In this document: positions 1 to 53,779 of the stretch, piece by piece
How positions within the stretch are numbered: the first letter of the stretch is position 1
Layout: the number at the start of each line of letters is the position of its first letter
From: Prevotella sp.
GTDB lineage: Bacteria; Bacteroidota; Bacteroidia; Bacteroidales; Bacteroidaceae
Reading direction: 5' to 3'
Length of the DNA: 53,779 nt
Assembly (NCBI GenBank): GCA_017455845.1
Contig: JAFSYY010000097.1
Location: 1 to 53,779 of the forward strand
Position numbers and translations under genes: made by a program
Notes under the pieces: generated by a model
What the model was told of the DNA's origin: nothing
What the model saw: only the letters and a program-made list of their open reading frames with translations
Database searches by the model: none

Positions 1-2
1 CA

Positions 3-209
3 AAGGTACGAATAAGCGAGCGAAATGCAAAAGAAAACTTGTTTTTCTTTTCATTTCCGAGCGATAGTGCCTTCTCGCAAAGCGAAAAGGTACGAATAAG
101 CGAGCGAAATGCAAAAGAAAACTTGTTTTTCTTTTCATTTCTCTAACCTAAAGGTATAGAGTGTGGCGTTGCAATCCGAGCGATAGTGCCTTCTCGCAAA
201 GCGAAAAAG
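3..209. repeat. Interleaved direct repeats at the left edge
   Basis: A 55-base unit starting AAGGTACGAATAAGCGAGCG occurs at 3-57 and 87-141, with a partial third copy from 207. A second 32-base unit starting CCGAGCGATAGTGCC occurs at 57-88 and 176-207. The two units alternate. The first unit contains a near-palindrome of A and T runs (AAAAGAAAACTTG followed by TTTTTCTTTTC). CAAAGGTA at 1-8 reads TACCTTTG on the minus strand, a Bacteroidetes -7 box, so the repeats may derive from or carry a promoter for a minus-strand gene to the left of the window. No convincing protein-coding gene lies here. Confidence 0.8.
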
Positions 210-327
210 GTACGAATAAGAGATGGAAAAACCAAATGTAATGTTATAAATCTCTCGCTTCCGCAGTGTTTTCCCTGCTTCCCGTGAATTTCGGCTATTT
301 GTAATATTACAAATCACTTATAAGAGT

Positions 328-351
328 AAAAAAAGGGAGAGCGCGGCTCTC
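328..351 (-). terminator. Rho-independent terminator after the small membrane protein gene
   Basis: On the minus strand the hairpin GAGAGC-CGC-GCTCTC (337-351) is followed by CC and a run of seven T (328-334). The first bases of the hairpin overlap the stop codon of the 69-residue gene at 350-352. This closes the HU-like gene transcription unit. Confidence 0.8.
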
Positions 352-559
352 ATGCCGTCTCCCCCCTCTTTTTCAGTTTGGCATCAATCACAACGTCGAC
401 GCCGAGTGCCGTTCCTGCATACAACAGGCATTGTGCAAAGAACCATAGTACGCTGTCGGAAATCTCACCTGCCGGCTCCACTATGAAGCCAGCCACGCTC
501 AGTGCCACGCCTGCCACCAGCATGCCGACCGCCGTCCAGCATCTGACCGACCGAATCAT
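350..559 (-). CDS. Small two-span membrane protein downstream of an HU-like gene
   Basis: This 69-residue protein has two hydrophobic stretches, about residues 7-26 and 36-57, and a short basic tail (AKLKKRGE). It starts 26 bases after the HU-like gene and ends in a terminator hairpin, so the two are probably co-transcribed. I do not recognise a named family. Small hydrophobic proteins near histone-like genes are common in Bacteroidales, and a holin-like or membrane-anchor role can be imagined, but nothing in the sequence proves it. Composition matches the HU-like gene beside it and the promoter/terminator pair is intact, so I regard it as a real gene. Confidence 0.7.
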   Translation of the reverse strand: MIRSVRCWTAVGMLVAGVALSVAGFIVEPAGEISDSVLWFFAQCLLYAGTALGVDVVIDAKLKKRGETA

Positions 560-585
560 GCAGCCTCCTTTACCTCATGGTTAGA

Positions 586-1074
586 CTAAGGCTCCGGCTC
601 CACGGCCTCCTTGGCGGCGCGGATCTGCACCTTGCCCACCAGGGGCTGACCGTTGGTGTCGACAGCCACCTCGGCCATCTCCCACGTCACCTCCTTGATG
701 GCGGTGGCAATGCGCTTGCGGCCTCCTGCAGGCTCCGTGTCGGGCAGGAAGAGGAGCTTCGTGGTGTTCAGGTACTTGGCCTGGTCCCAGTCAGCCAGCT
801 GCTCCAGCGGCTTGGACGAGACGGAGGGCTTGAAGATGCCCAGGCCCTTGATCTTGATTTTGCGGCCCTGTCCGAGGAAGTGCATGATGGCGTAGCCCAT
901 CTCATCGATGACGGCCTTGACGTCGGAGCGCTTCACTGAGGCCTGCGTCTGGATGAAGTCTGCCACGGCGTCCATCTCCACGAACTTCGACTCGGTGATG
1001 GGGCGGGCGTAGTACTTGCCGAAGGTGGTCGACTTGGTGTTCTTGTTCTGATAAAGACAATACTGGTTTGCCAT
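586..1074 (-). CDS. HU-like DNA-binding protein (Bacteroidetes long form)
   Basis: The 162-residue product is a histone-like protein of the Bacteroidetes HU-related family. It is longer than classical HU (about 90 residues) because of an N-terminal extension with the motif YYARPI near residues 21-26 and a C-terminal tail. The HU fold is visible from about residue 30 to 130: the helical part DVKAVIDEMGYAIMHFLGQG, then IKIKGLGIFKPSV and a basic segment GGRKRIATAIKEV. It should bind DNA without strong sequence specificity in the cytoplasm. It is transcribed from the promoter at 1257-1288 and followed by a small membrane protein gene. Bacteroidetes genomes often carry several such paralogues, so the exact role is open. 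Confidence 0.92.
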   Translation of the reverse strand: MANQYCLYQNKNTKSTTFGKYYARPITESKFVEMDAVADFIQTQASVKRSDVKAVIDEMGYAIMHFLGQGRKIKIKGLGIFKPSVSSKPLEQLADWDQAKYLNTTKLLFLPDTEPAGGRKRIATAIKEVTWEMAEVAVDTNGQPLVGKVQIRAAKEAVEPEP

Positions 1075-1256
1075 AACTTTGTGTGTTTTAAAAGGTTAAT
1101 TACTAAGGTTAATTGAAAACTCTCATGTTTCGGGCTTGAAGGTCTCGGCCTTCTGCATCGGAAAGCTTGGGTTTTACACCCTATATCCATGGCATTTCGG
1201 CGTGCTATACCCGGGGTTTCCGTGCCGGAAGGCTCAGAGTTTCTCATCCGACATTG

Positions 1257-1288
1257 CAAAGGTACGAAATAAATTCCATATAACCAAA
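1257..1288 (-). promoter_or_regulatory. Promoter of the HU-like gene
   Basis: Minus strand: TTTG at 1285-1288 and TACCTTTG at 1257-1264 are separated by 20 bases, close to the Bacteroidetes primary sigma consensus. The 5' leader to the start codon at 1074 is about 180 bases. Confidence 0.85.
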
Positions 1289-1472
1289 CTTTTAGGCAAT
1301 TATTTTAAAGAAAAACATGAAATATTTTCCAGGCCCCTCTTTCGTGGTTGCCTTGGGGGGGGCGGTGCCCTAGTGGAAATCTTTCCGCGCTTTATTTGTA
1401 TGAATTGTTTTTTTCAGTTTTTTGGTTCTGGTGAGCCGATATTCCATTTTATTTTGTACTTTTGCACGTGTT
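1289..1472. other. AT-rich intergenic stretch with a run of eight G
   Basis: No convincing gene. It holds an eight-G tract at 1356-1363. A -7-like box TACTTTTG lies at 1457-1464, nine bases before the start of the short open frame at 1473. An open frame runs through from 1136, but its composition and lack of motifs argue against a real protein. Confidence 0.5.
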
Positions 1473-1661
1473 ATGGAAGATATAGCAATAGAGTTGTCAT
1501 TACTCCACTCCTTATCGGGCATCCAATTCGTCAAGCAATTGGAGAAGATTACCCAATACGGAGGATTTGCACTCGTAAAAGACCTATGGTCGCTTGCCAG
1601 AGCAAGAACGGGGTGTTACGCTGCAAAGGTAAGCATAATTTCGTCAACCACTAACTTTTAA
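1473..1661 (+). pseudogene. Short open frame, probable 5' remnant of an unknown gene
   Basis: This frame of 62 residues begins MEDIAIELSLLHS. It sits just after a -7 box TACTTTTG (1457-1464), so it has its own promoter-like element. I do not recognise the family. The C-terminal part loses a protein-like character, and the whole region up to 3300 looks like a patchwork of truncated genes, so a decayed gene is more likely than a functional small protein. Confidence 0.35.
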
Positions 1662-1747
1662 GACCAGAAAATGCACATTTCGACCTTATTATGCTCTTTA
1701 TTCCAAGAATTCTTCGTACTTTTGTAGCCAAACAACGAGAGCAGGAT

Positions 1748-1888
1748 ATGAAGAGAAGAAGCCCCATACACGCCTATAAGCGGCTGCTAGCCAACGACCA
1801 TGACTGGGATTACAACTATCCTGCCATCACGAATCTGAACACCTCTTCCTCTTGTAGTTCTGGTCGTTCCGTGACCTTTCTGATGTAG
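1748..1888 (+). pseudogene. 5' remnant of a small plus-strand gene cut by the hsdR fragment
   Basis: A -7 box TACTTTTG (1717-1724) precedes an ATG at 1748. The first 22-24 codons (MKRRSPIHAYKRLLANDHDW and on) look like real coding sequence. The frame then runs into the 3' end of the minus-strand gene at 1816. The change at about 1813-1818 is probably a deletion or recombination junction. The family is not recognised. Confidence 0.45.
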
Positions 1889-2085
1889 TCGCGAAGCAGA
1901 TGCCGCCAGTCGTTGGTCTTCATGCTGAAGTAACGTTCTTGGTATTCACGTTGACACTCCACAACAATATTTATAATGGTAGTACCCTCGTAGAGTTCCA
2001 TCATGTTGTGTACCAAGCGTCGTACATCATCATCAGCCTCAACATCCTCCAATATTGAGCCTTTGGGAATCATGTGAATCTCCAT
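1816..2085 (-). pseudogene. Unrecognised small gene at the end of the hsdR fragment
   Basis: The 89-residue frame (MEIHMIPKGSILEDVEADDD onward) overlaps the end of the hsdR fragment by 16 bases, an arrangement typical of translational coupling. Its middle (NIVVECQREYQERYFSMK) is charged and helical. Its C-terminus lies at the junction with the truncated plus-strand gene at 1748, so the true end may be lost. It presumably belonged to the same restriction locus. No function is assigned. Confidence 0.45.
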
Positions 2086-3113
2086 AGTTTTCTTGCCTGA
2101 TGATTTCTTTGCAACTTTTGAAACATCATTTTGTCAACTTCACTTTCATACTCCTTGAAGTTCTCCACCTGATCCATTACCTCACGAAATACTTCTGGTG
2201 TATATTGAGGAGGATAGCCATTCTTCACCAGACAAATCTTGATGTCCAATTTCAGTTGTTCTCTAACCCGTTGATTATTCAGCCAGTCAGCAAATGATGA
2301 TTTCGCATCAACGATTTCCTTTATCTTACGAGCCAGACTCTTGCATTTCTCGTTGATGACAATTCCATCTACAGTTTTATCCTCACCATACTCGAAGTTA
2401 TTCTTGTCCCTCAGGGCAATCAGAATATCATAGAAAGCCTTTTCCTCGAAAGTCAATCCCAACTTGCGGAAACTCTCACGGTCAGCCTTCATGCCATTGA
2501 GTATTGCCAAGGCTTGCTCTGTTGCTTCCTTAATAATGTCTTCTGCCGTTTCATCTTGAGTAGCACCAGCCTCTTCTTCTGAAAGGAACTTGCGACGTTC
2601 ATGGTATTGCTTGATGGTTTCCTCTAACATCTCTTGGAATTTCTTCGAAGCTATCTGGTTAACTCTTCCATATTCTGATATTTGCTGACGAAGCAACTTG
2701 ATTAGCATCTCCAATTTCGAGGCAGGCATCTTAATGTCAGAAAGTCGTTCTGTAAACTCTGGGCCAAAGATGTCCATTTCCTCCCCATCTTCCAGAACAC
2801 TTTCTACATTATTATATTTAAGGGCTTCTTCCACCATCTTTGCCACACGCCTATTCATGGTGTCCGTATCGGGCGCATCCGTGCCATTCATCTTATACAC
2901 CATTCCTGCAATAGCCATGAAGCATTGGGCCAAAGCGGACTCTTCTTCCCCAAGTTCGCCTGATGGCTGGCAGAGGTCATACGCCTTTCTCATCCTCTTG
3001 ACGTACTGCAAGAAGTATGTCTTGAATGACACCTTCTTAGTCTTCTTTCCATCCTTGCTGGTAGAATTGAAACTCTCTGCTGATGAGAACACATATTCAG
3101 CAGCCTGCGCCAA
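2070..3113 (-). pseudogene. hsdR: C-terminal fragment of type I restriction enzyme R subunit
   Basis: The 347 residues match only the C-terminal third of an HsdR protein, the region seen as DUF3387. Visible hallmarks are the helical stretch FKTYFLQYVKRMRKAYDLCQ, the segment FEEKAFYDILIALRDK, the sequence IKEIVDAKSSFADWLNNQ, and the end segment IKICLVKNGYPPQY, where a Tyr-Pro-Pro near the C-terminus is typical. The nuclease and DEAD-box helicase domains that make up the first ~650 residues are absent, and no hsdM or hsdS lies in the window. There is no promoter at the 5' end; instead the frame stops abruptly about 20 bases from the promoter of an opposing small gene. It is a dead remnant. Confidence 0.8.
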
Positions 3114-3129
3114 TTCGAATATATTGATG

Positions 3130-3137
3130 TACCTTTG
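3130..3137 (+). promoter_or_regulatory. Orphaned -7 box TACCTTTG
   Basis: A perfect -7 box lies 30 bases before the ATG at 3168. The expected -33 position (about 3106-3110) lies inside the hsdR fragment and lacks TTTG, which suggests the upstream half of the promoter was lost at the junction. Confidence 0.6.
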
Positions 3138-3167
3138 CCGCCAGATTTACAAAAACTAAATTTGACT

Positions 3168-3299
3168 ATGGAGGTTATATCAATAGAGCGCAGTACCTAC
3201 GAGGTAATCGACTTTGTCGCTTCGCTGGTCGAAGAACTGCTGACGAGTTTCAACAACTTCGTCTCACAAATGAAGGCAATGGCTAAAGTGTCAACTTAA
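3168..3299 (+). pseudogene. Truncated excisionase-like or helix-turn-helix gene start
   Basis: The 43-residue frame begins MEVISIERSTYEVI. In Bacteroidales this opening is typical of small helix-turn-helix (excisionase-family) proteins carried by mobile elements, whose DNA-binding part follows about 45 residues later. Here the frame ends at a TAA before any helix-turn-helix could be encoded. It is best read as a mobile-element remnant. The family link is from memory of the N-terminal pattern and is not tested. Confidence 0.45.
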
Positions 3300-3373
3300 T
3301 CAGTATACGTCAACGGTTAAAAAACACCACTTCGTTGACTTTTCTTGAACAAAGATTAGGCAACTTTTCAAGT

Positions 3374-4198
3374 TCAACGGATATTGTCAAGTTCGATGGC
3401 CATCTGCTGCTGCAGTTCGCGGGCCTTGTTGCCTGCAACCTCCGCGAAATGGTCGTCGGAGGAGGCGTAGATGATGCCTCGGCTGGAGTTGACCAGGAGG
3501 CCGCAGTCTTTGTTCATGCCATAGCGGCATACCTCTTGTAGGCTGCCTCCCTGGGCACCCACGCCAGGAACGAGCAGGAAGTGGTCGGGGGCTATGCGGC
3601 GTATGTCCTGGAACAACTGCCCCTGGGTGGCACCGACGACATACATCATATTCTCTACGTTGCCCCACTGCAGACTGGTCTTCAATACTTTTTCGAAGAG
3701 GCGCTCGCCGTGGCTGTCCTCCGTCAACTGGAAGTCTTGGCTGCCTTTGTTTGAGGTGAGTGCCAGGAGGATGACCCATTTGCCGGGATATTCGAGGAAT
3801 GGGGTGACGGAGTCCTCGCCCATATAGGGGGCTATGGTGAGGGCGTCGACGTCGTACTCCTCGAAGAAGGTGCGGGCATACATCTTACTGGTGTTGCCTA
3901 TGTCGCCACGCTTGGCATCGGCAATGATGAGATGATGGGGGTGGTGCTCTTTGATATACTGGCATGTCTTGACGAAGGCTTCCATGCCTTTGATGCCGTA
4001 TGCCTCGTAGAAGGCGAGGTTGGGCTTGTAGGCCACGCAATAAGGGGCTGTGGCGTCGATGATGGCCTTGTTGAATTCAAAGATGGGGTCGTGGAGGTCG
4101 AAGACACACTGTGGCATTTTCTTCGGGTCTGTGTCGAGGCCTACGCAGAGAAACGAGCGCTTCTGCTTGATTTGATGGATAAGATCTTTTCTGTTCAT
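3374..4198 (-). CDS. pyrF: Orotidine 5'-phosphate decarboxylase (type 2)
   Basis: Catalyses OMP to UMP, the last step of pyrimidine synthesis, in the cytoplasm. The 274-residue length fits the type 2 family. The signature [11 protein letters not shown] lies at residues 93-103 with the catalytic Lys-Asp set, and the phosphate-binding end shows [10 protein letters not shown] and [11 protein letters not shown] chose the ATG at 4198 (MNRKDLIHQ): the open frame continues upstream for 49 codons, but that part is only translation of the hairpin repeats at 4214-4350. It lies downstream of prfA on the same strand and probably shares its transcript across the repeats. Confidence 0.95.
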
Positions 4199-4213
4199 AG
4201 TTTTTGTTTTTTT

Positions 4214-4350
4214 GCAGCGGGGAAACCGCTGCACACGGACTTTCTTTTTGCAGCGGGAAAACCGCTGCACACGGACTTTCTTTTTTGCAGCGGGAAAACC
4301 GCTGTACACGGACTTTCTTTTTGCAGCGGGAAAACCGCTGCACACGGACT
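4214..4350. repeat. Four tandem 36/37-base hairpin repeats between prfA and pyrF
   Basis: Copies start at 4214, 4250, 4287 and 4323. Each has the inverted pair GCAGCGG and CCGCTGC around GAAAA, then ACACGGACTTTC and a T run. The array begins at the prfA stop codon (4349-4351) and ends about 15 bases before the pyrF start. The hairpins are not followed by a T run in the direction of transcription, so they are not simple terminators. All three frames are nearly open through the array. Confidence 0.9.
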
Positions 4351-5464
4351 ATAGTTCGGTTTCTTTCATGCGCTCGGCATTCTCGGCCACGGTGAGGGCA
4401 TCGATCATGGGCTGTATGTCTCCGCCGAGGAAGCCCTGCAGGTCGTGGGTGGTATAGCCGATGCGATGGTCGGTGACTCGGCCCTGCGGGAAGTTGTAGG
4501 TACGGATCTTGGCCGATCGGTCGCCTGTGGATACCAGTGTCTTACGGCGGGAGGCGATGTCGTCCATGTATTTCTGGTGCTCCTTGTCATATATAAAGGT
4601 ATATAGGCGTGAGAGTGCCCTTTCTTTGTTCTTGGGCTGGTCGCGTGTCTCTGTGCACTCGATGAGTATTTCCTCTGTCTCGCCGGTGTTGGGGTTCTTC
4701 CACATATATCGCAGACGGACACCCGATTCCACCTTGTTCACGTTTTGGCCTCCTGCACCTGAGGAGCGGAAGGTGTCCCATTTTATATCCCCTTCGTTGA
4801 TGTGCACCTCGAACTTGTCGGCCTCTGGTAGCACGGCAACGGTGGCAGCGCTGGTGTGCATGCGTCCCTGTGTCTCTGTGGCCGGCACGCGCTGCACGCG
4901 GTGTACGCCGCTCTCGTATTTCAGTGTGCCATAGACATCGGCACCGCTGACGGCGAAGTCTATCTCCTTGTAGCCGCCCACGGCTCCCTCGCTGACATCG
5001 GTGACGCTGAGTGTCCAGCCTTTAGAGTCGCAGTAACTCTTGTACATCTTGAACAGGTCGCCGGCAAAGAGGCATGCCTCGTCGCCGCCGGTGCCTGCAC
5101 GTATCTCCATCTGCACGTTCTTGGCATCCTCCGGGTCTTTGGGGATGAGTGCAATCTTGATCTCCTCTTCCAATTTCGGCTGTAGTGCCTCGTTGATGGC
5201 CAGTTCCTCGCGTGCCATCTCTTTCATCTCCGGGTCGTCCTCGTTGGCCAGTATGTCTTTTGCCTCCTTGATGCCGTTGAGACATGCCATGTAGCGCTTG
5301 CGTGCATCCATGATGTCGCCCAGGTCCTTGTATTCCTTTGTCAGTTTGACAAAGCGCTGCTGGTCTGCAATGACATCGGGGTCTGTGATGAGTGTTGACA
5401 CTTCCTCGAAGCGGCTCTCCAGTCCGTCGAGTTTCTGCAAAATGCTGTTTGTTGTTTCTGCCAT
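4349..5464 (-). CDS. prfA: Peptide chain release factor 1
   Basis: Terminates translation at UAA and UAG codons by binding the ribosome and triggering peptidyl-tRNA hydrolysis. The 371 residues are full length. The catalytic GGQ is at residues 238-240 within SSGAGGQNVNKVES. The stop-codon recognition tripeptide is PAT at 194-196 (HRVQRVPATETQGR), which is the RF1 type and not the RF2 type (SPF). A -7 box TACCTTTG lies at 5493-5500. The stop codon abuts the hairpin array at 4214-4350. Confidence 0.97.
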   Translation of the reverse strand: MAETTNSILQKLDGLESRFEEVSTLITDPDVIADQQRFVKLTKEYKDLGDIMDARKRYMACLNGIKEAKDILANEDDPEMKEMAREELAINEALQPKLEEEIKIALIPKDPEDAKNVQMEIRAGTGGDEACLFAGDLFKMYKSYCDSKGWTLSVTDVSEGAVGGYKEIDFAVSGADVYGTLKYESGVHRVQRVPATETQGRMHTSAATVAVLPEADKFEVHINEGDIKWDTFRSSGAGGQNVNKVESGVRLRYMWKNPNTGETEEILIECTETRDQPKNKERALSRLYTFIYDKEHQKYMDDIASRRKTLVSTGDRSAKIRTYNFPQGRVTDHRIGYTTHDLQGFLGGDIQPMIDALTVAENAERMKETEL

Positions 5465-5492
5465 TATTTAATGCTTAACTAAAAGTTTGCTG

Positions 5493-5500
5493 CAAAGGTA
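5493..5500 (-). promoter_or_regulatory. -7 box of the prfA promoter
   Basis: TACCTTTG on the minus strand lies 28 bases upstream of the prfA ATG. No clear TTTG is seen at the -33 position. Confidence 0.65.
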
Positions 5501-5564
5501 CGAAAAATATTTTAAAACGAGGTATAATATAAATTTAAATATAATGAAAAGTAACAATGATTCG

Positions 5565-6452
5565 CTATTTCAGCCTGATGACCCTTATGCCGGTATGCGA
5601 TGGATGCTTGGCGAGATACTTGTCAAGGGTCATCGGCTCTTCTACCACCTTTTTGTGGATTTGCGAGGCATTGAGCAGATGTAGTCCGTCGTTGCGCCAT
5701 ACTGCGAAGCCGAGGTGTGCGATGTCGAGTCCTGGCTTTGAGCAGGTGATGGCCAGGATGTCGCCATCGTGGATGATGCTACGGAGCAAGGGGGTGTCTT
5801 TGATGGCCGACTTAGGGATGTAGCGGAACTGCATGCCGCAGAGCCGTTGTTCCTGCCGTACGATGTCTGCGACAAGATCGGGATGAGCCGCGAGTGCCTT
5901 GTATGCCTTTGGATGGCGGCTCATGTAGTTGACTTTTATGGTCTGGGTGGCAGTAAATGGCGGACAGGTGTCCTGTACCTCAGCGACGATGCCTTTGCCG
6001 GTGTTGTCAAGGATCCAGTCGGTGAAATAATGCAGGCGCGAGGGATAGCCGTCGATGATGCCGTTGCGATAGCGCAGCGTTTGCAGTTGGCGGCAGAAGT
6101 CGGCATACGAGAGCGTTTGCTGGCGGTGGCAGATGGCGAGTGCGAGTACATTCTCAATGAGCGTGGTGCAATCCAGTTGGCGGGTGTTGACGACGAGTTG
6201 CTCTGTGTTGTTGACTTCGAGGGTATGTGCCACGTAGGGGCGGTTGAGAAAGAGTCGGGCGAAGTGGAGGATGTCCGAGAAGGGAGAGGTGAGAGTTGAG
6301 GGTTGAGAGTTGAGGGTTGAGGGGTACGAGGTTCGAGGTACGAGGTACGAGGATAGTGTGTGCTCTATGAAGACGCTGTCGGGTGCTTCGCTAGAAAAGA
6401 GTGAAGACGTGCATCCCAAAAGGAAAGTGAGAAAAAGGAGTCTTTTCATCAT
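5565..6452 (-). CDS. DUF1460 protein, predicted exported amidase-like
   Basis: The 295-residue product has a signal peptide (MMKRLLFLTFLLGCTSS) and the DUF1460 core, a group related to NlpC/P60 cysteine peptidases. The likely nucleophile is the Cys in RQLDCTTLIENVLAL, and a conserved His may be in AHLGFAVWRNDG. Family members are thought to be N-acetylmuramoyl-L-alanine amidases acting in the periplasm, but that is an inference. It overlaps the DUF4421 gene by ATGA, so it is the third gene of an operon. Residues about 34-56 (PSTLNSQPSTL and neighbours) are encoded by a 7-base repeat array and are unlikely to be part of the ancestral fold. Confidence 0.85.
   Translation of the reverse strand: MMKRLLFLTFLLGCTSSLFSSEAPDSVFIEHTLSSYLVPRTSYPSTLNSQPSTLTSPFSDILHFARLFLNRPYVAHTLEVNNTEQLVVNTRQLDCTTLIENVLALAICHRQQTLSYADFCRQLQTLRYRNGIIDGYPSRLHYFTDWILDNTGKGIVAEVQDTCPPFTATQTIKVNYMSRHPKAYKALAAHPDLVADIVRQEQRLCGMQFRYIPKSAIKDTPLLRSIIHDGDILAITCSKPGLDIAHLGFAVWRNDGLHLLNASQIHKKVVEEPMTLDKYLAKHPSHTGIRVIRLK
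6284..6353. repeat. Heptad repeat array inside the DUF1460 gene
   Basis: Ten consecutive 7-base units: GAGAGGT, GAGAGTT, GAGGGTT, GAGAGTT, GAGGGTT, GAGGGGT, ACGAGGT, TCGAGGT, ACGAGGT, ACGAGGA. The array keeps the reading frame open and encodes a Ser/Thr/Pro-rich linker between the signal peptide and the catalytic domain. Confidence 0.9.
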
Positions 6453-7570
6453 TCTTGATTTCTGTATTTTTTCTTTAGCCCGAAGTTACAGCCTACATAC
6501 ATGTTGACGGAGCCAAAGGTATTGTTTGTGGAGAATCGCGACTTATGATAGTTGTAGGTGTGGAAGATGACGCTGGTGCCGGCATACCACCGCATATTAT
6601 TATATACCAGTCCGAAGCGGCCTATGCCGTCGAGGTTGATGTTCTGGAAACTGAAGCCCCGGTGGTCTTTACCCTCCACCTCGCCTGAACTTTGTTTATG
6701 AGCGATGGCGGCCTGGACGCTAGCCCCCAGCAGCCAGTTCTTGGCGAAGACCCAGTTGTAGGCATATCCTCCTGAGAGGCTGAAGTCGTAATACCTGACG
6801 CTCTTGAACATCAGTCCGCTGTCCAGTGGCACCGCTTTCTCCCGCATCTTCTGGTTGATAACGCTTTGCAGCAGTTCATGGTCGAATTCTATGGAGTTGC
6901 GCGTATAGCCGAAGCCTGCCAGCCATGAGCCGCAACTTATTTTCTGGATGGTGCTCTGTGCGAAGGCCGCAGGATATGAAAAGCGTCCGTGGTTGAAGAT
7001 ATAATAGATGTTGAAGCCCGTGATGCCCGACTTGAGTCCGTCGAAGGGCGTGCCGTTGAGCATTGACGCGTCGACATGGCTGCCCAGGTCTGCACTGCGC
7101 AGTTTGTAGTCGCTGCCAGTGCGCCGGTAGAAGAGGTCGATGCCGATCTGCGAACTATAGACGCTGAGGTCGAACTCCTGTTTGTCGCTGCTGAAGCCTA
7201 TGTTGTTGAGCGAGAAGGTGTAGCCCAGGAAGATCCATTTCCACCCTGCGTACGGGCCTATGCGCATGTCGGCATCGGGTCCGAACGACACCGACTGTCG
7301 GCTGGCACCCGAAGAGCGCAGGGTGTAGAAGTCGTAACTGCGCGTGGCCTGCAGCATGGCCGCAAAGACATAATGCTGCGGCTCGATATATCGTTTGTCG
7401 AGCCGGTCGAAGCCGCGTACGATGCGCCGTATGAGACTTAACTTCCGGGGTGGGGGACTTGGCAGGGTGTCGGCCTTTTGTACTGGTGTAGAGAGTATAG
7501 TGTCTTGCGTCTCTTGTGCGCAAACGGATGCTGCACAGACCAATGCCAAAAGGAAGAGCAGTCGTCTCAT
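6449..7570 (-). CDS. DUF4421 protein, predicted outer membrane beta-barrel
   Basis: The 373-residue protein begins with a signal peptide (MRRLLFLLALVCAASVCAQ) and continues with DUF4421 features: RRIVRGFDRLDKRYIEP near the N-terminus, then many alternating amphipathic strands (YAGWKWIFLGYTFSLN, FDLSVYSSQIGIDLFY) and a final strand ending near FGLKKKYR. A role in the outer membrane is inferred from this pattern; the substrate is unknown. The start at 7570 is chosen because it gives a clean signal peptide. It lies two bases after the oxidoreductase gene and overlaps the DUF1460 gene, so the three are one operon. Confidence 0.88.
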   Translation of the reverse strand: MRRLLFLLALVCAASVCAQETQDTILSTPVQKADTLPSPPPRKLSLIRRIVRGFDRLDKRYIEPQHYVFAAMLQATRSYDFYTLRSSGASRQSVSFGPDADMRIGPYAGWKWIFLGYTFSLNNIGFSSDKQEFDLSVYSSQIGIDLFYRRTGSDYKLRSADLGSHVDASMLNGTPFDGLKSGITGFNIYYIFNHGRFSYPAAFAQSTIQKISCGSWLAGFGYTRNSIEFDHELLQSVINQKMREKAVPLDSGLMFKSVRYYDFSLSGGYAYNWVFAKNWLLGASVQAAIAHKQSSGEVEGKDHRGFSFQNINLDGIGRFGLVYNNMRWYAGTSVIFHTYNYHKSRFSTNNTFGSVNMYVGCNFGLKKKYRNQE

Positions 7571-7572
7571 GG

Positions 7573-8556
7573 TTAAAACTTCCCTAAGATGCGGTCTAGA
7601 ACCCAGTTGACACTGGTTGCCGACACGCTGGTTGCCGTACAGATGTCGATGCCCTGCAGGTGCTGGCACACATTCTTGATCAGTGGATACTGGACGTATT
7701 TCGGATTAGGCACTTCAATCTGCTGTGCCCCCTGGCTGGTGTGCACTTCTATGGGGGCATAGTTGAACACGGAGAAACTAAGGGTGCCCTGCGTGCCGAT
7801 GATCAGTATGCGGTCTACACGTGCTGACTCATGGCCTACGAAGCACCAGGAGCCGCTGCCGGGCAAGCCATTCTCAAACTGGAAGACGGCACTCACCGTG
7901 TCCTCGGCCGAATAGAGGCGGCCACGGTTGGCACAGATGCCACGCGCCTCGAGGATGATGCCGAACATATCCTGGAGCAGGTCTATCTGATGCGGTGCGA
8001 GGTCGTAGAAATAGCCGCCTCCGGCAATATCGGGCTGGAGTCGCCAGGGCAGATTCTCCGGATGTGCATAGTCCAGCGGTCGCGGTGGCCATGAGAATCG
8101 TATCTGCACATTGATGACATCGCCGATGGTGCCCTGTTGTATCAATTCCTTCACACGCTGGAAATAAGGCAGATGACGCCTGTAGTAGGCCACGAAACAC
8201 GGTATGCCGGTCTGCTCTGAGACCCTGTTTACGCGGATGCAGTCTTCATAGTTGGATGCCAGCGGCTTCTCCACATATACCGGCTTGCCCGCTTTCATGG
8301 CCATGATGGCAAAGGTGGCATGGCTTGACGGCGGTGTGGCCACATAGACGGCGTTGACGTCAGGGTCGTCGATGAGTTCCTGTGCGTCGGTGTACCATCG
8401 TTTCACGCCATGCCGCTCTGCATACAACTGTGCCTTCTGCCTGGTACGGCTCATGACGGCCACCACCGTAGAGCCTTCCACCTCGGCAAAAGCAGGCCCG
8501 CTCTTCAGTTCGCAGACCTCTCCACAGCCAATAAAACCCCATTTCAGTTTCTTCAT
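7573..8556 (-). CDS. Gfo/Idh/MocA family NAD(P)-dependent oxidoreductase
   Basis: A 327-residue cytoplasmic dehydrogenase with an N-terminal Rossmann fold (GFIGCGEVCE at 7-16) and the family signature EKP at 96-98 (KPVYVEKPLASN). The C-terminal substrate domain has GGYFYDLAPHQIDLL, whose Asp/His pair matches the catalytic positions of the family. The substrate, probably a sugar or cyclitol, cannot be told from sequence. It heads an operon with DUF4421 and DUF1460. The candidate promoter at 8787-8794 would give a long leader containing a large inverted repeat. Confidence 0.93.
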   Translation of the reverse strand: MKKLKWGFIGCGEVCELKSGPAFAEVEGSTVVAVMSRTRQKAQLYAERHGVKRWYTDAQELIDDPDVNAVYVATPPSSHATFAIMAMKAGKPVYVEKPLASNYEDCIRVNRVSEQTGIPCFVAYYRRHLPYFQRVKELIQQGTIGDVINVQIRFSWPPRPLDYAHPENLPWRLQPDIAGGGYFYDLAPHQIDLLQDMFGIILEARGICANRGRLYSAEDTVSAVFQFENGLPGSGSWCFVGHESARVDRILIIGTQGTLSFSVFNYAPIEVHTSQGAQQIEVPNPKYVQYPLIKNVCQHLQGIDICTATSVSATSVNWVLDRILGKF

Positions 8557-8587
8557 CGGATTATAAATAATTCAAGTTTCGCATTCG

Positions 8588-8775
8588 CTCAACTTAGTAG
8601 TTAAAAGGAGTTAGAAGTAGTTATCGGCCTTCGGCCTTAGGAGTTAGAAGTCGTTAGTTTCGACTTCTGGAAGAGTTTTGGAGCGACAGGTCTATCGACT
8701 TTTAACTCCTAAGCGACCATAGGCCGCGATAACTCCTTCTAACTCCTTTTAACTCCTCAACTTGAGAAAGTTGAG
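8588..8775. repeat. Large imperfect inverted repeat in the oxidoreductase leader
   Basis: The arm at 8588-8629 (CTCAACTTAGTAGTTAAAAG onward) is the imperfect complement of 8722-8766, which ends CCTCAACTTGAG. Within the arms GTTA recurs every ten bases (GTTAAAAGGA, GTTAGAAGTA, GTTATC). A smaller hairpin AGAAGTCG/CGACTTCT sits inside near 8647-8669. The right edge holds CTCAACTT-GAGA-AAGTTGAG at 8756-8775, a hairpin found again at 19534. No gene lies between 8557 and 8866. Confidence 0.85.
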
Positions 8776-8786
8776 TAAATAATGTG

Positions 8787-8794
8787 CAAAGATA
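8787..8794 (-). promoter_or_regulatory. Candidate -7 box for the oxidoreductase operon
   Basis: TATCTTTG on the minus strand, 231 bases upstream of the start at 8556. It faces away from the plus-strand box at 8839-8846, so two divergent promoters flank a heptad array. Confidence 0.55.
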
Positions 8795-8802
8795 GAAAAT
8801 AT

Positions 8803-8830
8803 TTATGAATTATGAATTATGAATTATCAA
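8803..8830. repeat. Heptad repeat array in a divergent promoter region
   Basis: Units TTATGAA, TTATGAA, TTATGAA and TTATCAA in perfect 7-base register. It occupies the place where the -33 element of the plus-strand promoter would be expected. Confidence 0.85.
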
Positions 8831-8838
8831 TTATTTTG

Positions 8839-8846
8839 TACCTTTG
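8839..8846 (+). promoter_or_regulatory. -7 box of the promoter for the membrane protein/hisB genes
   Basis: TACCTTTG followed by GCAGC, 20 bases before the ATG at 8867. The -33 position falls in the heptad array and has no TTTG. Confidence 0.7.
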
Positions 8847-8866
8847 CAGCAATTTTAGAAAAAGTT

Positions 8867-9610
8867 ATGGAAAAGAATGAAGATTTAAGACTGCAGAAGA
8901 CCCGAAGTACGCGGGCCATCATCAGCGACGGCTACCGGTTGTACACCAAGAACTTCAAGCGTCTTTTCAGGGCCTCGTGGCCCATGGCTGTCATCTATGC
9001 GCTGATGTTTGCCCTGATGACCAGCCGCGTGATTTACGACGTGTTGCCGCTGGTCACCATCCTGGCTACCGAGGGCACGCTGTCATCGCAATGGATGGAC
9101 ATACCTGTTGCCTGTCCGCTGTGTATGCTGTCCATCCTGCTGTTTGCCGTTTCGGCCCTGCTGTTGGCCTCGTGTGGCTTCTGGGCCTTCAGGAGCCACA
9201 AAGTTACATCCGACATCCCCCGTGCGATGCACTGGTGGGGTGTATGGCCCGGCAAATGGTACCCGGGCATGCTGTGGAAAGGCATACGCTGGTTTTTCAC
9301 CGTGGGCCTGCGTCATCTGGGCATCCTCTTTGCCACGCTGCTCATAACCATGATTATCACCATGCTGCTCACCCTTTTCTGTGAGTTCCCCGCCTTTATC
9401 ATCGGCACGGCCAATATCAAGGCCTATATGGGCGCTGCCATGGGCGACCCGCTGGGTATGCCGGATTACCTGCCTACGCTCACGTTCATTGCCTTTGCCA
9501 TTGCCGGCTTTGTGCAGGCCTACGTCCACCTGGCCACCCTCTTCCCCCTCTACTATGCCTACGGCTCCATAGAAACACTTGTCAAAGAGAAAAAAGCCAT
9601 TAATATATGA
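8867..9610 (+). CDS. Multi-pass membrane protein of unknown function
   Basis: A 247-residue protein with a charged N-terminus ([16 protein letters not shown]) and about five hydrophobic spans: near residues 40-62, 82-108, 140-170 and 205-230. The segment [19 protein letters not shown] before the first span is reminiscent of integral membrane proteins with a glycerophosphoryl-diesterase-like membrane domain, but I do not assign a family. The ATG at 8867 is chosen because it follows the -7 box by 20 bases; an upstream ATG at 8819 would lie upstream of the transcription start. It overlaps hisB by ATGA, so it is co-transcribed with it. Confidence 0.75.
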
Positions 9611-10674
9611 AAAGAATACTCTTCATTGACCGCGACGGGACACTTGTAGAAGAACCCTTCGACGAACAGGTAGACGCCATAGACAAGATCCGCTTCAAGC
9701 CGGGCGTGTTCCGCTGGCTGTCGTTCCTGAGGGAGAAGACCGACTTCCGCTTTGTGATGGTGAGCAACCAGGACGGCCTGGGCACAGACGCTTTTCCAGA
9801 GAACACCTTCTGGCCAGCCCATAACTTCATCCTCGAAACCCTGAAGGGCGAAGGCATCACGTTCGACGACATCCTCATCGACCGCCATTTCCCAGAGGAT
9901 AATGCCCCTACGCGGAAGCCCAACACCGGGCTGGTGGAGAAATACATGGCCGACAAGGACTACGACATGGCCGGCAGTTACGTCATCGGCGACCGCGAGA
10001 CCGACGTCCGCTTTGCAGAGAATATAGGTTGCAAGGCGTTGATCCTCAGTGAACAATTGACATGGAAGCAGGTGGCCGAACAGATATTCGATGGAGAGCG
10101 GACAGCAGAAGTGCGGCGCACCACTAAGGAAACCGATATCCACGTGGTGCTGACACTCGACGGCACCGGCAAGGCCGACATCCATACAGGGCTGGGATTC
10201 TTCGACCACATGCTGGAGCAGATAGCGCGGCACGGGCAGATGGACCTGCTCATCCATACGCAGGGCGACCTGCATGTGGACGAGCACCATACCATAGAAG
10301 ACACGGCCTTGGCCCTTGGCCACTGTCTGCTGAAAGCACTGGGTTCGAAACGCGGCATTGAGCGCTATGGCTTCTCGCTGCCCATGGACGACTGTCATGC
10401 CCATGTGACGCTGGACTTTGGAGGCCGCCCCTGGCTGATATGGAAGACCGCCTTCCACCGTGAGCGCATCGGCGATGTGCCCACCGAGATGTTCTTTCAT
10501 TTCTTCAAGAGCCTGAGCGACGCGGCGCAGATGAACCTCTATATCGAGGCCGAGGGCGACAACGAGCACCACAAGGCCGAAGCCATCTTCAAGGCGCTGG
10601 CCCGCGCCCTGCGTGCAGCCGTGCGCCGCGACATCGACCATTATGAACTGCCCTCAACCAAGGGAACGCTGTAG
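9607..10674 (+). CDS. hisB: Bifunctional histidinol-phosphatase / imidazoleglycerol-phosphate dehydratase
   Basis: Carries out two steps of histidine synthesis. The N-terminal HAD phosphatase half (about 1-165) has [12 protein letters not shown] at 6-17 and the end motif [14 protein letters not shown]. The C-terminal dehydratase half (about 166-355) has the metal-binding motifs [18 protein letters not shown] and [14 protein letters not shown], and later [15 protein letters not shown] and [14 protein letters not shown]. The 355-residue length matches fused HisB. It is the second gene after the membrane protein; other his genes are not in the window. Confidence 0.97.
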
Positions 10675-10753
10675 GGGATAATTAAAAAGAGGACAAGTAA
10701 AAAAGGTAAGAAGGTTTTTCTCCAAAAATAATAATGATTCGGAAAATATTTCG

Positions 10754-10761
10754 TAACTTTG
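10754..10761 (+). promoter_or_regulatory. -7 box of the phoH promoter
   Basis: TAACTTTG followed by GCAGG, about 32 bases before the proposed TTG start. The -33 TTTG is not clear. Confidence 0.65.
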
Positions 10762-10793
10762 CAGGCAATTAAACAAAACGTGATTATACGACA

Positions 10794-11741
10794 TTGATAG
10801 AAAAGCATATAGTACTTGAGGATATCGACCCCGTAATGTTCTATGGGGTTGGCAACGTCCATCTTCAGATGTTGCGTGCACTATACCCTAAACTGCGTAT
10901 CGTGGCCCGCGACAACGTGCTGCGGATCATGGGCGATGAAGAGCAGATGGCCGCCTTCGAAGACAGTAGCGAGAAGATGCGCCTCCATCTGCTGAAGTTC
11001 AATTCTATCACAGAAGAAGACATTATAGATATTATAAAAGGTAAGCGCACGCGCGACGAGGTGCCCGAGGGCGTGGTGACATACTCTATCGCCGGCCGCC
11101 CCATCAAGGCCCGTAGCGAGAATCAGCAACGCCTTGTCGACGCTTTCCGCAATGACGACATGGTGTTTGCCGTAGGCCCCGCCGGAACAGGAAAGACCTA
11201 CCTGTCTATCGCATTGGCCGTGAGGGCACTGAAGGATAAGACAGCCAAGAAGATTATCCTCAGCCGCCCCGCTGTGGAGGCTGGCGAGAAACTGGGCTTC
11301 CTGCCCGGTGATATGAAAGATAAGATAGACCCCTACCTGCAGCCCCTCTACGATGCGCTGGAGGATATGCTCCCGCAGGTGAAACTGCAGGACATGATGG
11401 AGAAGCACGTCATCCAGATAGCACCCCTGGCATTCATGCGGGGCCGCACGCTCAACGATGCCGTGGTTATCCTGGACGAGGCCCAGAACACCACACCCGC
11501 CCAGATCCGTATGTTCCTCACCCGCATGGGGTGGAACACCAAGATGATTATCACGGGCGACATGACGCAGATAGACCTGCCCCATTCCCAGAAGAGCGGA
11601 CTCATAGAAGCCCTGCATATTCTCAGCGGCGTAGAGGGCATCAGCGTGGTCAACCTCAATGGCAAAGACATCGTCAGGCATAAACTGGTGACGCGCATTG
11701 TCAATGCATACGAGGCGTTTGACAAGGAGAGGGAGAGTTGA
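10794..11741 (+). CDS. phoH: PhoH-family ATPase
   Basis: A 315-residue cytoplasmic P-loop ATPase of the PhoH/YbeZ group, linked to RNA metabolism in relatives. Walker A is GPAGTGKT (128-135), Walker B is VVILDEAQN (near 224), and the region SRPAVEAGEKLGFLPGDMKDKIDPY is diagnostic. The frame has no ATG before the conserved N-terminus: it appears to start with TTG at 10794 (MIEKHIVLED), so an unusual start codon is used. The last residues (ERES) and the stop codon are made by the heptad repeat array starting at 11733, so the original C-terminus may have been replaced. Confidence 0.93.
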   Translation: MIEKHIVLEDIDPVMFYGVGNVHLQMLRALYPKLRIVARDNVLRIMGDEEQMAAFEDSSEKMRLHLLKFNSITEEDIIDIIKGKRTRDEVPEGVVTYSIAGRPIKARSENQQRLVDAFRNDDMVFAVGPAGTGKTYLSIALAVRALKDKTAKKIILSRPAVEAGEKLGFLPGDMKDKIDPYLQPLYDALEDMLPQVKLQDMMEKHVIQIAPLAFMRGRTLNDAVVILDEAQNTTPAQIRMFLTRMGWNTKMIITGDMTQIDLPHSQKSGLIEALHILSGVEGISVVNLNGKDIVRHKLVTRIVNAYEAFDKERES

Positions 11742-11774
11742 GAGTTGAGGGTTGAGAGATGAGAGTTGAAAGAT
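11733..11774. repeat. Heptad repeat array at the phoH stop codon
   Basis: Six units: GAGAGTT, GAGAGTT, GAGGGTT, GAGAGAT, GAGAGTT, GAAAGAT. The phoH stop TGA (11739-11741) spans the first two units. Confidence 0.9.
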
Positions 11775-11818
11775 GTCGACTGCACTAAGTAAGCATTAAG
11801 TATAAAGATTTAAAATAA

Positions 11819-12766
11819 ATGAAAGCATTAACAAAGACAGACTTCAAGTTCGAAGGACAGAAGAGCGTTTATCACGGCAAGGTTCGTGACGTTTACAACA
11901 TTAACGACGACCTGATGGTCATGGTGGCCACCGACCGTATCTCGGCCTTCGACGTGGTATTGCCAAAAGGTATTCCCTTTAAGGGACAGGTGCTCAACCA
12001 GATTGCCGCGCAGTTTCTGGATGCCACCACCGACATCTGTCCCAACTGGAAACTGGCTACGCCCGACCCCATGGTCACCGTAGGCCTGAAGTGCGAGGGC
12101 TTCCGCGTGGAGATGATTATCCGCAGCATACTCACCGGCTCTGCCTGGCGGGAGTATAAGAACGGCTGCCGGGAGTTGTGCGGCGTGCGCCTGCCCGATG
12201 GCATGAAGGAGAACGAACGCTTCCCGGAGCCAATCATCACGCCTACCACCAAGGCCGACGAAGGTCACGACATGAACATCTCCAAGCAGGAGATCATTGC
12301 CCAGGGACTTGTCTCGGCCGAGGACTACGCCGTGATGGAAGACTATACGCGCCGCATCTTTGCCCGCGGTCAGGAGATAGCCGCCAAGCGCGGCCTCATC
12401 CTCGTTGACACAAAGTATGAGTTTGGCAAGCGCGACGGCAAGGTGTATCTCATCGACGAGATCCATACGCCCGACTCCAGCCGCTATTTCTATGCCGACG
12501 GCTATGAGGAGAAACTGGCCAAGGGTGAGCCCCAGCGACAGTTGTCGAAGGAGTTTGTGCGCCAGTGGCTCATTGAGCACAACTTCATGAACGAGCCCGG
12601 ACAGGTGGTGCCCGAGATGACCGATGCCTACGTGGAAAGCGTCAGCGAACGCTACATTGAACTCTACGAGCACATCACCGGCACAAAGTTTGACAAAGCC
12701 ACCGAAGACGGCGACATCGCCGCCCGAATAGAGAAAAACGTCAGCACCTGGCTGAAGACCAGATAA
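11819..12766 (+). CDS. purC: Phosphoribosylaminoimidazole-succinocarboxamide synthase
   Basis: Joins CAIR and aspartate to give SAICAR in purine synthesis. The 315 residues fit the longer SAICAR synthetase type found in Bacteroidetes. Motifs seen: [38 protein letters not shown], then [16 protein letters not shown] and [20 protein letters not shown], the last one forming part of the ATP site. The start follows the phoH heptad array. purM and purN are elsewhere in the window, so purine genes are scattered. Confidence 0.97.
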
Positions 12767-12817
12767 CTGATTATAGGCCCCGTAGTTCCCGTATGTCCCA
12801 TTAACCCCATAACGCCC

Positions 12818-13552
12818 ATGACCTACAAGCAGGAAGAGATTAATCCCTACCACGAAGGCGCAAAGGCCGAGCAGGTGGAGCAGATGTTCGACAACATCGC
12901 CCCTACCTACGACACGCTGAACCACCGCCTCTCATGGGACATTGACCGGGGGTGGCGCAAGAAAGCCATACAGCAACTGGCACCCTATAAGCCCCAGACG
13001 ATGCTCGACATTGCCACGGGTACGGGCGATTTCGCCATCCTGGCCGCCCAGATGCTGCATCCGCAGAGGCTTGCAGGAGCCGACATCAGCGAGGGCATGA
13101 TGGCCGTGGGGCGTGAGAAAGTACAGCGGCTTGGCCTTCAGGATGTTATCTCTTTCGAGAAGGAAGACTGCTTGAGCCTGTCGTACGACAGCGACACCTT
13201 CGATGCCGTCACGGCAGCCTTCGGCATCCGCAACTTTGCCGACCTGGACAAGGGGCTCAGCGAGATGTGCCGCGTGCTGAAGCCTGGCGGACATCTGAGC
13301 ATCGTGGAACTGACCACGCCCGTCTCGTTTCCCATGAAGCAACTCTTCCGCGTCTATTCACACACGGTGCTGCCTGTCTATGGACGACTCATCTCCAAGG
13401 ACACCAGCGCCTATTCGTATCTGACAAAGACCATCGAAGCCTTTCCCCAGGGAGAGCGCATGCAGGAGATACTCCAGCAGGCAGGCTTTAAGCAGGCCAC
13501 CTTCCAGAGGCTTACGTTCGGTATATGCACCATGTATCTTGCAACTAAATAA
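12818..13552 (+). CDS. ubiE: Demethylmenaquinone methyltransferase
   Basis: An S-adenosylmethionine-dependent methyltransferase of 244 residues that makes menaquinone from its demethyl form. Motif I is [12 protein letters not shown], followed by [15 protein letters not shown]; the family signatures [20 protein letters not shown] and [20 protein letters not shown] are clear. Prevotella uses menaquinone, so the menG role is preferred over ubiquinone. It lies 51 bases after purC and 6 bases before aroE, suggesting one operon. Confidence 0.96.
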
Positions 13553-13558
13553 ATCGTT

Positions 13559-14305
13559 ATGGATAAGTACGGACTCATAGGTTATCCCTTAGGGCATTCA
13601 TTCTCCATCAACTACTTCAACCAGAAGTTTTCTGACGAGGGTATCGATGCCGAGTACATGAACTTCGAGATTCCCAGCATCGACAACCTTATTGAGGTGC
13701 TGGACTCTCATCCCGAATTGAAAGGGCTGAACGTCACGATTCCCTATAAACAGAAGGTGATGGAGTATCTCGACCAGATCAGCCCCGAGGCCCGAGCCAT
13801 AGGTGCTGTCAACGTGATTCGCGTGACTCATAGCGGAAAGGATATCAAGTTGAAGGGATTCAACTCCGACGTGATCGGCTTCACGCAGAGCATCGAGCCT
13901 ATGCTGGAAAGTTTCCACAAGAAAGCCCTCATCCTTGGCACGGGCGGTGCATCGAAAGCCGTCGACTTCGGACTCAAGTCGCTTGGACTGGAGACAGTCT
14001 TTGTCAGTCGCTACCAGCGTCCCGACACGATATGCTACGAAGACATCACGCCAGAGGTTGTCAAGGAGTATAATGTTATTGTCAACTGCACGCCGCTGGG
14101 CATGTTCCCAAAGACGGAAGAGTGTCCGATGTTGCCTTACGAGGCCCTTGACGACCACAACATTCTCTACGACCTCATCTATAATCCCGATGAGACCCTG
14201 TTCATGAAGCGTGGGGCAGAGCGTGGCGCCAGCGTGAAAAACGGGCTGGAGATGCTGCTCTTGCAAGCCTTTGCGTCGTGGGAGTTCTGGAATGGCGATA
14301 AATAG
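13559..14305 (+). CDS. aroE: Shikimate dehydrogenase
   Basis: Reduces 3-dehydroshikimate to shikimate with NADPH. The 248-residue protein has the substrate motif GYPLGHSFSINYFN at the N-terminus, NVTIPYKQKVMEYLD containing the catalytic Lys, then GAVNVIRV and the nucleotide-binding loop LGTGGASKAV. The late motif NCTPLGMFPKTEECP is also typical. It starts six bases after ubiE. aroB is found on the opposite strand at 25876. Confidence 0.96.
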   Translation: MDKYGLIGYPLGHSFSINYFNQKFSDEGIDAEYMNFEIPSIDNLIEVLDSHPELKGLNVTIPYKQKVMEYLDQISPEARAIGAVNVIRVTHSGKDIKLKGFNSDVIGFTQSIEPMLESFHKKALILGTGGASKAVDFGLKSLGLETVFVSRYQRPDTICYEDITPEVVKEYNVIVNCTPLGMFPKTEECPMLPYEALDDHNILYDLIYNPDETLFMKRGAERGASVKNGLEMLLLQAFASWEFWNGDK

Positions 14306-14351
14306 CAATTCGTAAAAAAAGTAGTAGTGTAAAAATCCGAAAATAGCAGAT

Positions 14352-15623
14352 ATGGAAGAAGCCTGGACTATACTGGGAATGTATATCATTGTCTTCGGTG
14401 CCATCATTTTCGGTGGTGTCTATGCCGACCTGAAAAGCAAAGGGCGCGGGCACGCTTTGCTCGCGGCCCGGAAGAAAGACCTCCTGGATTGTGCTTCCAG
14501 CCATAACAGAAACATCAATGCGTTGGAGCGGCAATATAAGGACGAGAAAAAGACGCTGAAGTCGCAAAGGCTGATTATCGACCGGCTGACAAACAAAACC
14601 AGCGAGAGCCTCCGGCAGCAATACGAGACACGCTATAAGCAGGAAAAGGTGTCGTATCAGCGTGAGGTCCAGCAGATTATCAGACAATGGAACACGGAGA
14701 AGAAGGCCGACCGCCCCTGGACCTTATTCTGGAAAGGACTGTTTATCGTGGGTATTATCACGCAGACGGCGGCCTGCGTCCACTCCGTAGTCGCCATGCA
14801 GCCTGATATGCCTGTGCCTTCGTCAAGCAGCCTCATGGAACATCGTGAGTGGAACGCCAAGGATATTCCCATGCCCCATCTCACCGATGGCTCACGCTAT
14901 GTTTCCAATCCCGACAGCATCGTCAGTGAGACAACCGTCCGTCGGCTCGATGCCATGCTGAAACAACTTGACGACTCGCTGGGAATAGAGTCGGTGGTGG
15001 CTATCGTGCGGCGCGTGGAGAATGCCGACATCTTCCGCTTCTCGCAAGACATCTTCGATATCTACAAGGTGGGCAAGAACGACCGCGGACTGGTTATGGT
15101 GCTGGCCTACGACGACCATCTGTTCCGCACGCACACAGGCCACTCGCTGGAGGGCGACCTCACCGATGCTGAATGTTTCCGCCTGCAGGAACGCTATCTG
15201 ATACCCAGCATGAAAGCCGAGATGCCCGACAGCGGAATGATTTATATGGTCGAAGCCGTTTACAACACGCTCAGGGGTAAGGACTTGCCCGTCATGTCTG
15301 CGCTGCGTGCCAACTCCTCGTCAACCGATGATGATGACAGCGGCCTCATACCCGCCATCTATTATTTCCTGCTGTGCGGGTGGCTCATCCTCTATTTCTT
15401 CGTGTCTAAGCGACACGGATGGAACATCCGCCGTTATGCCAACGGCCTGCTTATGGCCAATCCCTTTGTTGCAGCAGCCGTCGCGTCGGGGCCAGTCATC
15501 TTCTCTGGCGGGGGCGGCAGTTCCCGAGGCGGGGGCTTCGGCGGTGGCTTCGGCGGCGGTGGCTTCAGTGGCGGCTTTGGTGGCGGTAGTAGCGGTGGCG
15601 GCGGGGCCACGTCGCGATGGTAA
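14352..15623 (+). CDS. TPM-domain membrane protein with glycine-rich tail
   Basis: A 423-residue protein with an N-terminal membrane span (about 5-26), a coiled-coil region rich in Lys/Glu/Gln (about 30-115), a second span (about 125-145), a TPM domain (about 180-315; YVSNPDSIVSETTVRRLDAM, then GLVMVLAYDDHLFRTHTGHS), a third span (about 335-352) and a Gly/Ser-rich tail from 386 ending ATSRW. TPM proteins of the YgcG type have been linked to phosphatase activity or photosystem repair, and their Gly-rich tail is typical. The long coiled coil before the TPM domain is an addition I do not know from the short family members. The next gene encodes LemA, a common partner. Confidence 0.88.
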   Translation: MEEAWTILGMYIIVFGAIIFGGVYADLKSKGRGHALLAARKKDLLDCASSHNRNINALERQYKDEKKTLKSQRLIIDRLTNKTSESLRQQYETRYKQEKVSYQREVQQIIRQWNTEKKADRPWTLFWKGLFIVGIITQTAACVHSVVAMQPDMPVPSSSSLMEHREWNAKDIPMPHLTDGSRYVSNPDSIVSETTVRRLDAMLKQLDDSLGIESVVAIVRRVENADIFRFSQDIFDIYKVGKNDRGLVMVLAYDDHLFRTHTGHSLEGDLTDAECFRLQERYLIPSMKAEMPDSGMIYMVEAVYNTLRGKDLPVMSALRANSSSTDDDDSGLIPAIYYFLLCGWLILYFFVSKRHGWNIRRYANGLLMANPFVAAAVASGPVIFSGGGGSSRGGGFGGGFGGGGFSGGFGGGSSGGGGATSRW

Positions 15624-15674
15624 ATACTATCAACATGACAATATAAATAAACGTTAAAAAAAACATTAAACACT

Positions 15675-16289
15675 ATGAACAAGAAATTTATTGGATTAGG
15701 ATGTCTTGGTGCCTTCGTGGTGGGCATCATCGTCATTGGAATGTGGATTGCCGGACAGTATAATGGCATGGTAAAGACACAGGAAGAGGCCACCACGGCG
15801 TGGGCCAACGTACAGAGCACCTATCAGCGCAGGGCCGACCTGATTGGCAACCTGGTTGACGAGGTTATCAGCGCCGTGAACTACAATAAGACAACGCTGG
15901 AGAACGTTATCAACGCACGTGCACGTGCCTCGCAGGTGACCATCGACCCCACCAACGCCACCCCCGAGCAGATGGCAGAGTTTGCCAAGGCTCAGGGCGA
16001 ACTGAACAGTGCCCTGGGGCGATTCATGGTTATCAAGGAGGAATATCCCGACCTGAACGCCAACCCCACGTTCCAAAACTTGGAGGTACAACTGGAAGGC
16101 TCGAACAACCGCTGTAACGAGGCCCGTATGAAGTACAACACCGCCGTACAGACCTACAACACGAAGATACGCTCGTTTCCGGCAACCATCTTCGCCGGCA
16201 TGTTCGGCTTCGACAAGATGAGTAAGTTTGAGGCCGAGGCCGGGGCCATGAAGAATCCCGACACGAAGGATTTAAGAGACATCAGGTAA
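15675..16289 (+). CDS. LemA family protein
   Basis: A 204-residue LemA protein: N-terminal membrane anchor (residues 6-28, LGCLGAFVVGIIVIGMWIAG) followed by a helical domain with the hallmark QRRADLIGNLVDEV and the end segment YNTAVQTYNTKIRSFPATIFA. LemA proteins sit in the membrane with the helical domain outside; their function is not settled. The gene lies 51 bases after the TPM gene, a frequent pairing, so the two probably act together. Confidence 0.95.
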   Translation: MNKKFIGLGCLGAFVVGIIVIGMWIAGQYNGMVKTQEEATTAWANVQSTYQRRADLIGNLVDEVISAVNYNKTTLENVINARARASQVTIDPTNATPEQMAEFAKAQGELNSALGRFMVIKEEYPDLNANPTFQNLEVQLEGSNNRCNEARMKYNTAVQTYNTKIRSFPATIFAGMFGFDKMSKFEAEAGAMKNPDTKDLRDIR

Positions 16290-16298
16290 CCTTATTAT

Positions 16299-17486
16299 AT
16301 GATGGACAACCGTTACATGCAGCGTGGCGTCAGTGCCGCCAAGGAAGACGTCCACGCTGCCATCAAAAACATTGACAAGGGTCTCTTCCCGCAGGCCTTC
16401 TGTAAGATTATACCCGACATCCTGGGCGGCGACCCCGACTATTGTAACATCATGCATGCCGACGGGGCAGGCACCAAGTCGAGCCTCGCCTATATGTACT
16501 GGCGCGAGACGGGCGACCTCTCCGTGTGGAAGGGCATTGCCCAGGATGCCATCGTGATGAATACCGACGACCTGCTCTGCGTGGGTGCGGTGGATAATAT
16601 CCTGGTCAGTTCCACCATCGGGCGCAATAAGATGCTCATCCCCGGCGAGGTTATCTCGGCCATCATCAACGGCACCGACGAACTGCTGGCCGAACTCCGT
16701 AACATGGGCATAGGCATCTATCCCACTGGCGGCGAGACGGCCGACGTAGGCGACCTGGTGCGCACCATTATCGTAGACAGTACCGTGACCTGTCGCATGA
16801 AGCGCAGCGATGTCATCGACAATGCCAACATACGGCCGGGGGATGTCATCGTGGGACTCTCGTCAACGGGGCAGGCCACCTACGAACACCGGTATAATGG
16901 TGGCATGGGCAGCAACGGCCTCACCTCGGCCCGCCACGATGTCTTTGCGAAGTACCTCGCAGAGAAATATCCTGAGAGTTACGACCATGCCGTGCCCGAT
17001 GAACTGGTGTACAGCGGCCATTATCGGCTGACGGATGAAGCCGACCTCTCACCTCTCGCCTCTCACCACTCACCTCTGTCAATGGGAGAACTCGTCCTCT
17101 CGCCGACGCGCACTTACGCTCCTGTCATCAAGCAACTGCTCGACGAACTGCGTCCAGAGATTCACGGAATGGTGCATTGTACAGGTGGTGCACAGACCAA
17201 GGTGCTACATTTCGTAGGCGACAACTGCCGCGTAATCAAGGACAATATGTTCCCCGTACCCCCGCTGTTCCGTGCCATCCATGAGTGTTCAGGCACTGAC
17301 TGGCGTGAGATGTATCAGGTCTTCAACATGGGTCACCGCATGGAGATCTATGTCCGACCCGAGATTGCCGACCAGGTTATCGCTGTCTCAAAGTCGTTTA
17401 ACATCGATGCCCAGGTGATAGGCCGCATAGAGGAAGGCCGGAAAAGCCTCTTGATAAAGTCCGAATTTGGAGAATTTAATTACTAG
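16299..17486 (+). CDS. purM: Phosphoribosylformylglycinamidine cyclo-ligase
   Basis: Makes AIR from FGAM in purine synthesis. The 395-residue product has the N-terminal motif MHADGAGTKSSLAYMYW, the conserved DAIVMNTDDLLCVGA, PTGGETADVGDLVRTI, and in the second domain GLSSTGQATYEHRYNGG. This is the long Bacteroidetes form of PurM. Residues about 249-260 (SPLASHHSPLS) come from a heptad array at 17043-17077 and interrupt the second domain without breaking the frame. The gene follows LemA by nine bases and ends just before another heptad array. Confidence 0.95.
   Translation: MMDNRYMQRGVSAAKEDVHAAIKNIDKGLFPQAFCKIIPDILGGDPDYCNIMHADGAGTKSSLAYMYWRETGDLSVWKGIAQDAIVMNTDDLLCVGAVDNILVSSTIGRNKMLIPGEVISAIINGTDELLAELRNMGIGIYPTGGETADVGDLVRTIIVDSTVTCRMKRSDVIDNANIRPGDVIVGLSSTGQATYEHRYNGGMGSNGLTSARHDVFAKYLAEKYPESYDHAVPDELVYSGHYRLTDEADLSPLASHHSPLSMGELVLSPTRTYAPVIKQLLDELRPEIHGMVHCTGGAQTKVLHFVGDNCRVIKDNMFPVPPLFRAIHECSGTDWREMYQVFNMGHRMEIYVRPEIADQVIAVSKSFNIDAQVIGRIEEGRKSLLIKSEFGEFNY
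17043..17077. repeat. Heptad repeat array inside purM
   Basis: Units GACCTCT, CACCTCT, CGCCTCT, CACCACT, CACCTCT in 7-base register, read in frame as a Ser/Pro/His peptide. Confidence 0.88.
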
Positions 17487-17533
17487 TTCAGAGTTTAGAG
17501 TTTAGAGTTCAGAGTTTAGAGTTCATAATTGAT
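17485..17533. repeat. Heptad repeat array between purM and the GHMP kinase gene
   Basis: Seven units: AGTTCAG, AGTTTAG, AGTTTAG, AGTTCAG, AGTTTAG, AGTTCAT, AATTGAT. The purM stop TAG (17484-17486) touches the first unit. Confidence 0.92.
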
Positions 17534-17548
17534 TAGAATAATTGCAGC

Positions 17549-18691
17549 ATGGATAATTATCAGTATCATATTTTTTCCCCGTATCGCGTATGCCCGCTGG
17601 GCGCCCACGTAGACCATCAGCATGGACTGGTGACGGGATTTGCCATTGACAAGGGTGTTGACCTGTGGTTCAACGTCAGGGAGGATGCACATGTGCACTT
17701 GCACTCAAACACTTTCGAGGGCGAGGTGGACTTCGACATCGACCGTCCGTCGCAGGTGAAGGAGCGTCACTGGGGCGACTATGCCCGTGGTGCGAAGTAT
17801 GCGCTGAAAAAGCGCTTCGAACTGAGGCACGGCATCGAGGGTGTCATACAAGGCTCACTGCCCGTGGGCGGCCTGTCGTCGTCGGCTGCCGTACTCATTG
17901 CCTACGTGATGGCTTTTGCCAAGGCCAACGATATCACCCTTCAGCCTTTCGAGGTGGTGAAGATCGCATCGGAGGCCGAGCGTGAGTATATAGGACTGAA
18001 CAACGGCCTCCTGGACCAGGCGTGCATTGCCCTGGGACGCAAGGACGGCCTGCTGTTCCTCGACTGCGACAGCAACGACTGGCGCATCATCAAGCGCAAC
18101 CCCGATATGCCAGAGTTCGAGATAGGCATCTTCTTCTCCGGACTCACACGCTCACTGGTCAACAGCGACTACAACCTGCGTGTCTTCGAGTGTAAGACGG
18201 CGGCGTGGAACATGCTGGCGTATATGGACCAGCCGCTGAAGACCTTCGACAAGACCTTCCTGCGCGACATACCCAAGGCCTCGTTCGACAAGACACGCAT
18301 TGCCATGCCCGCACGCTTCGCACGCAGAGCAGAGCATTTCTATTCGGAGTATCGAAGGGTGCGCCAGGGTGTGACAGCATGGGAGACAGGCAATTTGAAA
18401 CTCTTCGGAAAACTGTCGTTCGACTCTTGCGAGTCGTCTATCCATAACTATGAGTGCGGCTCGCCCGAACTCATTGCCATCTACGAGATTATGCGAGACC
18501 TGCCGGGCGTCTATGGCGGCCGCTTCTCGGGTGCCGGTTTCAAGGGTGCCTGCATTGCCCTTGTAGATCCTACCCAAAAGGAGAATATCGGAAAGGTGCT
18601 CACGGAACGCTATCTGGAGCAGTTCCCGGAATACGAGAACACATTCCAGGTGTTCTGGGTGAAGCCCGACGACGGGGCGAGGTTTGTTTAG
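17549..18691 (+). CDS. GHMP sugar kinase, galacturonokinase-like
   Basis: A 380-residue galactokinase-type GHMP kinase. The sugar-binding signature reads SPYRVCPLGAHVDHQHG (10-26). Galactokinases normally have PGRVNLIGEHTDYN here; the variant PLGAHVDHQ resembles plant galacturonokinase. The ATP-binding motif is LPVGGLSSSAAV (104-115) and motif 3 is SGAGFKGACIAL near the C-terminus. The likely reaction is phosphorylation of a sugar at C1, possibly galacturonic acid; this substrate call is an inference from the signature. The stop codon lies in a ten-unit heptad array whose last unit holds the start codon of a sugar-nucleotide pyrophosphorylase-like gene, so the two probably act in sequence (sugar-1-phosphate, then nucleotide sugar). 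Confidence 0.85.
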   Translation: MDNYQYHIFSPYRVCPLGAHVDHQHGLVTGFAIDKGVDLWFNVREDAHVHLHSNTFEGEVDFDIDRPSQVKERHWGDYARGAKYALKKRFELRHGIEGVIQGSLPVGGLSSSAAVLIAYVMAFAKANDITLQPFEVVKIASEAEREYIGLNNGLLDQACIALGRKDGLLFLDCDSNDWRIIKRNPDMPEFEIGIFFSGLTRSLVNSDYNLRVFECKTAAWNMLAYMDQPLKTFDKTFLRDIPKASFDKTRIAMPARFARRAEHFYSEYRRVRQGVTAWETGNLKLFGKLSFDSCESSIHNYECGSPELIAIYEIMRDLPGVYGGRFSGAGFKGACIALVDPTQKENIGKVLTERYLEQFPEYENTFQVFWVKPDDGARFV

Positions 18692-18759
18692 TTCATAGTT
18701 TAGAGTTTAGAGTTCATAGTTTAGAGTTTAGAGTTCAGAGTTTAGAGTTCATAGTTATG
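18690..18759. repeat. Ten-unit heptad array from stop codon to start codon
   Basis: Ten perfect 7-base steps: AGTTCAT, AGTTTAG, AGTTTAG, AGTTCAT, AGTTTAG, AGTTTAG, AGTTCAG, AGTTTAG, AGTTCAT, AGTTATG. The upstream stop TAG (18689-18691) enters the first unit and the downstream ATG (18757-18759) is the end of the last unit, so the whole 70-base spacer is repeat. Confidence 0.95.
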
Positions 18760-19533
18760 AAGAATATTGTTATTGCAGCAGGATATGCCACAAGGTTGGG
18801 GGAGTTGACCAAGAACTTCCCTAAACCGTTGTTGAAAATAGGCGAGAGCACCATCCTCGGACGTATGCTCGACGATATTGACCGCATACCCGATATTGAT
18901 GAGCATATCATCATCACCAACCATAAGTTTGCAGCCATCTTTCAACAATGGGCCGAAAAGCAGTCCTACAGCAAGCCCATCACCATCATCGACGACGGCA
19001 CAGAGACCAACGACACCCGACTGGGTGCCGTCTGCGACCTGCTCTTGGCCATCAATGGCGACAGCCAAACCGACAATCGGAAATCGGTGAATAGAAACTC
19101 TATCGACGACGACCTCCTGGTGGTTGCTGCCGACAACCTCCTGTTCTTCTCGTTCCAGGAGTTTGTCGATTTCGCCAAGGCGAAGCAGACCAGTTGCATT
19201 ATGTGCCATGAGCAGCCCTCTATAGAGAAACTGCAACGCACGGGCGTCGTAGAACTGGACGCTAACAACCGCGTGCTCGGTATGGAGGAAAAACCGCAGG
19301 TGCCGAAGAGCCACTGGGCCGTTCCACCTTTCTATATCTATCTGAAGAAAGACCTCGACCTTGTGCGCCATGCCGTCGAAAACGGCTGTGGAAAGGATGC
19401 ACCAGGCAATCTGGCCCACTATATGGTCGACCATACCGTCATGCATGCCTGGCCGATGTCTGCCGGACGCTTCGACATAGGTAGCCTCGACACCTACTAT
19501 GAAGCCCAGCGCCTCTATGGGAGTAAAGACTAA
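18757..19533 (+). CDS. Sugar-phosphate nucleotidyltransferase
   Basis: The 258-residue protein is an NTP transferase of the RmlA/GlmU-N type. It starts MKNIVIAAGYATRLGELTKN, where AAGYATRL (7-14) and FPKPLLKI (21-28) form the nucleotide-binding loop; NTP and sugar sites continue in VVAADNLLFFS and VLGMEEKPQVP, and the end segment RFDIGSLDTYYEAQ is typical. An open frame runs upstream through the GHMP kinase gene, but this ATG is the one that begins the conserved domain. Residues about 107-121 (DSQTDNRKSVNRNSI) look like an inserted loop. Following a galacturonokinase-like gene, a role in forming a nucleotide sugar is likely; the base and sugar are unknown. Confidence 0.88.
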   Translation: MKNIVIAAGYATRLGELTKNFPKPLLKIGESTILGRMLDDIDRIPDIDEHIIITNHKFAAIFQQWAEKQSYSKPITIIDDGTETNDTRLGAVCDLLLAINGDSQTDNRKSVNRNSIDDDLLVVAADNLLFFSFQEFVDFAKAKQTSCIMCHEQPSIEKLQRTGVVELDANNRVLGMEEKPQVPKSHWAVPPFYIYLKKDLDLVRHAVENGCGKDAPGNLAHYMVDHTVMHAWPMSAGRFDIGSLDTYYEAQRLYGSKD

Positions 19534-19606
19534 CTCAACTTTCGCAAGTTGAGTAGTTAAGGGAGTTAATGTAGTTAAAGTAGTTAAAGACGTTAGATTT
19601 GATGCT
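19534..19606 (+). repeat. Hairpin CTCAACTT/AAGTTGAG followed by 9-base GTTA repeats
   Basis: CTCAACTT-TCGC-AAGTTGAG (19534-19553) starts right after the stop codon. It is followed by GTTAAGGGA, GTTAATGTA, GTTAAAGTA, GTTAAAGAC and GTTAG in 9-base steps. The same hairpin with GTTA repeats is found at 8756-8775 on the other strand. It could act as a weak terminator but lacks a T run. Confidence 0.85.
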
Positions 19607-19623
19607 TTAATTAGTTAAAGACG

Positions 19624-19783
19624 GCTTGTTTGAAAGTCAAAGCATGCTTGTTTGAAGGTCAAAACATACTCCTTTGAAAGTTGTCGACCTAGGTCAATCG
19701 ATCTGTCGACCTAGGTCAATCAATCTGTCGACTTAGGTCAATCGATCTGTCGACCTAGGTCAATCGACCTGTCGACCTAGGTC
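19624..19783. repeat. Two adjoining 22-base period arrays, one of palindromes
   Basis: First, GCTTGTTTGAAAGTCAAAGC (19624) recurs at 19646 with two changes and partially at 19668. Then five copies of GTCGACCTAGGTC start at 19683, 19705, 19727, 19749 and 19771, exactly 22 bases apart, separated by AATCGATCT-like spacers. Each contains the perfect palindrome GACCTAGGTC (one copy has GACTTAGGTC). Two helical turns per step would place every palindrome on the same face of the DNA. The arrays end about 115 bases before the promoter at 19898. Apart from the repeats I see nothing between 19534 and 19897. Confidence 0.92.
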
Positions 19784-19897
19784 ACGCGGTTCTTTGTCAG
19801 CCGTCAAAGATATTTTTTTCTGTTAAGCATTTTTCCTGAATCCGCTAAACTTTTCAGCACCTTTTTCTTTTCTTCCCTAAAAATTCTTCTTCAAAAG

Positions 19898-19929
19898 TTT
19901 GGGGGATAAGGGAATTATCACTAACTTTG
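19898..19929 (+). promoter_or_regulatory. Promoter of the DUF6922/AbiEii-type locus
   Basis: TTTG at 19898-19901 and TAACTTTG at 19922-19929 with 20 bases between them, near the Bacteroidetes consensus. The leader to the start at 20047 is about 110 bases and contains a small hairpin around CCCACTGAGGTGGG. Confidence 0.88.
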
Positions 19930-20046
19930 CAACCGCCTTCAGCCCGATGGCGATGATGCCCACTGAGGTGGGATGATCTGCAGGGATGGACACTATATCA
20001 TGGTAAAAGCGTCACACGATGCTTTGTCGATAGGCTATGTAACGAA

Positions 20047-20388
20047 ATGAATAATTTGGATATAGACATCAAACAGTTTCTTATTGAGAAACTGAAGCAG
20101 CAACACTGTTTATGGAGTTATGAAAGCGACTCCGTGCAGGACATCCCCGACGACATTCTAGTGGAGTTGGTGATGCTGTATTTAGACATTGAAGAAATAA
20201 ATCTCTTGTTCCAACTTTTCCCATACAAGACGGTAAAGCGTGCCTGGATTGAGAATGTGGTGGCTCAGGGTGAACGCTACTATAATCTGAACTATTTCTT
20301 TGCCTGGTATTATTTTCGTGCCAAGCAACCTCGCAGTTACGTCAAGGCAATGGCTACTCGACAACTCAACAAACGACTGACAGCATGA
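20047..20388 (+). CDS. DUF6922-type protein, probable antitoxin-side partner of a nucleotidyltransferase
   Basis: A 113-residue protein (MNNLDIDIKQFLIEKLKQQH at the start) with FWSYES-like segment CLWSYESDSVQDIPDDILVE and the end YFFAWYYFRAKQPRSYVKAM. This pattern matches small Bacteroidetes proteins (DUF6922) that precede AbiEii-family nucleotidyltransferases. It overlaps the next gene by ATGA. A role as the partner or antitoxin is inferred from position. Base composition is AT-richer than the surrounding metabolic genes. The partner gene is broken, so the pair is probably no longer functional. Confidence 0.7.
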   Translation: MNNLDIDIKQFLIEKLKQQHCLWSYESDSVQDIPDDILVELVMLYLDIEEINLLFQLFPYKTVKRAWIENVVAQGERYYNLNYFFAWYYFRAKQPRSYVKAMATRQLNKRLTA

Positions 20389-20908
20389 ACGCACAATCTC
20401 TTGCCCCACAGACTGGCAGGCTTATCGAGGCGGTGAGCCAATTGGAGTGCATCAAGCCCTTTGTACTGGTTGGTGGTACTGCCCTTTCTATCCAGTTGAA
20501 AACCCGTCAGAGCGAAGATTTGGACTTCATGCGTTGGCAGCAGGGGAAAAACGACACCCTCGACATAGGCTGGCCTACTTTGCAGCGTGACCTTGAAACG
20601 GTTGGCGAGGTGCAGGTTGTTCAGGTGGCGGGATTCGACCAAGTGCTTTTCGTGGTTGACGGTGTGAAGATTTCGTTTTACGTAGCCCCACGCAAACGTA
20701 TAGCAACGATGCGTGAAATTCCTTATATGAACAATATCCGGCTCGCAGATGTGGAATCATTGGTGTGATGAAGATGGAAGCCATGATGCACCGCAGCAAG
20801 TTCCGCGACTATTATGACATCTATTCCATACTGAGAAGTGGGGTTGATATTCACAAGTTGATTCCTCTGGCATTGGAACATTCTAGCCATAGGCTGAAGA
20901 CAAAGGGC
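20385..20908 (+). pseudogene. AbiEii/AbiGii-family nucleotidyltransferase, frameshifted and truncated
   Basis: The N-terminal part (127 residues to the TGA at 20766) shows the minimal nucleotidyltransferase motif FVLVGGTALSIQLKTRQSED with D53-D55-like acidic pair SEDLDF. At 20762-20768 the frame breaks: a missing base turns the expected Ser-Leu-Gly-Val-Met-Lys into a stop, and the sequence continues one frame over with MKMEAMMHRSKFRDYYDIYS, the usual C-terminal motif of this family (KxxRxKxRDxxD). It continues to about HRLKTKG (20905), where it joins an unrelated sequence. AbiEii-type proteins transfer nucleotides and act as toxins or phage-abortive factors; this copy should be dead. Confidence 0.85.
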
Positions 20909-21124
20909 CTCTATACACTCTATGCCACTGCCGACGGCTATGCTGACAGCGACCCTGTGACTGCCACCATCACATGGAGCGACGGAACGATGAAGGCAGA
21001 AAACATTACCATTGAAGGCACGCGCGACAAACTGGGTGACGTAAACGGTGACGGCATCGTGGATGTGAGCGACTATATCGGCGTGGCCAACATCATCCTT
21101 ACGGGGTCGGTTGGCGGCAAATAA
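20909..21124 (+). pseudogene. Dockerin-like tail of a secreted protein fused onto the broken nucleotidyltransferase
   Basis: From about 20906 the frame continues as LYTLYATADGYADSDPVTAT, a beta-sandwich-like segment, then LGDVNGDGIVDVSDYIGVAN, a calcium-binding dockerin-type repeat, ending at TGSVGGK. Such ends belong to secreted Prevotella proteins and not to cytoplasmic nucleotidyltransferases, so the junction is a recombination event. Only one of the two dockerin half-repeats is present. There is no signal peptide in front, so this tail cannot be exported from this locus. Confidence 0.8.
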
Positions 21125-21170
21125 CGGTATCATCATCCTTACGGGGTCGGTTGGCGGCAAATAACGGTAT
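21091..21170 (+). repeat. 40-base tandem duplication at the end of the chimera
   Basis: The 40 bases beginning CATCATCCTTACGGGGTCGG are present twice in a row (21091-21130 and 21131-21170) without a mismatch. The duplication spans the stop codon of the dockerin frame and is probably recent. Confidence 0.93.
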
Positions 21171-21207
21171 CAGCCAGAGGAAACTGATTAGTAACGTCCG
21201 TGCCATG

Positions 21208-21244
21208 AAAAAATCGGGCAGATTGCTTTGCAGTCTGCCCGATT
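21208..21244 (-). terminator. Terminator of the secreted-protein gene
   Basis: Perfect 11-base stem AATCGGGCAGA (21212-21222) and TCTGCCCGATT (21234-21244). On the minus strand it is followed by six T (21208-21213 region), so it ends the transcript of the gene at 21265-22950. It may also stop transcription coming from the broken toxin locus. Confidence 0.88.
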
Positions 21245-21264
21245 ATTAGTATGCTTGGTGCAAA

Positions 21265-22950
21265 TTACTTCCGAATCATCTTCTTGCCGTCGCGGATGAC
21301 GATGCCACGGAAGGCAGCATCAACCTTCTGGCCAGCCATGTTGAAGGTCTCACCCTTCTGGGCTGTAGCAGCCTTCATCTCGTAGACACCTTCCGTAGCG
21401 CTGTGGTCAACCACGGTGTTTGCGGTAGCAAGGTCGAGCACTGCCACGAAGCAGATCTGAGTACCCTTGTTGGTGAAGGTTACCTTATCCTCTACGAAGT
21501 CAAGGTCGTAGACACGTACGTCGGCATTGCCCGCCATGTCCTTCACCTCCTTGATGACGGGATTGCCTTCCTCGTCAACACCCTCAGCCTCGCGGCGCAG
21601 GTCGTTGAAGCAGCACATAGGCACCTCGGCATAGTCGTATTCCACGCCGTTGACCTCTCTCCAGCCTGTAGCGGCGGTAGCAGCAGCCTCGGCGCCGTTT
21701 ACATAACTGTAGAACGTGAGGCGCACGGCCTTCTTACCCTCGAAAGAAATCGTGTTCTGTGCACCGTTCGACAACTTCAGCGTGGTGACACTGTCGCCAG
21801 GGAATGTCATGCCAGGAACCTGGATGCCGGGAACGATGACGGGATCGGCACTGCTCCAGTTCTTGGTGTCGTTGCCAGAGATAGACATCTCATAGCCGTA
21901 GTAGGCTGTGCCACCCTGTCCTTCCATCGTGTTCTCGTTGCAATACCCCCAGATAGTAGGATTGTCAGGATTGTCATAGAATAAATAGACCTTCTCCGTG
22001 TTTGTGGGAGCCTTGTTGACCAGAATCTTTTCCGATGCGACCTCAGATGTGATGCTGCCCTCGCGGAGAGCACGTGCATAGACGGTAGCGCTTTCGAAGA
22101 GCGTGAAGGCGCGGTCGCCATTCTTCCAGGTGGCCTGGTCGAGGCTGTACTCGATGGTAGAGCCGATGGTCTCGCTCTTGATGTAGACGGTACCGTTTTG
22201 CTGCTTGATGACAGGCATCTTGACGGTGACGCCGTCAACGAGGACCAGGGTAGTAGCCATGGCAGAGTTGATGAAATTGCCCTCGCCGATGGCCACGGCC
22301 TTCACGGTAGTGCCATCCTCCACTTTGAAGGGTGCGGCATACACCTCGCCAGCGTCAGCGCCGGGGTTGGTGCCGTCGGTGGTGTAGCGAATCTCCTTCA
22401 TGTTGTCCACGGGGTTGATAGCCACAGTACCTGTTTCCGGGTCAACATCGAAGGTTGGGGTGTCCAATTGAATCTTGGCCTCGCCCGTGTACTCCACGCT
22501 GATGTAGAAGATACCAGTCTCGCCGCTGCCACGCTTCACGGTGTGTGTGCCAGCCTGAATGTTCTCGAGGGTGTAAACCATACCGCCTTCGATTTCTGCA
22601 GAACTGGCCACATCCAGTTCCTCATCGTCGAACTTAATGGTGTTCTTGCTCCAGTTCGACTGAACGATGATCACCTTGGACTCAGCAGTTGCCGTCCACT
22701 GCACGAGTGTGGCACCCTCCATCTTCAGACCCTTGGTGAAGGAGTTGCCAGCGTATGTACAGCCCGTGAACTTGGCATTGAAGTTGTGCTTGGCAGAGTT
22801 CCATGTGAGGTAGTCCTCGGCAGCGATTTCAGCACCGTTCAACTTCACGACGTTTGAACCATTGAAGATGATTTCATACTTGTCGCCCACTGCAGCCCAC
22901 GTTGTAACGGACAGCATAAGCAACGTCATTAGCGTAAAAAGTTTTTTCAT
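21265..22950 (-). CDS. Secreted protein with chitobiase-like and C-terminal sorting domains
   Basis: A 561-residue exported protein with signal peptide MKKLFTLMTLLMLSVTTWA. After an N-terminal domain of unknown type, a segment with IRYTTDGTNPGADAGEVYAA (about 185-205) matches the bacterial Ig-like/chitobiase C-terminal repeat in which a Thr-Asp-Gly-Thr-x-Pro core is conserved; a second copy may be TIEYSLDQATWKNGDRAFTL. The C-terminus, ETFNMAGQKVDAAFRGIVIRDGKKMIRK in pattern, has the form of a type IX secretion sorting tail. Binding or structural function is likely, with no catalytic motif seen. It is divergent from the pectate lyase gene and shares its intergenic region. Confidence 0.82.
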   Translation of the reverse strand: MKKLFTLMTLLMLSVTTWAAVGDKYEIIFNGSNVVKLNGAEIAAEDYLTWNSAKHNFNAKFTGCTYAGNSFTKGLKMEGATLVQWTATAESKVIIVQSNWSKNTIKFDDEELDVASSAEIEGGMVYTLENIQAGTHTVKRGSGETGIFYISVEYTGEAKIQLDTPTFDVDPETGTVAINPVDNMKEIRYTTDGTNPGADAGEVYAAPFKVEDGTTVKAVAIGEGNFINSAMATTLVLVDGVTVKMPVIKQQNGTVYIKSETIGSTIEYSLDQATWKNGDRAFTLFESATVYARALREGSITSEVASEKILVNKAPTNTEKVYLFYDNPDNPTIWGYCNENTMEGQGGTAYYGYEMSISGNDTKNWSSADPVIVPGIQVPGMTFPGDSVTTLKLSNGAQNTISFEGKKAVRLTFYSYVNGAEAAATAATGWREVNGVEYDYAEVPMCCFNDLRREAEGVDEEGNPVIKEVKDMAGNADVRVYDLDFVEDKVTFTNKGTQICFVAVLDLATANTVVDHSATEGVYEMKAATAQKGETFNMAGQKVDAAFRGIVIRDGKKMIRK

Positions 22951-23004
22951 ACTAATAATTGTTTGTTTTAGTTGTTAATTAATAGTGGATATAGAAATTC
23001 GATG

Positions 23005-23012
23005 CAAAGGTA
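23005..23012 (-). promoter_or_regulatory. -7 box for the secreted chitobiase-like protein gene
   Basis: TACCTTTG on the minus strand, 54 bases before the start at 22950. No clear -33 TTTG. Confidence 0.65.
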
Positions 23013-23096
23013 ATAAAAAAATTGATAATACGTAAAAAAATTAAGGTTTTTAGTTATTTTTTTCAGTCCATGTGTCATTATTTTCGTATTTATTTG

Positions 23097-23104
23097 TAAC
23101 TTTG
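23097..23104 (+). promoter_or_regulatory. -7 box for the pectate lyase gene
   Basis: TAACTTTG, 32 bases before the ATG at 23137. TGTG at 23071-23074 sits near the -33 position. It is divergent from the box at 23005-23012. Confidence 0.7.
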
Positions 23105-23136
23105 TGCCAAATTATTTAAAAACTACCGAAAAAACA

Positions 23137-24858
23137 ATGAAGAGAATCGAAAAGACTACAAAGAGAATCCTGTCGGTGCTCCTTGCCTGCACGATGGCTG
23201 CCACTATACAGGCTGCCGACGGCGATGTGCCTGCTTTTCCCGGTGCCGAGGGCTATGGTATGTACACCACAGGTGGCCGCAAGGGTGTTGTCTACCATGT
23301 TACCAACCTCAACGACTCGGGCGAGGGCTCGCTCAGGTGGGCCCTGGGGCAGAGCGGCCGGCGCATCATCGTGTTTGATGTGTCGGGTACTATTCACCTG
23401 AAGTCGGAACTCAGGCTGAAGAACGCCAACGTAACCATTGCCGGACAGACGGCCCCCGGCGACGGTATCTGTGTGGCCGACTATCCCTTTGTCATTGCCT
23501 GTAAGAACGTTGTCATACGCTATCTGCGCTTCCGTCTGGGCAACGAAGCCCTGAAGACGAACCCCAGCGCCCATGAGGGTGACGGTCTGGGTGGCATGGA
23601 TCTGGAAAACATCATCATTGACCATTGCTCCGTGTCGTGGAGCATCGATGAGTGCCTGTCGGTATATGGGTCGAAGAATCTCACCGTGCAGTGGTGCATC
23701 GTGTCGCAGAGCCTGAACAACGCGGGCCACTCGAAGGGTGCCCACGGCTATGGCGGCAACTGGGGCGGCAGCGGGGCCTCCTATCATCATAACCTGCTGG
23801 CCCACCATAACTCGCGCACGCCGCGCCTTGGACCGCGTCCCGGCACGCAGACCGACGAGCGTATGGACATGCGCAACAACGTTATCTATAACTGGGCCGG
23901 CAACGGCTGCTATGGCGGCGAGGGCATGAATGTGAACATTGTGAACAACTACTACAAGCCCGGCCCTGCCACCAACACCCGCAGCGAGACCATCCAGCAG
24001 CGCATAGCAGCCGTGGGCATACGTACCACCGACTATACCAACCACGGCACTAGCGATGCCAACCAATGGGACGTGATGTGGCATGTATGGGGCAAATACT
24101 ACGTCGACGGTAATGTCAATTCCAAGCACGACAAGGTGACCAACGACAACTGGGCCTATGGCATGTATAACCAGATTGGCGACAACGACAACACCTACAC
24201 TAAAACAACCCGCGACACCATACGTCTTGACAAGCCTATTGCCTTCGTCAGCACCACCACCCATACGGCCGAACAGACCTACGAGCGGGTGCTGGCCTAC
24301 GCAGGTGCCTCGCTGCACCGCGATGCCGTAGACGAACTGATCGTTGCTGACACCCGCAACGGCGAGGGCACCTATACCGGCAGCGGCTGTAGCAAGGGCC
24401 TGATTAACTCGCAGGACGACCTGAAACCTGCCGATGCACCGGCCGACTGGAGCGCATGGCCCGAACTGAAGCAGGGTACGGTGCCCACAGACACCGACCA
24501 GGACGGCATGCCCGACGAATGGGAGACGGCCAACGGCCTCAATCCCAACGACAAGACCGACGGCAAGAAGATTGCCGACAACGGCTACTCCAATGTGGAG
24601 AACTATATCAACTCGCTCGTGGCCGACATCACGGCAGCGCAAAACGAGGGTGGCTTCCTGCTTAGCGACCAGCAGGACTTTACCTCTGGCATCTCAACAA
24701 TGCGCAATTCACCATGTCCTATATATAATAAGGTCTATGACCTGCAGGGACGAAGGGTGAGCACTACGCTAGTGAATTGTGAAGAGAGAATAGTGAATAG
24801 TGGTTCTTTGAAGAAGGGCCTGTATATTGTTAACGGCAAAAAGATAATCATCAAATAA
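23137..24858 (+). CDS. Pectate lyase (polysaccharide lyase family 1-like), secreted
   Basis: A 573-residue exported enzyme expected to cleave polygalacturonate by beta-elimination. The signal peptide is followed by FPGAEGYGMYTTGGR, VTNLNDSGEGSLRWAL and ITIAGQTAPGDGI-like VTIAGQTAPGDGICV, then IIIDHCSVSWSIDECLSVYG and the strand region HHNLLAHHNSRTPRLGPRPG, all typical of bacterial pectate lyases with a right-handed beta-helix. A calcium-binding DTDQDGMPDEWETANGLNPND motif follows (about 460-480), and the end GLYIVNGKKIIIK is a type IX-like sorting tail. The ATG at 23137 is chosen because the -7 box lies at 23097. A heptad array (24771-24798) adds about ten residues inside the sorting tail. 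Confidence 0.92.
   Translation: MKRIEKTTKRILSVLLACTMAATIQAADGDVPAFPGAEGYGMYTTGGRKGVVYHVTNLNDSGEGSLRWALGQSGRRIIVFDVSGTIHLKSELRLKNANVTIAGQTAPGDGICVADYPFVIACKNVVIRYLRFRLGNEALKTNPSAHEGDGLGGMDLENIIIDHCSVSWSIDECLSVYGSKNLTVQWCIVSQSLNNAGHSKGAHGYGGNWGGSGASYHHNLLAHHNSRTPRLGPRPGTQTDERMDMRNNVIYNWAGNGCYGGEGMNVNIVNNYYKPGPATNTRSETIQQRIAAVGIRTTDYTNHGTSDANQWDVMWHVWGKYYVDGNVNSKHDKVTNDNWAYGMYNQIGDNDNTYTKTTRDTIRLDKPIAFVSTTTHTAEQTYERVLAYAGASLHRDAVDELIVADTRNGEGTYTGSGCSKGLINSQDDLKPADAPADWSAWPELKQGTVPTDTDQDGMPDEWETANGLNPNDKTDGKKIADNGYSNVENYINSLVADITAAQNEGGFLLSDQQDFTSGISTMRNSPCPIYNKVYDLQGRRVSTTLVNCEERIVNSGSLKKGLYIVNGKKIIIK
24771..24798. repeat. Heptad repeat array inside the pectate lyase sorting tail
   Basis: Units AGTGAAT, TGTGAAG, AGAGAAT, AGTGAAT. 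The inserted peptide separates the strand YDLQGRRV from GLYIVNGKK, which are normally a few residues apart. Confidence 0.8.
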
Positions 24859-24883
24859 ATTATTAACAAAAAACACAGGAATT

Positions 24884-25846
24884 ATGAAAATTAGACATTT
24901 ACTTTTTATCTCTGGTCTGCTCATGCTTGGCCAGACAACAATCGCACAGACTGGCAAGAACTTTGTGAGCATCAACCATCAGTATGTCCAAGAACCGGGC
25001 AGTTATGAAGAGTCGAATTTCGAGTATGACACACGCGGACGGCTGATTCGTGCCCAGACAAACGACCATGTTGTAGATGGCAGTTATAGTGAGGAGAGCG
25101 TATGGATAACCGACTACACCTATGATGAGGCCGCCGGTACGATTAGTAGCGTTTCCACGGTGGCAACGCCCGTCTACACTATGAACTTCACCGTAAACGC
25201 CACCCTGACAGGCAACCGCGTTACCCACATGACCATAATACAGGACGTGCCTGCCTATGGCTATCATTCCGAGGACAATATGAGCATGGAATATGATGCC
25301 ACGGGCAAGGTGGTGAAGTCGGACAACACCAACGACAACGGTGTCACTCACAACTCGTCTGTGATTAGATGGGAAGACGGCAATGCCGTGGAGACCACAG
25401 AGACCGGCGAGGGTGAGACGCGTGTTTACAATCATATCTACGATACCACGCGCCCCGCACCGCTCAATGCCAAACTGGCCTATTTGCTGATGGGCATGCC
25501 TGTTGATATATGTGCTTCACAGATTATGATAGGCATGTACGACTATATGGGCTATACGCCGAAGAATCTTGTTGTAGGTGTGAAACATTCGAGAAACGGC
25601 GCCACTACCAGCGAAAAAAACTTCGTTTATGAGTTTGATGCCGACGGCGACATCAGCCGTATTGAGTGCTATCGCAACGGCACGTTGACCGACACATACG
25701 TCTTAGGTCTCACCGCCGCCGGCGTGCAGGAGATAGAGGCTGAAAAGACGGCTGCTCCTTATTACACCCTCCAGGGCTGTCAGACATCTGCGCCGCGCAA
25801 GGGCAGCGTCTATATCCGCAACGGCCATAAGGTTATAAGCAGGTGA
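24884..25846 (+). CDS. Secreted YD-type repeat-like protein of unknown function
   Basis: A 320-residue exported protein with signal peptide MKIRHLLFISGLLMLGQTTIA. The body is a series of strands with recurring aromatic-Asp pattern (FEYDTRGRLIRAQTN, WITDYTYDEAAG, MEYDATGKVVKSD, YEFDADGDISRIE), which resembles the YD/RHS-like or DUF4595 type beta-structure. The end YYTLQGCQTSAPRKGSVYIR and NGHKVISR matches the sorting-tail pattern of its neighbours. It starts 26 bases after the pectate lyase gene, so it is probably co-expressed with it and surface-located. No enzyme motif is seen. Confidence 0.75.
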   Translation: MKIRHLLFISGLLMLGQTTIAQTGKNFVSINHQYVQEPGSYEESNFEYDTRGRLIRAQTNDHVVDGSYSEESVWITDYTYDEAAGTISSVSTVATPVYTMNFTVNATLTGNRVTHMTIIQDVPAYGYHSEDNMSMEYDATGKVVKSDNTNDNGVTHNSSVIRWEDGNAVETTETGEGETRVYNHIYDTTRPAPLNAKLAYLLMGMPVDICASQIMIGMYDYMGYTPKNLVVGVKHSRNGATTSEKNFVYEFDADGDISRIECYRNGTLTDTYVLGLTAAGVQEIEAEKTAAPYYTLQGCQTSAPRKGSVYIRNGHKVISR

Positions 25847-25864
25847 GTATTCGAGGTGCAAAAT

Positions 25865-25902
25865 GTTCTGGACTTCTATCCTTCGCGATAGAAGTCCAGA
25901 AC
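25865..25902. terminator. Perfect 16-base inverted repeat overlapping the aroB stop codon
   Basis: GTTCTGGACTTCTATC (25865-25880) and its exact complement (25887-25902) flank CTTCGC. The right arm encodes the aroB C-terminus (VLDFYR). It lies between convergent genes and could end both transcripts, though no strong T run follows on either strand. Confidence 0.75.
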
Positions 25903-26925
25903 TTCTTCTATGTCCTGTTTGGTGGCAGTCTGGTTGATGCGTATGTCGCCGATGCCGCCCAGCAGGGTGAAGTTGATGTCGTGGCCGGTGTTCTTTTTAT
26001 CGTGTGTCATCAGTTCCAGCAGGGTGGGGTAGTCGTCGCAGGTGACAGGCATGCGGCCATAGTGGTCCATGATGAAGCGTACGGTCTGTCGCATCTTATC
26101 AACAGGGAAGCCGGTCTTCATGCTGCTGAGGTATAGTTCGCACACCATGCCCCATGCCACGGCATAGCCGTGGAGCACGGGCTTGCGCTTCAAGGCCAGC
26201 GACTCGAAGGCGTGGCCTATGGTATGTCCGAGGTTCAGGGCCTTGCGGATGCCTTTCTCGGTAGGGTCTTCGGTGACGATATGCTCTTTCACCTGTACGC
26301 TCTTGGCCACCAGTCGCCCCAGTGCGTCCAGGTCAGGATGCTCAATGTCGAAGTTCATCAGTTCGGCCCAGTGTGCCTCGGTAGAGATAAGCCCGTGTTT
26401 CAGCATCTCGGCATAGCCCGAAAGGATGTTTTCTTCATCGAGGGTCTGCAGGAACAGCGTGTCGAGGATGACGCAGTCGGCATTCTGGAACACGCCAATC
26501 TCGTTTTTCAGTCCTCCGAAGTTGATGCCGGTCTTGCCGCCCACCGAGGCATCGACCATGGCGAGCAGGGTGGTAGGGATGTTGATGAAGTGGATGCCTC
26601 GCTTGAAGGTGGAGGCAGCAAAGCCGCCCAAGTCGGTCACCATGCCGCCACCCAGGTTGATGAGCAGCGAATGGCGTGTGGCCCCCATACGCTGCAGTTC
26701 GCTCCACACATGGCTCACGGCTTCCAGGTTCTTGTGTGTGTCGCCGGCTGCAATGGTGATGCTTTGGGCCTGTGCCACGCATGCCAGTGCGCTTACCGCC
26801 GGCAGGCACAGCATGCGGGTGGTCTCGTCGGTGAGTATGAAGATGAGGTCGGGCTTACACTGTGCTATAGCCTCGCTGAGCACTTGTTCCAACTGTTGGC
26901 TGATGACTACGCTCTGTTTTTCCAT
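25876..26925 (-). CDS. aroB: 3-dehydroquinate synthase
   Basis: Converts DAHP to 3-dehydroquinate, step two of the shikimate pathway. The 349-residue protein shows the NAD-binding segment GGGMVTDLGGFAASTFKRG, the PTTLLAMVDASVGGKTGINF motif, and metal ligands in LNLGHTIGHAFES and LHGYAVAWGM. The last ten residues lie in a 16-base inverted repeat. Upstream, a heptad array at 26928-26962 separates it from the antiporter gene. Confidence 0.96.
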   Translation of the reverse strand: MEKQSVVISQQLEQVLSEAIAQCKPDLIFILTDETTRMLCLPAVSALACVAQAQSITIAAGDTHKNLEAVSHVWSELQRMGATRHSLLINLGGGMVTDLGGFAASTFKRGIHFINIPTTLLAMVDASVGGKTGINFGGLKNEIGVFQNADCVILDTLFLQTLDEENILSGYAEMLKHGLISTEAHWAELMNFDIEHPDLDALGRLVAKSVQVKEHIVTEDPTEKGIRKALNLGHTIGHAFESLALKRKPVLHGYAVAWGMVCELYLSSMKTGFPVDKMRQTVRFIMDHYGRMPVTCDDYPTLLELMTHDKKNTGHDINFTLLGGIGDIRINQTATKQDIEEVLDFYREG

Positions 26926-26927
26926 GA

Positions 26928-26962
26928 CAAATCACAATTCACAATTCACAATTCATAATTCA
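26928..26962. repeat. Heptad repeat array between aroB and the antiporter gene
   Basis: Five units: CAAATCA, CAATTCA, CAATTCA, CAATTCA, TAATTCA. On the minus strand it supplies the last residues (NYEL) and the stop codon of the antiporter gene (stop at 26946-26948). Confidence 0.92.
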
Positions 26963-29252
26963 CATCGGCATGGACGCTATTCTTTGATAGTAGCGCACGC
27001 AGGGACTCTTGTTCTCCTACCACCCAGATAATGTCGCCTTCCTCAAAAGGCCTGCTTGGGCGAACGGGCGATAGGTTCTCCTTGCCTTCCTCCAGGCCAA
27101 CCACCATGCAGTTGTAGTGGCTGCGGATGCCGCTTTCCTGCAGTGTCTTGCCTATGAAGGGGCTGTTGGTGCCGATGATAATCTGCTGGAGTTTCATCTC
27201 GCGTTTCTCCAGTTCAAAGTCCTCGCCGAGCACCTCATGGCTGAGGGCATCCTGGAACTTGGCCAGTTGGTCGTCGCTGCCAATAATCTGGAGTTTGTCG
27301 CCGGGGAAGATGATGTAGTCGCCATTGGGGATGTTCATGCGGAAGCCGCCCCTGAGGATGCTGCTGATATGTACGCCGTACTTCTGTCCGAAGTTAAGTT
27401 GGCGCAGCGTCTTGCCCATCCAGAGGGAGTTGAATGGCACGTCGAAGTCGGCAATGTGTATGTCTCGGTCGAGCAACTTCCCCTCGTAGAGTGGCCTTTT
27501 CTTTCCGTGCACCTGTGCCTCGATGTCGCGTGACCGCAGGTTGTTGATAAACAACCGCTCCAGCAGTATGCTGCGCCGTTTGATGGAGCGCGAGAGTATG
27601 ATCAGGATCACGGCCACGATGCCCAGCGTGATGATAAGTGCCGGCGCGAAGTTTGTGAGAGCCTGTATGACGTAGAACACGATGTTGACACCTATTATGA
27701 TACGGAACAGGATGGTGAAGATCAGCGGCAGGCGGTTGCGGTTGCTCTCACGCCACAGGGCCTTGAACTCCTCGCTTTTGTTTTTCTTCATAATCATGGC
27801 TCGTAGGAAGGGAGCAATGAGTATGAGCGTGAGCAGGCCTGTGATGAGGCTCGGGATCGAGAATTGTGAATTGAGAATTGAGAATTGATAGTCAGCCACC
27901 TTGCTGATGAACGGATGGAAGAGAGTGAACATCAGGGCGATGACAGCCGACGAGAGTATGGTATAGACAACGGTGTTGACGGCCATCTGCGTCAGCAGTC
28001 GTTTCCATTTGCTCTGTTCCGTGCTGTGGGGATGGCTCATCGACAGATGGTTGAGAATCTTGATGAGACGCGACGGGATGTGAGGCTCCAGGGCGTTATA
28101 AGCCGGCGTGGCGAGCCGTATCATGTAAGGTGTGAGAAAAGTGGTTATAACTGATACGGCCACCACAACCGGATATAGGAAATCGCCGATGACACCGAGC
28201 GAGAGACCCAGTGAGGCGATGATAAACGAAAACTCACCTATCTGTGCCATGGAGAATCCGCAGCGCATGGCCGACTTCAGTGACTCGCCGCCGAGCATGA
28301 ACGACAGTGAGCCGAAGATGGCCTGGCCGATGATAATCGTGAGCACCAGTACGAAGATAGGCAGGGCATAGTCTTTCAGTATCTGCGGGTCGACGAGCAT
28401 GCCCACGGAGACGAAGAAGATGGCTCCGAAGAGGTTTTTCACCGGCTCCACCAGTTTCTCTATGCGTTCTGCCTCGATGGTCTCGGCCAGTATGCTGCCC
28501 ATGATAAAGGCACCGAAGGCCGACGAGAAGCCTACCTTGGTAGAGAATACCGCCATGGCACAACAGAGGCCCAGCGAGACGATGAGCAGCACTTCACTAT
28601 TGATGAGGTTGCGAACATATCTCAGGAACAGGGGAATGGCAAAGATGCCCACCACCAGCCACAGCACCAGGAAGAAGCCTATCTTCATCACCGAACTAAG
28701 CATCTGCCCGCTGTCAGGATTGTTGCCGCTTGCAATGGCACTGAGCAGCACCATCATCACGATGGCGAGGATGTCCTCGAGTATGAGTACGCTCATCACC
28801 AGCGAGGCAAACTGCTGCTGGCGCAAGCCCAGGTCGTCGAAGGCCTTATATATAATAGTGGTGGAACTCATGGCCAGCATGCCGCCCAGGAAGATGCAGT
28901 TCATCTTCGACCATCCGAAGGACTGTCCTACGACAATGCCCAGAAACATCATGGCAAAGATGATGCAGATGACGGAGATGATGGGTGATGCACCCATCTT
29001 CAGTATCTTCTTGAACGAGAAGTCCAGACCCAGCGAGAAGAGCAGGAACATCACGCCGATGTCGGCCCAGAGATGGATGTTCGACATATCGACCACCGAT
29101 GCCGTATAGGGCATGTGGGGCGAGACGAGAAAGCCAGCCACTATATAGCCCAGTACGAGCGGCTGCTTCAGTTTCTTGAATACCAGCGTCACAATGCCGG
29201 CAACGACCAGTATCAGGGCCAGGTCTTGTATCAGTGGGGGTAGTTCGGACAT
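26946..29252 (-). CDS. CPA2-family cation/proton antiporter with two RCK-C domains
   Basis: A 768-residue integral membrane protein of the monovalent cation:proton antiporter-2 family (KefB/GerN type). About twelve spans fill residues 8-390, with the family motif SLGLDFSFKKILKMG and the region GAFIMGSILAETIEAERIEKLVEPVKNLFGAIFFVSVGM. A second membrane segment group (about 415-560) follows, then two RCK-C-like domains (about 600-680 and 690-765; GKTLRQLNFGQKYGVHISSI and GKTLQESGIRSHYNCMVVGL) that may bind regulatory ligands. No TrkA-N nucleotide domain is seen. A heptad array (27861-27888) inserts SILNSQFSI at about residue 455-464, and the C-terminus NYEL comes from another array. Confidence 0.92.
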   Translation of the reverse strand: MSELPPLIQDLALILVVAGIVTLVFKKLKQPLVLGYIVAGFLVSPHMPYTASVVDMSNIHLWADIGVMFLLFSLGLDFSFKKILKMGASPIISVICIIFAMMFLGIVVGQSFGWSKMNCIFLGGMLAMSSTTIIYKAFDDLGLRQQQFASLVMSVLILEDILAIVMMVLLSAIASGNNPDSGQMLSSVMKIGFFLVLWLVVGIFAIPLFLRYVRNLINSEVLLIVSLGLCCAMAVFSTKVGFSSAFGAFIMGSILAETIEAERIEKLVEPVKNLFGAIFFVSVGMLVDPQILKDYALPIFVLVLTIIIGQAIFGSLSFMLGGESLKSAMRCGFSMAQIGEFSFIIASLGLSLGVIGDFLYPVVVAVSVITTFLTPYMIRLATPAYNALEPHIPSRLIKILNHLSMSHPHSTEQSKWKRLLTQMAVNTVVYTILSSAVIALMFTLFHPFISKVADYQFSILNSQFSIPSLITGLLTLILIAPFLRAMIMKKNKSEEFKALWRESNRNRLPLIFTILFRIIIGVNIVFYVIQALTNFAPALIITLGIVAVILIILSRSIKRRSILLERLFINNLRSRDIEAQVHGKKRPLYEGKLLDRDIHIADFDVPFNSLWMGKTLRQLNFGQKYGVHISSILRGGFRMNIPNGDYIIFPGDKLQIIGSDDQLAKFQDALSHEVLGEDFELEKREMKLQQIIIGTNSPFIGKTLQESGIRSHYNCMVVGLEEGKENLSPVRPSRPFEEGDIIWVVGEQESLRALLSKNSVHADVNYEL
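27861..27888. repeat. Heptad repeat array inside the antiporter gene
   Basis: Units GAATTGT, GAATTGA, GAATTGA, GAATTGA. In frame on the minus strand as FSILNSQFSI between two membrane segments. Confidence 0.88.
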
Positions 29253-29255
29253 TGG

Positions 29256-29290
29256 GAGTTAAGAGTTATGAGTTAAGAGTTATGAGTTAG
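29256..29290. repeat. Heptad repeat array between the antiporter gene and pepT
   Basis: Units GAGTTAA, GAGTTAT, GAGTTAA, GAGTTAT, GAGTTAG. It contains the pepT stop codon (29273-29275) and supplies its last residues. Confidence 0.92.
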
Positions 29291-30616
29291 TTGACAGATA
29301 CTGACGATGACCATCATGGCTTTCTCCATCGACTGGATGGGCACAAACTCGTAGGGGCCGTGGAAGTTGATGCCACCGGCAAAGATGTTGGGGCAGGGCA
29401 GGCCTTTGAACGACAGTTGTGCACCGTCGGTGCCGCCACGAATGGGTTTTACCTTTGGCTCTATATCGCAGGTCTGCATGGCTTTCAGCACCAGGTCGAC
29501 GACGTGCTTCTGCGGGTCGATCTTCTCCTTCATGTTATAGTACTGGTCGCTGACCTCGGCAGTAACCGTTCCCTCGCCGTATTTTCCGTTCATTCGGCTT
29601 ACCACATCAAGGATGAAGCGTTTGCGCTCTTCAAACTTCTCGCGGTCGTGGTCGCGGATGATATACGACAACCTGGCCTGCTCCGTCTGCGTCTGCATGC
29701 CCGTCAGGTGATAGAAGCCTTCGTAGCCCTCGGTGGTCTCCGGACGCTCGTCGGCAGGCAGCATGCCGGTGAACTCGGCAGCCAGCAGGCTGGCGTTCAC
29801 CATCTTGCCTTTGGCATAGCCCGGATGCACGCTCACGCCCTTGATGGTGATCTTGGCCGAGGCCGCATTGAAGTTCTCGTACTCCAGTTCGCCTACGTCG
29901 CCGCCGTCCATCGTGTAGGCCCAGTCGCAGCCAAACTTCTCCACGTCGAAGTGGTGGGCACCCATGCCAATCTCCTCGTCGGGGTTGAAGGCCACGCGTA
30001 TCTTGCCATGCTTGATCTCCGGGTGCTGCTGCAGATAGACCATGGCCTGCACAATCTCGGCGATGCCGGCCTTGTCGTCGGCACCCAGCAGCGTGTGGCC
30101 GTCGGTGACGATGAGATCCTCACCTATATGCAGTAGCAGTTCGGGGAATTTCTTTGGCGAGAGTATGATGCCCTCCGAGAGTACGATGTCGCCGCCGTCG
30201 TAGTTGCTCACGATACGCGGCTTGATGTCGGCGCCCGAGCAGTCGGGGCTGGTGTCATAGTGCGAGATGAAGCCGATGGTGGGAGTATCCGATGGGGTAA
30301 ACCCATCGGCACGGACGCTATTTCCATCGGCACGGACGCTATTTCCATCGGCACGGACGCTATATCCATCGGCACGGACGCTATTTCCATCGGCACGGAC
30401 AGTGTTTCCATCGGCACGGACAGTGTTTGAGGGCAGGGTGGCGTAGATGTAGCCTTTGTCGTCCATCTCTACGTCGCAGAGGCCTTCTCGCTCCAGTTCT
30501 TCCTTGAGGAAGCGTGCAAAGACAAGTTGTTTTGGTGTGCTGGGCACGCTCTGGCTCTCTTCTGCCGACTGCGTGTCAAACTTGGTGTAATTTAGAAAAC
30601 GTTCAGTGATATTCAT
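29273..30616 (-). CDS. pepT: Peptidase T (tripeptide aminopeptidase)
   Basis: A 447-residue zinc exopeptidase of the M20 family that releases N-terminal residues from tripeptides in the cytoplasm. Metal-site motifs: [30 protein letters not shown], and [15 protein letters not shown]; the later segment [20 protein letters not shown] is diagnostic. Between the N-terminal strand and the first metal motif lie six repeats of seven residues, [14 protein letters not shown] (about 64-105), absent in usual PepT, which is about 410 residues long. Excluding the repeats the length is normal. The stop codon lies in a heptad array, as does the start codon. Confidence 0.96.
30303..30428. repeat. Six-copy 21-base tandem repeat inside pepT
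   Basis: CCATCGGCACGGAC begins at 30303, 30324, 30345, 30366, 30387 and 30408, exactly 21 bases apart; only the six bases after each core vary (GCTATT or AGTGTT). It encodes VRADG with two variable residues. Confidence 0.95.
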
Positions 30617-30673
30617 AGTTCATAGTTCATAATTCATAGTTCATAGTTCATAGTTCAAAATTCATAGTTCAAT
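30611..30673. repeat. Nine-unit heptad array from the pepT start codon to the metallochaperone stop codon
   Basis: Nine units: ATTCATA, GTTCATA, GTTCATA, ATTCATA, GTTCATA, GTTCATA, GTTCAAA, ATTCATA, GTTCAAT. The first contains the pepT start codon (30614-30616) and the last abuts the stop of the next gene (30674-30676). Confidence 0.94.
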
Positions 30674-31942
30674 TTAGCCGAGGCAGGCATCCAGTTCTTT
30701 TGCTATCAGCGCCTTGTCCAGATGCTGGCCAATGAACACGAGTTTCTGCATGCGGTCGCCGTAATGCTCGTCCCAGTCGGCACGAAGGGCAGCGTCGCGC
30801 TCCATCATCTCTGCCAGTTCATCCTTGGGCATCGTGGCAAACCACTGGCCGGCCTGACGGATGCTCACCTGCTTGCCGGCCTGCTCGAAGAGGTAGCACA
30901 TATCGAGTTCGTCCTTGAAATAGCAGATGCCTTTGGCGCGGATGATGCCTTTGGGCCATTTGCGGGCCACAAATTCGTCGAACATGCCCAGATTGAACGG
31001 CTCGCGCCGATAGTATACAAAGGTGCCTATGCCATATTCCTCGGCCTCGCCCTCATCGTGGTGATGGTGGTGATGATGATGGTGGGCGTCGTGGTCATCG
31101 TCGTCGTGGTCATCATCGTCGTGGTCATCGTGGTCATCGTGGTCGTGGTCATCGTGGTCGTGGTCATCGTGGTCGTGGTCATCGTGGTCGTGGTCATCGT
31201 GGTCGTGGTCATCGTGATGGCGTTCTACCTCCTGAATCCAGGCAGCCGATGTGGCAACGCGGTCGAAATCAAACATATTGGTGTTCAGGATCTTGTCGAA
31301 GTCTACGTCGCCGTAGTTACACTCTATAATCTCTGCTTTGGGCTGCAGTGTGCGCACAATCTGACGTATGCGCCCCAGTTCCTCGGGAGTCACCTCGGCG
31401 GCCTTGTTCAGCAGCACGATGTTGCAGAACTCAATCTGCTGGATGACGAGGTTTTCGATGTCTTCCTCGTCAATATCCGGGCGCGTAAGCAACTGTCCGC
31501 CCTCGAACTCATCGCGCATACGCAGGGCATCAACCACGGTGACGATGCAGTCGAGCCGCGGCAAACCGCTGCCGGTGAGGTCCATGCCCATAGACGGGAT
31601 GGAGCAGATGGTCTGGGCGATGGGGCCTGGCTCACAGATGCCGCTGGCCTCTATCACGATATAGTCGAAGCGCTGCATGGCGGTGATGTCCATGAGTTGC
31701 TTCACGAGGTCCATCTTCAGCGTGCAGCAGATGCAGCCGTTCTGCAGGGCCACCAGGCTGTCGTCTTGCTGGTTGACGATGCCTCCTTGCTGAATGAGTG
31801 TTGCGTCGATGTTCACCTCGCCGATGTCGTTGACAATCACGGCAAACTTGATGCCTTTCTGGTTTGCCAGGATGCGATTCAGTAATGTTGTTTTTCCGCT
31901 TCCCAGATAGCCTGTCAGCAGAAGTACGGGGATGGTATTCAT
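30674..31942 (-). CDS. COG0523/CobW-type GTPase metallochaperone with Asp/His-rich insert
   Basis: A 422-residue G3E-family GTPase. Walker A is GYLGSGKTTLLNRIL (near 10-24), the metal-binding CxCC motif is GCICCTLKMD, and the switch/NKxD region is VLLNKAAEVTPEE. Between the GTPase domain and the C-terminal CobW_C domain (from about 300) lies a stretch of about 55 residues (242-296) made of Asp-His-Asp repeats and a run of His. Such metal-rich tracts mark zinc-handling members of the group; a role in supplying or storing zinc is inferred. The gene ends at the heptad array before pepT. Confidence 0.93.
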   Translation of the reverse strand: MNTIPVLLLTGYLGSGKTTLLNRILANQKGIKFAVIVNDIGEVNIDATLIQQGGIVNQQDDSLVALQNGCICCTLKMDLVKQLMDITAMQRFDYIVIEASGICEPGPIAQTICSIPSMGMDLTGSGLPRLDCIVTVVDALRMRDEFEGGQLLTRPDIDEEDIENLVIQQIEFCNIVLLNKAAEVTPEELGRIRQIVRTLQPKAEIIECNYGDVDFDKILNTNMFDFDRVATSAAWIQEVERHHDDHDHDDHDHDDHDHDDHDHDDHDHDDHDDHDDDDHDDDDHDAHHHHHHHHHDEGEAEEYGIGTFVYYRREPFNLGMFDEFVARKWPKGIIRAKGICYFKDELDMCYLFEQAGKQVSIRQAGQWFATMPKDELAEMMERDAALRADWDEHYGDRMQKLVFIGQHLDKALIAKELDACLG

Positions 31943-31961
31943 AGATGAAAGATGATAATTG

Positions 31962-32588
31962 TTATTCCTTGTTCTTGTTAATGAAGCGTTTGGCTGCGAG
32001 ATAGGCGATGACCAGGAGCACGATGGCCAGTATGCCCCCCACGATGTAGTGGTTGTAGTGCTCGATGGTAGCCTCCAGTTGGTCTTCCGGCACGATGGTG
32101 GCCAGATACCATCCCATGGCCGCGAGGATGGCGTGCCATGCCCCAGCCCCGATGGTGGTGTAGAGCAGGAATTTCCAGTATGCCATGCGTGCCAGCCCTG
32201 CCGGTATGGATATGAGGTGGCGTATGCCGGGTATGAGTCTGCCGGTCAGTGTGGCCACCACGCCGTGGTCGTCGAAGTAGCGTTCGCTCTTCTCCACCTT
32301 TTTCTGGTTGAGCAGGCACATCTTTCCCCATTTGCTGTTGGCAAACTTATAGATGACGGGACGTCCCACATAGAGTGCCACGAAATAGTTGACAGAGGCT
32401 CCCAGGTCGGCTCCGATGGTGGCAAAGAGCACCACGAGGAACACGTTGAGTTCGCCGCCATGGGCATGGAACGCGGCAGGTGCCACCACCAGTTCCGACG
32501 GCACGGGAATGACGGTGCTTTCCAGTAGCATGAGCAGCAGGATGGTGCCGTAGTTCAGATTCCCCAGAAGGGTTGATATCCAGTTCAT
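31962..32588 (-). CDS. DedA-family membrane protein
   Basis: A 208-residue inner membrane protein of the DedA/SNARE-associated group, thought to be a lipid flippase or transporter. The motif FLVVLFATIGADLGASVNYFVALYVGR and the later GRLIPGIRHLISIPAGLARM, with a conserved Arg-Pro-like GRLIPG and the membrane-buried Glu in LESTVIPVPSELV, are typical. It sits between the metallochaperone and TPR genes on the same strand with short gaps (19 and 11 bases). Confidence 0.94.
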   Translation of the reverse strand: MNWISTLLGNLNYGTILLLMLLESTVIPVPSELVVAPAAFHAHGGELNVFLVVLFATIGADLGASVNYFVALYVGRPVIYKFANSKWGKMCLLNQKKVEKSERYFDDHGVVATLTGRLIPGIRHLISIPAGLARMAYWKFLLYTTIGAGAWHAILAAMGWYLATIVPEDQLEATIEHYNHYIVGGILAIVLLVIAYLAAKRFINKNKE

Positions 32589-32599
32589 ATAATAATCTC

Positions 32600-34036
32600 T
32601 TAACTATTTAGTTTTTCCTTGATGAATGTATAGTATTTCTCGGGGGCAAGGCCTTCAGGGAAGAGGTGTGACAGCACGCTCCTACATTCCTGTGGATTCA
32701 CCCTACAGGCTATCTGCAGGTATTTCAGGAATTCCTTGTCGCGTTTCAGGTCATAGCAGCACAGGGCCATGAAGGCGTATCCCTTTGTGCAGCCCTCCGG
32801 CCCTTTGATGTTACGGCAGAGGGCGAAGTAGTTCTTAAACAGTCTGTAGGCAGCCTCCACATAGTTGTTGTCGTGGAATGATACGATGATGCGCAGCCAT
32901 GTGTCGCATTGGTCGTCGCTTATGCTGATGGCCGACTGGAAGTATTCCTCGGCCTTTTCCAGGTTGTCGTCGGCGAGCATGACGTGTCCTTTGACAATTT
33001 CTATCTGTACATGGTCGCAGTCCATGTCTGATGTCTTTTCGAGCACCCTGAGGGCTTCCTGCGCGTTGCCTGTCTCGGAATAGGCAAAGGCCAGTTCCTG
33101 ATAGATGTCGCTCAAGACCTGTGAGTCGTCAGGTGCTGTATGTGCAGCCTTCATGAGTATGTCGATAGCCTCTTGCGGCTGGCTCATGTTTATCAGGCAG
33201 ATGCCTTGGTAGAGCATTGCCCACTCATCGTCGGGCACCTGTTCGAGATAGCGTTCGAAATACTTCAGCGCATCCTCATAGTTGCCCAGTTGATAGAGTC
33301 CGTTGGCCTTGGCCAGCAGGCCGTCAGGGTCTTTAGGGTCTATGGCGATGGCGTATTCGCTGCTCTGTATGGCGTTCTGATAGTCTTCGTTCATGTATTG
33401 AGCCGAAGCCAGTGCGTTCCAGTATGTGGTGGAGAATGGTTCTTTGTCCACCAGTTCGTTGAAGATACGCTCGCTGTCCTTGTACTTGCCTAACCCAAAG
33501 AGTGTGCGCCCCATGAGTTCCTTAAAGTCTTCCGACTGTTCCGGCAGGGCCCTGTTCATCCATTCCATGGCTTTCTCCGGCTGTCCGTAGTCGGCATAGA
33601 TGTTGGCTACATCCATGACAAAGTCCTGACGCTCGTCGGGCGGCACCTGTTGGAACTGCTCTCTGAGGTATTTGTCGGCCTCCTCAATCTTGTCTTCTGC
33701 TATCAGGATCTCGGCGCGGTTGTAGACATAGTCGGGCTCATCGGTCTCGATGATCTGGTCGTACATCTGCCACGCCTTGCGGGTGTCGCCCTCGTAGAGT
33801 GCCTGGTGGATGCGATAGGTGAGGGGAGCGATAGCCCCTGGCGACAGGCTCAGGGCCAGTGTGATGGCATCCTCGGCCTTGTCGGCGTGGCCGGTGTACT
33901 GGTAGTAGTCGGCAATGTCGGCCAGTTCTTCGGCGTCCATGAAGACAGGCTCCTGAGCGCTGACCGCTTTCTCGTATTCGTCCAGCATCTCGCGAAACTC
34001 TTCGCTGTCAAAGTATTCGTCGCCCGTTTTCTTCAC
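32600..34036 (-). CDS. Tetratricopeptide repeat protein
   Basis: A 478-residue soluble protein without a signal peptide, made almost entirely of TPR helices. Clear repeats are seen at TGHADKAEDAITLALSLSPG, NEDYQNAIQSSEYAIAIDPK, LGNYEDALKYFERYLEQVPD and DDNLEKAEEYFQSAISISDD. It probably acts as a scaffold; no enzymatic domain is seen. Its start overlaps the end of glnS by ATGA (34033-34036), so it is translated from the glnS transcript. Confidence 0.9.
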   Translation of the reverse strand: MKKTGDEYFDSEEFREMLDEYEKAVSAQEPVFMDAEELADIADYYQYTGHADKAEDAITLALSLSPGAIAPLTYRIHQALYEGDTRKAWQMYDQIIETDEPDYVYNRAEILIAEDKIEEADKYLREQFQQVPPDERQDFVMDVANIYADYGQPEKAMEWMNRALPEQSEDFKELMGRTLFGLGKYKDSERIFNELVDKEPFSTTYWNALASAQYMNEDYQNAIQSSEYAIAIDPKDPDGLLAKANGLYQLGNYEDALKYFERYLEQVPDDEWAMLYQGICLINMSQPQEAIDILMKAAHTAPDDSQVLSDIYQELAFAYSETGNAQEALRVLEKTSDMDCDHVQIEIVKGHVMLADDNLEKAEEYFQSAISISDDQCDTWLRIIVSFHDNNYVEAAYRLFKNYFALCRNIKGPEGCTKGYAFMALCCYDLKRDKEFLKYLQIACRVNPQECRSVLSHLFPEGLAPEKYYTFIKEKLNS

Positions 34037-35829
34037 TTGTTCTTGGTGTCTTTCAGTCCAACGGTTTTGTTGAAGACAGGCTTCGACGGGGTAGAGTCCG
34101 GGTCAACGTTGAAGTAGCCTATACGCTGGAACTGCAGGTAGGTGAGCGAAGGCTGTTGTGCGGCAAAGGGCTCCACGTAGCAGTCGTTTATCACATGCAG
34201 GCTGTCGGGGTTGTACATCCGCTTCAGGGCTTCAGCACCCTTGATGCCTTCCTCGTCTTCCAGCCGCTTGAGTTCGTCGCGGGGATTCTCTATCTTCCAC
34301 AGCCGGTCATACATGCGCACCTCGGCCTTTACTGCATTGTGGCATGAGATCCAGTGCAGTGTCTTGCCCTTGATCTTGCGGTCGGCACCAGGCATTCCGC
34401 TGCGTGTCTCCGGGTCATAGGTGCAGTAGATGGTCGTCACGCGGCCTTCGTCATCCTTGTCAAAGGCATGCTCTTCGTTGCATTTGATGATATAGGCATT
34501 CTTCAGACGCACCTCCTTGCCGGGTGCCAGTCGCATGAATTTCTTCTCGGCCACCTCCATGAAGTCATCGCGCTCTATCCATAACTCGCGGCTGAACTCT
34601 ATCTCATGCATGCCGTCGGCCTCGTTTTCCGGGTTGTTCACGGCGGTGAGCATCTCTGTCTGCCCTTCGGGATAGTTGGTGATGACAACTTTTACGGGGT
34701 TGAGCACCGCGCTGACGCGCCATGCACGCTGGTTCAGGTCTTCGCGCAGTGCACTCTCGAAGAGGGCGGTATCGTTCAAGGCATCTATCTTGGTATAGCC
34801 AATCTTGTCGATGAATTTCTGTATGCCCGCAGGTGAATAGCCGCGACGGCGGTAGCCGCAGATGGTGGGCATGCGCGGGTCGTCCCATCCGCTCACCATT
34901 CCCTCGCTGACAAGCAGGCGCAGGTTGCGCTTCGACAGCAGGATATAGTTCAGGTTCAGTTTGTTGAACTCTGTCTGGCGGGGACCCTGATAAGTTAAGA
35001 GTGAAGAGTGAAGAGTGAATAATTTGCTTCCGCTTTCGGCTGTTGCGCCACATTCGGCAATCCATTCTCTCATCCATTGTACGAAGAGGTCGTACAGGGG
35101 TCTGTGCTCCACAAACTCCAGTGTGCACCAGGAGTGTGTGACCCCCTCCAGGTAGTCGCTCTGTCCGTGGGCAAAGTCATACATCGGGTAGGCGTTCCAT
35201 TTCGTTCCTGTCTTCACGTGGGGCATGTTTAGCACACGGTACAACAGCGGGTCGCGGAACAGCATGTTGGGGTGGGCCATGTCGATCTTTGCACGCAGGG
35301 TGAGGGTGCCGGGCTCGCACTTGCCACTGTTCATAAAGTTGAACAGGCGCAGGCTTTCCTCTACCGGGCGGTCACGATAGGGGCTATTGGTGCCCGGCGA
35401 GGTGGTGGTGCCTTTCTGCTGTGCAATCACCTCACTGCTCTGCTCGTCCACGTAGGCACGCCCCTGCTTGATAAGCCACACGGCAAAGTCCCACAACTGC
35501 TGGAAATAGTCGCTGGCATAGTAGATGTTTGCCCATTCAAATCCCAGCCATTTGATGTCCTGTTCAATGCTGTTGATATATTCCGTGTCTTCTTTCTGCG
35601 GGTTGGTGTCGTCGAAGCGCAGGTTGCATGTGCCGCCGTATTTCTTCGCCAGTCCGAAGTCAATGGCTATGGCCTTGGCGTGGCCAATGTGCAGATAGCC
35701 GTTGGGTTCGGGTGGGAACCGTGTCTGTATGCGACCGCCATTCTTGCCTTCGGCCAAGTCGTCAATCACTTTCTGTTCAATGAAACTAACAGATTTCTTC
35801 TCTTCGTTCTGCTGTATGTTTTCTGTCAT
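34033..35829 (-). CDS. glnS: Glutamine--tRNA ligase
   Basis: Charges tRNA(Gln) with glutamine. The 598-residue protein has the class I HIGH motif in GYLHIGHAKAI, the FDDTNPQKEDTEYI region that holds the substrate Asp, and a KMSKS equivalent in ILLSKRNLRLLV. The anticodon-binding end is typical. A heptad array at 34994-35021 inserts KLFTLHSSLLTY-like residues at about 270-279, before the QGPRQTEFNKLN segment. Having GlnRS means the direct route for Gln-tRNA is present. The promoter at 35881-35911 drives it. Confidence 0.97.
   Translation of the reverse strand: MTENIQQNEEKKSVSFIEQKVIDDLAEGKNGGRIQTRFPPEPNGYLHIGHAKAIAIDFGLAKKYGGTCNLRFDDTNPQKEDTEYINSIEQDIKWLGFEWANIYYASDYFQQLWDFAVWLIKQGRAYVDEQSSEVIAQQKGTTTSPGTNSPYRDRPVEESLRLFNFMNSGKCEPGTLTLRAKIDMAHPNMLFRDPLLYRVLNMPHVKTGTKWNAYPMYDFAHGQSDYLEGVTHSWCTLEFVEHRPLYDLFVQWMREWIAECGATAESGSKLFTLHSSLLTYQGPRQTEFNKLNLNYILLSKRNLRLLVSEGMVSGWDDPRMPTICGYRRRGYSPAGIQKFIDKIGYTKIDALNDTALFESALREDLNQRAWRVSAVLNPVKVVITNYPEGQTEMLTAVNNPENEADGMHEIEFSRELWIERDDFMEVAEKKFMRLAPGKEVRLKNAYIIKCNEEHAFDKDDEGRVTTIYCTYDPETRSGMPGADRKIKGKTLHWISCHNAVKAEVRMYDRLWKIENPRDELKRLEDEEGIKGAEALKRMYNPDSLHVINDCYVEPFAAQQPSLTYLQFQRIGYFNVDPDSTPSKPVFNKTVGLKDTKNK
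34994..35021. repeat. Heptad repeat array inside glnS
   Basis: Units GTTAAGA, GTGAAGA, GTGAAGA, GTGAATA, read in frame on the minus strand as LFTLHSSLL. Confidence 0.88.
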
Positions 35830-35880
35830 AACACCTGTATGTTTTGTTTATATTCCTTGTTCTATCATTGTTAGAGGCTG

Positions 35881-35911
35881 CAAAGTTACGAAAAAAAAGC
35901 GAACTGACAAA
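35881..35911 (-). promoter_or_regulatory. Promoter of glnS
   Basis: Minus strand TTTG at 35908-35911 and TAACTTTG at 35881-35888, 19 bases apart, about 52 bases before the start codon. Confidence 0.88.
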
Positions 35912-35927
35912 ATATACTAACCTTATT

Positions 35928-37064
35928 TCAAATCTTTCTTCTATATGCTTCTTCATACTGTCTGGCCACCTTGACATGGTCGTGGTGGCGGTCTACATAG
36001 TCTATGCTCTGCTGTTTCAGCAAGGGAATATGCTCGGGGTGAAGGATGAGTTGCTCCAGTTCGTGGCAGACGCTGTCGTAGGTGGGCTGCACGTTGATGA
36101 TGGGGCGTAGTTCGTTCTCGCCCAGTATCTCATAGTTCTCGGGCTCGCCCCCGCCTATGCAGATGATGCCCCTCGACATGGCGAGGAGGGCGTTCATGGC
36201 TGGGGTATAGGCATAGAGTTGGTCCATGAGGGCGTCACTGCCGTTGAGCATCTGCTGGTATTGGTTGAATGGCACGCCCTCGGCTTTGACGATCTGCAGG
36301 CGGTCGGGATAGCGGCGTTGCATATCCTCTGCGGCGCGGAGCATGATGTCGGTACCCTTATAGGCGCTGCGCCCCTTGCTGATGCCGATGAAGAGACGGA
36401 GGGGGGAGGGGTGAGAGGTGAGAGGGGAGGGGTGAGAGGGAGAGTGCCCGACGGAGAACCGTCGCGAGTGGTGGCAGGGCATTTTGATGGGCAATGGTAT
36501 GAAGTGGGTCTTGTCCTTGAAATAGGGCTCGTAGCATATCTGGTATTCATAGAGTCCGGTGATAATCTGGTCGCAGTCAGCGGCGATGTATCTGTTGAGC
36601 CGTTCCTTGGCTGTGCCCAGCCAGTCACGCTGCTCTTTTAGGGCCGGCTCGTCGGTGCGTACCTTGTCTCCGATGTTGAAGTCGCTGTAGCGCAGGGGCT
36701 TGTGATAAGTACACTCGTGCACCCAGTACCAGTCCATGCCCATGGCGCAGAGCACCATCATTTTATTGTGGCGGCGCAGATACCGGTAGATGGGGAATAT
36801 CCGCTCGGCCTTCAGTTCCAGGAACATGGGGTTGATGAGTTGCACCACGTCGAAGCCTCTCCACTTTGGCAGACAGGCATAGACCTTGGCCATGAGTGCC
36901 AGCCCGCCCATCTTTCCTTCGCGTCGTGCCAGGTCGATGTCGCGTGGATAGTCTTTCCAGAAATCGCCATTCGACGCTACCGTGACATCGTGTCCCAGTG
37001 CTCTCAGCCCTTCGGCCAGCGTGGCATGCACGTTGCTGTATTCTCCTAATAGCAGTATCCTCAT
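35928..37064 (-). CDS. GT4-like glycosyltransferase
   Basis: A 378-residue GT-B-type glycosyltransferase starting MRILLLGEYSNVHATLAEGL. The N-terminal half has GHDVTVASNGDF, and the C-terminal half has FIGISKGRSAYKGTDIMLRA and IICIGGGEPENYEILGEN, matching donor-binding regions of GT4 enzymes. The ATG at 37064 overlaps the preceding gene by ATGA, which supports this start over an in-frame one 32 codons earlier. A heptad array (36403-36444) inserts HPSPLTSHPSPL at about residues 207-221, in the linker between the two halves. It belongs to a surface-glycan cluster with two GT2 genes and a flippase. Confidence 0.88.
   Translation of the reverse strand: MRILLLGEYSNVHATLAEGLRALGHDVTVASNGDFWKDYPRDIDLARREGKMGGLALMAKVYACLPKWRGFDVVQLINPMFLELKAERIFPIYRYLRRHNKMMVLCAMGMDWYWVHECTYHKPLRYSDFNIGDKVRTDEPALKEQRDWLGTAKERLNRYIAADCDQIITGLYEYQICYEPYFKDKTHFIPLPIKMPCHHSRRFSVGHSPSHPSPLTSHPSPLRLFIGISKGRSAYKGTDIMLRAAEDMQRRYPDRLQIVKAEGVPFNQYQQMLNGSDALMDQLYAYTPAMNALLAMSRGIICIGGGEPENYEILGENELRPIINVQPTYDSVCHELEQLILHPEHIPLLKQQSIDYVDRHHDHVKVARQYEEAYRRKI
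36403..36444. repeat. Heptad repeat array inside the GT4-like gene
   Basis: Units GGGGAGG, GGTGAGA, GGTGAGA, GGGGAGG, GGTGAGA, GGGAGAG. In frame on the minus strand as PSHPSPLTSHPSPL. Confidence 0.9.
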
Positions 37065-38023
37065 CTTTCCCTTTTTAGTAGTGGCAGCGTCCGCATCAAT
37101 ATGGTCAGGCCTGCCTTGGTGTTGGTCATGCGGCGAAACCAGTTGTATTTTGTCGTGCATTTCAGGTCGGGCAGGGGGAAGAGCCCTTCCTTGCGCAGTG
37201 TTTCCAGTTGTTTGTCCAGGTAATGGCGGTTGCGTGTTATCACGATGACGTTGTAGATATAGTCCATTGTCAGTTGTGCCGTGCGCCGTCTGATGGCCAT
37301 GCGTTCGGCCAGTGGCAGTGTGTCCTCCAGTCTGTGCAGGTTTTGTATCACGTCGAGTGTGTCGTGGAGCCTCTTCAGTTTTTTCCTGACGGTAGGTGTG
37401 CTGACGGCCGACAACGGTCGCTGACGATAGTAATAGGCTTTGGCCGTGGTGGTATAGACCTTTTCTGCCCGCAGCAGCAGTTGAGGCGTAAACTCCTCGT
37501 CCTCGCCGTATGCGATGCCGGGCGTGAACCGCAGACTTCCCAGTATGTTGGCATTAAAAACGAATCCACATACTGAGCCGTGGATATTCCGCTTGCGTAG
37601 GAGGTCGGTGCCGCTTGTGGGGCCTTCATCGCTGTAGTTAACCTTGTCGTGCTGTTTATGCGTGAAGTCAAACATCACCATGTCGGCCCTCTCAAAGCGC
37701 AGCAGGTCGACGACATGCTCGTAGGCAGGTGTCAGCGTGTCGTCGGCATCTACAAACTGGATAAACTGTCCCGTAGCCATGCGCAGACCCATATTGCGTG
37801 CGGCAGACACCCCGCAGTTTTGCTGTCGGATGTAGATGATGTCGTCCAGGACCTTTGACATCTCCTGTATGGGGCTGTGGTCCGACCCGTCGTCCACCAC
37901 AATGATCTCGCGCTCAAAGGGTCGTAGCGTTAGCATGGTGATGCTTTCTATACATTCACAGATCATCCCTGCCGGGATGTTGTAGGCCGGTATGATGAAA
38001 CTTATGAGCGGGGTTTTATCCAT
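37061..38023 (-). CDS. Family 2 glycosyltransferase
   Basis: A 320-residue GT-A glycosyltransferase: start MDKTPLISFIIPAYNIPAGM, donor motif IIVVDDGSDHSPIQEM, acceptor helix VSAARNMGLRMATGQFIQFVD followed by the metal-binding DADDTL. The C-terminal region is helical with basic residues, probably membrane-associated. It overlaps the upstream GT2 gene by 22 bases and the downstream GT4-like gene by four, so the three are one operon. Confidence 0.94.
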   Translation of the reverse strand: MDKTPLISFIIPAYNIPAGMICECIESITMLTLRPFEREIIVVDDGSDHSPIQEMSKVLDDIIYIRQQNCGVSAARNMGLRMATGQFIQFVDADDTLTPAYEHVVDLLRFERADMVMFDFTHKQHDKVNYSDEGPTSGTDLLRKRNIHGSVCGFVFNANILGSLRFTPGIAYGEDEEFTPQLLLRAEKVYTTTAKAYYYRQRPLSAVSTPTVRKKLKRLHDTLDVIQNLHRLEDTLPLAERMAIRRRTAQLTMDYIYNVIVITRNRHYLDKQLETLRKEGLFPLPDLKCTTKYNWFRRMTNTKAGLTILMRTLPLLKRER

Positions 38024-38907
38024 TTGTGCAAGGTCTTATTAAATATGCATATTCCTTTGATTCCCAACAGGCTAAGCATTATGGCTTTCAGCCTCTGTGT
38101 GATGCTCAGACCTGGCGATAGCAGAGCGAGGTTCCTGAATGGTAGCACGGGCTCTTTGTCCATTAGTTCATAGACATCCATCTGTATGTTGAGGATGTGC
38201 AGATAGTACCTATCGTCGCACCACCGTTGCATGGCCGCCAGGTGAGCCTCCAGCAGACATTCCAGTTGCGGCCCCTTGGCCGTGGCGGTGATGCCTTGAT
38301 GGTTCAGGCAGTAGTAATAGAGTCCCTTGTCGGTGGTGGCAATGCTCCTGACTTTCTTCAGCAGCAGGGGCAGGGTGAACACATCTTCAAAGACCTTGCC
38401 CTTGGGATAGCGCACGTCGTCGAAGAGGCTGCGACGGTAGATTTTGTTCCAGGCGTAGGTATGTTCGTAGCCGTTCATCGCCAGCCAGTAGGTTGCCTGG
38501 TCGGTGATGATGCGGTCGGTAAAGGTCAGCAGCGACTGCCTGGGCGAACCGAAGAAGCGGTAGACGGGAAACTCCACGATGTCGGCCTCTGCCGTTAGTG
38601 GCATCACCTGCTGGTAGGTGTCCTGTTGCAGATAGTCGTCCGAATCGACAAAGGTGATGAAGTCGCCCACGGCCAGGCCGATACCTGCATTGCGTGCATC
38701 GCTCAGTCCACCGTTTTCTTGATGAACGACGCGGATGCGCTGGTCTTTACCTGCCCATTCGTCGCACATCTGCGGACAGCGGTCGGGTGAGCCATCATCC
38801 ACCAGAATAACCTCTAAGTCGCTGAAAGTCTGGCTGATAATGCTCTCCACGCAGCGGTTGAGCGTGGCTTCTACACGATAGACGGGAACGATAATACTCA
38901 GTTTCAT
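38002..38907 (-). CDS. Family 2 glycosyltransferase
   Basis: A 301-residue GT-A enzyme: MKLSIIVPVYRVEATLNRCV, VILVDDGSPDRCPQMCDEWA, DARNAGIGLAVGDFITFVDSDDYL. The C-terminus is hydrophobic and basic. It is the first gene of the three-gene glycosyltransferase operon. Its promoter places the start site almost at the ATG, so the mRNA may be leaderless. It is divergent from the flippase gene. Confidence 0.94.
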   Translation of the reverse strand: MKLSIIVPVYRVEATLNRCVESIISQTFSDLEVILVDDGSPDRCPQMCDEWAGKDQRIRVVHQENGGLSDARNAGIGLAVGDFITFVDSDDYLQQDTYQQVMPLTAEADIVEFPVYRFFGSPRQSLLTFTDRIITDQATYWLAMNGYEHTYAWNKIYRRSLFDDVRYPKGKVFEDVFTLPLLLKKVRSIATTDKGLYYYCLNHQGITATAKGPQLECLLEAHLAAMQRWCDDRYYLHILNIQMDVYELMDKEPVLPFRNLALLSPGLSITQRLKAIMLSLLGIKGICIFNKTLHKWIKPRS

Positions 38908-38911
38908 ATCA

Positions 38912-38942
38912 CAAAATTACGTAAAAATAACGGAAATTCAAA
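38912..38942 (-). promoter_or_regulatory. Promoter of the glycosyltransferase operon, close to the start codon
   Basis: Minus strand TTTG at 38939-38942 and TAATTTTG at 38912-38919 with 19 bases between. The -7 box ends five bases before the ATG (A at 38907), so transcription probably begins at or next to the start codon. Confidence 0.8.
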
Positions 38943-38952
38943 ATTTTTGTTG

Positions 38953-38960
38953 TAATTTTG
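38953..38960 (+). promoter_or_regulatory. -7 box of the flippase promoter
   Basis: TAATTTTG followed by CATGC. It lies 11 bases from the TTTG of the divergent glycosyltransferase promoter, so the two promoters are back to back. Confidence 0.65.
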
Positions 38961-38978
38961 CATGCTGAAAACAAAAAT

Positions 38979-40493
38979 ATGGCAGAAACGACACGGCATC
39001 TGACCGAAAACGATGAAGGCAGTTACGGTCATGTGCTGAAATATATAAGCATCTTCGGCGGCGTGCAAGGCTTGAATATCCTGATAGGTCTTGTGCGCAA
39101 TAAGATTGTGGCCTACTTGCTGGGACCTAACGGCATGGGCTTGGTATCGCTGTTCAACTCTACCATCAATTTCATCTCGCAGGCCACCAACCTGGGTATC
39201 TCGTTCAGTGCCATCCGCCATGTGTCGGAATTGTTTGATTCCGGCGACGAGGCGCGTATCCGGCATTTTGTCAAGGTTGTCAGGCTATGGAGTCTGCTGT
39301 CGGCTCTCATCGGTATGTTGGTGTGCGTGGTGGCCGGCCCTTGGCTGAGCGACAATACCTTCTCATGGGGTAACCACACCCTGCATTTCGTCATGCTCGC
39401 ACCGGCCGTAGGCCTGCTGGCTGTCACGGGCGGCGAGATGGCCATCCTCAAGGGCTGCCGCAAACTGAAGGCGCTGGCGATGATTCAGGTGTACAACATC
39501 TTTATCTCACTGGTTCTCTCCGTTCCCATCTATTATTTTTTCAACCAGACAGGTATTGTGCCTGTCATCGTGTTGATGGCACTTGCATCCATGATAACCA
39601 CGATATGCTATTCCTACCGTTTCTATCCTCTCTCCTTGCATGGCTATTCCGGCTTGCTGGGCGAGGGTGGTGAGATGATACGCCTGGGCATAGCCTTTGT
39701 GTTGGCAGGCGTGCTGGGCAGTGGGGCCGAGATATTGATTCGTTCCTACCTCAATGTGGTGGGCGACCTGGATGTGGTGGGCTTCTATAATGCGGGCTTT
39801 ATGCTGACCATGACCTACGCAGGCATGGTGTTCTCTGCCATGGAGACGGACTATTTCCCCCGTTTGTCGGCCGTTGTCGGCAGTGTGGAGAAAATCAGGG
39901 AAACGGTAAACCGCCAGATAGAGGTGACGCTGCTCCTCGTGTCGCCCATGCTCACGGCCCTTATCATTGGCATGCCGGTGGTCATTCCCTTGCTGTTTAC
40001 CAGTGAGTTCATACCAATCGTCGGCATGTCGCAGGTGGTGCTTCTGTCCATGTATCTGAGGGCTGTCTACCTGCCCATAGCCTATATCACGCTGGCCAAG
40101 GGCGACTCCGTTCAGTATCTTGTGCTGGAGGGCATCTACGACGTGCTGCTGGTATTGCTGGTCATCGTGGGCTACTACTTCTGGGGCCTTTTCGGTACGG
40201 GTGTGGCCCTGGCCATAGCCAATATCTCGGACATCGTCATCATCAACGTCTTTGCCCTGGCTCGCTATCGCTATCGTATGTCGGCCAGTGTGGTGGTCTA
40301 CCTCTTGATGAATATGCTCTTTGGCCTCTTGGCCTACGCGCTGACCTTCATCGGCAATCCGTATGTTTATTGGCCCTTGGGCATCCTGGTGTCTCTTGCC
40401 AGCCTGACATTCTCGTTGGTCGTACTGCATCGAAAGGTGTCGCTATGGAATGCCTTGTGGGAAAAAATCCGTAACCGGTTCAAACTGTCATAG
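38979..40493 (+). CDS. Wzx-type polysaccharide flippase
   Basis: A 504-residue membrane protein of the MATE/polysaccharide-flippase superfamily, with about twelve to fourteen spans. The N-terminal VLKYISIFGGVQGLNILIGL followed by LGPNGMGLVSLFNSTINFIS and TNLGISFSAIRHVSEL resembles O-antigen flippase WzxE-type proteins; the end part shows GDLDVVGFYNAGFMLTMTYA. It should move lipid-linked glycan units across the inner membrane. An ATG seven codons upstream lies on the -7 box itself, so 38979 is the better start. Together with the divergent glycosyltransferases it forms a small surface-glycan locus. Confidence 0.92.
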   Translation: MAETTRHLTENDEGSYGHVLKYISIFGGVQGLNILIGLVRNKIVAYLLGPNGMGLVSLFNSTINFISQATNLGISFSAIRHVSELFDSGDEARIRHFVKVVRLWSLLSALIGMLVCVVAGPWLSDNTFSWGNHTLHFVMLAPAVGLLAVTGGEMAILKGCRKLKALAMIQVYNIFISLVLSVPIYYFFNQTGIVPVIVLMALASMITTICYSYRFYPLSLHGYSGLLGEGGEMIRLGIAFVLAGVLGSGAEILIRSYLNVVGDLDVVGFYNAGFMLTMTYAGMVFSAMETDYFPRLSAVVGSVEKIRETVNRQIEVTLLLVSPMLTALIIGMPVVIPLLFTSEFIPIVGMSQVVLLSMYLRAVYLPIAYITLAKGDSVQYLVLEGIYDVLLVLLVIVGYYFWGLFGTGVALAIANISDIVIINVFALARYRYRMSASVVVYLLMNMLFGLLAYALTFIGNPYVYWPLGILVSLASLTFSLVVLHRKVSLWNALWEKIRNRFKLS

Positions 40494-40497
40494 CCTT

Positions 40498-42873
40498 ATG
40501 AATGATTTGTTGTCACAACTGAATGAGAGCCAGCGCGAAGCGGTGAAATACTGCGACGGTGCCTCGCTGGTGATAGCAGGTGCCGGCTCAGGCAAGACCC
40601 GTGTGCTGACCTATAAGATAGCGTGGCTGCTGCAGGAGCAGGGGCTGAAGCCTTGGAACATCCTGGCACTGACCTTCACCAACAAGGCTGCCCGCGAGAT
40701 GAAAGAGCGCATAGCACGGCTGGTGGGGCCCGACGAGGCCCGCTATCTGAACATGGGCACGTTTCATAGCGTCTTCTCCCATATCCTGCGTGTGGAGGCC
40801 GCGAAGATTGGCTTCGCCTCCAACTTCACCATCTACGACCAGTCGGACGCCCGCTCGCTGGTGAAGAGCATCGTCAAGGAGATGGCCTTGGACGACAAGG
40901 TCTACAAGCCGTCGAGCGTCAGCGACCAGATATCAATGGCCAAGAACCACCTGATTCTGCCCAATGCCTTCGTCAACTGCTCGCTCTATGACAGCAAGCG
41001 CCCCAAGGTGGCCGAGGTCTATGTGCGCTATGCCGAGCGCTGCCGTCAGGCCAATGCGATGGACTTCGACGACCTGCTGGTGCAGACCTTCCTGCTGTTC
41101 CAGAACCATGAGGATGTGCGCCGCAAATACGTGGAGCGTTTCCGTTATGTGCTGGTCGATGAGTACCAGGACACCAACTTCGCCCAGCAGAAGATCGTGC
41201 TGCAACTTACGCAGGACCATCAGCATGTATGTGTGGTGGGCGACGATGCGCAGAGCATCTATAGTTTCCGGGGGGCCAATATCGATAATATATTGAATTT
41301 CAGAGACTCGTACGATGATGCCCGTTTGTTTAAACTGGAGCAGAACTACCGCTCCACGCAACTCATCGTGCAGGCGGCCAACAGCCTGATACGCAAGAAC
41401 GAGCGACAGATACCAAAGGATGTCTACAGCCGCAACGACGAGGGTGAAAGGCTGATGCTCAAGCCTGCCTACAGCGACAAGGAGGAGGCTATCATCGTCT
41501 GCAAGGACATACAGCGGCTGCGCCGGCAGGAGCATGCCGACTATAGCGACTTTGCCATCCTCTACCGCACCAACTCGCAGAGCCGTTCCTTCGAGGAGCA
41601 GATGCGCAAGGACGGCATTCCCTACCGCATCTATGGTGGCCTTAGTTTCTATCAGCGCAAGGAAATCAAGGATGTGATTGCCTATTTCCGGCTGGTGACC
41701 AATCCCAACGACGAAGAGGCTCTGAAGCGTATCATCAACTATCCCACACGCGGCATCGGCGATACCACCCTCAACAAGATTGTGCAGACGGCCACCACGT
41801 ATGGTGTGTCGCTCTGGACGGTTATCTGCCAGCCCACGCTCTTCCATCTGAACATCAGTGCCGCCACGGCGAAGAAGGTGGAGGCCTTCAGGCTGTTGAT
41901 AGAGGGGTGGGCGGCACGCAAGGAGGCTGAGGATGCCTACGTGCTGGGACATGCCATCATCATGGAGAGCGGCATATCCAGGGAGATATACTCCAGCCGT
42001 AACCCCGAGGACATCTCTCGGCAGGAGAACCTGGAGGAGTTTCTCGGCGGTATGCAGGACTTCGTGGAGAGCCGTCGCGAGGAGGGCCTTGGCAACCAGG
42101 TGGCCTTGGGCGACTTCCTGCAGGAGGTGGCGCTGCTCACCGACCTCGACAGCGAGGGCGATGCCGACCAGCCCAAGGTGTCGCTGATGACCATCCATTC
42201 GGCCAAGGGCCTGGAGTTTCCAACGGTGTTTGTCGTGGGCCTGGAGGAAAATATCTTCCCATCGCCCATGTGCACCGGCTCTATGCGCGAACTGGAGGAA
42301 GAGCGTCGTCTGCTCTACGTGGCCATCACCCGTGCCGAGCGTCACTGCATCCTCACCTGTGCCCAGAACCGCTTCCGCTATGGACGCATGGAATATGATA
42401 CGCCCTCGCGCTTCATACGCGACATCGACCCTAAGTTATTGTGCGTAGAAGGCTCCCTTGGTCAACAGGAACCATCGCACCTCGCACCTCGCACCTCGCA
42501 CTTCGAAGCATCGGAATGGATGCAGAACCCGCGTCCCGTGGCCACTCAGTTCCGTGCTGATCCCAGACCACGTCAGGTGGCCCCGCGCAGGCCGGAGCCT
42601 CAGGTGGACCCCTTCAGCAATTCCTTTAAGCGTCAACTCAGCATGGCCAGTGGCGGGCGATTCAAGCCAGTGGCCTCTCCCTCTCCTTCTCCTTCTTCCA
42701 ATTCTCCTTCCTCCCTCAAGGAGGGCAACGTCATCGAGCACCAGCGCTTCGGCATCGGCACAGTGGTCAGGATTGAGGGCACTGGCGAGAACGAGAAGGC
42801 CACGGTGGAGTTTCGTAATGCAGGCACCAAGCAACTGCTGTTGAAGTTTGCCAAGTATCAAATCATATCATAG
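40498..42873 (+). CDS. uvrD: UvrD/PcrA-family DNA helicase
   Basis: A 791-residue superfamily 1A helicase for repair and replication. Motif I is VIAGAGSGKTRVLTYK (near 24-39), Ia is LALTFTNKAAREMKER, II is YVLVDEYQDTNFAQQK, III is VVGDDAQSIYSFRGA, IV is LEQNYRSTQLIV, V is TIHSAKGLEFPTVFVVGLEE and VI is LLYVAITRAE. Two tandem-repeat regions lie in the C-terminal tail: residues about 660-669 (SHLAPRTSHF) from a heptad array at 42475-42502 and a Ser/Pro stretch at about 727-740 from 42676-42717. The last 60 residues (HQRFGIGTVVRIEG) form the usual C-terminal Tudor-like domain. It starts five bases after the flippase gene. Confidence 0.96.
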   Translation: MNDLLSQLNESQREAVKYCDGASLVIAGAGSGKTRVLTYKIAWLLQEQGLKPWNILALTFTNKAAREMKERIARLVGPDEARYLNMGTFHSVFSHILRVEAAKIGFASNFTIYDQSDARSLVKSIVKEMALDDKVYKPSSVSDQISMAKNHLILPNAFVNCSLYDSKRPKVAEVYVRYAERCRQANAMDFDDLLVQTFLLFQNHEDVRRKYVERFRYVLVDEYQDTNFAQQKIVLQLTQDHQHVCVVGDDAQSIYSFRGANIDNILNFRDSYDDARLFKLEQNYRSTQLIVQAANSLIRKNERQIPKDVYSRNDEGERLMLKPAYSDKEEAIIVCKDIQRLRRQEHADYSDFAILYRTNSQSRSFEEQMRKDGIPYRIYGGLSFYQRKEIKDVIAYFRLVTNPNDEEALKRIINYPTRGIGDTTLNKIVQTATTYGVSLWTVICQPTLFHLNISAATAKKVEAFRLLIEGWAARKEAEDAYVLGHAIIMESGISREIYSSRNPEDISRQENLEEFLGGMQDFVESRREEGLGNQVALGDFLQEVALLTDLDSEGDADQPKVSLMTIHSAKGLEFPTVFVVGLEENIFPSPMCTGSMRELEEERRLLYVAITRAERHCILTCAQNRFRYGRMEYDTPSRFIRDIDPKLLCVEGSLGQQEPSHLAPRTSHFEASEWMQNPRPVATQFRADPRPRQVAPRRPEPQVDPFSNSFKRQLSMASGGRFKPVASPSPSPSSNSPSSLKEGNVIEHQRFGIGTVVRIEGTGENEKATVEFRNAGTKQLLLKFAKYQIIS
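42475..42502. repeat. Heptad repeat array inside the UvrD-type gene
   Basis: Units TCGCACC, TCGCACC, TCGCACC, TCGCACT, in frame as SHLAPRTSHF. Confidence 0.9.
42676..42717. repeat. Pyrimidine-rich heptad-like array inside the UvrD-type gene
   Basis: Units TCTCCCT, CTCCTTC, TCCTTCT, TCCAATT, CTCCTTC, CTCCCTC, an imperfect 7-base period coding for a Ser/Pro linker. Similar units recur at 45872-45913. Confidence 0.6.
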
Positions 42874-42878
42874 CATAT

Positions 42879-43649
42879 ATGCGCTTCTTTATCACTCTGA
42901 GTTACGACGGCACGCGTTTCCACGGCTGGCAGGTACAGCCCAACGGCATCTCGGTGCAGGGCGAGTTACAGCGGGCCTTGTCGTTGCTGCTGCGTCAGGA
43001 TGTCCAGGTAACGGGTGCCGGTCGTACCGATGCCGGTGTGCATGCCCGTATGATGGTGGCCCATTTCGACTTGGCATCCCTTTCCTCCTCCCTCGCATCT
43101 CCTCCCTCGCACCTCGTACCTCGCACCTCCCTCCAACAACTGGCATACAAGTTGAACAGGCTGCTGCCTCAGGATATTGCCGTGCAGCGTGTGGAGCCCG
43201 TCAGCGACGATATGCACGCCCGTTTCTCGGCCACTTCGCGTACCTATTATTATTATATACACACGGAGAAATCGCCTTTTGAGCGTCATTACTCCTGTGA
43301 ACTCCATTATCCGCTGGACTTCCAGAAGATGAACGAGGCAGCACGCATGCTGCTGGATTATGAGGATTTCGGTGCCTTCTGCAAGAGCCATGCCGACGTG
43401 AAGACTACGCTTTGCAAAGTGACTTGTGCCCAGTGGCACCAGACATCGCCCTCTGCCTGGTATTTCGAGATTACCGCCAACCGCTTCCTGCGTAATATGG
43501 TGCGTGCCGTTGTGGGCACACTGATCGAAGTGGGGCGGGGCCGCATGACGTTGGACGATTTCCGGCGTGTCATAGAGGGTAAGCGTCGCACCGAGGCCGG
43601 TGAGTCGATGCCCGCCAACGCCCTCTTCCTCGTTGACATTAAGTATTAA
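42879..43649 (+). CDS. truA: tRNA pseudouridine synthase A
   Basis: Makes pseudouridine at positions 38-40 of tRNA. The 256-residue protein has the catalytic Asp in VTGAGRTDAGVHARMMV, the N-terminal FITLSYDGTRFHGWQVQPNG and the end NRFLRNMVRAVVGTLIEVGR. A seven-unit heptad array (43084-43132) inserts SLASPPSHLVPRTS at about residues 69-85, just after the catalytic loop and before LAYKLNRLLPQDI. The insert lies in a place where loop length varies, and the frame is kept. It follows the UvrD-type gene by five bases. Confidence 0.96.
   Translation: MRFFITLSYDGTRFHGWQVQPNGISVQGELQRALSLLLRQDVQVTGAGRTDAGVHARMMVAHFDLASLSSSLASPPSHLVPRTSLQQLAYKLNRLLPQDIAVQRVEPVSDDMHARFSATSRTYYYYIHTEKSPFERHYSCELHYPLDFQKMNEAARMLLDYEDFGAFCKSHADVKTTLCKVTCAQWHQTSPSAWYFEITANRFLRNMVRAVVGTLIEVGRGRMTLDDFRRVIEGKRRTEAGESMPANALFLVDIKY
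43084..43132. repeat. Heptad repeat array inside truA
   Basis: Seven units: CCTCCTC, CCTCGCA, TCTCCTC, CCTCGCA, CCTCGTA, CCTCGCA, CCTCCCT. Confidence 0.9.
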
Positions 43650-43668
43650 CCATCAAGACTTAGGAGAT

Positions 43669-44586
43669 ATGTGGTTAATTTTAACATTCCTTTCCGCTGC
43701 CTTTCTGGGCATCTATGATTCACTGAAGAAAAAGGCATTGAAGGACAATGCCGTGATTCCCATCTTGTTTCTCAACACGCTGTTCTCGTCGCTCATCTTC
43801 CTGCCGTTCATCATCGTGAGCGGCACTACCGATATGCTCGACGGCAGCATCTTCCATGTGGGCAGCGGTGGCTGGGAAGTGCATCAATACATCGTACTGA
43901 AAGCCCTGATCGTGCTCTCGTCGTGGGTGCTTGGCTATTTCGGCATGAAACACCTGCCGCTGACCATCGTAGGACCTATCAACGCCACGCGGCCCGTGAT
44001 GGTGCTGGTAGGTGCGCTGCTGTTCTTTGGCGAGCGTCTCAACGTGTGGCAGTGGATAGGCGTGCTGCTGGCCGTCGTGTCGTTCCTGCTGCTGAGTCGT
44101 AGCGGCAAGAAAGAGGGCATCGACTTCAAGCACGACCACTGGATATACATGATTGTGGGGGCTGCCGTGATGGGAGCCATCAGCGGACTCTACGACAAAT
44201 ACCTCATGGCACCTGTGAGCGAGGGCGGGGTAGGGCTCGACCGCATGATGGTGCAGTCGTGGTATAATATCTACCAGTGCCTGATGATGCTTGCCATGCT
44301 GATGCTGCTGTGGTGGCCCAAGCACAAGGACACGACACCATTCCACTGGGACTGGGCCATCATTGGCGTCAGTATCTTCCTTTCCACGGCCGACTTCATG
44401 TATTTCTATGCCTTGTCGCTGCCGGCAGCCATGATCAGCATCGTGTCGATGGTGCGTCGTGGCTCGGTCATCGTCTCTTTCCTCTGCGGTGCTGCCTTCT
44501 TCCATGAAAAGAACCTGAAGGCCAAAGCCGTTGACCTGGCCCTCGTGCTGCTGGGCATGATTTTCCTCTATATCGGCAGTAAATAA
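43669..44586 (+). CDS. EamA/DMT-superfamily transporter
   Basis: A 305-residue membrane protein with ten predicted spans in two five-span halves. Family features are AAFLGIYDSLKKKALKDNAV at the start, LPLTIVGPINATRPVMVLVGALLFFGERL in the first half and SLPAAMISIVSMVRRGSVIVSFL in the second. It probably exports or imports a small metabolite. The ATG at 43669 gives the natural start of the first span; an upstream in-frame ATG lies within truA. It follows truA by 19 bases. Confidence 0.9.
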   Translation: MWLILTFLSAAFLGIYDSLKKKALKDNAVIPILFLNTLFSSLIFLPFIIVSGTTDMLDGSIFHVGSGGWEVHQYIVLKALIVLSSWVLGYFGMKHLPLTIVGPINATRPVMVLVGALLFFGERLNVWQWIGVLLAVVSFLLLSRSGKKEGIDFKHDHWIYMIVGAAVMGAISGLYDKYLMAPVSEGGVGLDRMMVQSWYNIYQCLMMLAMLMLLWWPKHKDTTPFHWDWAIIGVSIFLSTADFMYFYALSLPAAMISIVSMVRRGSVIVSFLCGAAFFHEKNLKAKAVDLALVLLGMIFLYIGSK

Positions 44587-44595
44587 TTGAATCAA

Positions 44596-45048
44596 CCTGA
44601 AAAAGTCCGACCTGGTGCGGTTGGAAACAGACCGACTTACATCGCTAACCCGGTCTGGTTTTCTAACCGCAAGCGGTCTTTCAAAAAATAAAAAAAACAA
44701 ATAAAAACATTTTCTATCCTGGCACCCTCGTACCCCGTACCCCCGAAACACGTGCTAAGAAAGGCGGTTTTTATTTGTTTTTTTTGTTTTTATTTGTTTT
44801 TGATTAGACGCGCAGCGTTCCAAAAGGGATGAAACAGACCGAGTTTGCAGCGTAAACACGTTAGTTCCAACCGCACAGGTCGAAAAAGTCCGCTATCGCA
44901 AAAGAACAAGCCGCATGGCACTCCCCTCCCTTCCAAGGGGAGGGGCAGGGGTGGGGTCTGTATATTCCTGCCACTGAACAAGTTTGTCACCCCACCCCTA
45001 CCCCTCCCCTACATGGGAGGGGAGTGCCATGCGGCTTGTTCGCTGCGG
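44596..45048. repeat. Nested inverted repeats between convergent genes
   Basis: Three palindromic pairs are nested or adjacent. CGACCTGGTGCGGTTGGAAA near 44610-44630 pairs with TTCCAACCGCACAGGTCG (44865-44883). An AT-rich arm near 44680-44708 (AAAAAAACAAATAAAAAC) pairs with GTTTTTATTTG and TTTATTTG runs at 44770-44805. GAACAAGCCGCATGGCACTC (from 44904, 27 bases) pairs perfectly with its complement ending at about 45041, with C/T-rich GGGGAGGGGCAGGGGTGGGG arms between. No gene lies in 44587-45084. It lies between the transporter gene and the convergent beta-barrel gene, so a role in ending transcription is possible. Confidence 0.85.
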
Positions 45049-45084
45049 TAGCAGGGACTTTTTAAAGTGGGCTCAGTTTTATTA

Positions 45085-46275
45085 TTATTTCAGATTAAGC
45101 CTCAAGCCCAGATTCAGGTTAAGACTGAAGGGCTTGTCCTGATAGAAGGTGGGGATGTCGCTGCCATTGTCGAAATAATAGCCTATGCCTGGCTCTGCGT
45201 AGATGCTGAACCGATGGGTAAGGTTTAACTCCGCCCCGATACCACCATTTACAGAGAACTGCAAGGGATGGATGCTGATGCTTTCTTCCTGTTCCAGTCC
45301 CTTTGTTGTAGTATGTAGTCTGCCGTTCACCATCTTCTCCACCATTCCACCCCCTGAGACGTAGAAGTTGACACGGCGGCTGGACCATAGTTGAAAACTG
45401 ACATTGACAGGTATGCCTATATACGACAAGGTCTGTTCTGCTGTTGCCCCACCACCCCACTTGTAGTCTGAGCGAAGGCGGGTGTAAGCCAGTCCGCTCT
45501 CAACGCTCCACCTGTCACTGAGACGATAGCGGAGGGACAGTCCGAAGCGTACAGGCAGATGGTGGTTTACGGCAACGGGGATACCAGGATACTCCTCATC
45601 TATATTTGAGAAGAGTTCTGTTGTTTTTCCGTCCACGCCATTCTCTGGGGTGAGGTGTTCATTCTTATCTACTGGCACGCCCCCATATTCAGACAATCTG
45701 TCACCACCCGCCAAGCCATTCGACAAATAGACCTGTGCCATCAGGCGACTATCGGTGGTTGGTTGTTTACGGACGAAGGAAGGCTCATCCAACGTCTGGC
45801 GCTTGGGCATTTCGCCAACCGTCTGGGTTTGATGAGTCGCTTGCTGTTCGCGAGGTTCCTCTGGCTCACCATTCCTTCCTCCTTCCTCCTTTCTCCCTTC
45901 TCCCTCCTCCTTGGAGGTAGCCATCGCCATGAACTGAGTATGTGGAGCCTGCACTGGGGTTCTGTTCCCTTGTGCATCGATGGGTTCATCCTTCTTTTGT
46001 TGTGGTAAGTCCGTTATATGACTGACGGCAGGCTCCACCTTATTATATATATAAGGTACTTCGTCGTGATGCCTGTTCAACGCCAGATAGGCCCCTGTTA
46101 CAACGACCAGCGCCACGACAGCCGCCGCCACCCTGCGCATCCACATCGGGACCACTTTAGCCTTCTGCCTATTCTTGGCCAGCGCCTTGTCGAGCACCTC
46201 CCACGACACCTCAGGGGCAGGCCGTCGGTAGTCTGCCATCTTCTGTTGCATCTGTTGTCTCCATTGTTCTTTCAT
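45085..46275 (-). CDS. Beta-barrel protein with N-terminal single membrane span, partner of an ECF sigma factor
   Basis: A 396-residue protein whose first 45 residues are soluble and charged (MKEQWRQQMQQKMADYRRPA), followed by one hydrophobic span (about 48-66, RRVAAAVVALVVVTGAYLAL). Residues 67-210 are low-complexity and polar; the C-terminal ~190 residues are amphipathic strands of an outer membrane beta-barrel (FGLSLRYRLSDRWSVESGLA, FYVSGGGMVEKMV, FSIYAEPGIGYYF) ending LNLGLRLNLK. Its ATG overlaps the sigma gene by four bases. An anti-sigma-like cytoplasmic head joined to a barrel is the inferred design, seen in other Bacteroidetes. Residues about 121-134 come from a heptad array. Confidence 0.82.
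   Translation of the reverse strand: MKEQWRQQMQQKMADYRRPAPEVSWEVLDKALAKNRQKAKVVPMWMRRVAAAVVALVVVTGAYLALNRHHDEVPYIYNKVEPAVSHITDLPQQKKDEPIDAQGNRTPVQAPHTQFMAMATSKEEGEGRKEEGGRNGEPEEPREQQATHQTQTVGEMPKRQTLDEPSFVRKQPTTDSRLMAQVYLSNGLAGGDRLSEYGGVPVDKNEHLTPENGVDGKTTELFSNIDEEYPGIPVAVNHHLPVRFGLSLRYRLSDRWSVESGLAYTRLRSDYKWGGGATAEQTLSYIGIPVNVSFQLWSSRRVNFYVSGGGMVEKMVNGRLHTTTKGLEQEESISIHPLQFSVNGGIGAELNLTHRFSIYAEPGIGYYFDNGSDIPTFYQDKPFSLNLNLGLRLNLK
45872..45913. repeat. Pyrimidine-rich heptad array inside the beta-barrel gene
   Basis: Six units: TTCCTTC, CTCCTTC, CTCCTTT, CTCCCTT, CTCCCTC, CTCCTTG. In frame on the minus strand as EEGEGRKEEGGRNG. Confidence 0.85.
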
Positions 46276-46832
46276 CGTGGGAAGTGTTTGTCGTTATACT
46301 GTCTGATCATTTTTGCAAGCAGGTTCTTGGCCCTGCTGAGTTGAGAGGCTGATGACTTCTCTTTGATGCCGAGTAGCGAGGCTATCTCCTGATGACTCAT
46401 GTCCTCGAAGACGTAGAGGTTGAATACCGTCCGATAGCCTATGGGCAACAGGCTCACCATCCGATGAATCTCGTCAGGCGGCACGTCGCTGACGGGCGGG
46501 TCGTCACCCTCCTCCGGCTCGTCGGCCACCTCATGGTCCAAAAGCAACAACTCGCGTCGTTTCGTGTCTCTCAGGAATCTCAGCGACTCGTTGACCACGA
46601 TTCTCGAAGCCCAAGCCTTGAGCGAGCCCGCTCCACTATAAGTAAAGCCTGAGATATGGGTAATGATGTGGATGAGCGACTCCTGGAACACGTCCTTCAT
46701 GTCGTCCTCATCGGTAATGTAGCGCGAACAGACGCCTGCCAGTTGCTCGGCGTAGAGAGTACAGAACTCGCGCATCGCCCCGTTGTCACCGTTGCGAAGC
46801 CGCTCTGCCAAGCGCTGTTCGTCAATTTTCAA
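46272..46832 (-). CDS. ECF-subfamily RNA polymerase sigma factor
   Basis: A 186-residue sigma-70 family factor. Region 2 is visible in MREFCTLYAEQLAGVCSRYI, then DDMKDVFQESLIHIITHISG and LKAWASRIVVNESLRFLRD; region 4 is in LLPIGYRTVFNLYVFEDMSH and QEIASLLGIKEKSSASQLSR. The linker between them is acidic (DEPEEGDDPP). It starts three bases after the serpin gene and overlaps the beta-barrel gene. The three genes therefore form one operon in which the sigma factor probably responds to the beta-barrel partner. Its target promoters are unknown. Confidence 0.94.
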   Translation of the reverse strand: MKIDEQRLAERLRNGDNGAMREFCTLYAEQLAGVCSRYITDEDDMKDVFQESLIHIITHISGFTYSGAGSLKAWASRIVVNESLRFLRDTKRRELLLLDHEVADEPEEGDDPPVSDVPPDEIHRMVSLLPIGYRTVFNLYVFEDMSHQEIASLLGIKEKSSASQLSRAKNLLAKMIRQYNDKHFPR

Positions 46833-46835
46833 TGT

Positions 46836-48119
46836 TCAGTCTCCCAGATATTGTCCGATAAAGAAGATGGCTCCTGTCGATTGCTCGCTGATGACATAGA
46901 GGAACGGTCGGGTGGCATGGAAGTTGACGCGCCGTGGCTCGGAAGGCATTGCCGTCATTTCCATGCCAATCACGGTGATAGCCGCCGCCTCCGTACCCTC
47001 TTCGTTGAGTTTGATTTTCGCCACCTGCTTCATCATACCGATATAGGTGGGGACATTACAGAAGTTGGGGAATTCCGCAAGCCTGAAATCAAAAGCGCTC
47101 GGCATGCCCAGTGCGGGCATAATAGTCGTGAGGTCTACATCCGACTTCGACTCAAAGCGAGGCAGTTTCACGTTGACGACGGCACTGCCCATCCACTGGT
47201 ATCTCTGCCAGGTCTGGGCAGTGAGCGTCACAAGAATATCGCTGATGGTCTTGCCCTCCTTGGGCAGCAGGATGGTCATGGAATAGGCATTGTTGCCGTA
47301 TGGCAGGCGGAGCACCTGACAATCGTCCGATTCAGCGTAGTTGAATTCATGCTCCTGGTGCATCATCGCCACCTGTGTCTCACCGCCATACCCCTTAAAC
47401 GCTTCGTTCTTCGTATTGTTCTTGTCGAACTTCTCCGCCCAGGCGCCTTTGAAATAGATGGCGTTGAGCAGATAACTGACAGCCTCCGGATTGAACTCGT
47501 CCTCCGTCAGCACCTCGGGAATCATGCCCTCCGTGTGGTCGTTGCCCCATTTGTTGATGACGTCGCGTGTCTTGCCGTCAGCGAAATTGCGCGTCTCGGG
47601 GTCAGCGTTGTAGTAGGTCTTTGCTTTCGTGATGAAGTCCGTCTTCAGTTCGTAGCCCTTGTTCATGTAGATGGTGTTGGCTATCATCACCTTCGTCAGT
47701 TTGTCCAGTTTGGGGGCCTCTGTCAGCATCTTGCGGCAGAACGCGTTGATGCCGTCGGCTCCCGCCTCACCAAAGCCCAGCACCTTATTGATCTCTGCCT
47801 GCGTCTGGCCGGCGGCACCATTGTTCAGCATGCCCAGCGCGTATGTGATACTGATGGGCGACACGATCTCGCTCTTCTGCGAGGTCACTTGACGAAACAG
47901 GTTGAAGGCGAAGTCGTTGTTGCTACTCACCAGTTCCTGCTCGGCCCGCGTCAGCGAGATGTCGTGCCGCTCGTTGTCCTCGTTAGGCTGCGGCTCGTCG
48001 CTCTCGGTAGGCAGCGGCTCGTCGGGAGTCAACTGCTCTTCACTGCTACTACTGCTGCATCCTGCAGTCATCACTGCCGTCATCAGGGCGACGGCTACCC
48101 AAAGTACGTTCTTTTTCAT
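46836..48119 (-). CDS. Serpin-family protease inhibitor, lipoprotein
   Basis: A 427-residue serpin with a lipoprotein signal (MKKNVLWVAVALMTAVMTAG then Cys, lipobox VMTAGC). The core motifs are visible: NDFAFNLFRQVTSQKSEIVS, SPISITYALGMLNNGAAGQT, FKGAWAEKFDKNNTKNEAF. The hinge of the reactive-centre loop, EEGTEAAAITVIGMEM (373-388), keeps the small residues needed for inhibition; by the standard 17-residue count P1-P1' would be Thr389-Ala390. It would sit on the cell surface or periplasmic side and inhibit a serine protease, perhaps a host or competitor elastase-like one; this target is an inference. It heads the serpin-sigma-barrel operon. Confidence 0.95.
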   Translation of the reverse strand: MKKNVLWVAVALMTAVMTAGCSSSSSEEQLTPDEPLPTESDEPQPNEDNERHDISLTRAEQELVSSNNDFAFNLFRQVTSQKSEIVSPISITYALGMLNNGAAGQTQAEINKVLGFGEAGADGINAFCRKMLTEAPKLDKLTKVMIANTIYMNKGYELKTDFITKAKTYYNADPETRNFADGKTRDVINKWGNDHTEGMIPEVLTEDEFNPEAVSYLLNAIYFKGAWAEKFDKNNTKNEAFKGYGGETQVAMMHQEHEFNYAESDDCQVLRLPYGNNAYSMTILLPKEGKTISDILVTLTAQTWQRYQWMGSAVVNVKLPRFESKSDVDLTTIMPALGMPSAFDFRLAEFPNFCNVPTYIGMMKQVAKIKLNEEGTEAAAITVIGMEMTAMPSEPRRVNFHATRPFLYVISEQSTGAIFFIGQYLGD

Positions 48120-48127
48120 ATTGCGTG

Positions 48128-48135
48128 CAAAGTTA
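48128..48135 (-). promoter_or_regulatory. -7 box of the serpin operon promoter
   Basis: TAACTTTG on the minus strand, eight bases before the ATG at 48119. The leader would be very short. The -33 element is weak. Confidence 0.7.
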
Positions 48136-48229
48136 GTTGTTTTCTTCTATATAAACCCGGAAATCAGGAAATACTGCACGCAAAATAGTTAAATGATGTT
48201 ATTTCGGTGATGATAGCGAAGATTTATAC

Positions 48230-48237
48230 TACCTTTG
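48230..48237 (+). promoter_or_regulatory. -7 box of the cbiJ promoter, almost touching the start codon
   Basis: TACCTTTG ends four bases before the ATG at 48242, so the transcript would begin at or inside the start codon: a leaderless mRNA. The -33 element is weak. Confidence 0.7.
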
Positions 48238-48241
48238 CGGC

Positions 48242-49213
48242 ATGATACTGGTTTTCGGAGGAACGACGGAGGGTCGCAAGGCCGTGGAGGTGCTGGAAGA
48301 GAGCGGTGCCACCTATTATTATAGTACGAAGACGGGCGAGCAGGACATCACCCTGCATCATGGGCAGCGCATCGACGGAGCACTTGACAGAGAGGCTATG
48401 CGTGCTTTTTGTCAGGAGCATGCCATTCGTCTCATAGTGGATGCAGCCCATCCCTTCGCCTCGCAACTGCATCAGACGATTGCTTCTATCTCTGAGGCGT
48501 TGAATATTCCCGTTGTCCGTTATGAGCGCATCTACCCGCCCCGCGACCCCAGCATCACGTGGATAGACGACTATTCGCAGGTACCTACCGACATCCATTC
48601 GCTGTTGGCAACGACGGGTGTGCAGAGTATCAGCCGCCTTAAATGGCTGGAGGAGCAAGGGGTCAAGGTTATCTATCGCATCCTCAATCGGAAATCGTCG
48701 ATAGCCCTGGCCCATCAACAGGGGGCAAATGACGACCAACTTGTAGTAGGTCACGCTTCCCAGCGTGACAACGCCGAAGAGTTTGTCACGCTAGGATGTG
48801 ACAACGCCGAAGAGTTTGTCACGCTAGGAAGCGTGACCTACTATGTAGATGCTATTCTTATGAAAGAGAGCGGACTATCGGGCGGTTTTGTAGAAAAGGT
48901 GGAGGAAGCGAGGCAACGCGGACTTCGTATCATCGCCTTGAAGCGGCCGGAATTATCAATGGTCAATGGTCAATGGTCAATGGTCAACGGCCCTTACGGG
49001 CTGCGTCGTACAATAGAGAAACTGTTGCCGGCGTTCTACCCCCTGCATAGCGGACTGACCACAGGCACCTGCGCTACGGCAGCGGCAGTGGCGGCAACGC
49101 TTCAATGGCTTAACTCTTCACCGGCGTCAGCCGATTCTTCACTCTTCACTCTTCACTTCCATCTGAAGTGCCCGTCATCCTGCCTAATGGCGAAACCATC
49201 CATGTGCCTGTAG
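48242..49213 (+). CDS. cbiJ: Cobalt-precorrin-6A reductase, N-terminal part of a cbiJ-cbiD fusion
   Basis: The 323-residue frame starts MILVFGGTTEGRKAVEVLEE, the nucleotide-binding motif of CobK/CbiJ (GGTTEGR), and continues with IVDAAHPFASQLHQTI and VRYERIYPP, typical of the family. It reduces precorrin-6A in cobalamin synthesis. Two insertions lie within it: a 100-base palindromic element (48744-48843, residues about 168-201) and a heptad array (48956-48990, residues about 239-250). From residue about 269 (HSGLTTGTCATAAAVAATLQ) the sequence is the start of CbiD, so the two enzymes are fused. The frame ends at 49213 because the next array shifts the frame. Confidence 0.88.
   Translation: MILVFGGTTEGRKAVEVLEESGATYYYSTKTGEQDITLHHGQRIDGALDREAMRAFCQEHAIRLIVDAAHPFASQLHQTIASISEALNIPVVRYERIYPPRDPSITWIDDYSQVPTDIHSLLATTGVQSISRLKWLEEQGVKVIYRILNRKSSIALAHQQGANDDQLVVGHASQRDNAEEFVTLGCDNAEEFVTLGSVTYYVDAILMKESGLSGGFVEKVEEARQRGLRIIALKRPELSMVNGQWSMVNGPYGLRRTIEKLLPAFYPLHSGLTTGTCATAAAVAATLQWLNSSPASADSSLFTLHFHLKCPSSCLMAKPSMCL
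48744..48843. repeat. 100-base palindromic element inserted in frame in cbiJ
   Basis: Terminal inverted repeats of 17 bases, TAGTAGGTCACGCTTCC (48744-48760) and its complement (48827-48843), enclose two 32-base copies, 33 bases apart (48765-48796 and 48798-48829), of a unit that is itself an inverted repeat (GTGACA...TGTCAC). The 33-base step keeps the frame and encodes DNAEEFVTLG twice. Confidence 0.93.
48956..48990. repeat. Heptad repeat array inside cbiJ
   Basis: Units TCAATGG (four times) and TCAACGG, in frame as SMVNGQWSMVNG. Confidence 0.93.
49137..49157. repeat. Heptad array at the first cbiD frame break
   Basis: Three units of CTTCACT. A related unit CTTCACC lies at 49116-49122. Confidence 0.9.
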
Positions 49214-49300
49214 GCTATGGCGATGGCTATGCCTATTGCATCAAGGAGGCTGGCGACGACCCCGACGTGACAAATGGACTGGAGATAAGGGCAACGTGCC

Positions 49301-49349
49301 AAATGAGAAATGAGGAATTAGAAATGAGGAACGGAAATGAAGAAATGAG
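49301..49349. repeat. Heptad array inside the middle part of cbiD
   Basis: Units AAATGAG, AAATGAG, GAATTAG, AAATGAG, GAACGGA, AATGAAG, AAATGAG. It lies within the middle frame and does not break it (MRNEELEMRNGNEEMR). Confidence 0.8.
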
Positions 49350-49486
49350 GCATGACACTCGCGTCGAGATTATTGGCGGCGAGGGCGTTGGCCGCTTCAC
49401 GCTGCCCGGCTTCGACTATCCTCCTGGTGAAGCCGCCATCAACAAGGCGCCACGCCAGATGATAGAACAGAACATCAAGTCTATCC

Positions 49487-49521
49487 TCTCACCTCTTACC
49501 CCTCACCCCTCACCTCTCACC
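49487..49521. repeat. Heptad array at the second cbiD frame break
   Basis: Units TCTCACC, TCTTACC, CCTCACC, CCTCACC, TCTCACC. Confidence 0.9.
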
Positions 49522-50202
49522 TCTAATCATCACCATCAGCGTTCCTAACGGCGAGGAAATCGCAAAAAAAACCTTCAATCCCCGTCTCGGCATTGAAGGT
49601 GGCATCAGCATTATCGGTGTGTCGGGCATCGTCAAGCCATTCAGCGAGGAGGCCTTCATCGACAGCATCCGCAAATGTATGACGGTGGCGAAGGCCAGCG
49701 GCACCGACCGTGTGGTCATCAACAGCGGAGGCAAGAGCGAGCGATTCGTAAAGGCCCTCTACCCCACCCTGCCCCAACAGGCGTTCGTGGAATACGGCAA
49801 CTATATCGGTGAGACGCTTAAGATGGCTCATGAACTCGGTTTCAAGGAGGTGACCCTCGGCGTGATGCTGGGCAAGGCCGTGAAACTGGCTGAAGGTCAA
49901 CTAGACACGCACAGTAGGAAGAGTACCATGAACAAAACCTTCATTCAGCAAATGCTCAATGAAGCCAATTGTCCGCTCGGCCGAAGGACGCTTGCCAACA
50001 ACGGGTCGCAAGAATTCTCAATTAATATTTCTCAATTGTCGTTGGCCCGTGAACTATGGGACCTGATACCCGTACAGCAGCGTCAGTCGTTTGCCGACAC
50101 GGTCATACGTCATTGTGCAGAGCACTGCAAGCCACTACTGCCCAACGGCAACCTCACCATCCTGCTCATAGACAACGACGGCCACATCTATGAATAAGCC
50201 AT

Positions 50203-50781
50203 CTACAGCAGTTCCCTTAGCACTTCTTCTATGACCTGGGGGAAGTGAGCCATCTCCAACTGGTGCTCTTTCTCGGCAATATCATCCACGCTGTCGTCTG
50301 GCGACAATGCCACACGGAACTGAGCAATGATCTCCCCGCCATCACATACGGGCGTCACCCAATGCACGGTCATGCCCGTCTCCGTCTCGCCGGCCGCCTT
50401 CACCGCCTCGTGCACATGATGTCCCCACATGCCCTTGCCGCCGAACTTTGGCAGCAATGCGGGGTGCAAGTTCAGGATGCGGCGCTGATAGGCATCAATC
50501 AGATAGTCGGGAACGATGGGCAAGAAGCCTGCCAGCACGATAAAATCTATGCCATAGCGTTGCATCAGCGGCAGCATCACTTCCCTGTCGTTCAACTCTG
50601 CCTTCGTCACCACCTGCGTGGCAACGCCCAGCCGCTGCGCCTTCTCCAATGCCGGCGCATCCGGTTTGTTGCAGACCACCAGGGCCGTGTTCACCTGTTC
50701 AGAATCCTTGAAATAGCGAATGATATTCTCACAGTTAGTGCCTCCGCCCGACACGAAGATAGCAATATTGATTGTCTTCAT
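50203..50781 (-). CDS. purN: Phosphoribosylglycinamide formyltransferase
   Basis: Formylates GAR using 10-formyl-tetrahydrofolate in purine synthesis. The 192-residue protein starts MKTINIAIFVSGGGTNCENI, with the phosphate loop GGGTNC, and has VLAGFLPIVPDYLIDAYQRR, ILNLHPALLPKFGGKGMWGH (catalytic Asn/His pair) and VTPVCDGGEIIAQ. The ATG at 50781 is chosen because a -7 box lies at 50809-50816, downstream of which an earlier in-frame ATG would be cut off. It converges with cbiD with a five-base gap. Confidence 0.95.
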   Translation of the reverse strand: MKTINIAIFVSGGGTNCENIIRYFKDSEQVNTALVVCNKPDAPALEKAQRLGVATQVVTKAELNDREVMLPLMQRYGIDFIVLAGFLPIVPDYLIDAYQRRILNLHPALLPKFGGKGMWGHHVHEAVKAAGETETGMTVHWVTPVCDGGEIIAQFRVALSPDDSVDDIAEKEHQLEMAHFPQVIEEVLRELL

Positions 50782-50808
50782 TCTTAATGCTTTATCCTTA
50801 ATTTTCTG

Positions 50809-50816
50809 CAAAGGTA
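50809..50816 (-). promoter_or_regulatory. -7 box of the purN promoter
   Basis: TACCTTTG on the minus strand, 27 bases before the start codon. Confidence 0.7.
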
Positions 50817-50823
50817 AAAAAAA

Positions 50824-50851
50824 TTATCTATTATCAATTGTCAATTATCAT
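50824..50851. repeat. Heptad array between divergent purN and pgi promoters
   Basis: Units TTATCTA, TTATCAA, TTGTCAA, TTATCAT. The third unit provides the TTG of the pgi promoter. Confidence 0.85.
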
Positions 50852-50867
50852 TTTTTTTGTATCTTTG
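50838..50867 (+). promoter_or_regulatory. Promoter of pgi
   Basis: TTG at 50838-50840 and TATCTTTG at 50860-50867, 19 bases apart, with a 36-base leader to the ATG at 50904. Confidence 0.78.
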
Positions 50868-50903
50868 CACAGTTTTTAAGCAAACCACTTAACATCAAGC
50901 AAT

Positions 50904-52259
50904 ATGAAGAATATCACACTTGACATTACGAAAGCCTCCTGCTTCCTGGCAGAAGGTGCTGTTGCTGCTTTCGTACCAAAGGTGAAGGCAGCACAGGAAG
51001 CCCTTGAGAACGGCACTTGCCCCGGTAACGATTTCCTTGGATGGCTGCACCTGCCATCATCCATCACACCCGCTTTCATCGCTGAGATCCAGGCCTGCGC
51101 CGACGTGCTGCGCCAGAACTGCGAGGTAGTGGTAGTGGCCGGCATCGGCGGCTCCTATCTGGGTGCCCGTGCCGTGATTGAAGCCCTGGGCAACACATTT
51201 GGCTGGCTCATCCAGGACGGCAAGAACCCCATCATCCTGTTTGCCGGCAACAACATCGGCGAGGATTATCTCTTCGAGATGACCGAATACCTGAAGGACA
51301 AGAAGTTCGGCGTGATCAACATCTCAAAGAGCGGCACCACCACCGAGACAGCCCTGACTTTCCGTCTGCTGAAGAAGCAGTGCGAGGCCCAGCGCGGCAA
51401 GGAGGAGGCCAAGAAGGTCATCGTGGCCGTGACCGATGCCAAGCGCGGTGCTGCCCGTACCTGTGCCGACAAGGAAGGCTACAAGAGTTTTATCATCCCC
51501 GACAACGTGGGCGGTCGTTTCTCTGTGCTCACTCCTGTAGGCTTGCTGCCCATCGCCTGCGCCGGCTTCGACATCAAGGCCTTGGTAGAGGGTGCCCAGG
51601 ATATGGAGAAGGCTTGCGGCAAGGACGTGCCTGCCGGGGAGAACCCAGCAGCACAGTATGCTGCCGTGCGTAATGCGCTGTATCAGAGCGGCAAGAAGAT
51701 TGAGATCATGGTGAACTATCAGCCCAAACTCCACTTCGTCAGCGAGTGGTGGAAGCAACTCTACGGCGAGAGCGAGGGTAAGGACAAAAAGGGTATCTTC
51801 CCTGCATCTGTCGACTTCACCACCGACCTGCACTCCATGGGTCAGTGGATTCAGGACGGCGAGCGCACCATCTTCGAGACGGTCATCTCGATTGAGGAGC
51901 CTGAGAAGAAGCTGCTCTTCCCCAGCGACGAGGAGAACCTGGACGGTCTGAACTTCCTTGCCGGCAAGCGTGTTGACGAAGTGAACAAGATGGCCGAGCT
52001 GGGCACCCGCCTTGCCCATGTTGACGGCGGTGTTCCCAACATCCGCATCTCAGTGCCTCGATTGAACGAGTACTACATCGGCCAGCTTATCTATTTCTTT
52101 GAGATTGGTTGCGGCATCAGCGGTAATGTGCTTGGCGTGAACCCCTTCAACCAACCCGGTGTCGAGGCCTATAAGAAGAATATGTTTGCCCTGCTCAACA
52201 AGCCCGGCTATGAGGCAGAGAGCAAGGCTATCCAGGAGCGCCTGGCCAAGGAGGGCTAA
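50904..52259 (+). CDS. pgi: Glucose-6-phosphate isomerase
   Basis: Interconverts glucose-6-phosphate and fructose-6-phosphate in glycolysis. The 451-residue length fits the shorter bacterial type. Motifs: [60 protein letters not shown] and the end [20 protein letters not shown]. It is driven by its own promoter and followed by a HAD phosphatase gene seven bases later. Codon use is the GC-rich, strongly biased pattern of a highly expressed gene, and it lacks any heptad array. Confidence 0.97.
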
Positions 52260-52266
52260 CAGTCCC

Positions 52267-52977
52267 ATGAGCCCCATAGGCAATTATCTTAAGAAGCACG
52301 GCTTTGAGCGGTTCGAGCCCAAAGCCGTGCTCTTCGATATGGACGGTGTCCTTTACGACTCCATGCCCAACCACGCCAAGGCATGGCAGCAGTCAATGGC
52401 CTCGTTCGGCATTCGCATGACCGAGGCCGATGCCTACGCCACCGAGGGAGCACGCGGCATAGATACCATCAGGATGATGGTCAAGGCACAGAAAGGTGAG
52501 GATATCACGTTGGCCCGTGCTCAGGAGATGTACGATGAGAAGACACGGCTGTTTCATGGCATGGATGAGGCGCCTGTTATGCCGGGTGTCAGGCAGCTGA
52601 TGGCAGAAATCCATGCACAGGGACTATGCATTGGTGTCGTCACCGGTAGTGGGCAGCGGCCGCTCATCAACCGCCTGCTGACAGATTTCGGTGACTTCCT
52701 GGACGAACAGCATATTGTGACGGCCTACGACGTGCAGCGTGGCAAGCCTGCTCCCGACCCCTATCTGATGGGTATGCAGAAAGCCGGCACGCAGCCTTGG
52801 CAGACCGTGGTCGTGGAGAATGCACCACTTGGCGTACATGCCGGAGTGGCGGCACAGGCGTTCACCATTGCCGTGAACACAGGACCGCTGCCAGACGATG
52901 TACTGCTGCAGGAGGGTGCCGACCTGCTCTTCGGCCGGATGACCGCCCTGGCTGACTCATGGAACTCGCTGTTCTAA
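52267..52977 (+). CDS. HAD-family phosphatase, beta-phosphoglucomutase-like
   Basis: A 236-residue haloacid dehalogenase-type hydrolase. Motif I is VLFDMDGVLYDSM with nucleophile Asp24 and Asp26, motif II VVTGSGQRPLIN, motif III Lys in VQRGKPAPDPYLMGM, motif IV VVVENAPLGVHAGVAA. The helical cap after motif I (residues about 35-95) matches the beta-phosphoglucomutase subgroup. Phosphatase or mutase action on a sugar phosphate is likely; the partner pgi fits. The ATG at 52267 is chosen because an in-frame ATG upstream lies inside pgi. Confidence 0.93.
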   Translation: MSPIGNYLKKHGFERFEPKAVLFDMDGVLYDSMPNHAKAWQQSMASFGIRMTEADAYATEGARGIDTIRMMVKAQKGEDITLARAQEMYDEKTRLFHGMDEAPVMPGVRQLMAEIHAQGLCIGVVTGSGQRPLINRLLTDFGDFLDEQHIVTAYDVQRGKPAPDPYLMGMQKAGTQPWQTVVVENAPLGVHAGVAAQAFTIAVNTGPLPDDVLLQEGADLLFGRMTALADSWNSLF

Positions 52978-52983
52978 CGCCGG

Positions 52984-53553
52984 TCAGACACCTTCGTCAT
53001 CATCGCCGTCATTGTCATCGCTGCTGCCGTTGGTGTCCATCTGGGAGTCGCGCTCTATCTTGACATTCCCGAAATTGTCAATCTTGACCTCTAATGGGAT
53101 GTATTCGTCCGTCTGGGGCAGGCAGATGCTGGCAGCAAACTCTAACTGTTGGCCGTCAACCGCGTCGAATACGAAACCTTCGAGAATGCCCCCCTTGCGG
53201 TAAGCAGCATCAACATAACTTTCGAACGTGGCCTTCGTGAATGATTTCTGGATGGCCACGCTACCGTCGGCACGGCGCACCACCAACGTGATGCGATTGT
53301 CAACGAACTGCTGGCCCGTCTCGTCCTTTACCTTAGGCAGACTATCGCTCGGTGTCCGGCTCACCTCCACTTTGTATTCCTTGCCCAGCCATTGGACGCT
53401 GCGCGTGTCGTTGTAGGGTTGCATGCGGATGGGACCTGATGGTTTCACGACTTCCATACGCGGAGCGATGATGTCCTCTGTCTGTTTTTTCTCTTTGCAT
53501 CCGGCCAGTGCAGCGAGTGCGGCCAGTGCCAATATGGTCAGTTGTCTGTTCAT
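52984..53553 (-). CDS. DUF4738 lipoprotein
   Basis: A 189-residue exported lipoprotein. The signal MNRQLTILALAALAALAGC has a lipobox (LAGC) and is followed by a charged linker (KEKKQTEDI). The body holds SVQWLGKEYKVEVSRTPSDS, VVRRADGSVAIQKSFTKATF and VFDAVDGQQLEFAASICLPQ, the DUF4738 pattern known in Bacteroidetes. The acidic C-terminus (NGSSDDNDGDDDEGV) is unusual. The ATG at 53553 is chosen for the signal peptide; the frame extends upstream across the promoter at 53581. Function is unknown. It converges with the HAD gene. Confidence 0.85.
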   Translation of the reverse strand: MNRQLTILALAALAALAGCKEKKQTEDIIAPRMEVVKPSGPIRMQPYNDTRSVQWLGKEYKVEVSRTPSDSLPKVKDETGQQFVDNRITLVVRRADGSVAIQKSFTKATFESYVDAAYRKGGILEGFVFDAVDGQQLEFAASICLPQTDEYIPLEVKIDNFGNVKIERDSQMDTNGSSDDNDGDDDEGV

Positions 53554-53580
53554 TCTGTTCGCTTTTTCCGATTTTGCGGG

Positions 53581-53588
53581 CAAAGGTA
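53581..53588 (-). promoter_or_regulatory. -7 box of the DUF4738 gene promoter
   Basis: TACCTTTG on the minus strand, 27 bases before the start codon. A TTTG at 53611-53614 is 22 bases away, slightly long for a -33 element, and overlaps the terminator of the preceding transcript. Confidence 0.7.
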
Positions 53589-53610
53589 CGAAATAAAAAT
53601 CAGACAGCCA

Positions 53611-53640
53611 CAAAAAAAGCCCGCTATTTTCGTAGCGGGC
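53611..53640 (-). terminator. Terminator of a minus-strand gene to the right
   Basis: Stem GCCCGCTA (53619-53626) and TAGCGGGC (53633-53640), followed on the minus strand by a run of seven T. It ends a transcript entering from the right edge, so a gene probably lies beyond 53640 on the minus strand. Confidence 0.85.
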
Positions 53641-53779
53641 GGGTGTTATCCAATATCTTTTACCATTAATACTCATCGAAGGAGGCACGCTTGCCTTTTC
53701 AAAAACACTATGTTAACCTAAATCACTATGATACGAATATTCTTTGACATGACTTATTGATCATTGTTTCTCCGGTCTC
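53641..53779. other. Right-edge sequence without a recognised gene
   Basis: The 139 bases before the edge hold only short open frames. Given the terminator at 53611-53640, this is probably the 3' region of a minus-strand gene or stable RNA that starts beyond the window; I cannot name it. Confidence 0.5.

Follow-up and report, generated by a model that had tools for sequence, protein, structure and literature searches.

The window, a 53,779-nucleotide stretch of the draft genome of a gut Prevotella sp. (hereafter G000; 124 contigs, 2,433,443 bp, 68% complete), carries short tandem arrays with a period of seven bases dispersed within and between its genes, the gene calls coming from a simple script that takes the longest ORF. 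The preliminary description had listed 22 arrays with a strict 7-base step; TRF returned a period-7 row at 21 of these places, the array at 42676 having period 6 (CCTCTC) instead, and a stricter lag-7 score retained 19 arrays. Both methods recovered a GAGAGTT/GAGGGTT array running into GGTACGA (6277-6352, plus strand) inside an AmiA-like ORF (5565-6452, minus), a GAGAGTT array (11733-11769, plus) at the end of the PhoH ORF, a GAGAGGT array (17044-17074, minus) inside an AIRS-family ORF (16299-17486, plus), a GGAGGGG/TGAGAGG array (36398-36436, plus) in an ORF at 35928-37160 (minus), and a GAGAGGT array (49485-49524, minus) antisense in CbiD sequence. Between genes, both detected a TTATGAA array (8803-8834, plus) directly upstream of a TACCTTTG-type sequence, which we take to be a Bacteroidetes -7 promoter element, an AGTT(T/C)AG array (17485-17523, plus) between two plus-strand genes, and GAATTGT (26927-26962, minus) and GAA(C/T)TAT (30612-30671, minus) arrays, each between two minus-strand genes. 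Two arrays found by both methods have longer periods superimposed, namely AGTT(T/C)A(G/T) at 18689-18756 (plus; 21-bp higher-order period) and a strict alternation of GAGTTAA and GAGTTAT at 29256-29289 (plus; 14-bp period, 100%).

A GAATTGA array (27861-27888, plus) is antisense in a Na/H exchanger-TrkA_C gene (26946-29252, minus), between both Pfam domains; a GAGGTGC array (42475-42505, minus) is antisense in a variable linker of a UvrD-like helicase (40450-42873, plus); and a mixed GAGGTGC/GAGGTAC array (43084-43130, minus) occupies a loop of TruA (42879-43649, plus), a protein 14 aa longer here than in the nearest relative. A GGAGGAA array (45873-45910, minus) is in sense orientation in an outer-membrane barrel gene (45085-46275, minus), a perfect TCAATGG array of 4.6 copies (48956-48987, plus) lies in the CbiJ ORF (48242-49213, plus), and a TGATAAT/TGACAAT array (50823-50850, minus) lies in a divergent gap, upstream of a promoter-like sequence, TATCTTTGCA. 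The AGTGAAG class was recovered by both methods antisense inside the GlnRS gene (34993-35019, plus; gene 34033-35829, minus), where the cap TAATTTGCTTCCGC follows directly (35020-35033, plus; core GCGGAAGCAAA at 35023-35033, minus), and at 49136-49157 (minus), where no cap adjoins. Two of the 21 TRF rows are weak and fall under the lag-7 score threshold, namely a TAGTGAA array (24770-24802, plus; 76% matches) and an interrupted AAATGAG array in CbiD sequence (49301-49349, plus; 72% matches, 9% indels).

The excess of period 7 was far above expectation. Lag-7 identity runs of at least 10 numbered 16 in the window, against a mean of 0.1 in 20 Markov-1 sequences; runs of at least 13 numbered 10 at lag 7, one at lag 9 and none at the remaining lags from 4 to 13, with 8 each at the multiples 14 and 21. 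The genome-wide sample comprised 20 further G000 stretches (269,467 of 2,433,443 bp) and yielded 70 arrays of period 7, compared with 1, 1, 0 and 1 for periods 3 to 6 and 2, 8, 5, 2, 1, 1 and 15 for periods 8 to 14; period 22 was also prominent (16 arrays). The single Markov-3 control gave none at period 7 and one array over all periods. The predicted genome-wide peak at seven is thus borne out (70 arrays, with no other period between 3 and 13 giving more than 8), and the heptad density of G000 was 27.5 per 100 kb over 323 kb, at many dispersed loci. Congeners also show the excess, unevenly; for G010, G035, G097 and some of G018, sampling was directed to (GAGTTGA)3 matches, which raises their density and unit sharing. 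The complete chromosome of Prevotella communis E15-14 carries period-7 arrays as well (3842-3886 and 15422-15443 of locus L013).

Coding sequence made up 92% of bases, and 41 of 89 arrays lay outside it (37 intergenic, 4 at stretch edges). This is an approximately five-fold enrichment outside ORFs, yet 48 of the 89 fell inside ORFs as defined by this crude caller, and two sat inside an RNase P RNA gene. Some arrays occupied the entire gap from stop to start codon. In co-directional gaps, the purine strand was the sense strand for 17 of 25 of the genome's own arrays, 23 of 36 period-7 and 15 of 18 period-8 arrays of relatives, and 14 of 16 capped copies.

The units had been thought to stem from many unrelated seeds that all settled on seven; they proved instead to be variants of one grammar, and related species also carry 8- and 9-base units of similar content. 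Units are purine-rich, often contain TGA and are poor in C, which makes up 4.7% of their purine strand compared with 17%, and G000 alone has 28 consensus unit classes in 323 kb. Folding was no better than -1 kcal/mol for 62% of five-copy unit strings against 25% of random ones; letter-shuffled units of the same composition fold as little in 58% of cases and coincide between genomes twelve times less often. Among 227 arrays from 52 genomes (arrays less than 300 bp from another dropped), units were identical in 3.6% of between-genome pairs, compared with 0.1% for random heptamers and 0.3% after letter shuffling within units. Sharing was higher within a genome (7.9%), the contrast being 19.9% within to 5.0% between without G000, and none of 300 label permutations reached the observed count.

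Arrays in G000 also begin in preferred phases. After arrays fitting no reference unit at 85% were dropped, left ends were non-uniform in phase (p 2e-9), and Monte Carlo testing gave its lowest attainable value, p 0.0002, for the full set of 67 arrays, for the 52 without a nearby cap and for the 28 of these in coding sequence. The left-end preference was not seen in other genomes (n 61, p 0.29), where the right end alone shows one (p 0.0006). Neighbouring units had been described as near-identical, but arrays often mix two to four variants instead. In some G000 arrays the unit types mix near-randomly (82 adjacent identical units against 84.4 expected), while neighbours were somewhat alike in a wider set of longer arrays (558 against 490.9). 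Two-unit-type strings of at least 21 bp were shared by 75 G000 pairs (46-71 in 8 shuffles) and variant strings of at least 28 bp by 17 pairs (7-23 in shuffles); these shared strings are not beyond shuffles and do not reveal a copying of whole, long array segments, a candidate that we discarded.

A grammar common to the whole phylum was considered and set aside; RRTTGAN x4 occurred in 49 of its 296 genomes and 25 of its 140 genera sampled, a count to be read beside the backward pattern, which matches too. In viral contigs, RRTTGAN x4 occurred in at least 120 stretches and the composition control RRGTATN x4 in 71; among 80 non-RRTTGAN locus/unit combinations at viral loci, 20% were exact Prevotella classes against 9.7% in shuffles, the maximum over 200 shuffles also being 20%, and we regard this evidence as weak.

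The (AGTGAAG)n class usually ends in a conserved cap, AATTTGCTACCGC. Its core GCGGNAGCAAA occurred 102 times in the 2.4 Mb G000 draft, compared with 2 for the backward pattern. Among 41 distinct G000 caps, (CTTCACT)n came immediately and in a single register after 32, stood beyond an insert of ~40 bases at 6 and was missing at 3. The boundary is sharp at GCGG, with unrelated sequence outside. Ten facing inverted cap pairs with gaps of 13-105 bp account for 20 of the 100 listed G000 caps, among which no opposite-facing pairs occurred within 130 bp. Across the genus, GCGGNAGCAAAYTYT was present in 161 of 348 congeners, with a maximum of 94 copies and at least 5 copies in about 95 (a hand count), and the backward control reached at most 1 per genome; in a sample of the order, the cap appeared only in G000 and once in one other genome. 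The same cap precedes other heptads in other species (CTCTCAA, CTCTACA, CTCTAAA and TTTTCAC), and of 62 distinct caps, 40 had period-7 sequence after them (1.4% for random stretches), many of these loci having been retrieved with a pattern in which four bases of the heptad are already specified. Enrichment of flanking 9-mers gave no cap for other unit classes, and in G000 such cap-less classes equal the capped one in number. Arrays can do without the cap, because the array-rich G010 has no copies of it. At gathering thresholds, Rfam gave nothing at arrays or cap in five sources except RNase P in L096, and a literal literature search with cap and array strings returned matches with titles unrelated to repeats.

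No close relative of the window's own species was found (best DNA match over the UvrD-TruA stretch 79%, with 375 of 398 genomes scored), so turnover was followed in the pair G041/G296, which are 95.7% identical over 171 kb. Orthologous sites carried different units, different periods (7, 8 or 9) or no array, even at 96% identity. At one convergent gap, a 7-bp array (AACTATG/AACTCTG) in one genome corresponds to a 9-bp array (CTGAGAACT) in its partner, and another array is present in one genome only. In GlnRS, heptads occupy the same loop in four congeners, with equal length and different units. Of the 29 intergenic arrays for which a homologous site exists, 18 had at least one array-free homologue. 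Array-free homologues contained a 6-of-7-base match to the unit in 44% of cases, compared with 18% for other units, and local seeds may thus contribute. At 32 sites with an array-free homologue, net length differences showed no excess of multiples of 7 (3 of 32). They were divisible by 3 at 12 of the 14 coding sites, compared with 4 of the 18 intergenic sites, in keeping with selection.

Given the excess of period 7, units that are shared and biased by genome, preferred end phases, the cap and the turnover at orthologous sites, we favour, at a probability of about 0.5, the copying of arrays within the genome combined with local slippage and filtered by selection. Arrays, or seeds of a few units, would be copied from existing arrays to new sites in the same genome, which would give rise to genome-specific favourite units and preferred end phases, and in one class the cap AATTTGCTACCGC would travel with the array as neighbouring sequence. 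A settled array may then grow, shrink and change its unit or even its period as unequal exchange or slippage acts locally in steps of about seven, and selection would remove harmful arrays, leaving those between genes or those that keep frame in variable loops. We infer that the spread is copying, and that recombination or repair, in the form of template switching or ectopic conversion from donor arrays, probably carries it out in place of a dedicated enzyme. More tentatively, these may represent a new class of spreading repeat, in which phase-locked heptad arrays, one class of them with a fixed cap, multiply by self-copying to new sites and exchange units genome-wide while the cap stays constant, driven by recombination or repair with a seven-base step and without a transposase or reverse transcriptase of their own.

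The strongest competitor, which we consider possible though distinctly less probable, is independent polymerase slippage with a step near seven at chance seeds, the shared units reflecting a bias in slippability such as the lack of self-pairing. Slippage is the hypothesis of Mrazek et al. 2007 for bacterial heptamer repeats generally, as cited in the available text of PMC4692102, which also describes heptamers as over-represented in many bacteria. It fits the occurrence of periods 8 and 9, the locus that switches from 7 to 9 within 4% divergence, the above-control seeds at array-free homologues and the C-poor, little-folding units. However, shuffled units that fold as little coincide far less between genomes, and neither genome-specific units nor end phases nor a sharply bounded cap would be expected from slippage. 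Four results exceed what independent slippage from unrelated seeds would give, namely the common unit grammar, the higher recurrence of units within than between genomes, the end phase and the capped class. The capped class could also be a small non-autonomous mobile element whose cap is the end recognised by a transposase in trans, as for REP/BIME and Y1 transposases. The GCGG boundary, ~100 copies, the 10 facing pairs and a patchy distribution in the genus with near absence from the order speak for this reading, which we nevertheless find unlikely: Y1_Tnp (PF01797) was not found in G296 (94 caps), G105 (27) or G035 (7) and gave one weak match at cut-off in G000 (25 genomes searched), cap-less classes are equally numerous in G000, and no target-site duplication was seen at a few empty sites, which had diverged too far to weigh much.

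A selected function, in which the purine-rich strand would act in intergenic mRNA, for example as an unstructured spacer or a translation-factor binding site, would suit the enrichment outside genes, the mostly sense purine strand and the arrays that fill whole stop-to-start gaps. We judge it improbable as the main cause, as over half of the arrays lie in ORFs and two in the gene for RNase P RNA, orthologous gaps do not retain their arrays, and the sense bias may only mirror what gaps tolerate. Enzyme-driven or templated addition of heptads had been suggested earlier, and the signs of within-genome spreading (shared units, end phase, capped class) agree with that part of the suggestion; the version with a reverse transcriptase is not supported. 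Templated synthesis by a telomerase-like enzyme could account for a fixed end phase and near-random two-unit mixtures through a loosely positioned template, but is very improbable: G000, G097, G035, G018, G105, G181, G590 and G630 gave no PF00078 match, many units per genome would need many templates, and neighbouring units are somewhat alike in longer arrays. PF00078 was found in 3 of 11 array-rich and 8 of 11 array-poor genomes, the latter selected solely by absence of (GAGTTGA)3 and G000 being only 68% complete. Neither this domain nor the Y1 transposase was associated with arrays, both were rejected as drivers, and no enzyme for the spread was identified. The fragmented, incomplete draft might point to an assembly or binning artefact, but this is scarcely credible, as independent assemblies of related species, including the complete E15-14 chromosome, show the same excess and arrays sit in frame inside conserved genes.

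Why bacterial tandem repeats prefer seven has been a question since the preference was first noticed. The present genomes supply arrays by the hundred, pairs of close species in which arrays are one-sided, and a tagged class whose copies can be traced, which makes it possible to separate dispersal from slippage. In this dominant rumen genus, copying, if that is how arrays spread, would steadily supply new intergenic sequence and new protein loops such as those seen in UvrD, TruA and GlnRS. The arrays point to a little-studied spreading repeat rather than only to chance slippage.

Among known repeats, REP/BIME and BOX-type elements occur as short dispersed copies with a defined end and inverted pairs, BOX with a repeated internal module. 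The ~100 short capped copies resemble them in their defined end and their inverted pairs (20 of 100 listed caps in facing pairs). Unlike REP/BIME, which have a palindromic unit and a Y1 (RAYT) transposase, a single capped copy has no established head motif or hairpin, and the cap-rich G296 and G105 lack PF01797. We know of no cap in the STRR repeats of heterocystous cyanobacteria. STRR are likewise tandem heptamers scattered through the genome (cited in PMC4692102), with different unit sequences; STRR units are not among the G000 classes, and the host here is a Prevotella relative. We found no report of heptamer repeats in Prevotella in the open-access literature, in line with the earlier claim of no described counterpart, a claim to be narrowed since the available part of PMC4679880 describes heptamer repeats in Bacteroidetes. 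These TAACTGA repeats of Beggiatoaceae, cyanobacteria and five Bacteroidetes form heptamer arrays in and outside that phylum, often in sense orientation just upstream of start codons and missing from relatives' homologous gaps (PMC4679880, same part). A role in the mRNA between genes, such as an unstructured spacer or translation-factor binding site, was proposed for them in Beggiatoaceae. By our own comparison, TAACTGA is one base from AATTGAT, a unit of the present arrays, and is absent from the G000 classes. That part describes a single unit, related heptamers being rare in Beggiatoa, unlike the arrays here, and neither a cap nor genome-wide unit exchange is reported there. The Xanthomonas/Nostoc repeats (GGGAATC, GGGGA(C/T)T), as covered by the available text of PMC4692102, have one or two G-rich unit types per genome, whereas G000 has many classes and no G-tract requirement, over half of its arrays in ORFs and one class with a conserved cap. 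They are alike in their dispersed seven-base units with within-unit variants, in the differing length and sequence at related species' same intergenic sites, and in inverted pairs between convergent genes (PMC4692102, same text). Bacterial heptameric repeats are a known, poorly understood class, and the G000 arrays belong with them in their excess of seven, their many dispersed loci and the differing length and sequence in relatives; the likeness to cyanobacterial heptameric repeats noted in the preliminary description is upheld as a genome-wide heptad family.

TRF assigned period 7 to 21 of the 22 places in the window for which the preliminary description had given that step, the exception being 42676, where the period was 6; 19 window arrays of such 7-base units (heptads) survived a stricter score. 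The source assembly is a 2.43 Mb draft in 124 contigs (68% complete), and 269 kb of it sampled outside the window contained 70 period-7 arrays, with 0-8 arrays for each of the other periods from 3 to 13, 15 for period 14 and 16 for period 22. A Markov-3 control sequence contained no period-7 arrays. Relatives retrieved with the window UvrD protein were Prevotellaceae, mainly ruminant draft genomes, and included the complete chromosome of Prevotella communis E15-14. Array density was 27.5 per 100 kb in the window and sample combined, and 3.1 to 25.7 per 100 kb across ten congeners (56-80 kb sampled each); in three of these, and partly in a fourth, the sampled sites were ones where arrays were already known. 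Across 80 related loci (1.56 Mb), there were 37 runs of at least 12 at lag 7 and 22 at lag 14; lags 8 and 15 had 15 and 8, and every other lag from 4 to 13 had 0-5. The heptad excess is thus genuine, common to the genus and unevenly distributed.

Arrays of 8 and 9 bases with like content occur alongside the heptads. In the window, arrays of 9-/10-bp units with GTTAA/GGAGTTA, resembling heptads in content, lie at 8596-8757 and 19552-19595, those at 8596 and 8730 in opposite orientations. Other window repeats are a tandem repeat of 36/73 bp whose core is an inverted repeat (GCAGCGG...CCGCTGC) at 4208-4350, a 22-bp repeat of 4.7 copies (TGTCGACCTAGGTCAATCGATC) at 19682-19784, whose period is also in excess genome-wide, and a 21-bp repeat of 5.7 copies (CCATCGGCACGGACGCTATTT) at 30303-30421; the latter is resembled by CATCGGCATGGACGCTATT, directly after the heptad array at 26927-26962.

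The units had been thought to derive from unrelated seeds, which is not supported: they have a common C-poor, TGA-rich composition, and identical units occur between genomes. Read on the purine-rich strand, they contained 4.7% C (17% in random heptamers), and 64% included TGA, compared with 28% of letter-shuffled units and 16% of random heptamers. Identical pairs made up 3.6% of unit pairs between genomes (0.3% shuffled, 0.1% random) and 7.9% within genomes; with the window's genome excluded, the values were 19.9% within and 5.0% between, and none of 300 label permutations reached the observed within-genome count. In one relative (G010), a single unit makes up 10 of 12 sampled arrays. Within long arrays, variation is focused on one position (0.64 of variation, 0.39 expected), and adjacent units resemble each other weakly.

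Growth from random seeds should give a uniform starting phase, and that of the window's genome was not uniform: 11 of 14 AGTGAAG, five of seven AAATGAG and nine of 17 CGAGGTG arrays started in the phase in which these units are written here. The left-end Monte Carlo p value was 0.0002, the lowest attainable, for all 67 arrays, for the 52 without a nearby cap (the conserved flank described below) and for the 28 of those in coding sequence; right ends were less marked (p 0.0008, 0.011 and 0.044, respectively). In other genomes right ends had a phase preference (p 0.0006), and that of left ends was not significant (p 0.29).

The AGTGAAG class usually carries a cap, reading (AGTGAAG)n-AATTTGCTACCGC on the purine strand. 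The draft contains 102 copies of GCGGNAGCAAA and two of the backward pattern. Among 41 distinct copies read with flanks, (CTTCACT)n directly follows the cap in a single register in 32, an insert of ~40 bases intervenes in six and the remaining three do not lead into it; sequence upstream of GCGG is mostly unrelated among copies. Ten facing inverted pairs, 13-105 bp apart, were found among 100 listed places. The window's capped copy lies in the GlnRS gene, with the array at 34993-35019 and the cap at 35020-35033. Of 348 genomes of the genus, 161 carried GCGGNAGCAAAYTYT, in up to 94 copies, and one-copy genomes may reflect chance; among 198 genomes of the order, a longer pattern occurred only in the window's genome (47 copies) and, as a single copy, in one other. 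The heptads preceded by the cap differ in other species (CTCTCAA, CTCTACA, CTCTAAA, TTTTCAC). Arrays can exist without the cap, since no copies were found in array-rich G010 and none were detected for other unit classes. Further flanks were seen at sampled loci. A longer cap with ~40 extra hairpin-like bases (TTGCGTCCCTTCGGTAGCAAGCGACCAGAGGTCGAGCGC) between core and heptads occurs at L105, L092, L464 and others in the window's genome, and L089 and L106 have the long version with TTGCGTCCCTTCGGTAGCAAGCGACCAGAGGTCGAGCGC followed by other heptads. A second conserved hairpin-like flank, CAGTCGCTACGCTTTGTGAAAGCGTC, adjoins heptads at L468 and L469 of the window's genome and, similarly, at L072. AATGAAG arrays at L463, L479 and L480, also of the window's genome, lead into CTGCGCC(A/G)AGC...CATGCTTCGTTT; this sequence may be a conserved flank of a third kind or belong to a repeated gene family.

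A crude ORF caller placed 48 of the 89 arrays within ORFs, which cover 92% of bases, thus arrays are enriched about five-fold outside genes. Genic arrays occupy variable sites (UvrD linker, TruA loop, GlnRS loop). The TruA loop exceeds that of the nearest relative by 14 residues, and another genome (G013) has a different heptad there; the GlnRS loop has heptads of the same length and differing units in four species, a 9-bp repeat in one, and is short in most remaining species compared. Arrays also lie in the bacterial RNase P RNA gene of the window's genome (L096, gene 14363-14805; arrays 14396-14441 and 14544-14563). At window positions 48242-50197, CbiJ and CbiD sequence spans overlapping ORFs in different frames and contains four heptad arrays, which reflects either gene breakage or an error in the draft.

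Independent slippage at each site accounts for in-place growth, loss and period change, and turnover of these kinds was seen at orthologous sites. The gap of one orthologous gene pair holds, depending on species, AATTATC heptads, octads (TTTCGATG, GTTATTAC or TTTTTACC) or nothing. G041 and G296 (95.7% identity across 171 kb) share some arrays unchanged. Another differs in 14-bp steps, one is 7-bp in one genome and 9-bp in the other, one is one-sided, and an inverted capped pair is matched by a palindrome shorter by 78 bp. At one convergent site, G296 (L458:16496-16625) has two 8-bp arrays inverted relative to each other (TAGGAGTA), and the counterpart in G041 (L448:15103) is a 7-bp array, the two genomes being 96% identical. 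Across all loci, 275 arrays were tested and 50 had a homologous site elsewhere; of these 50, 32 had an array-free and 30 an array-bearing homologue. Net length differences were divisible by 3 in 12 of the 14 coding cases and in 4 of the 18 intergenic ones, and were not enriched for multiples of 7. The unit was matched at six of seven bases in 44% of array-free homologues compared with 18% for other units, so seeds or remnants contribute to some extent.

However, slippage does not account for the genome-specific units, fixed end phases or cap, all of which would follow if arrays were copied within the genome. Shared variant strings were no more frequent than in shuffles, which speaks against long-segment copying; short copies or reshuffling after copying would be compatible with this. 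Reverse transcriptase was detected in three array-rich and eight array-poor genomes, of 11 in each group, and Y1 transposase was not found in cap-rich G296 and G105. Given that slippage is insufficient and neither enzyme is associated, we favour recombination- or repair-driven copying, in which arrays would act as donors.

We found no publication on a Prevotella heptad family or the cap string in the open-access literature. Heptamer repeats are described from Xanthomonas and Nostoc in passages of PMC4692102, which also cite a 2007 result of heptamer over-representation in many bacteria and offer the polymerase footprint as a guess at its cause; portions of PMC4679880 report TAACTGA repeats from Beggiatoaceae, cyanobacteria and five Bacteroidetes. 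Bacterial heptamer repeats are thus already known, and the Prevotella family is new as a variant of them.
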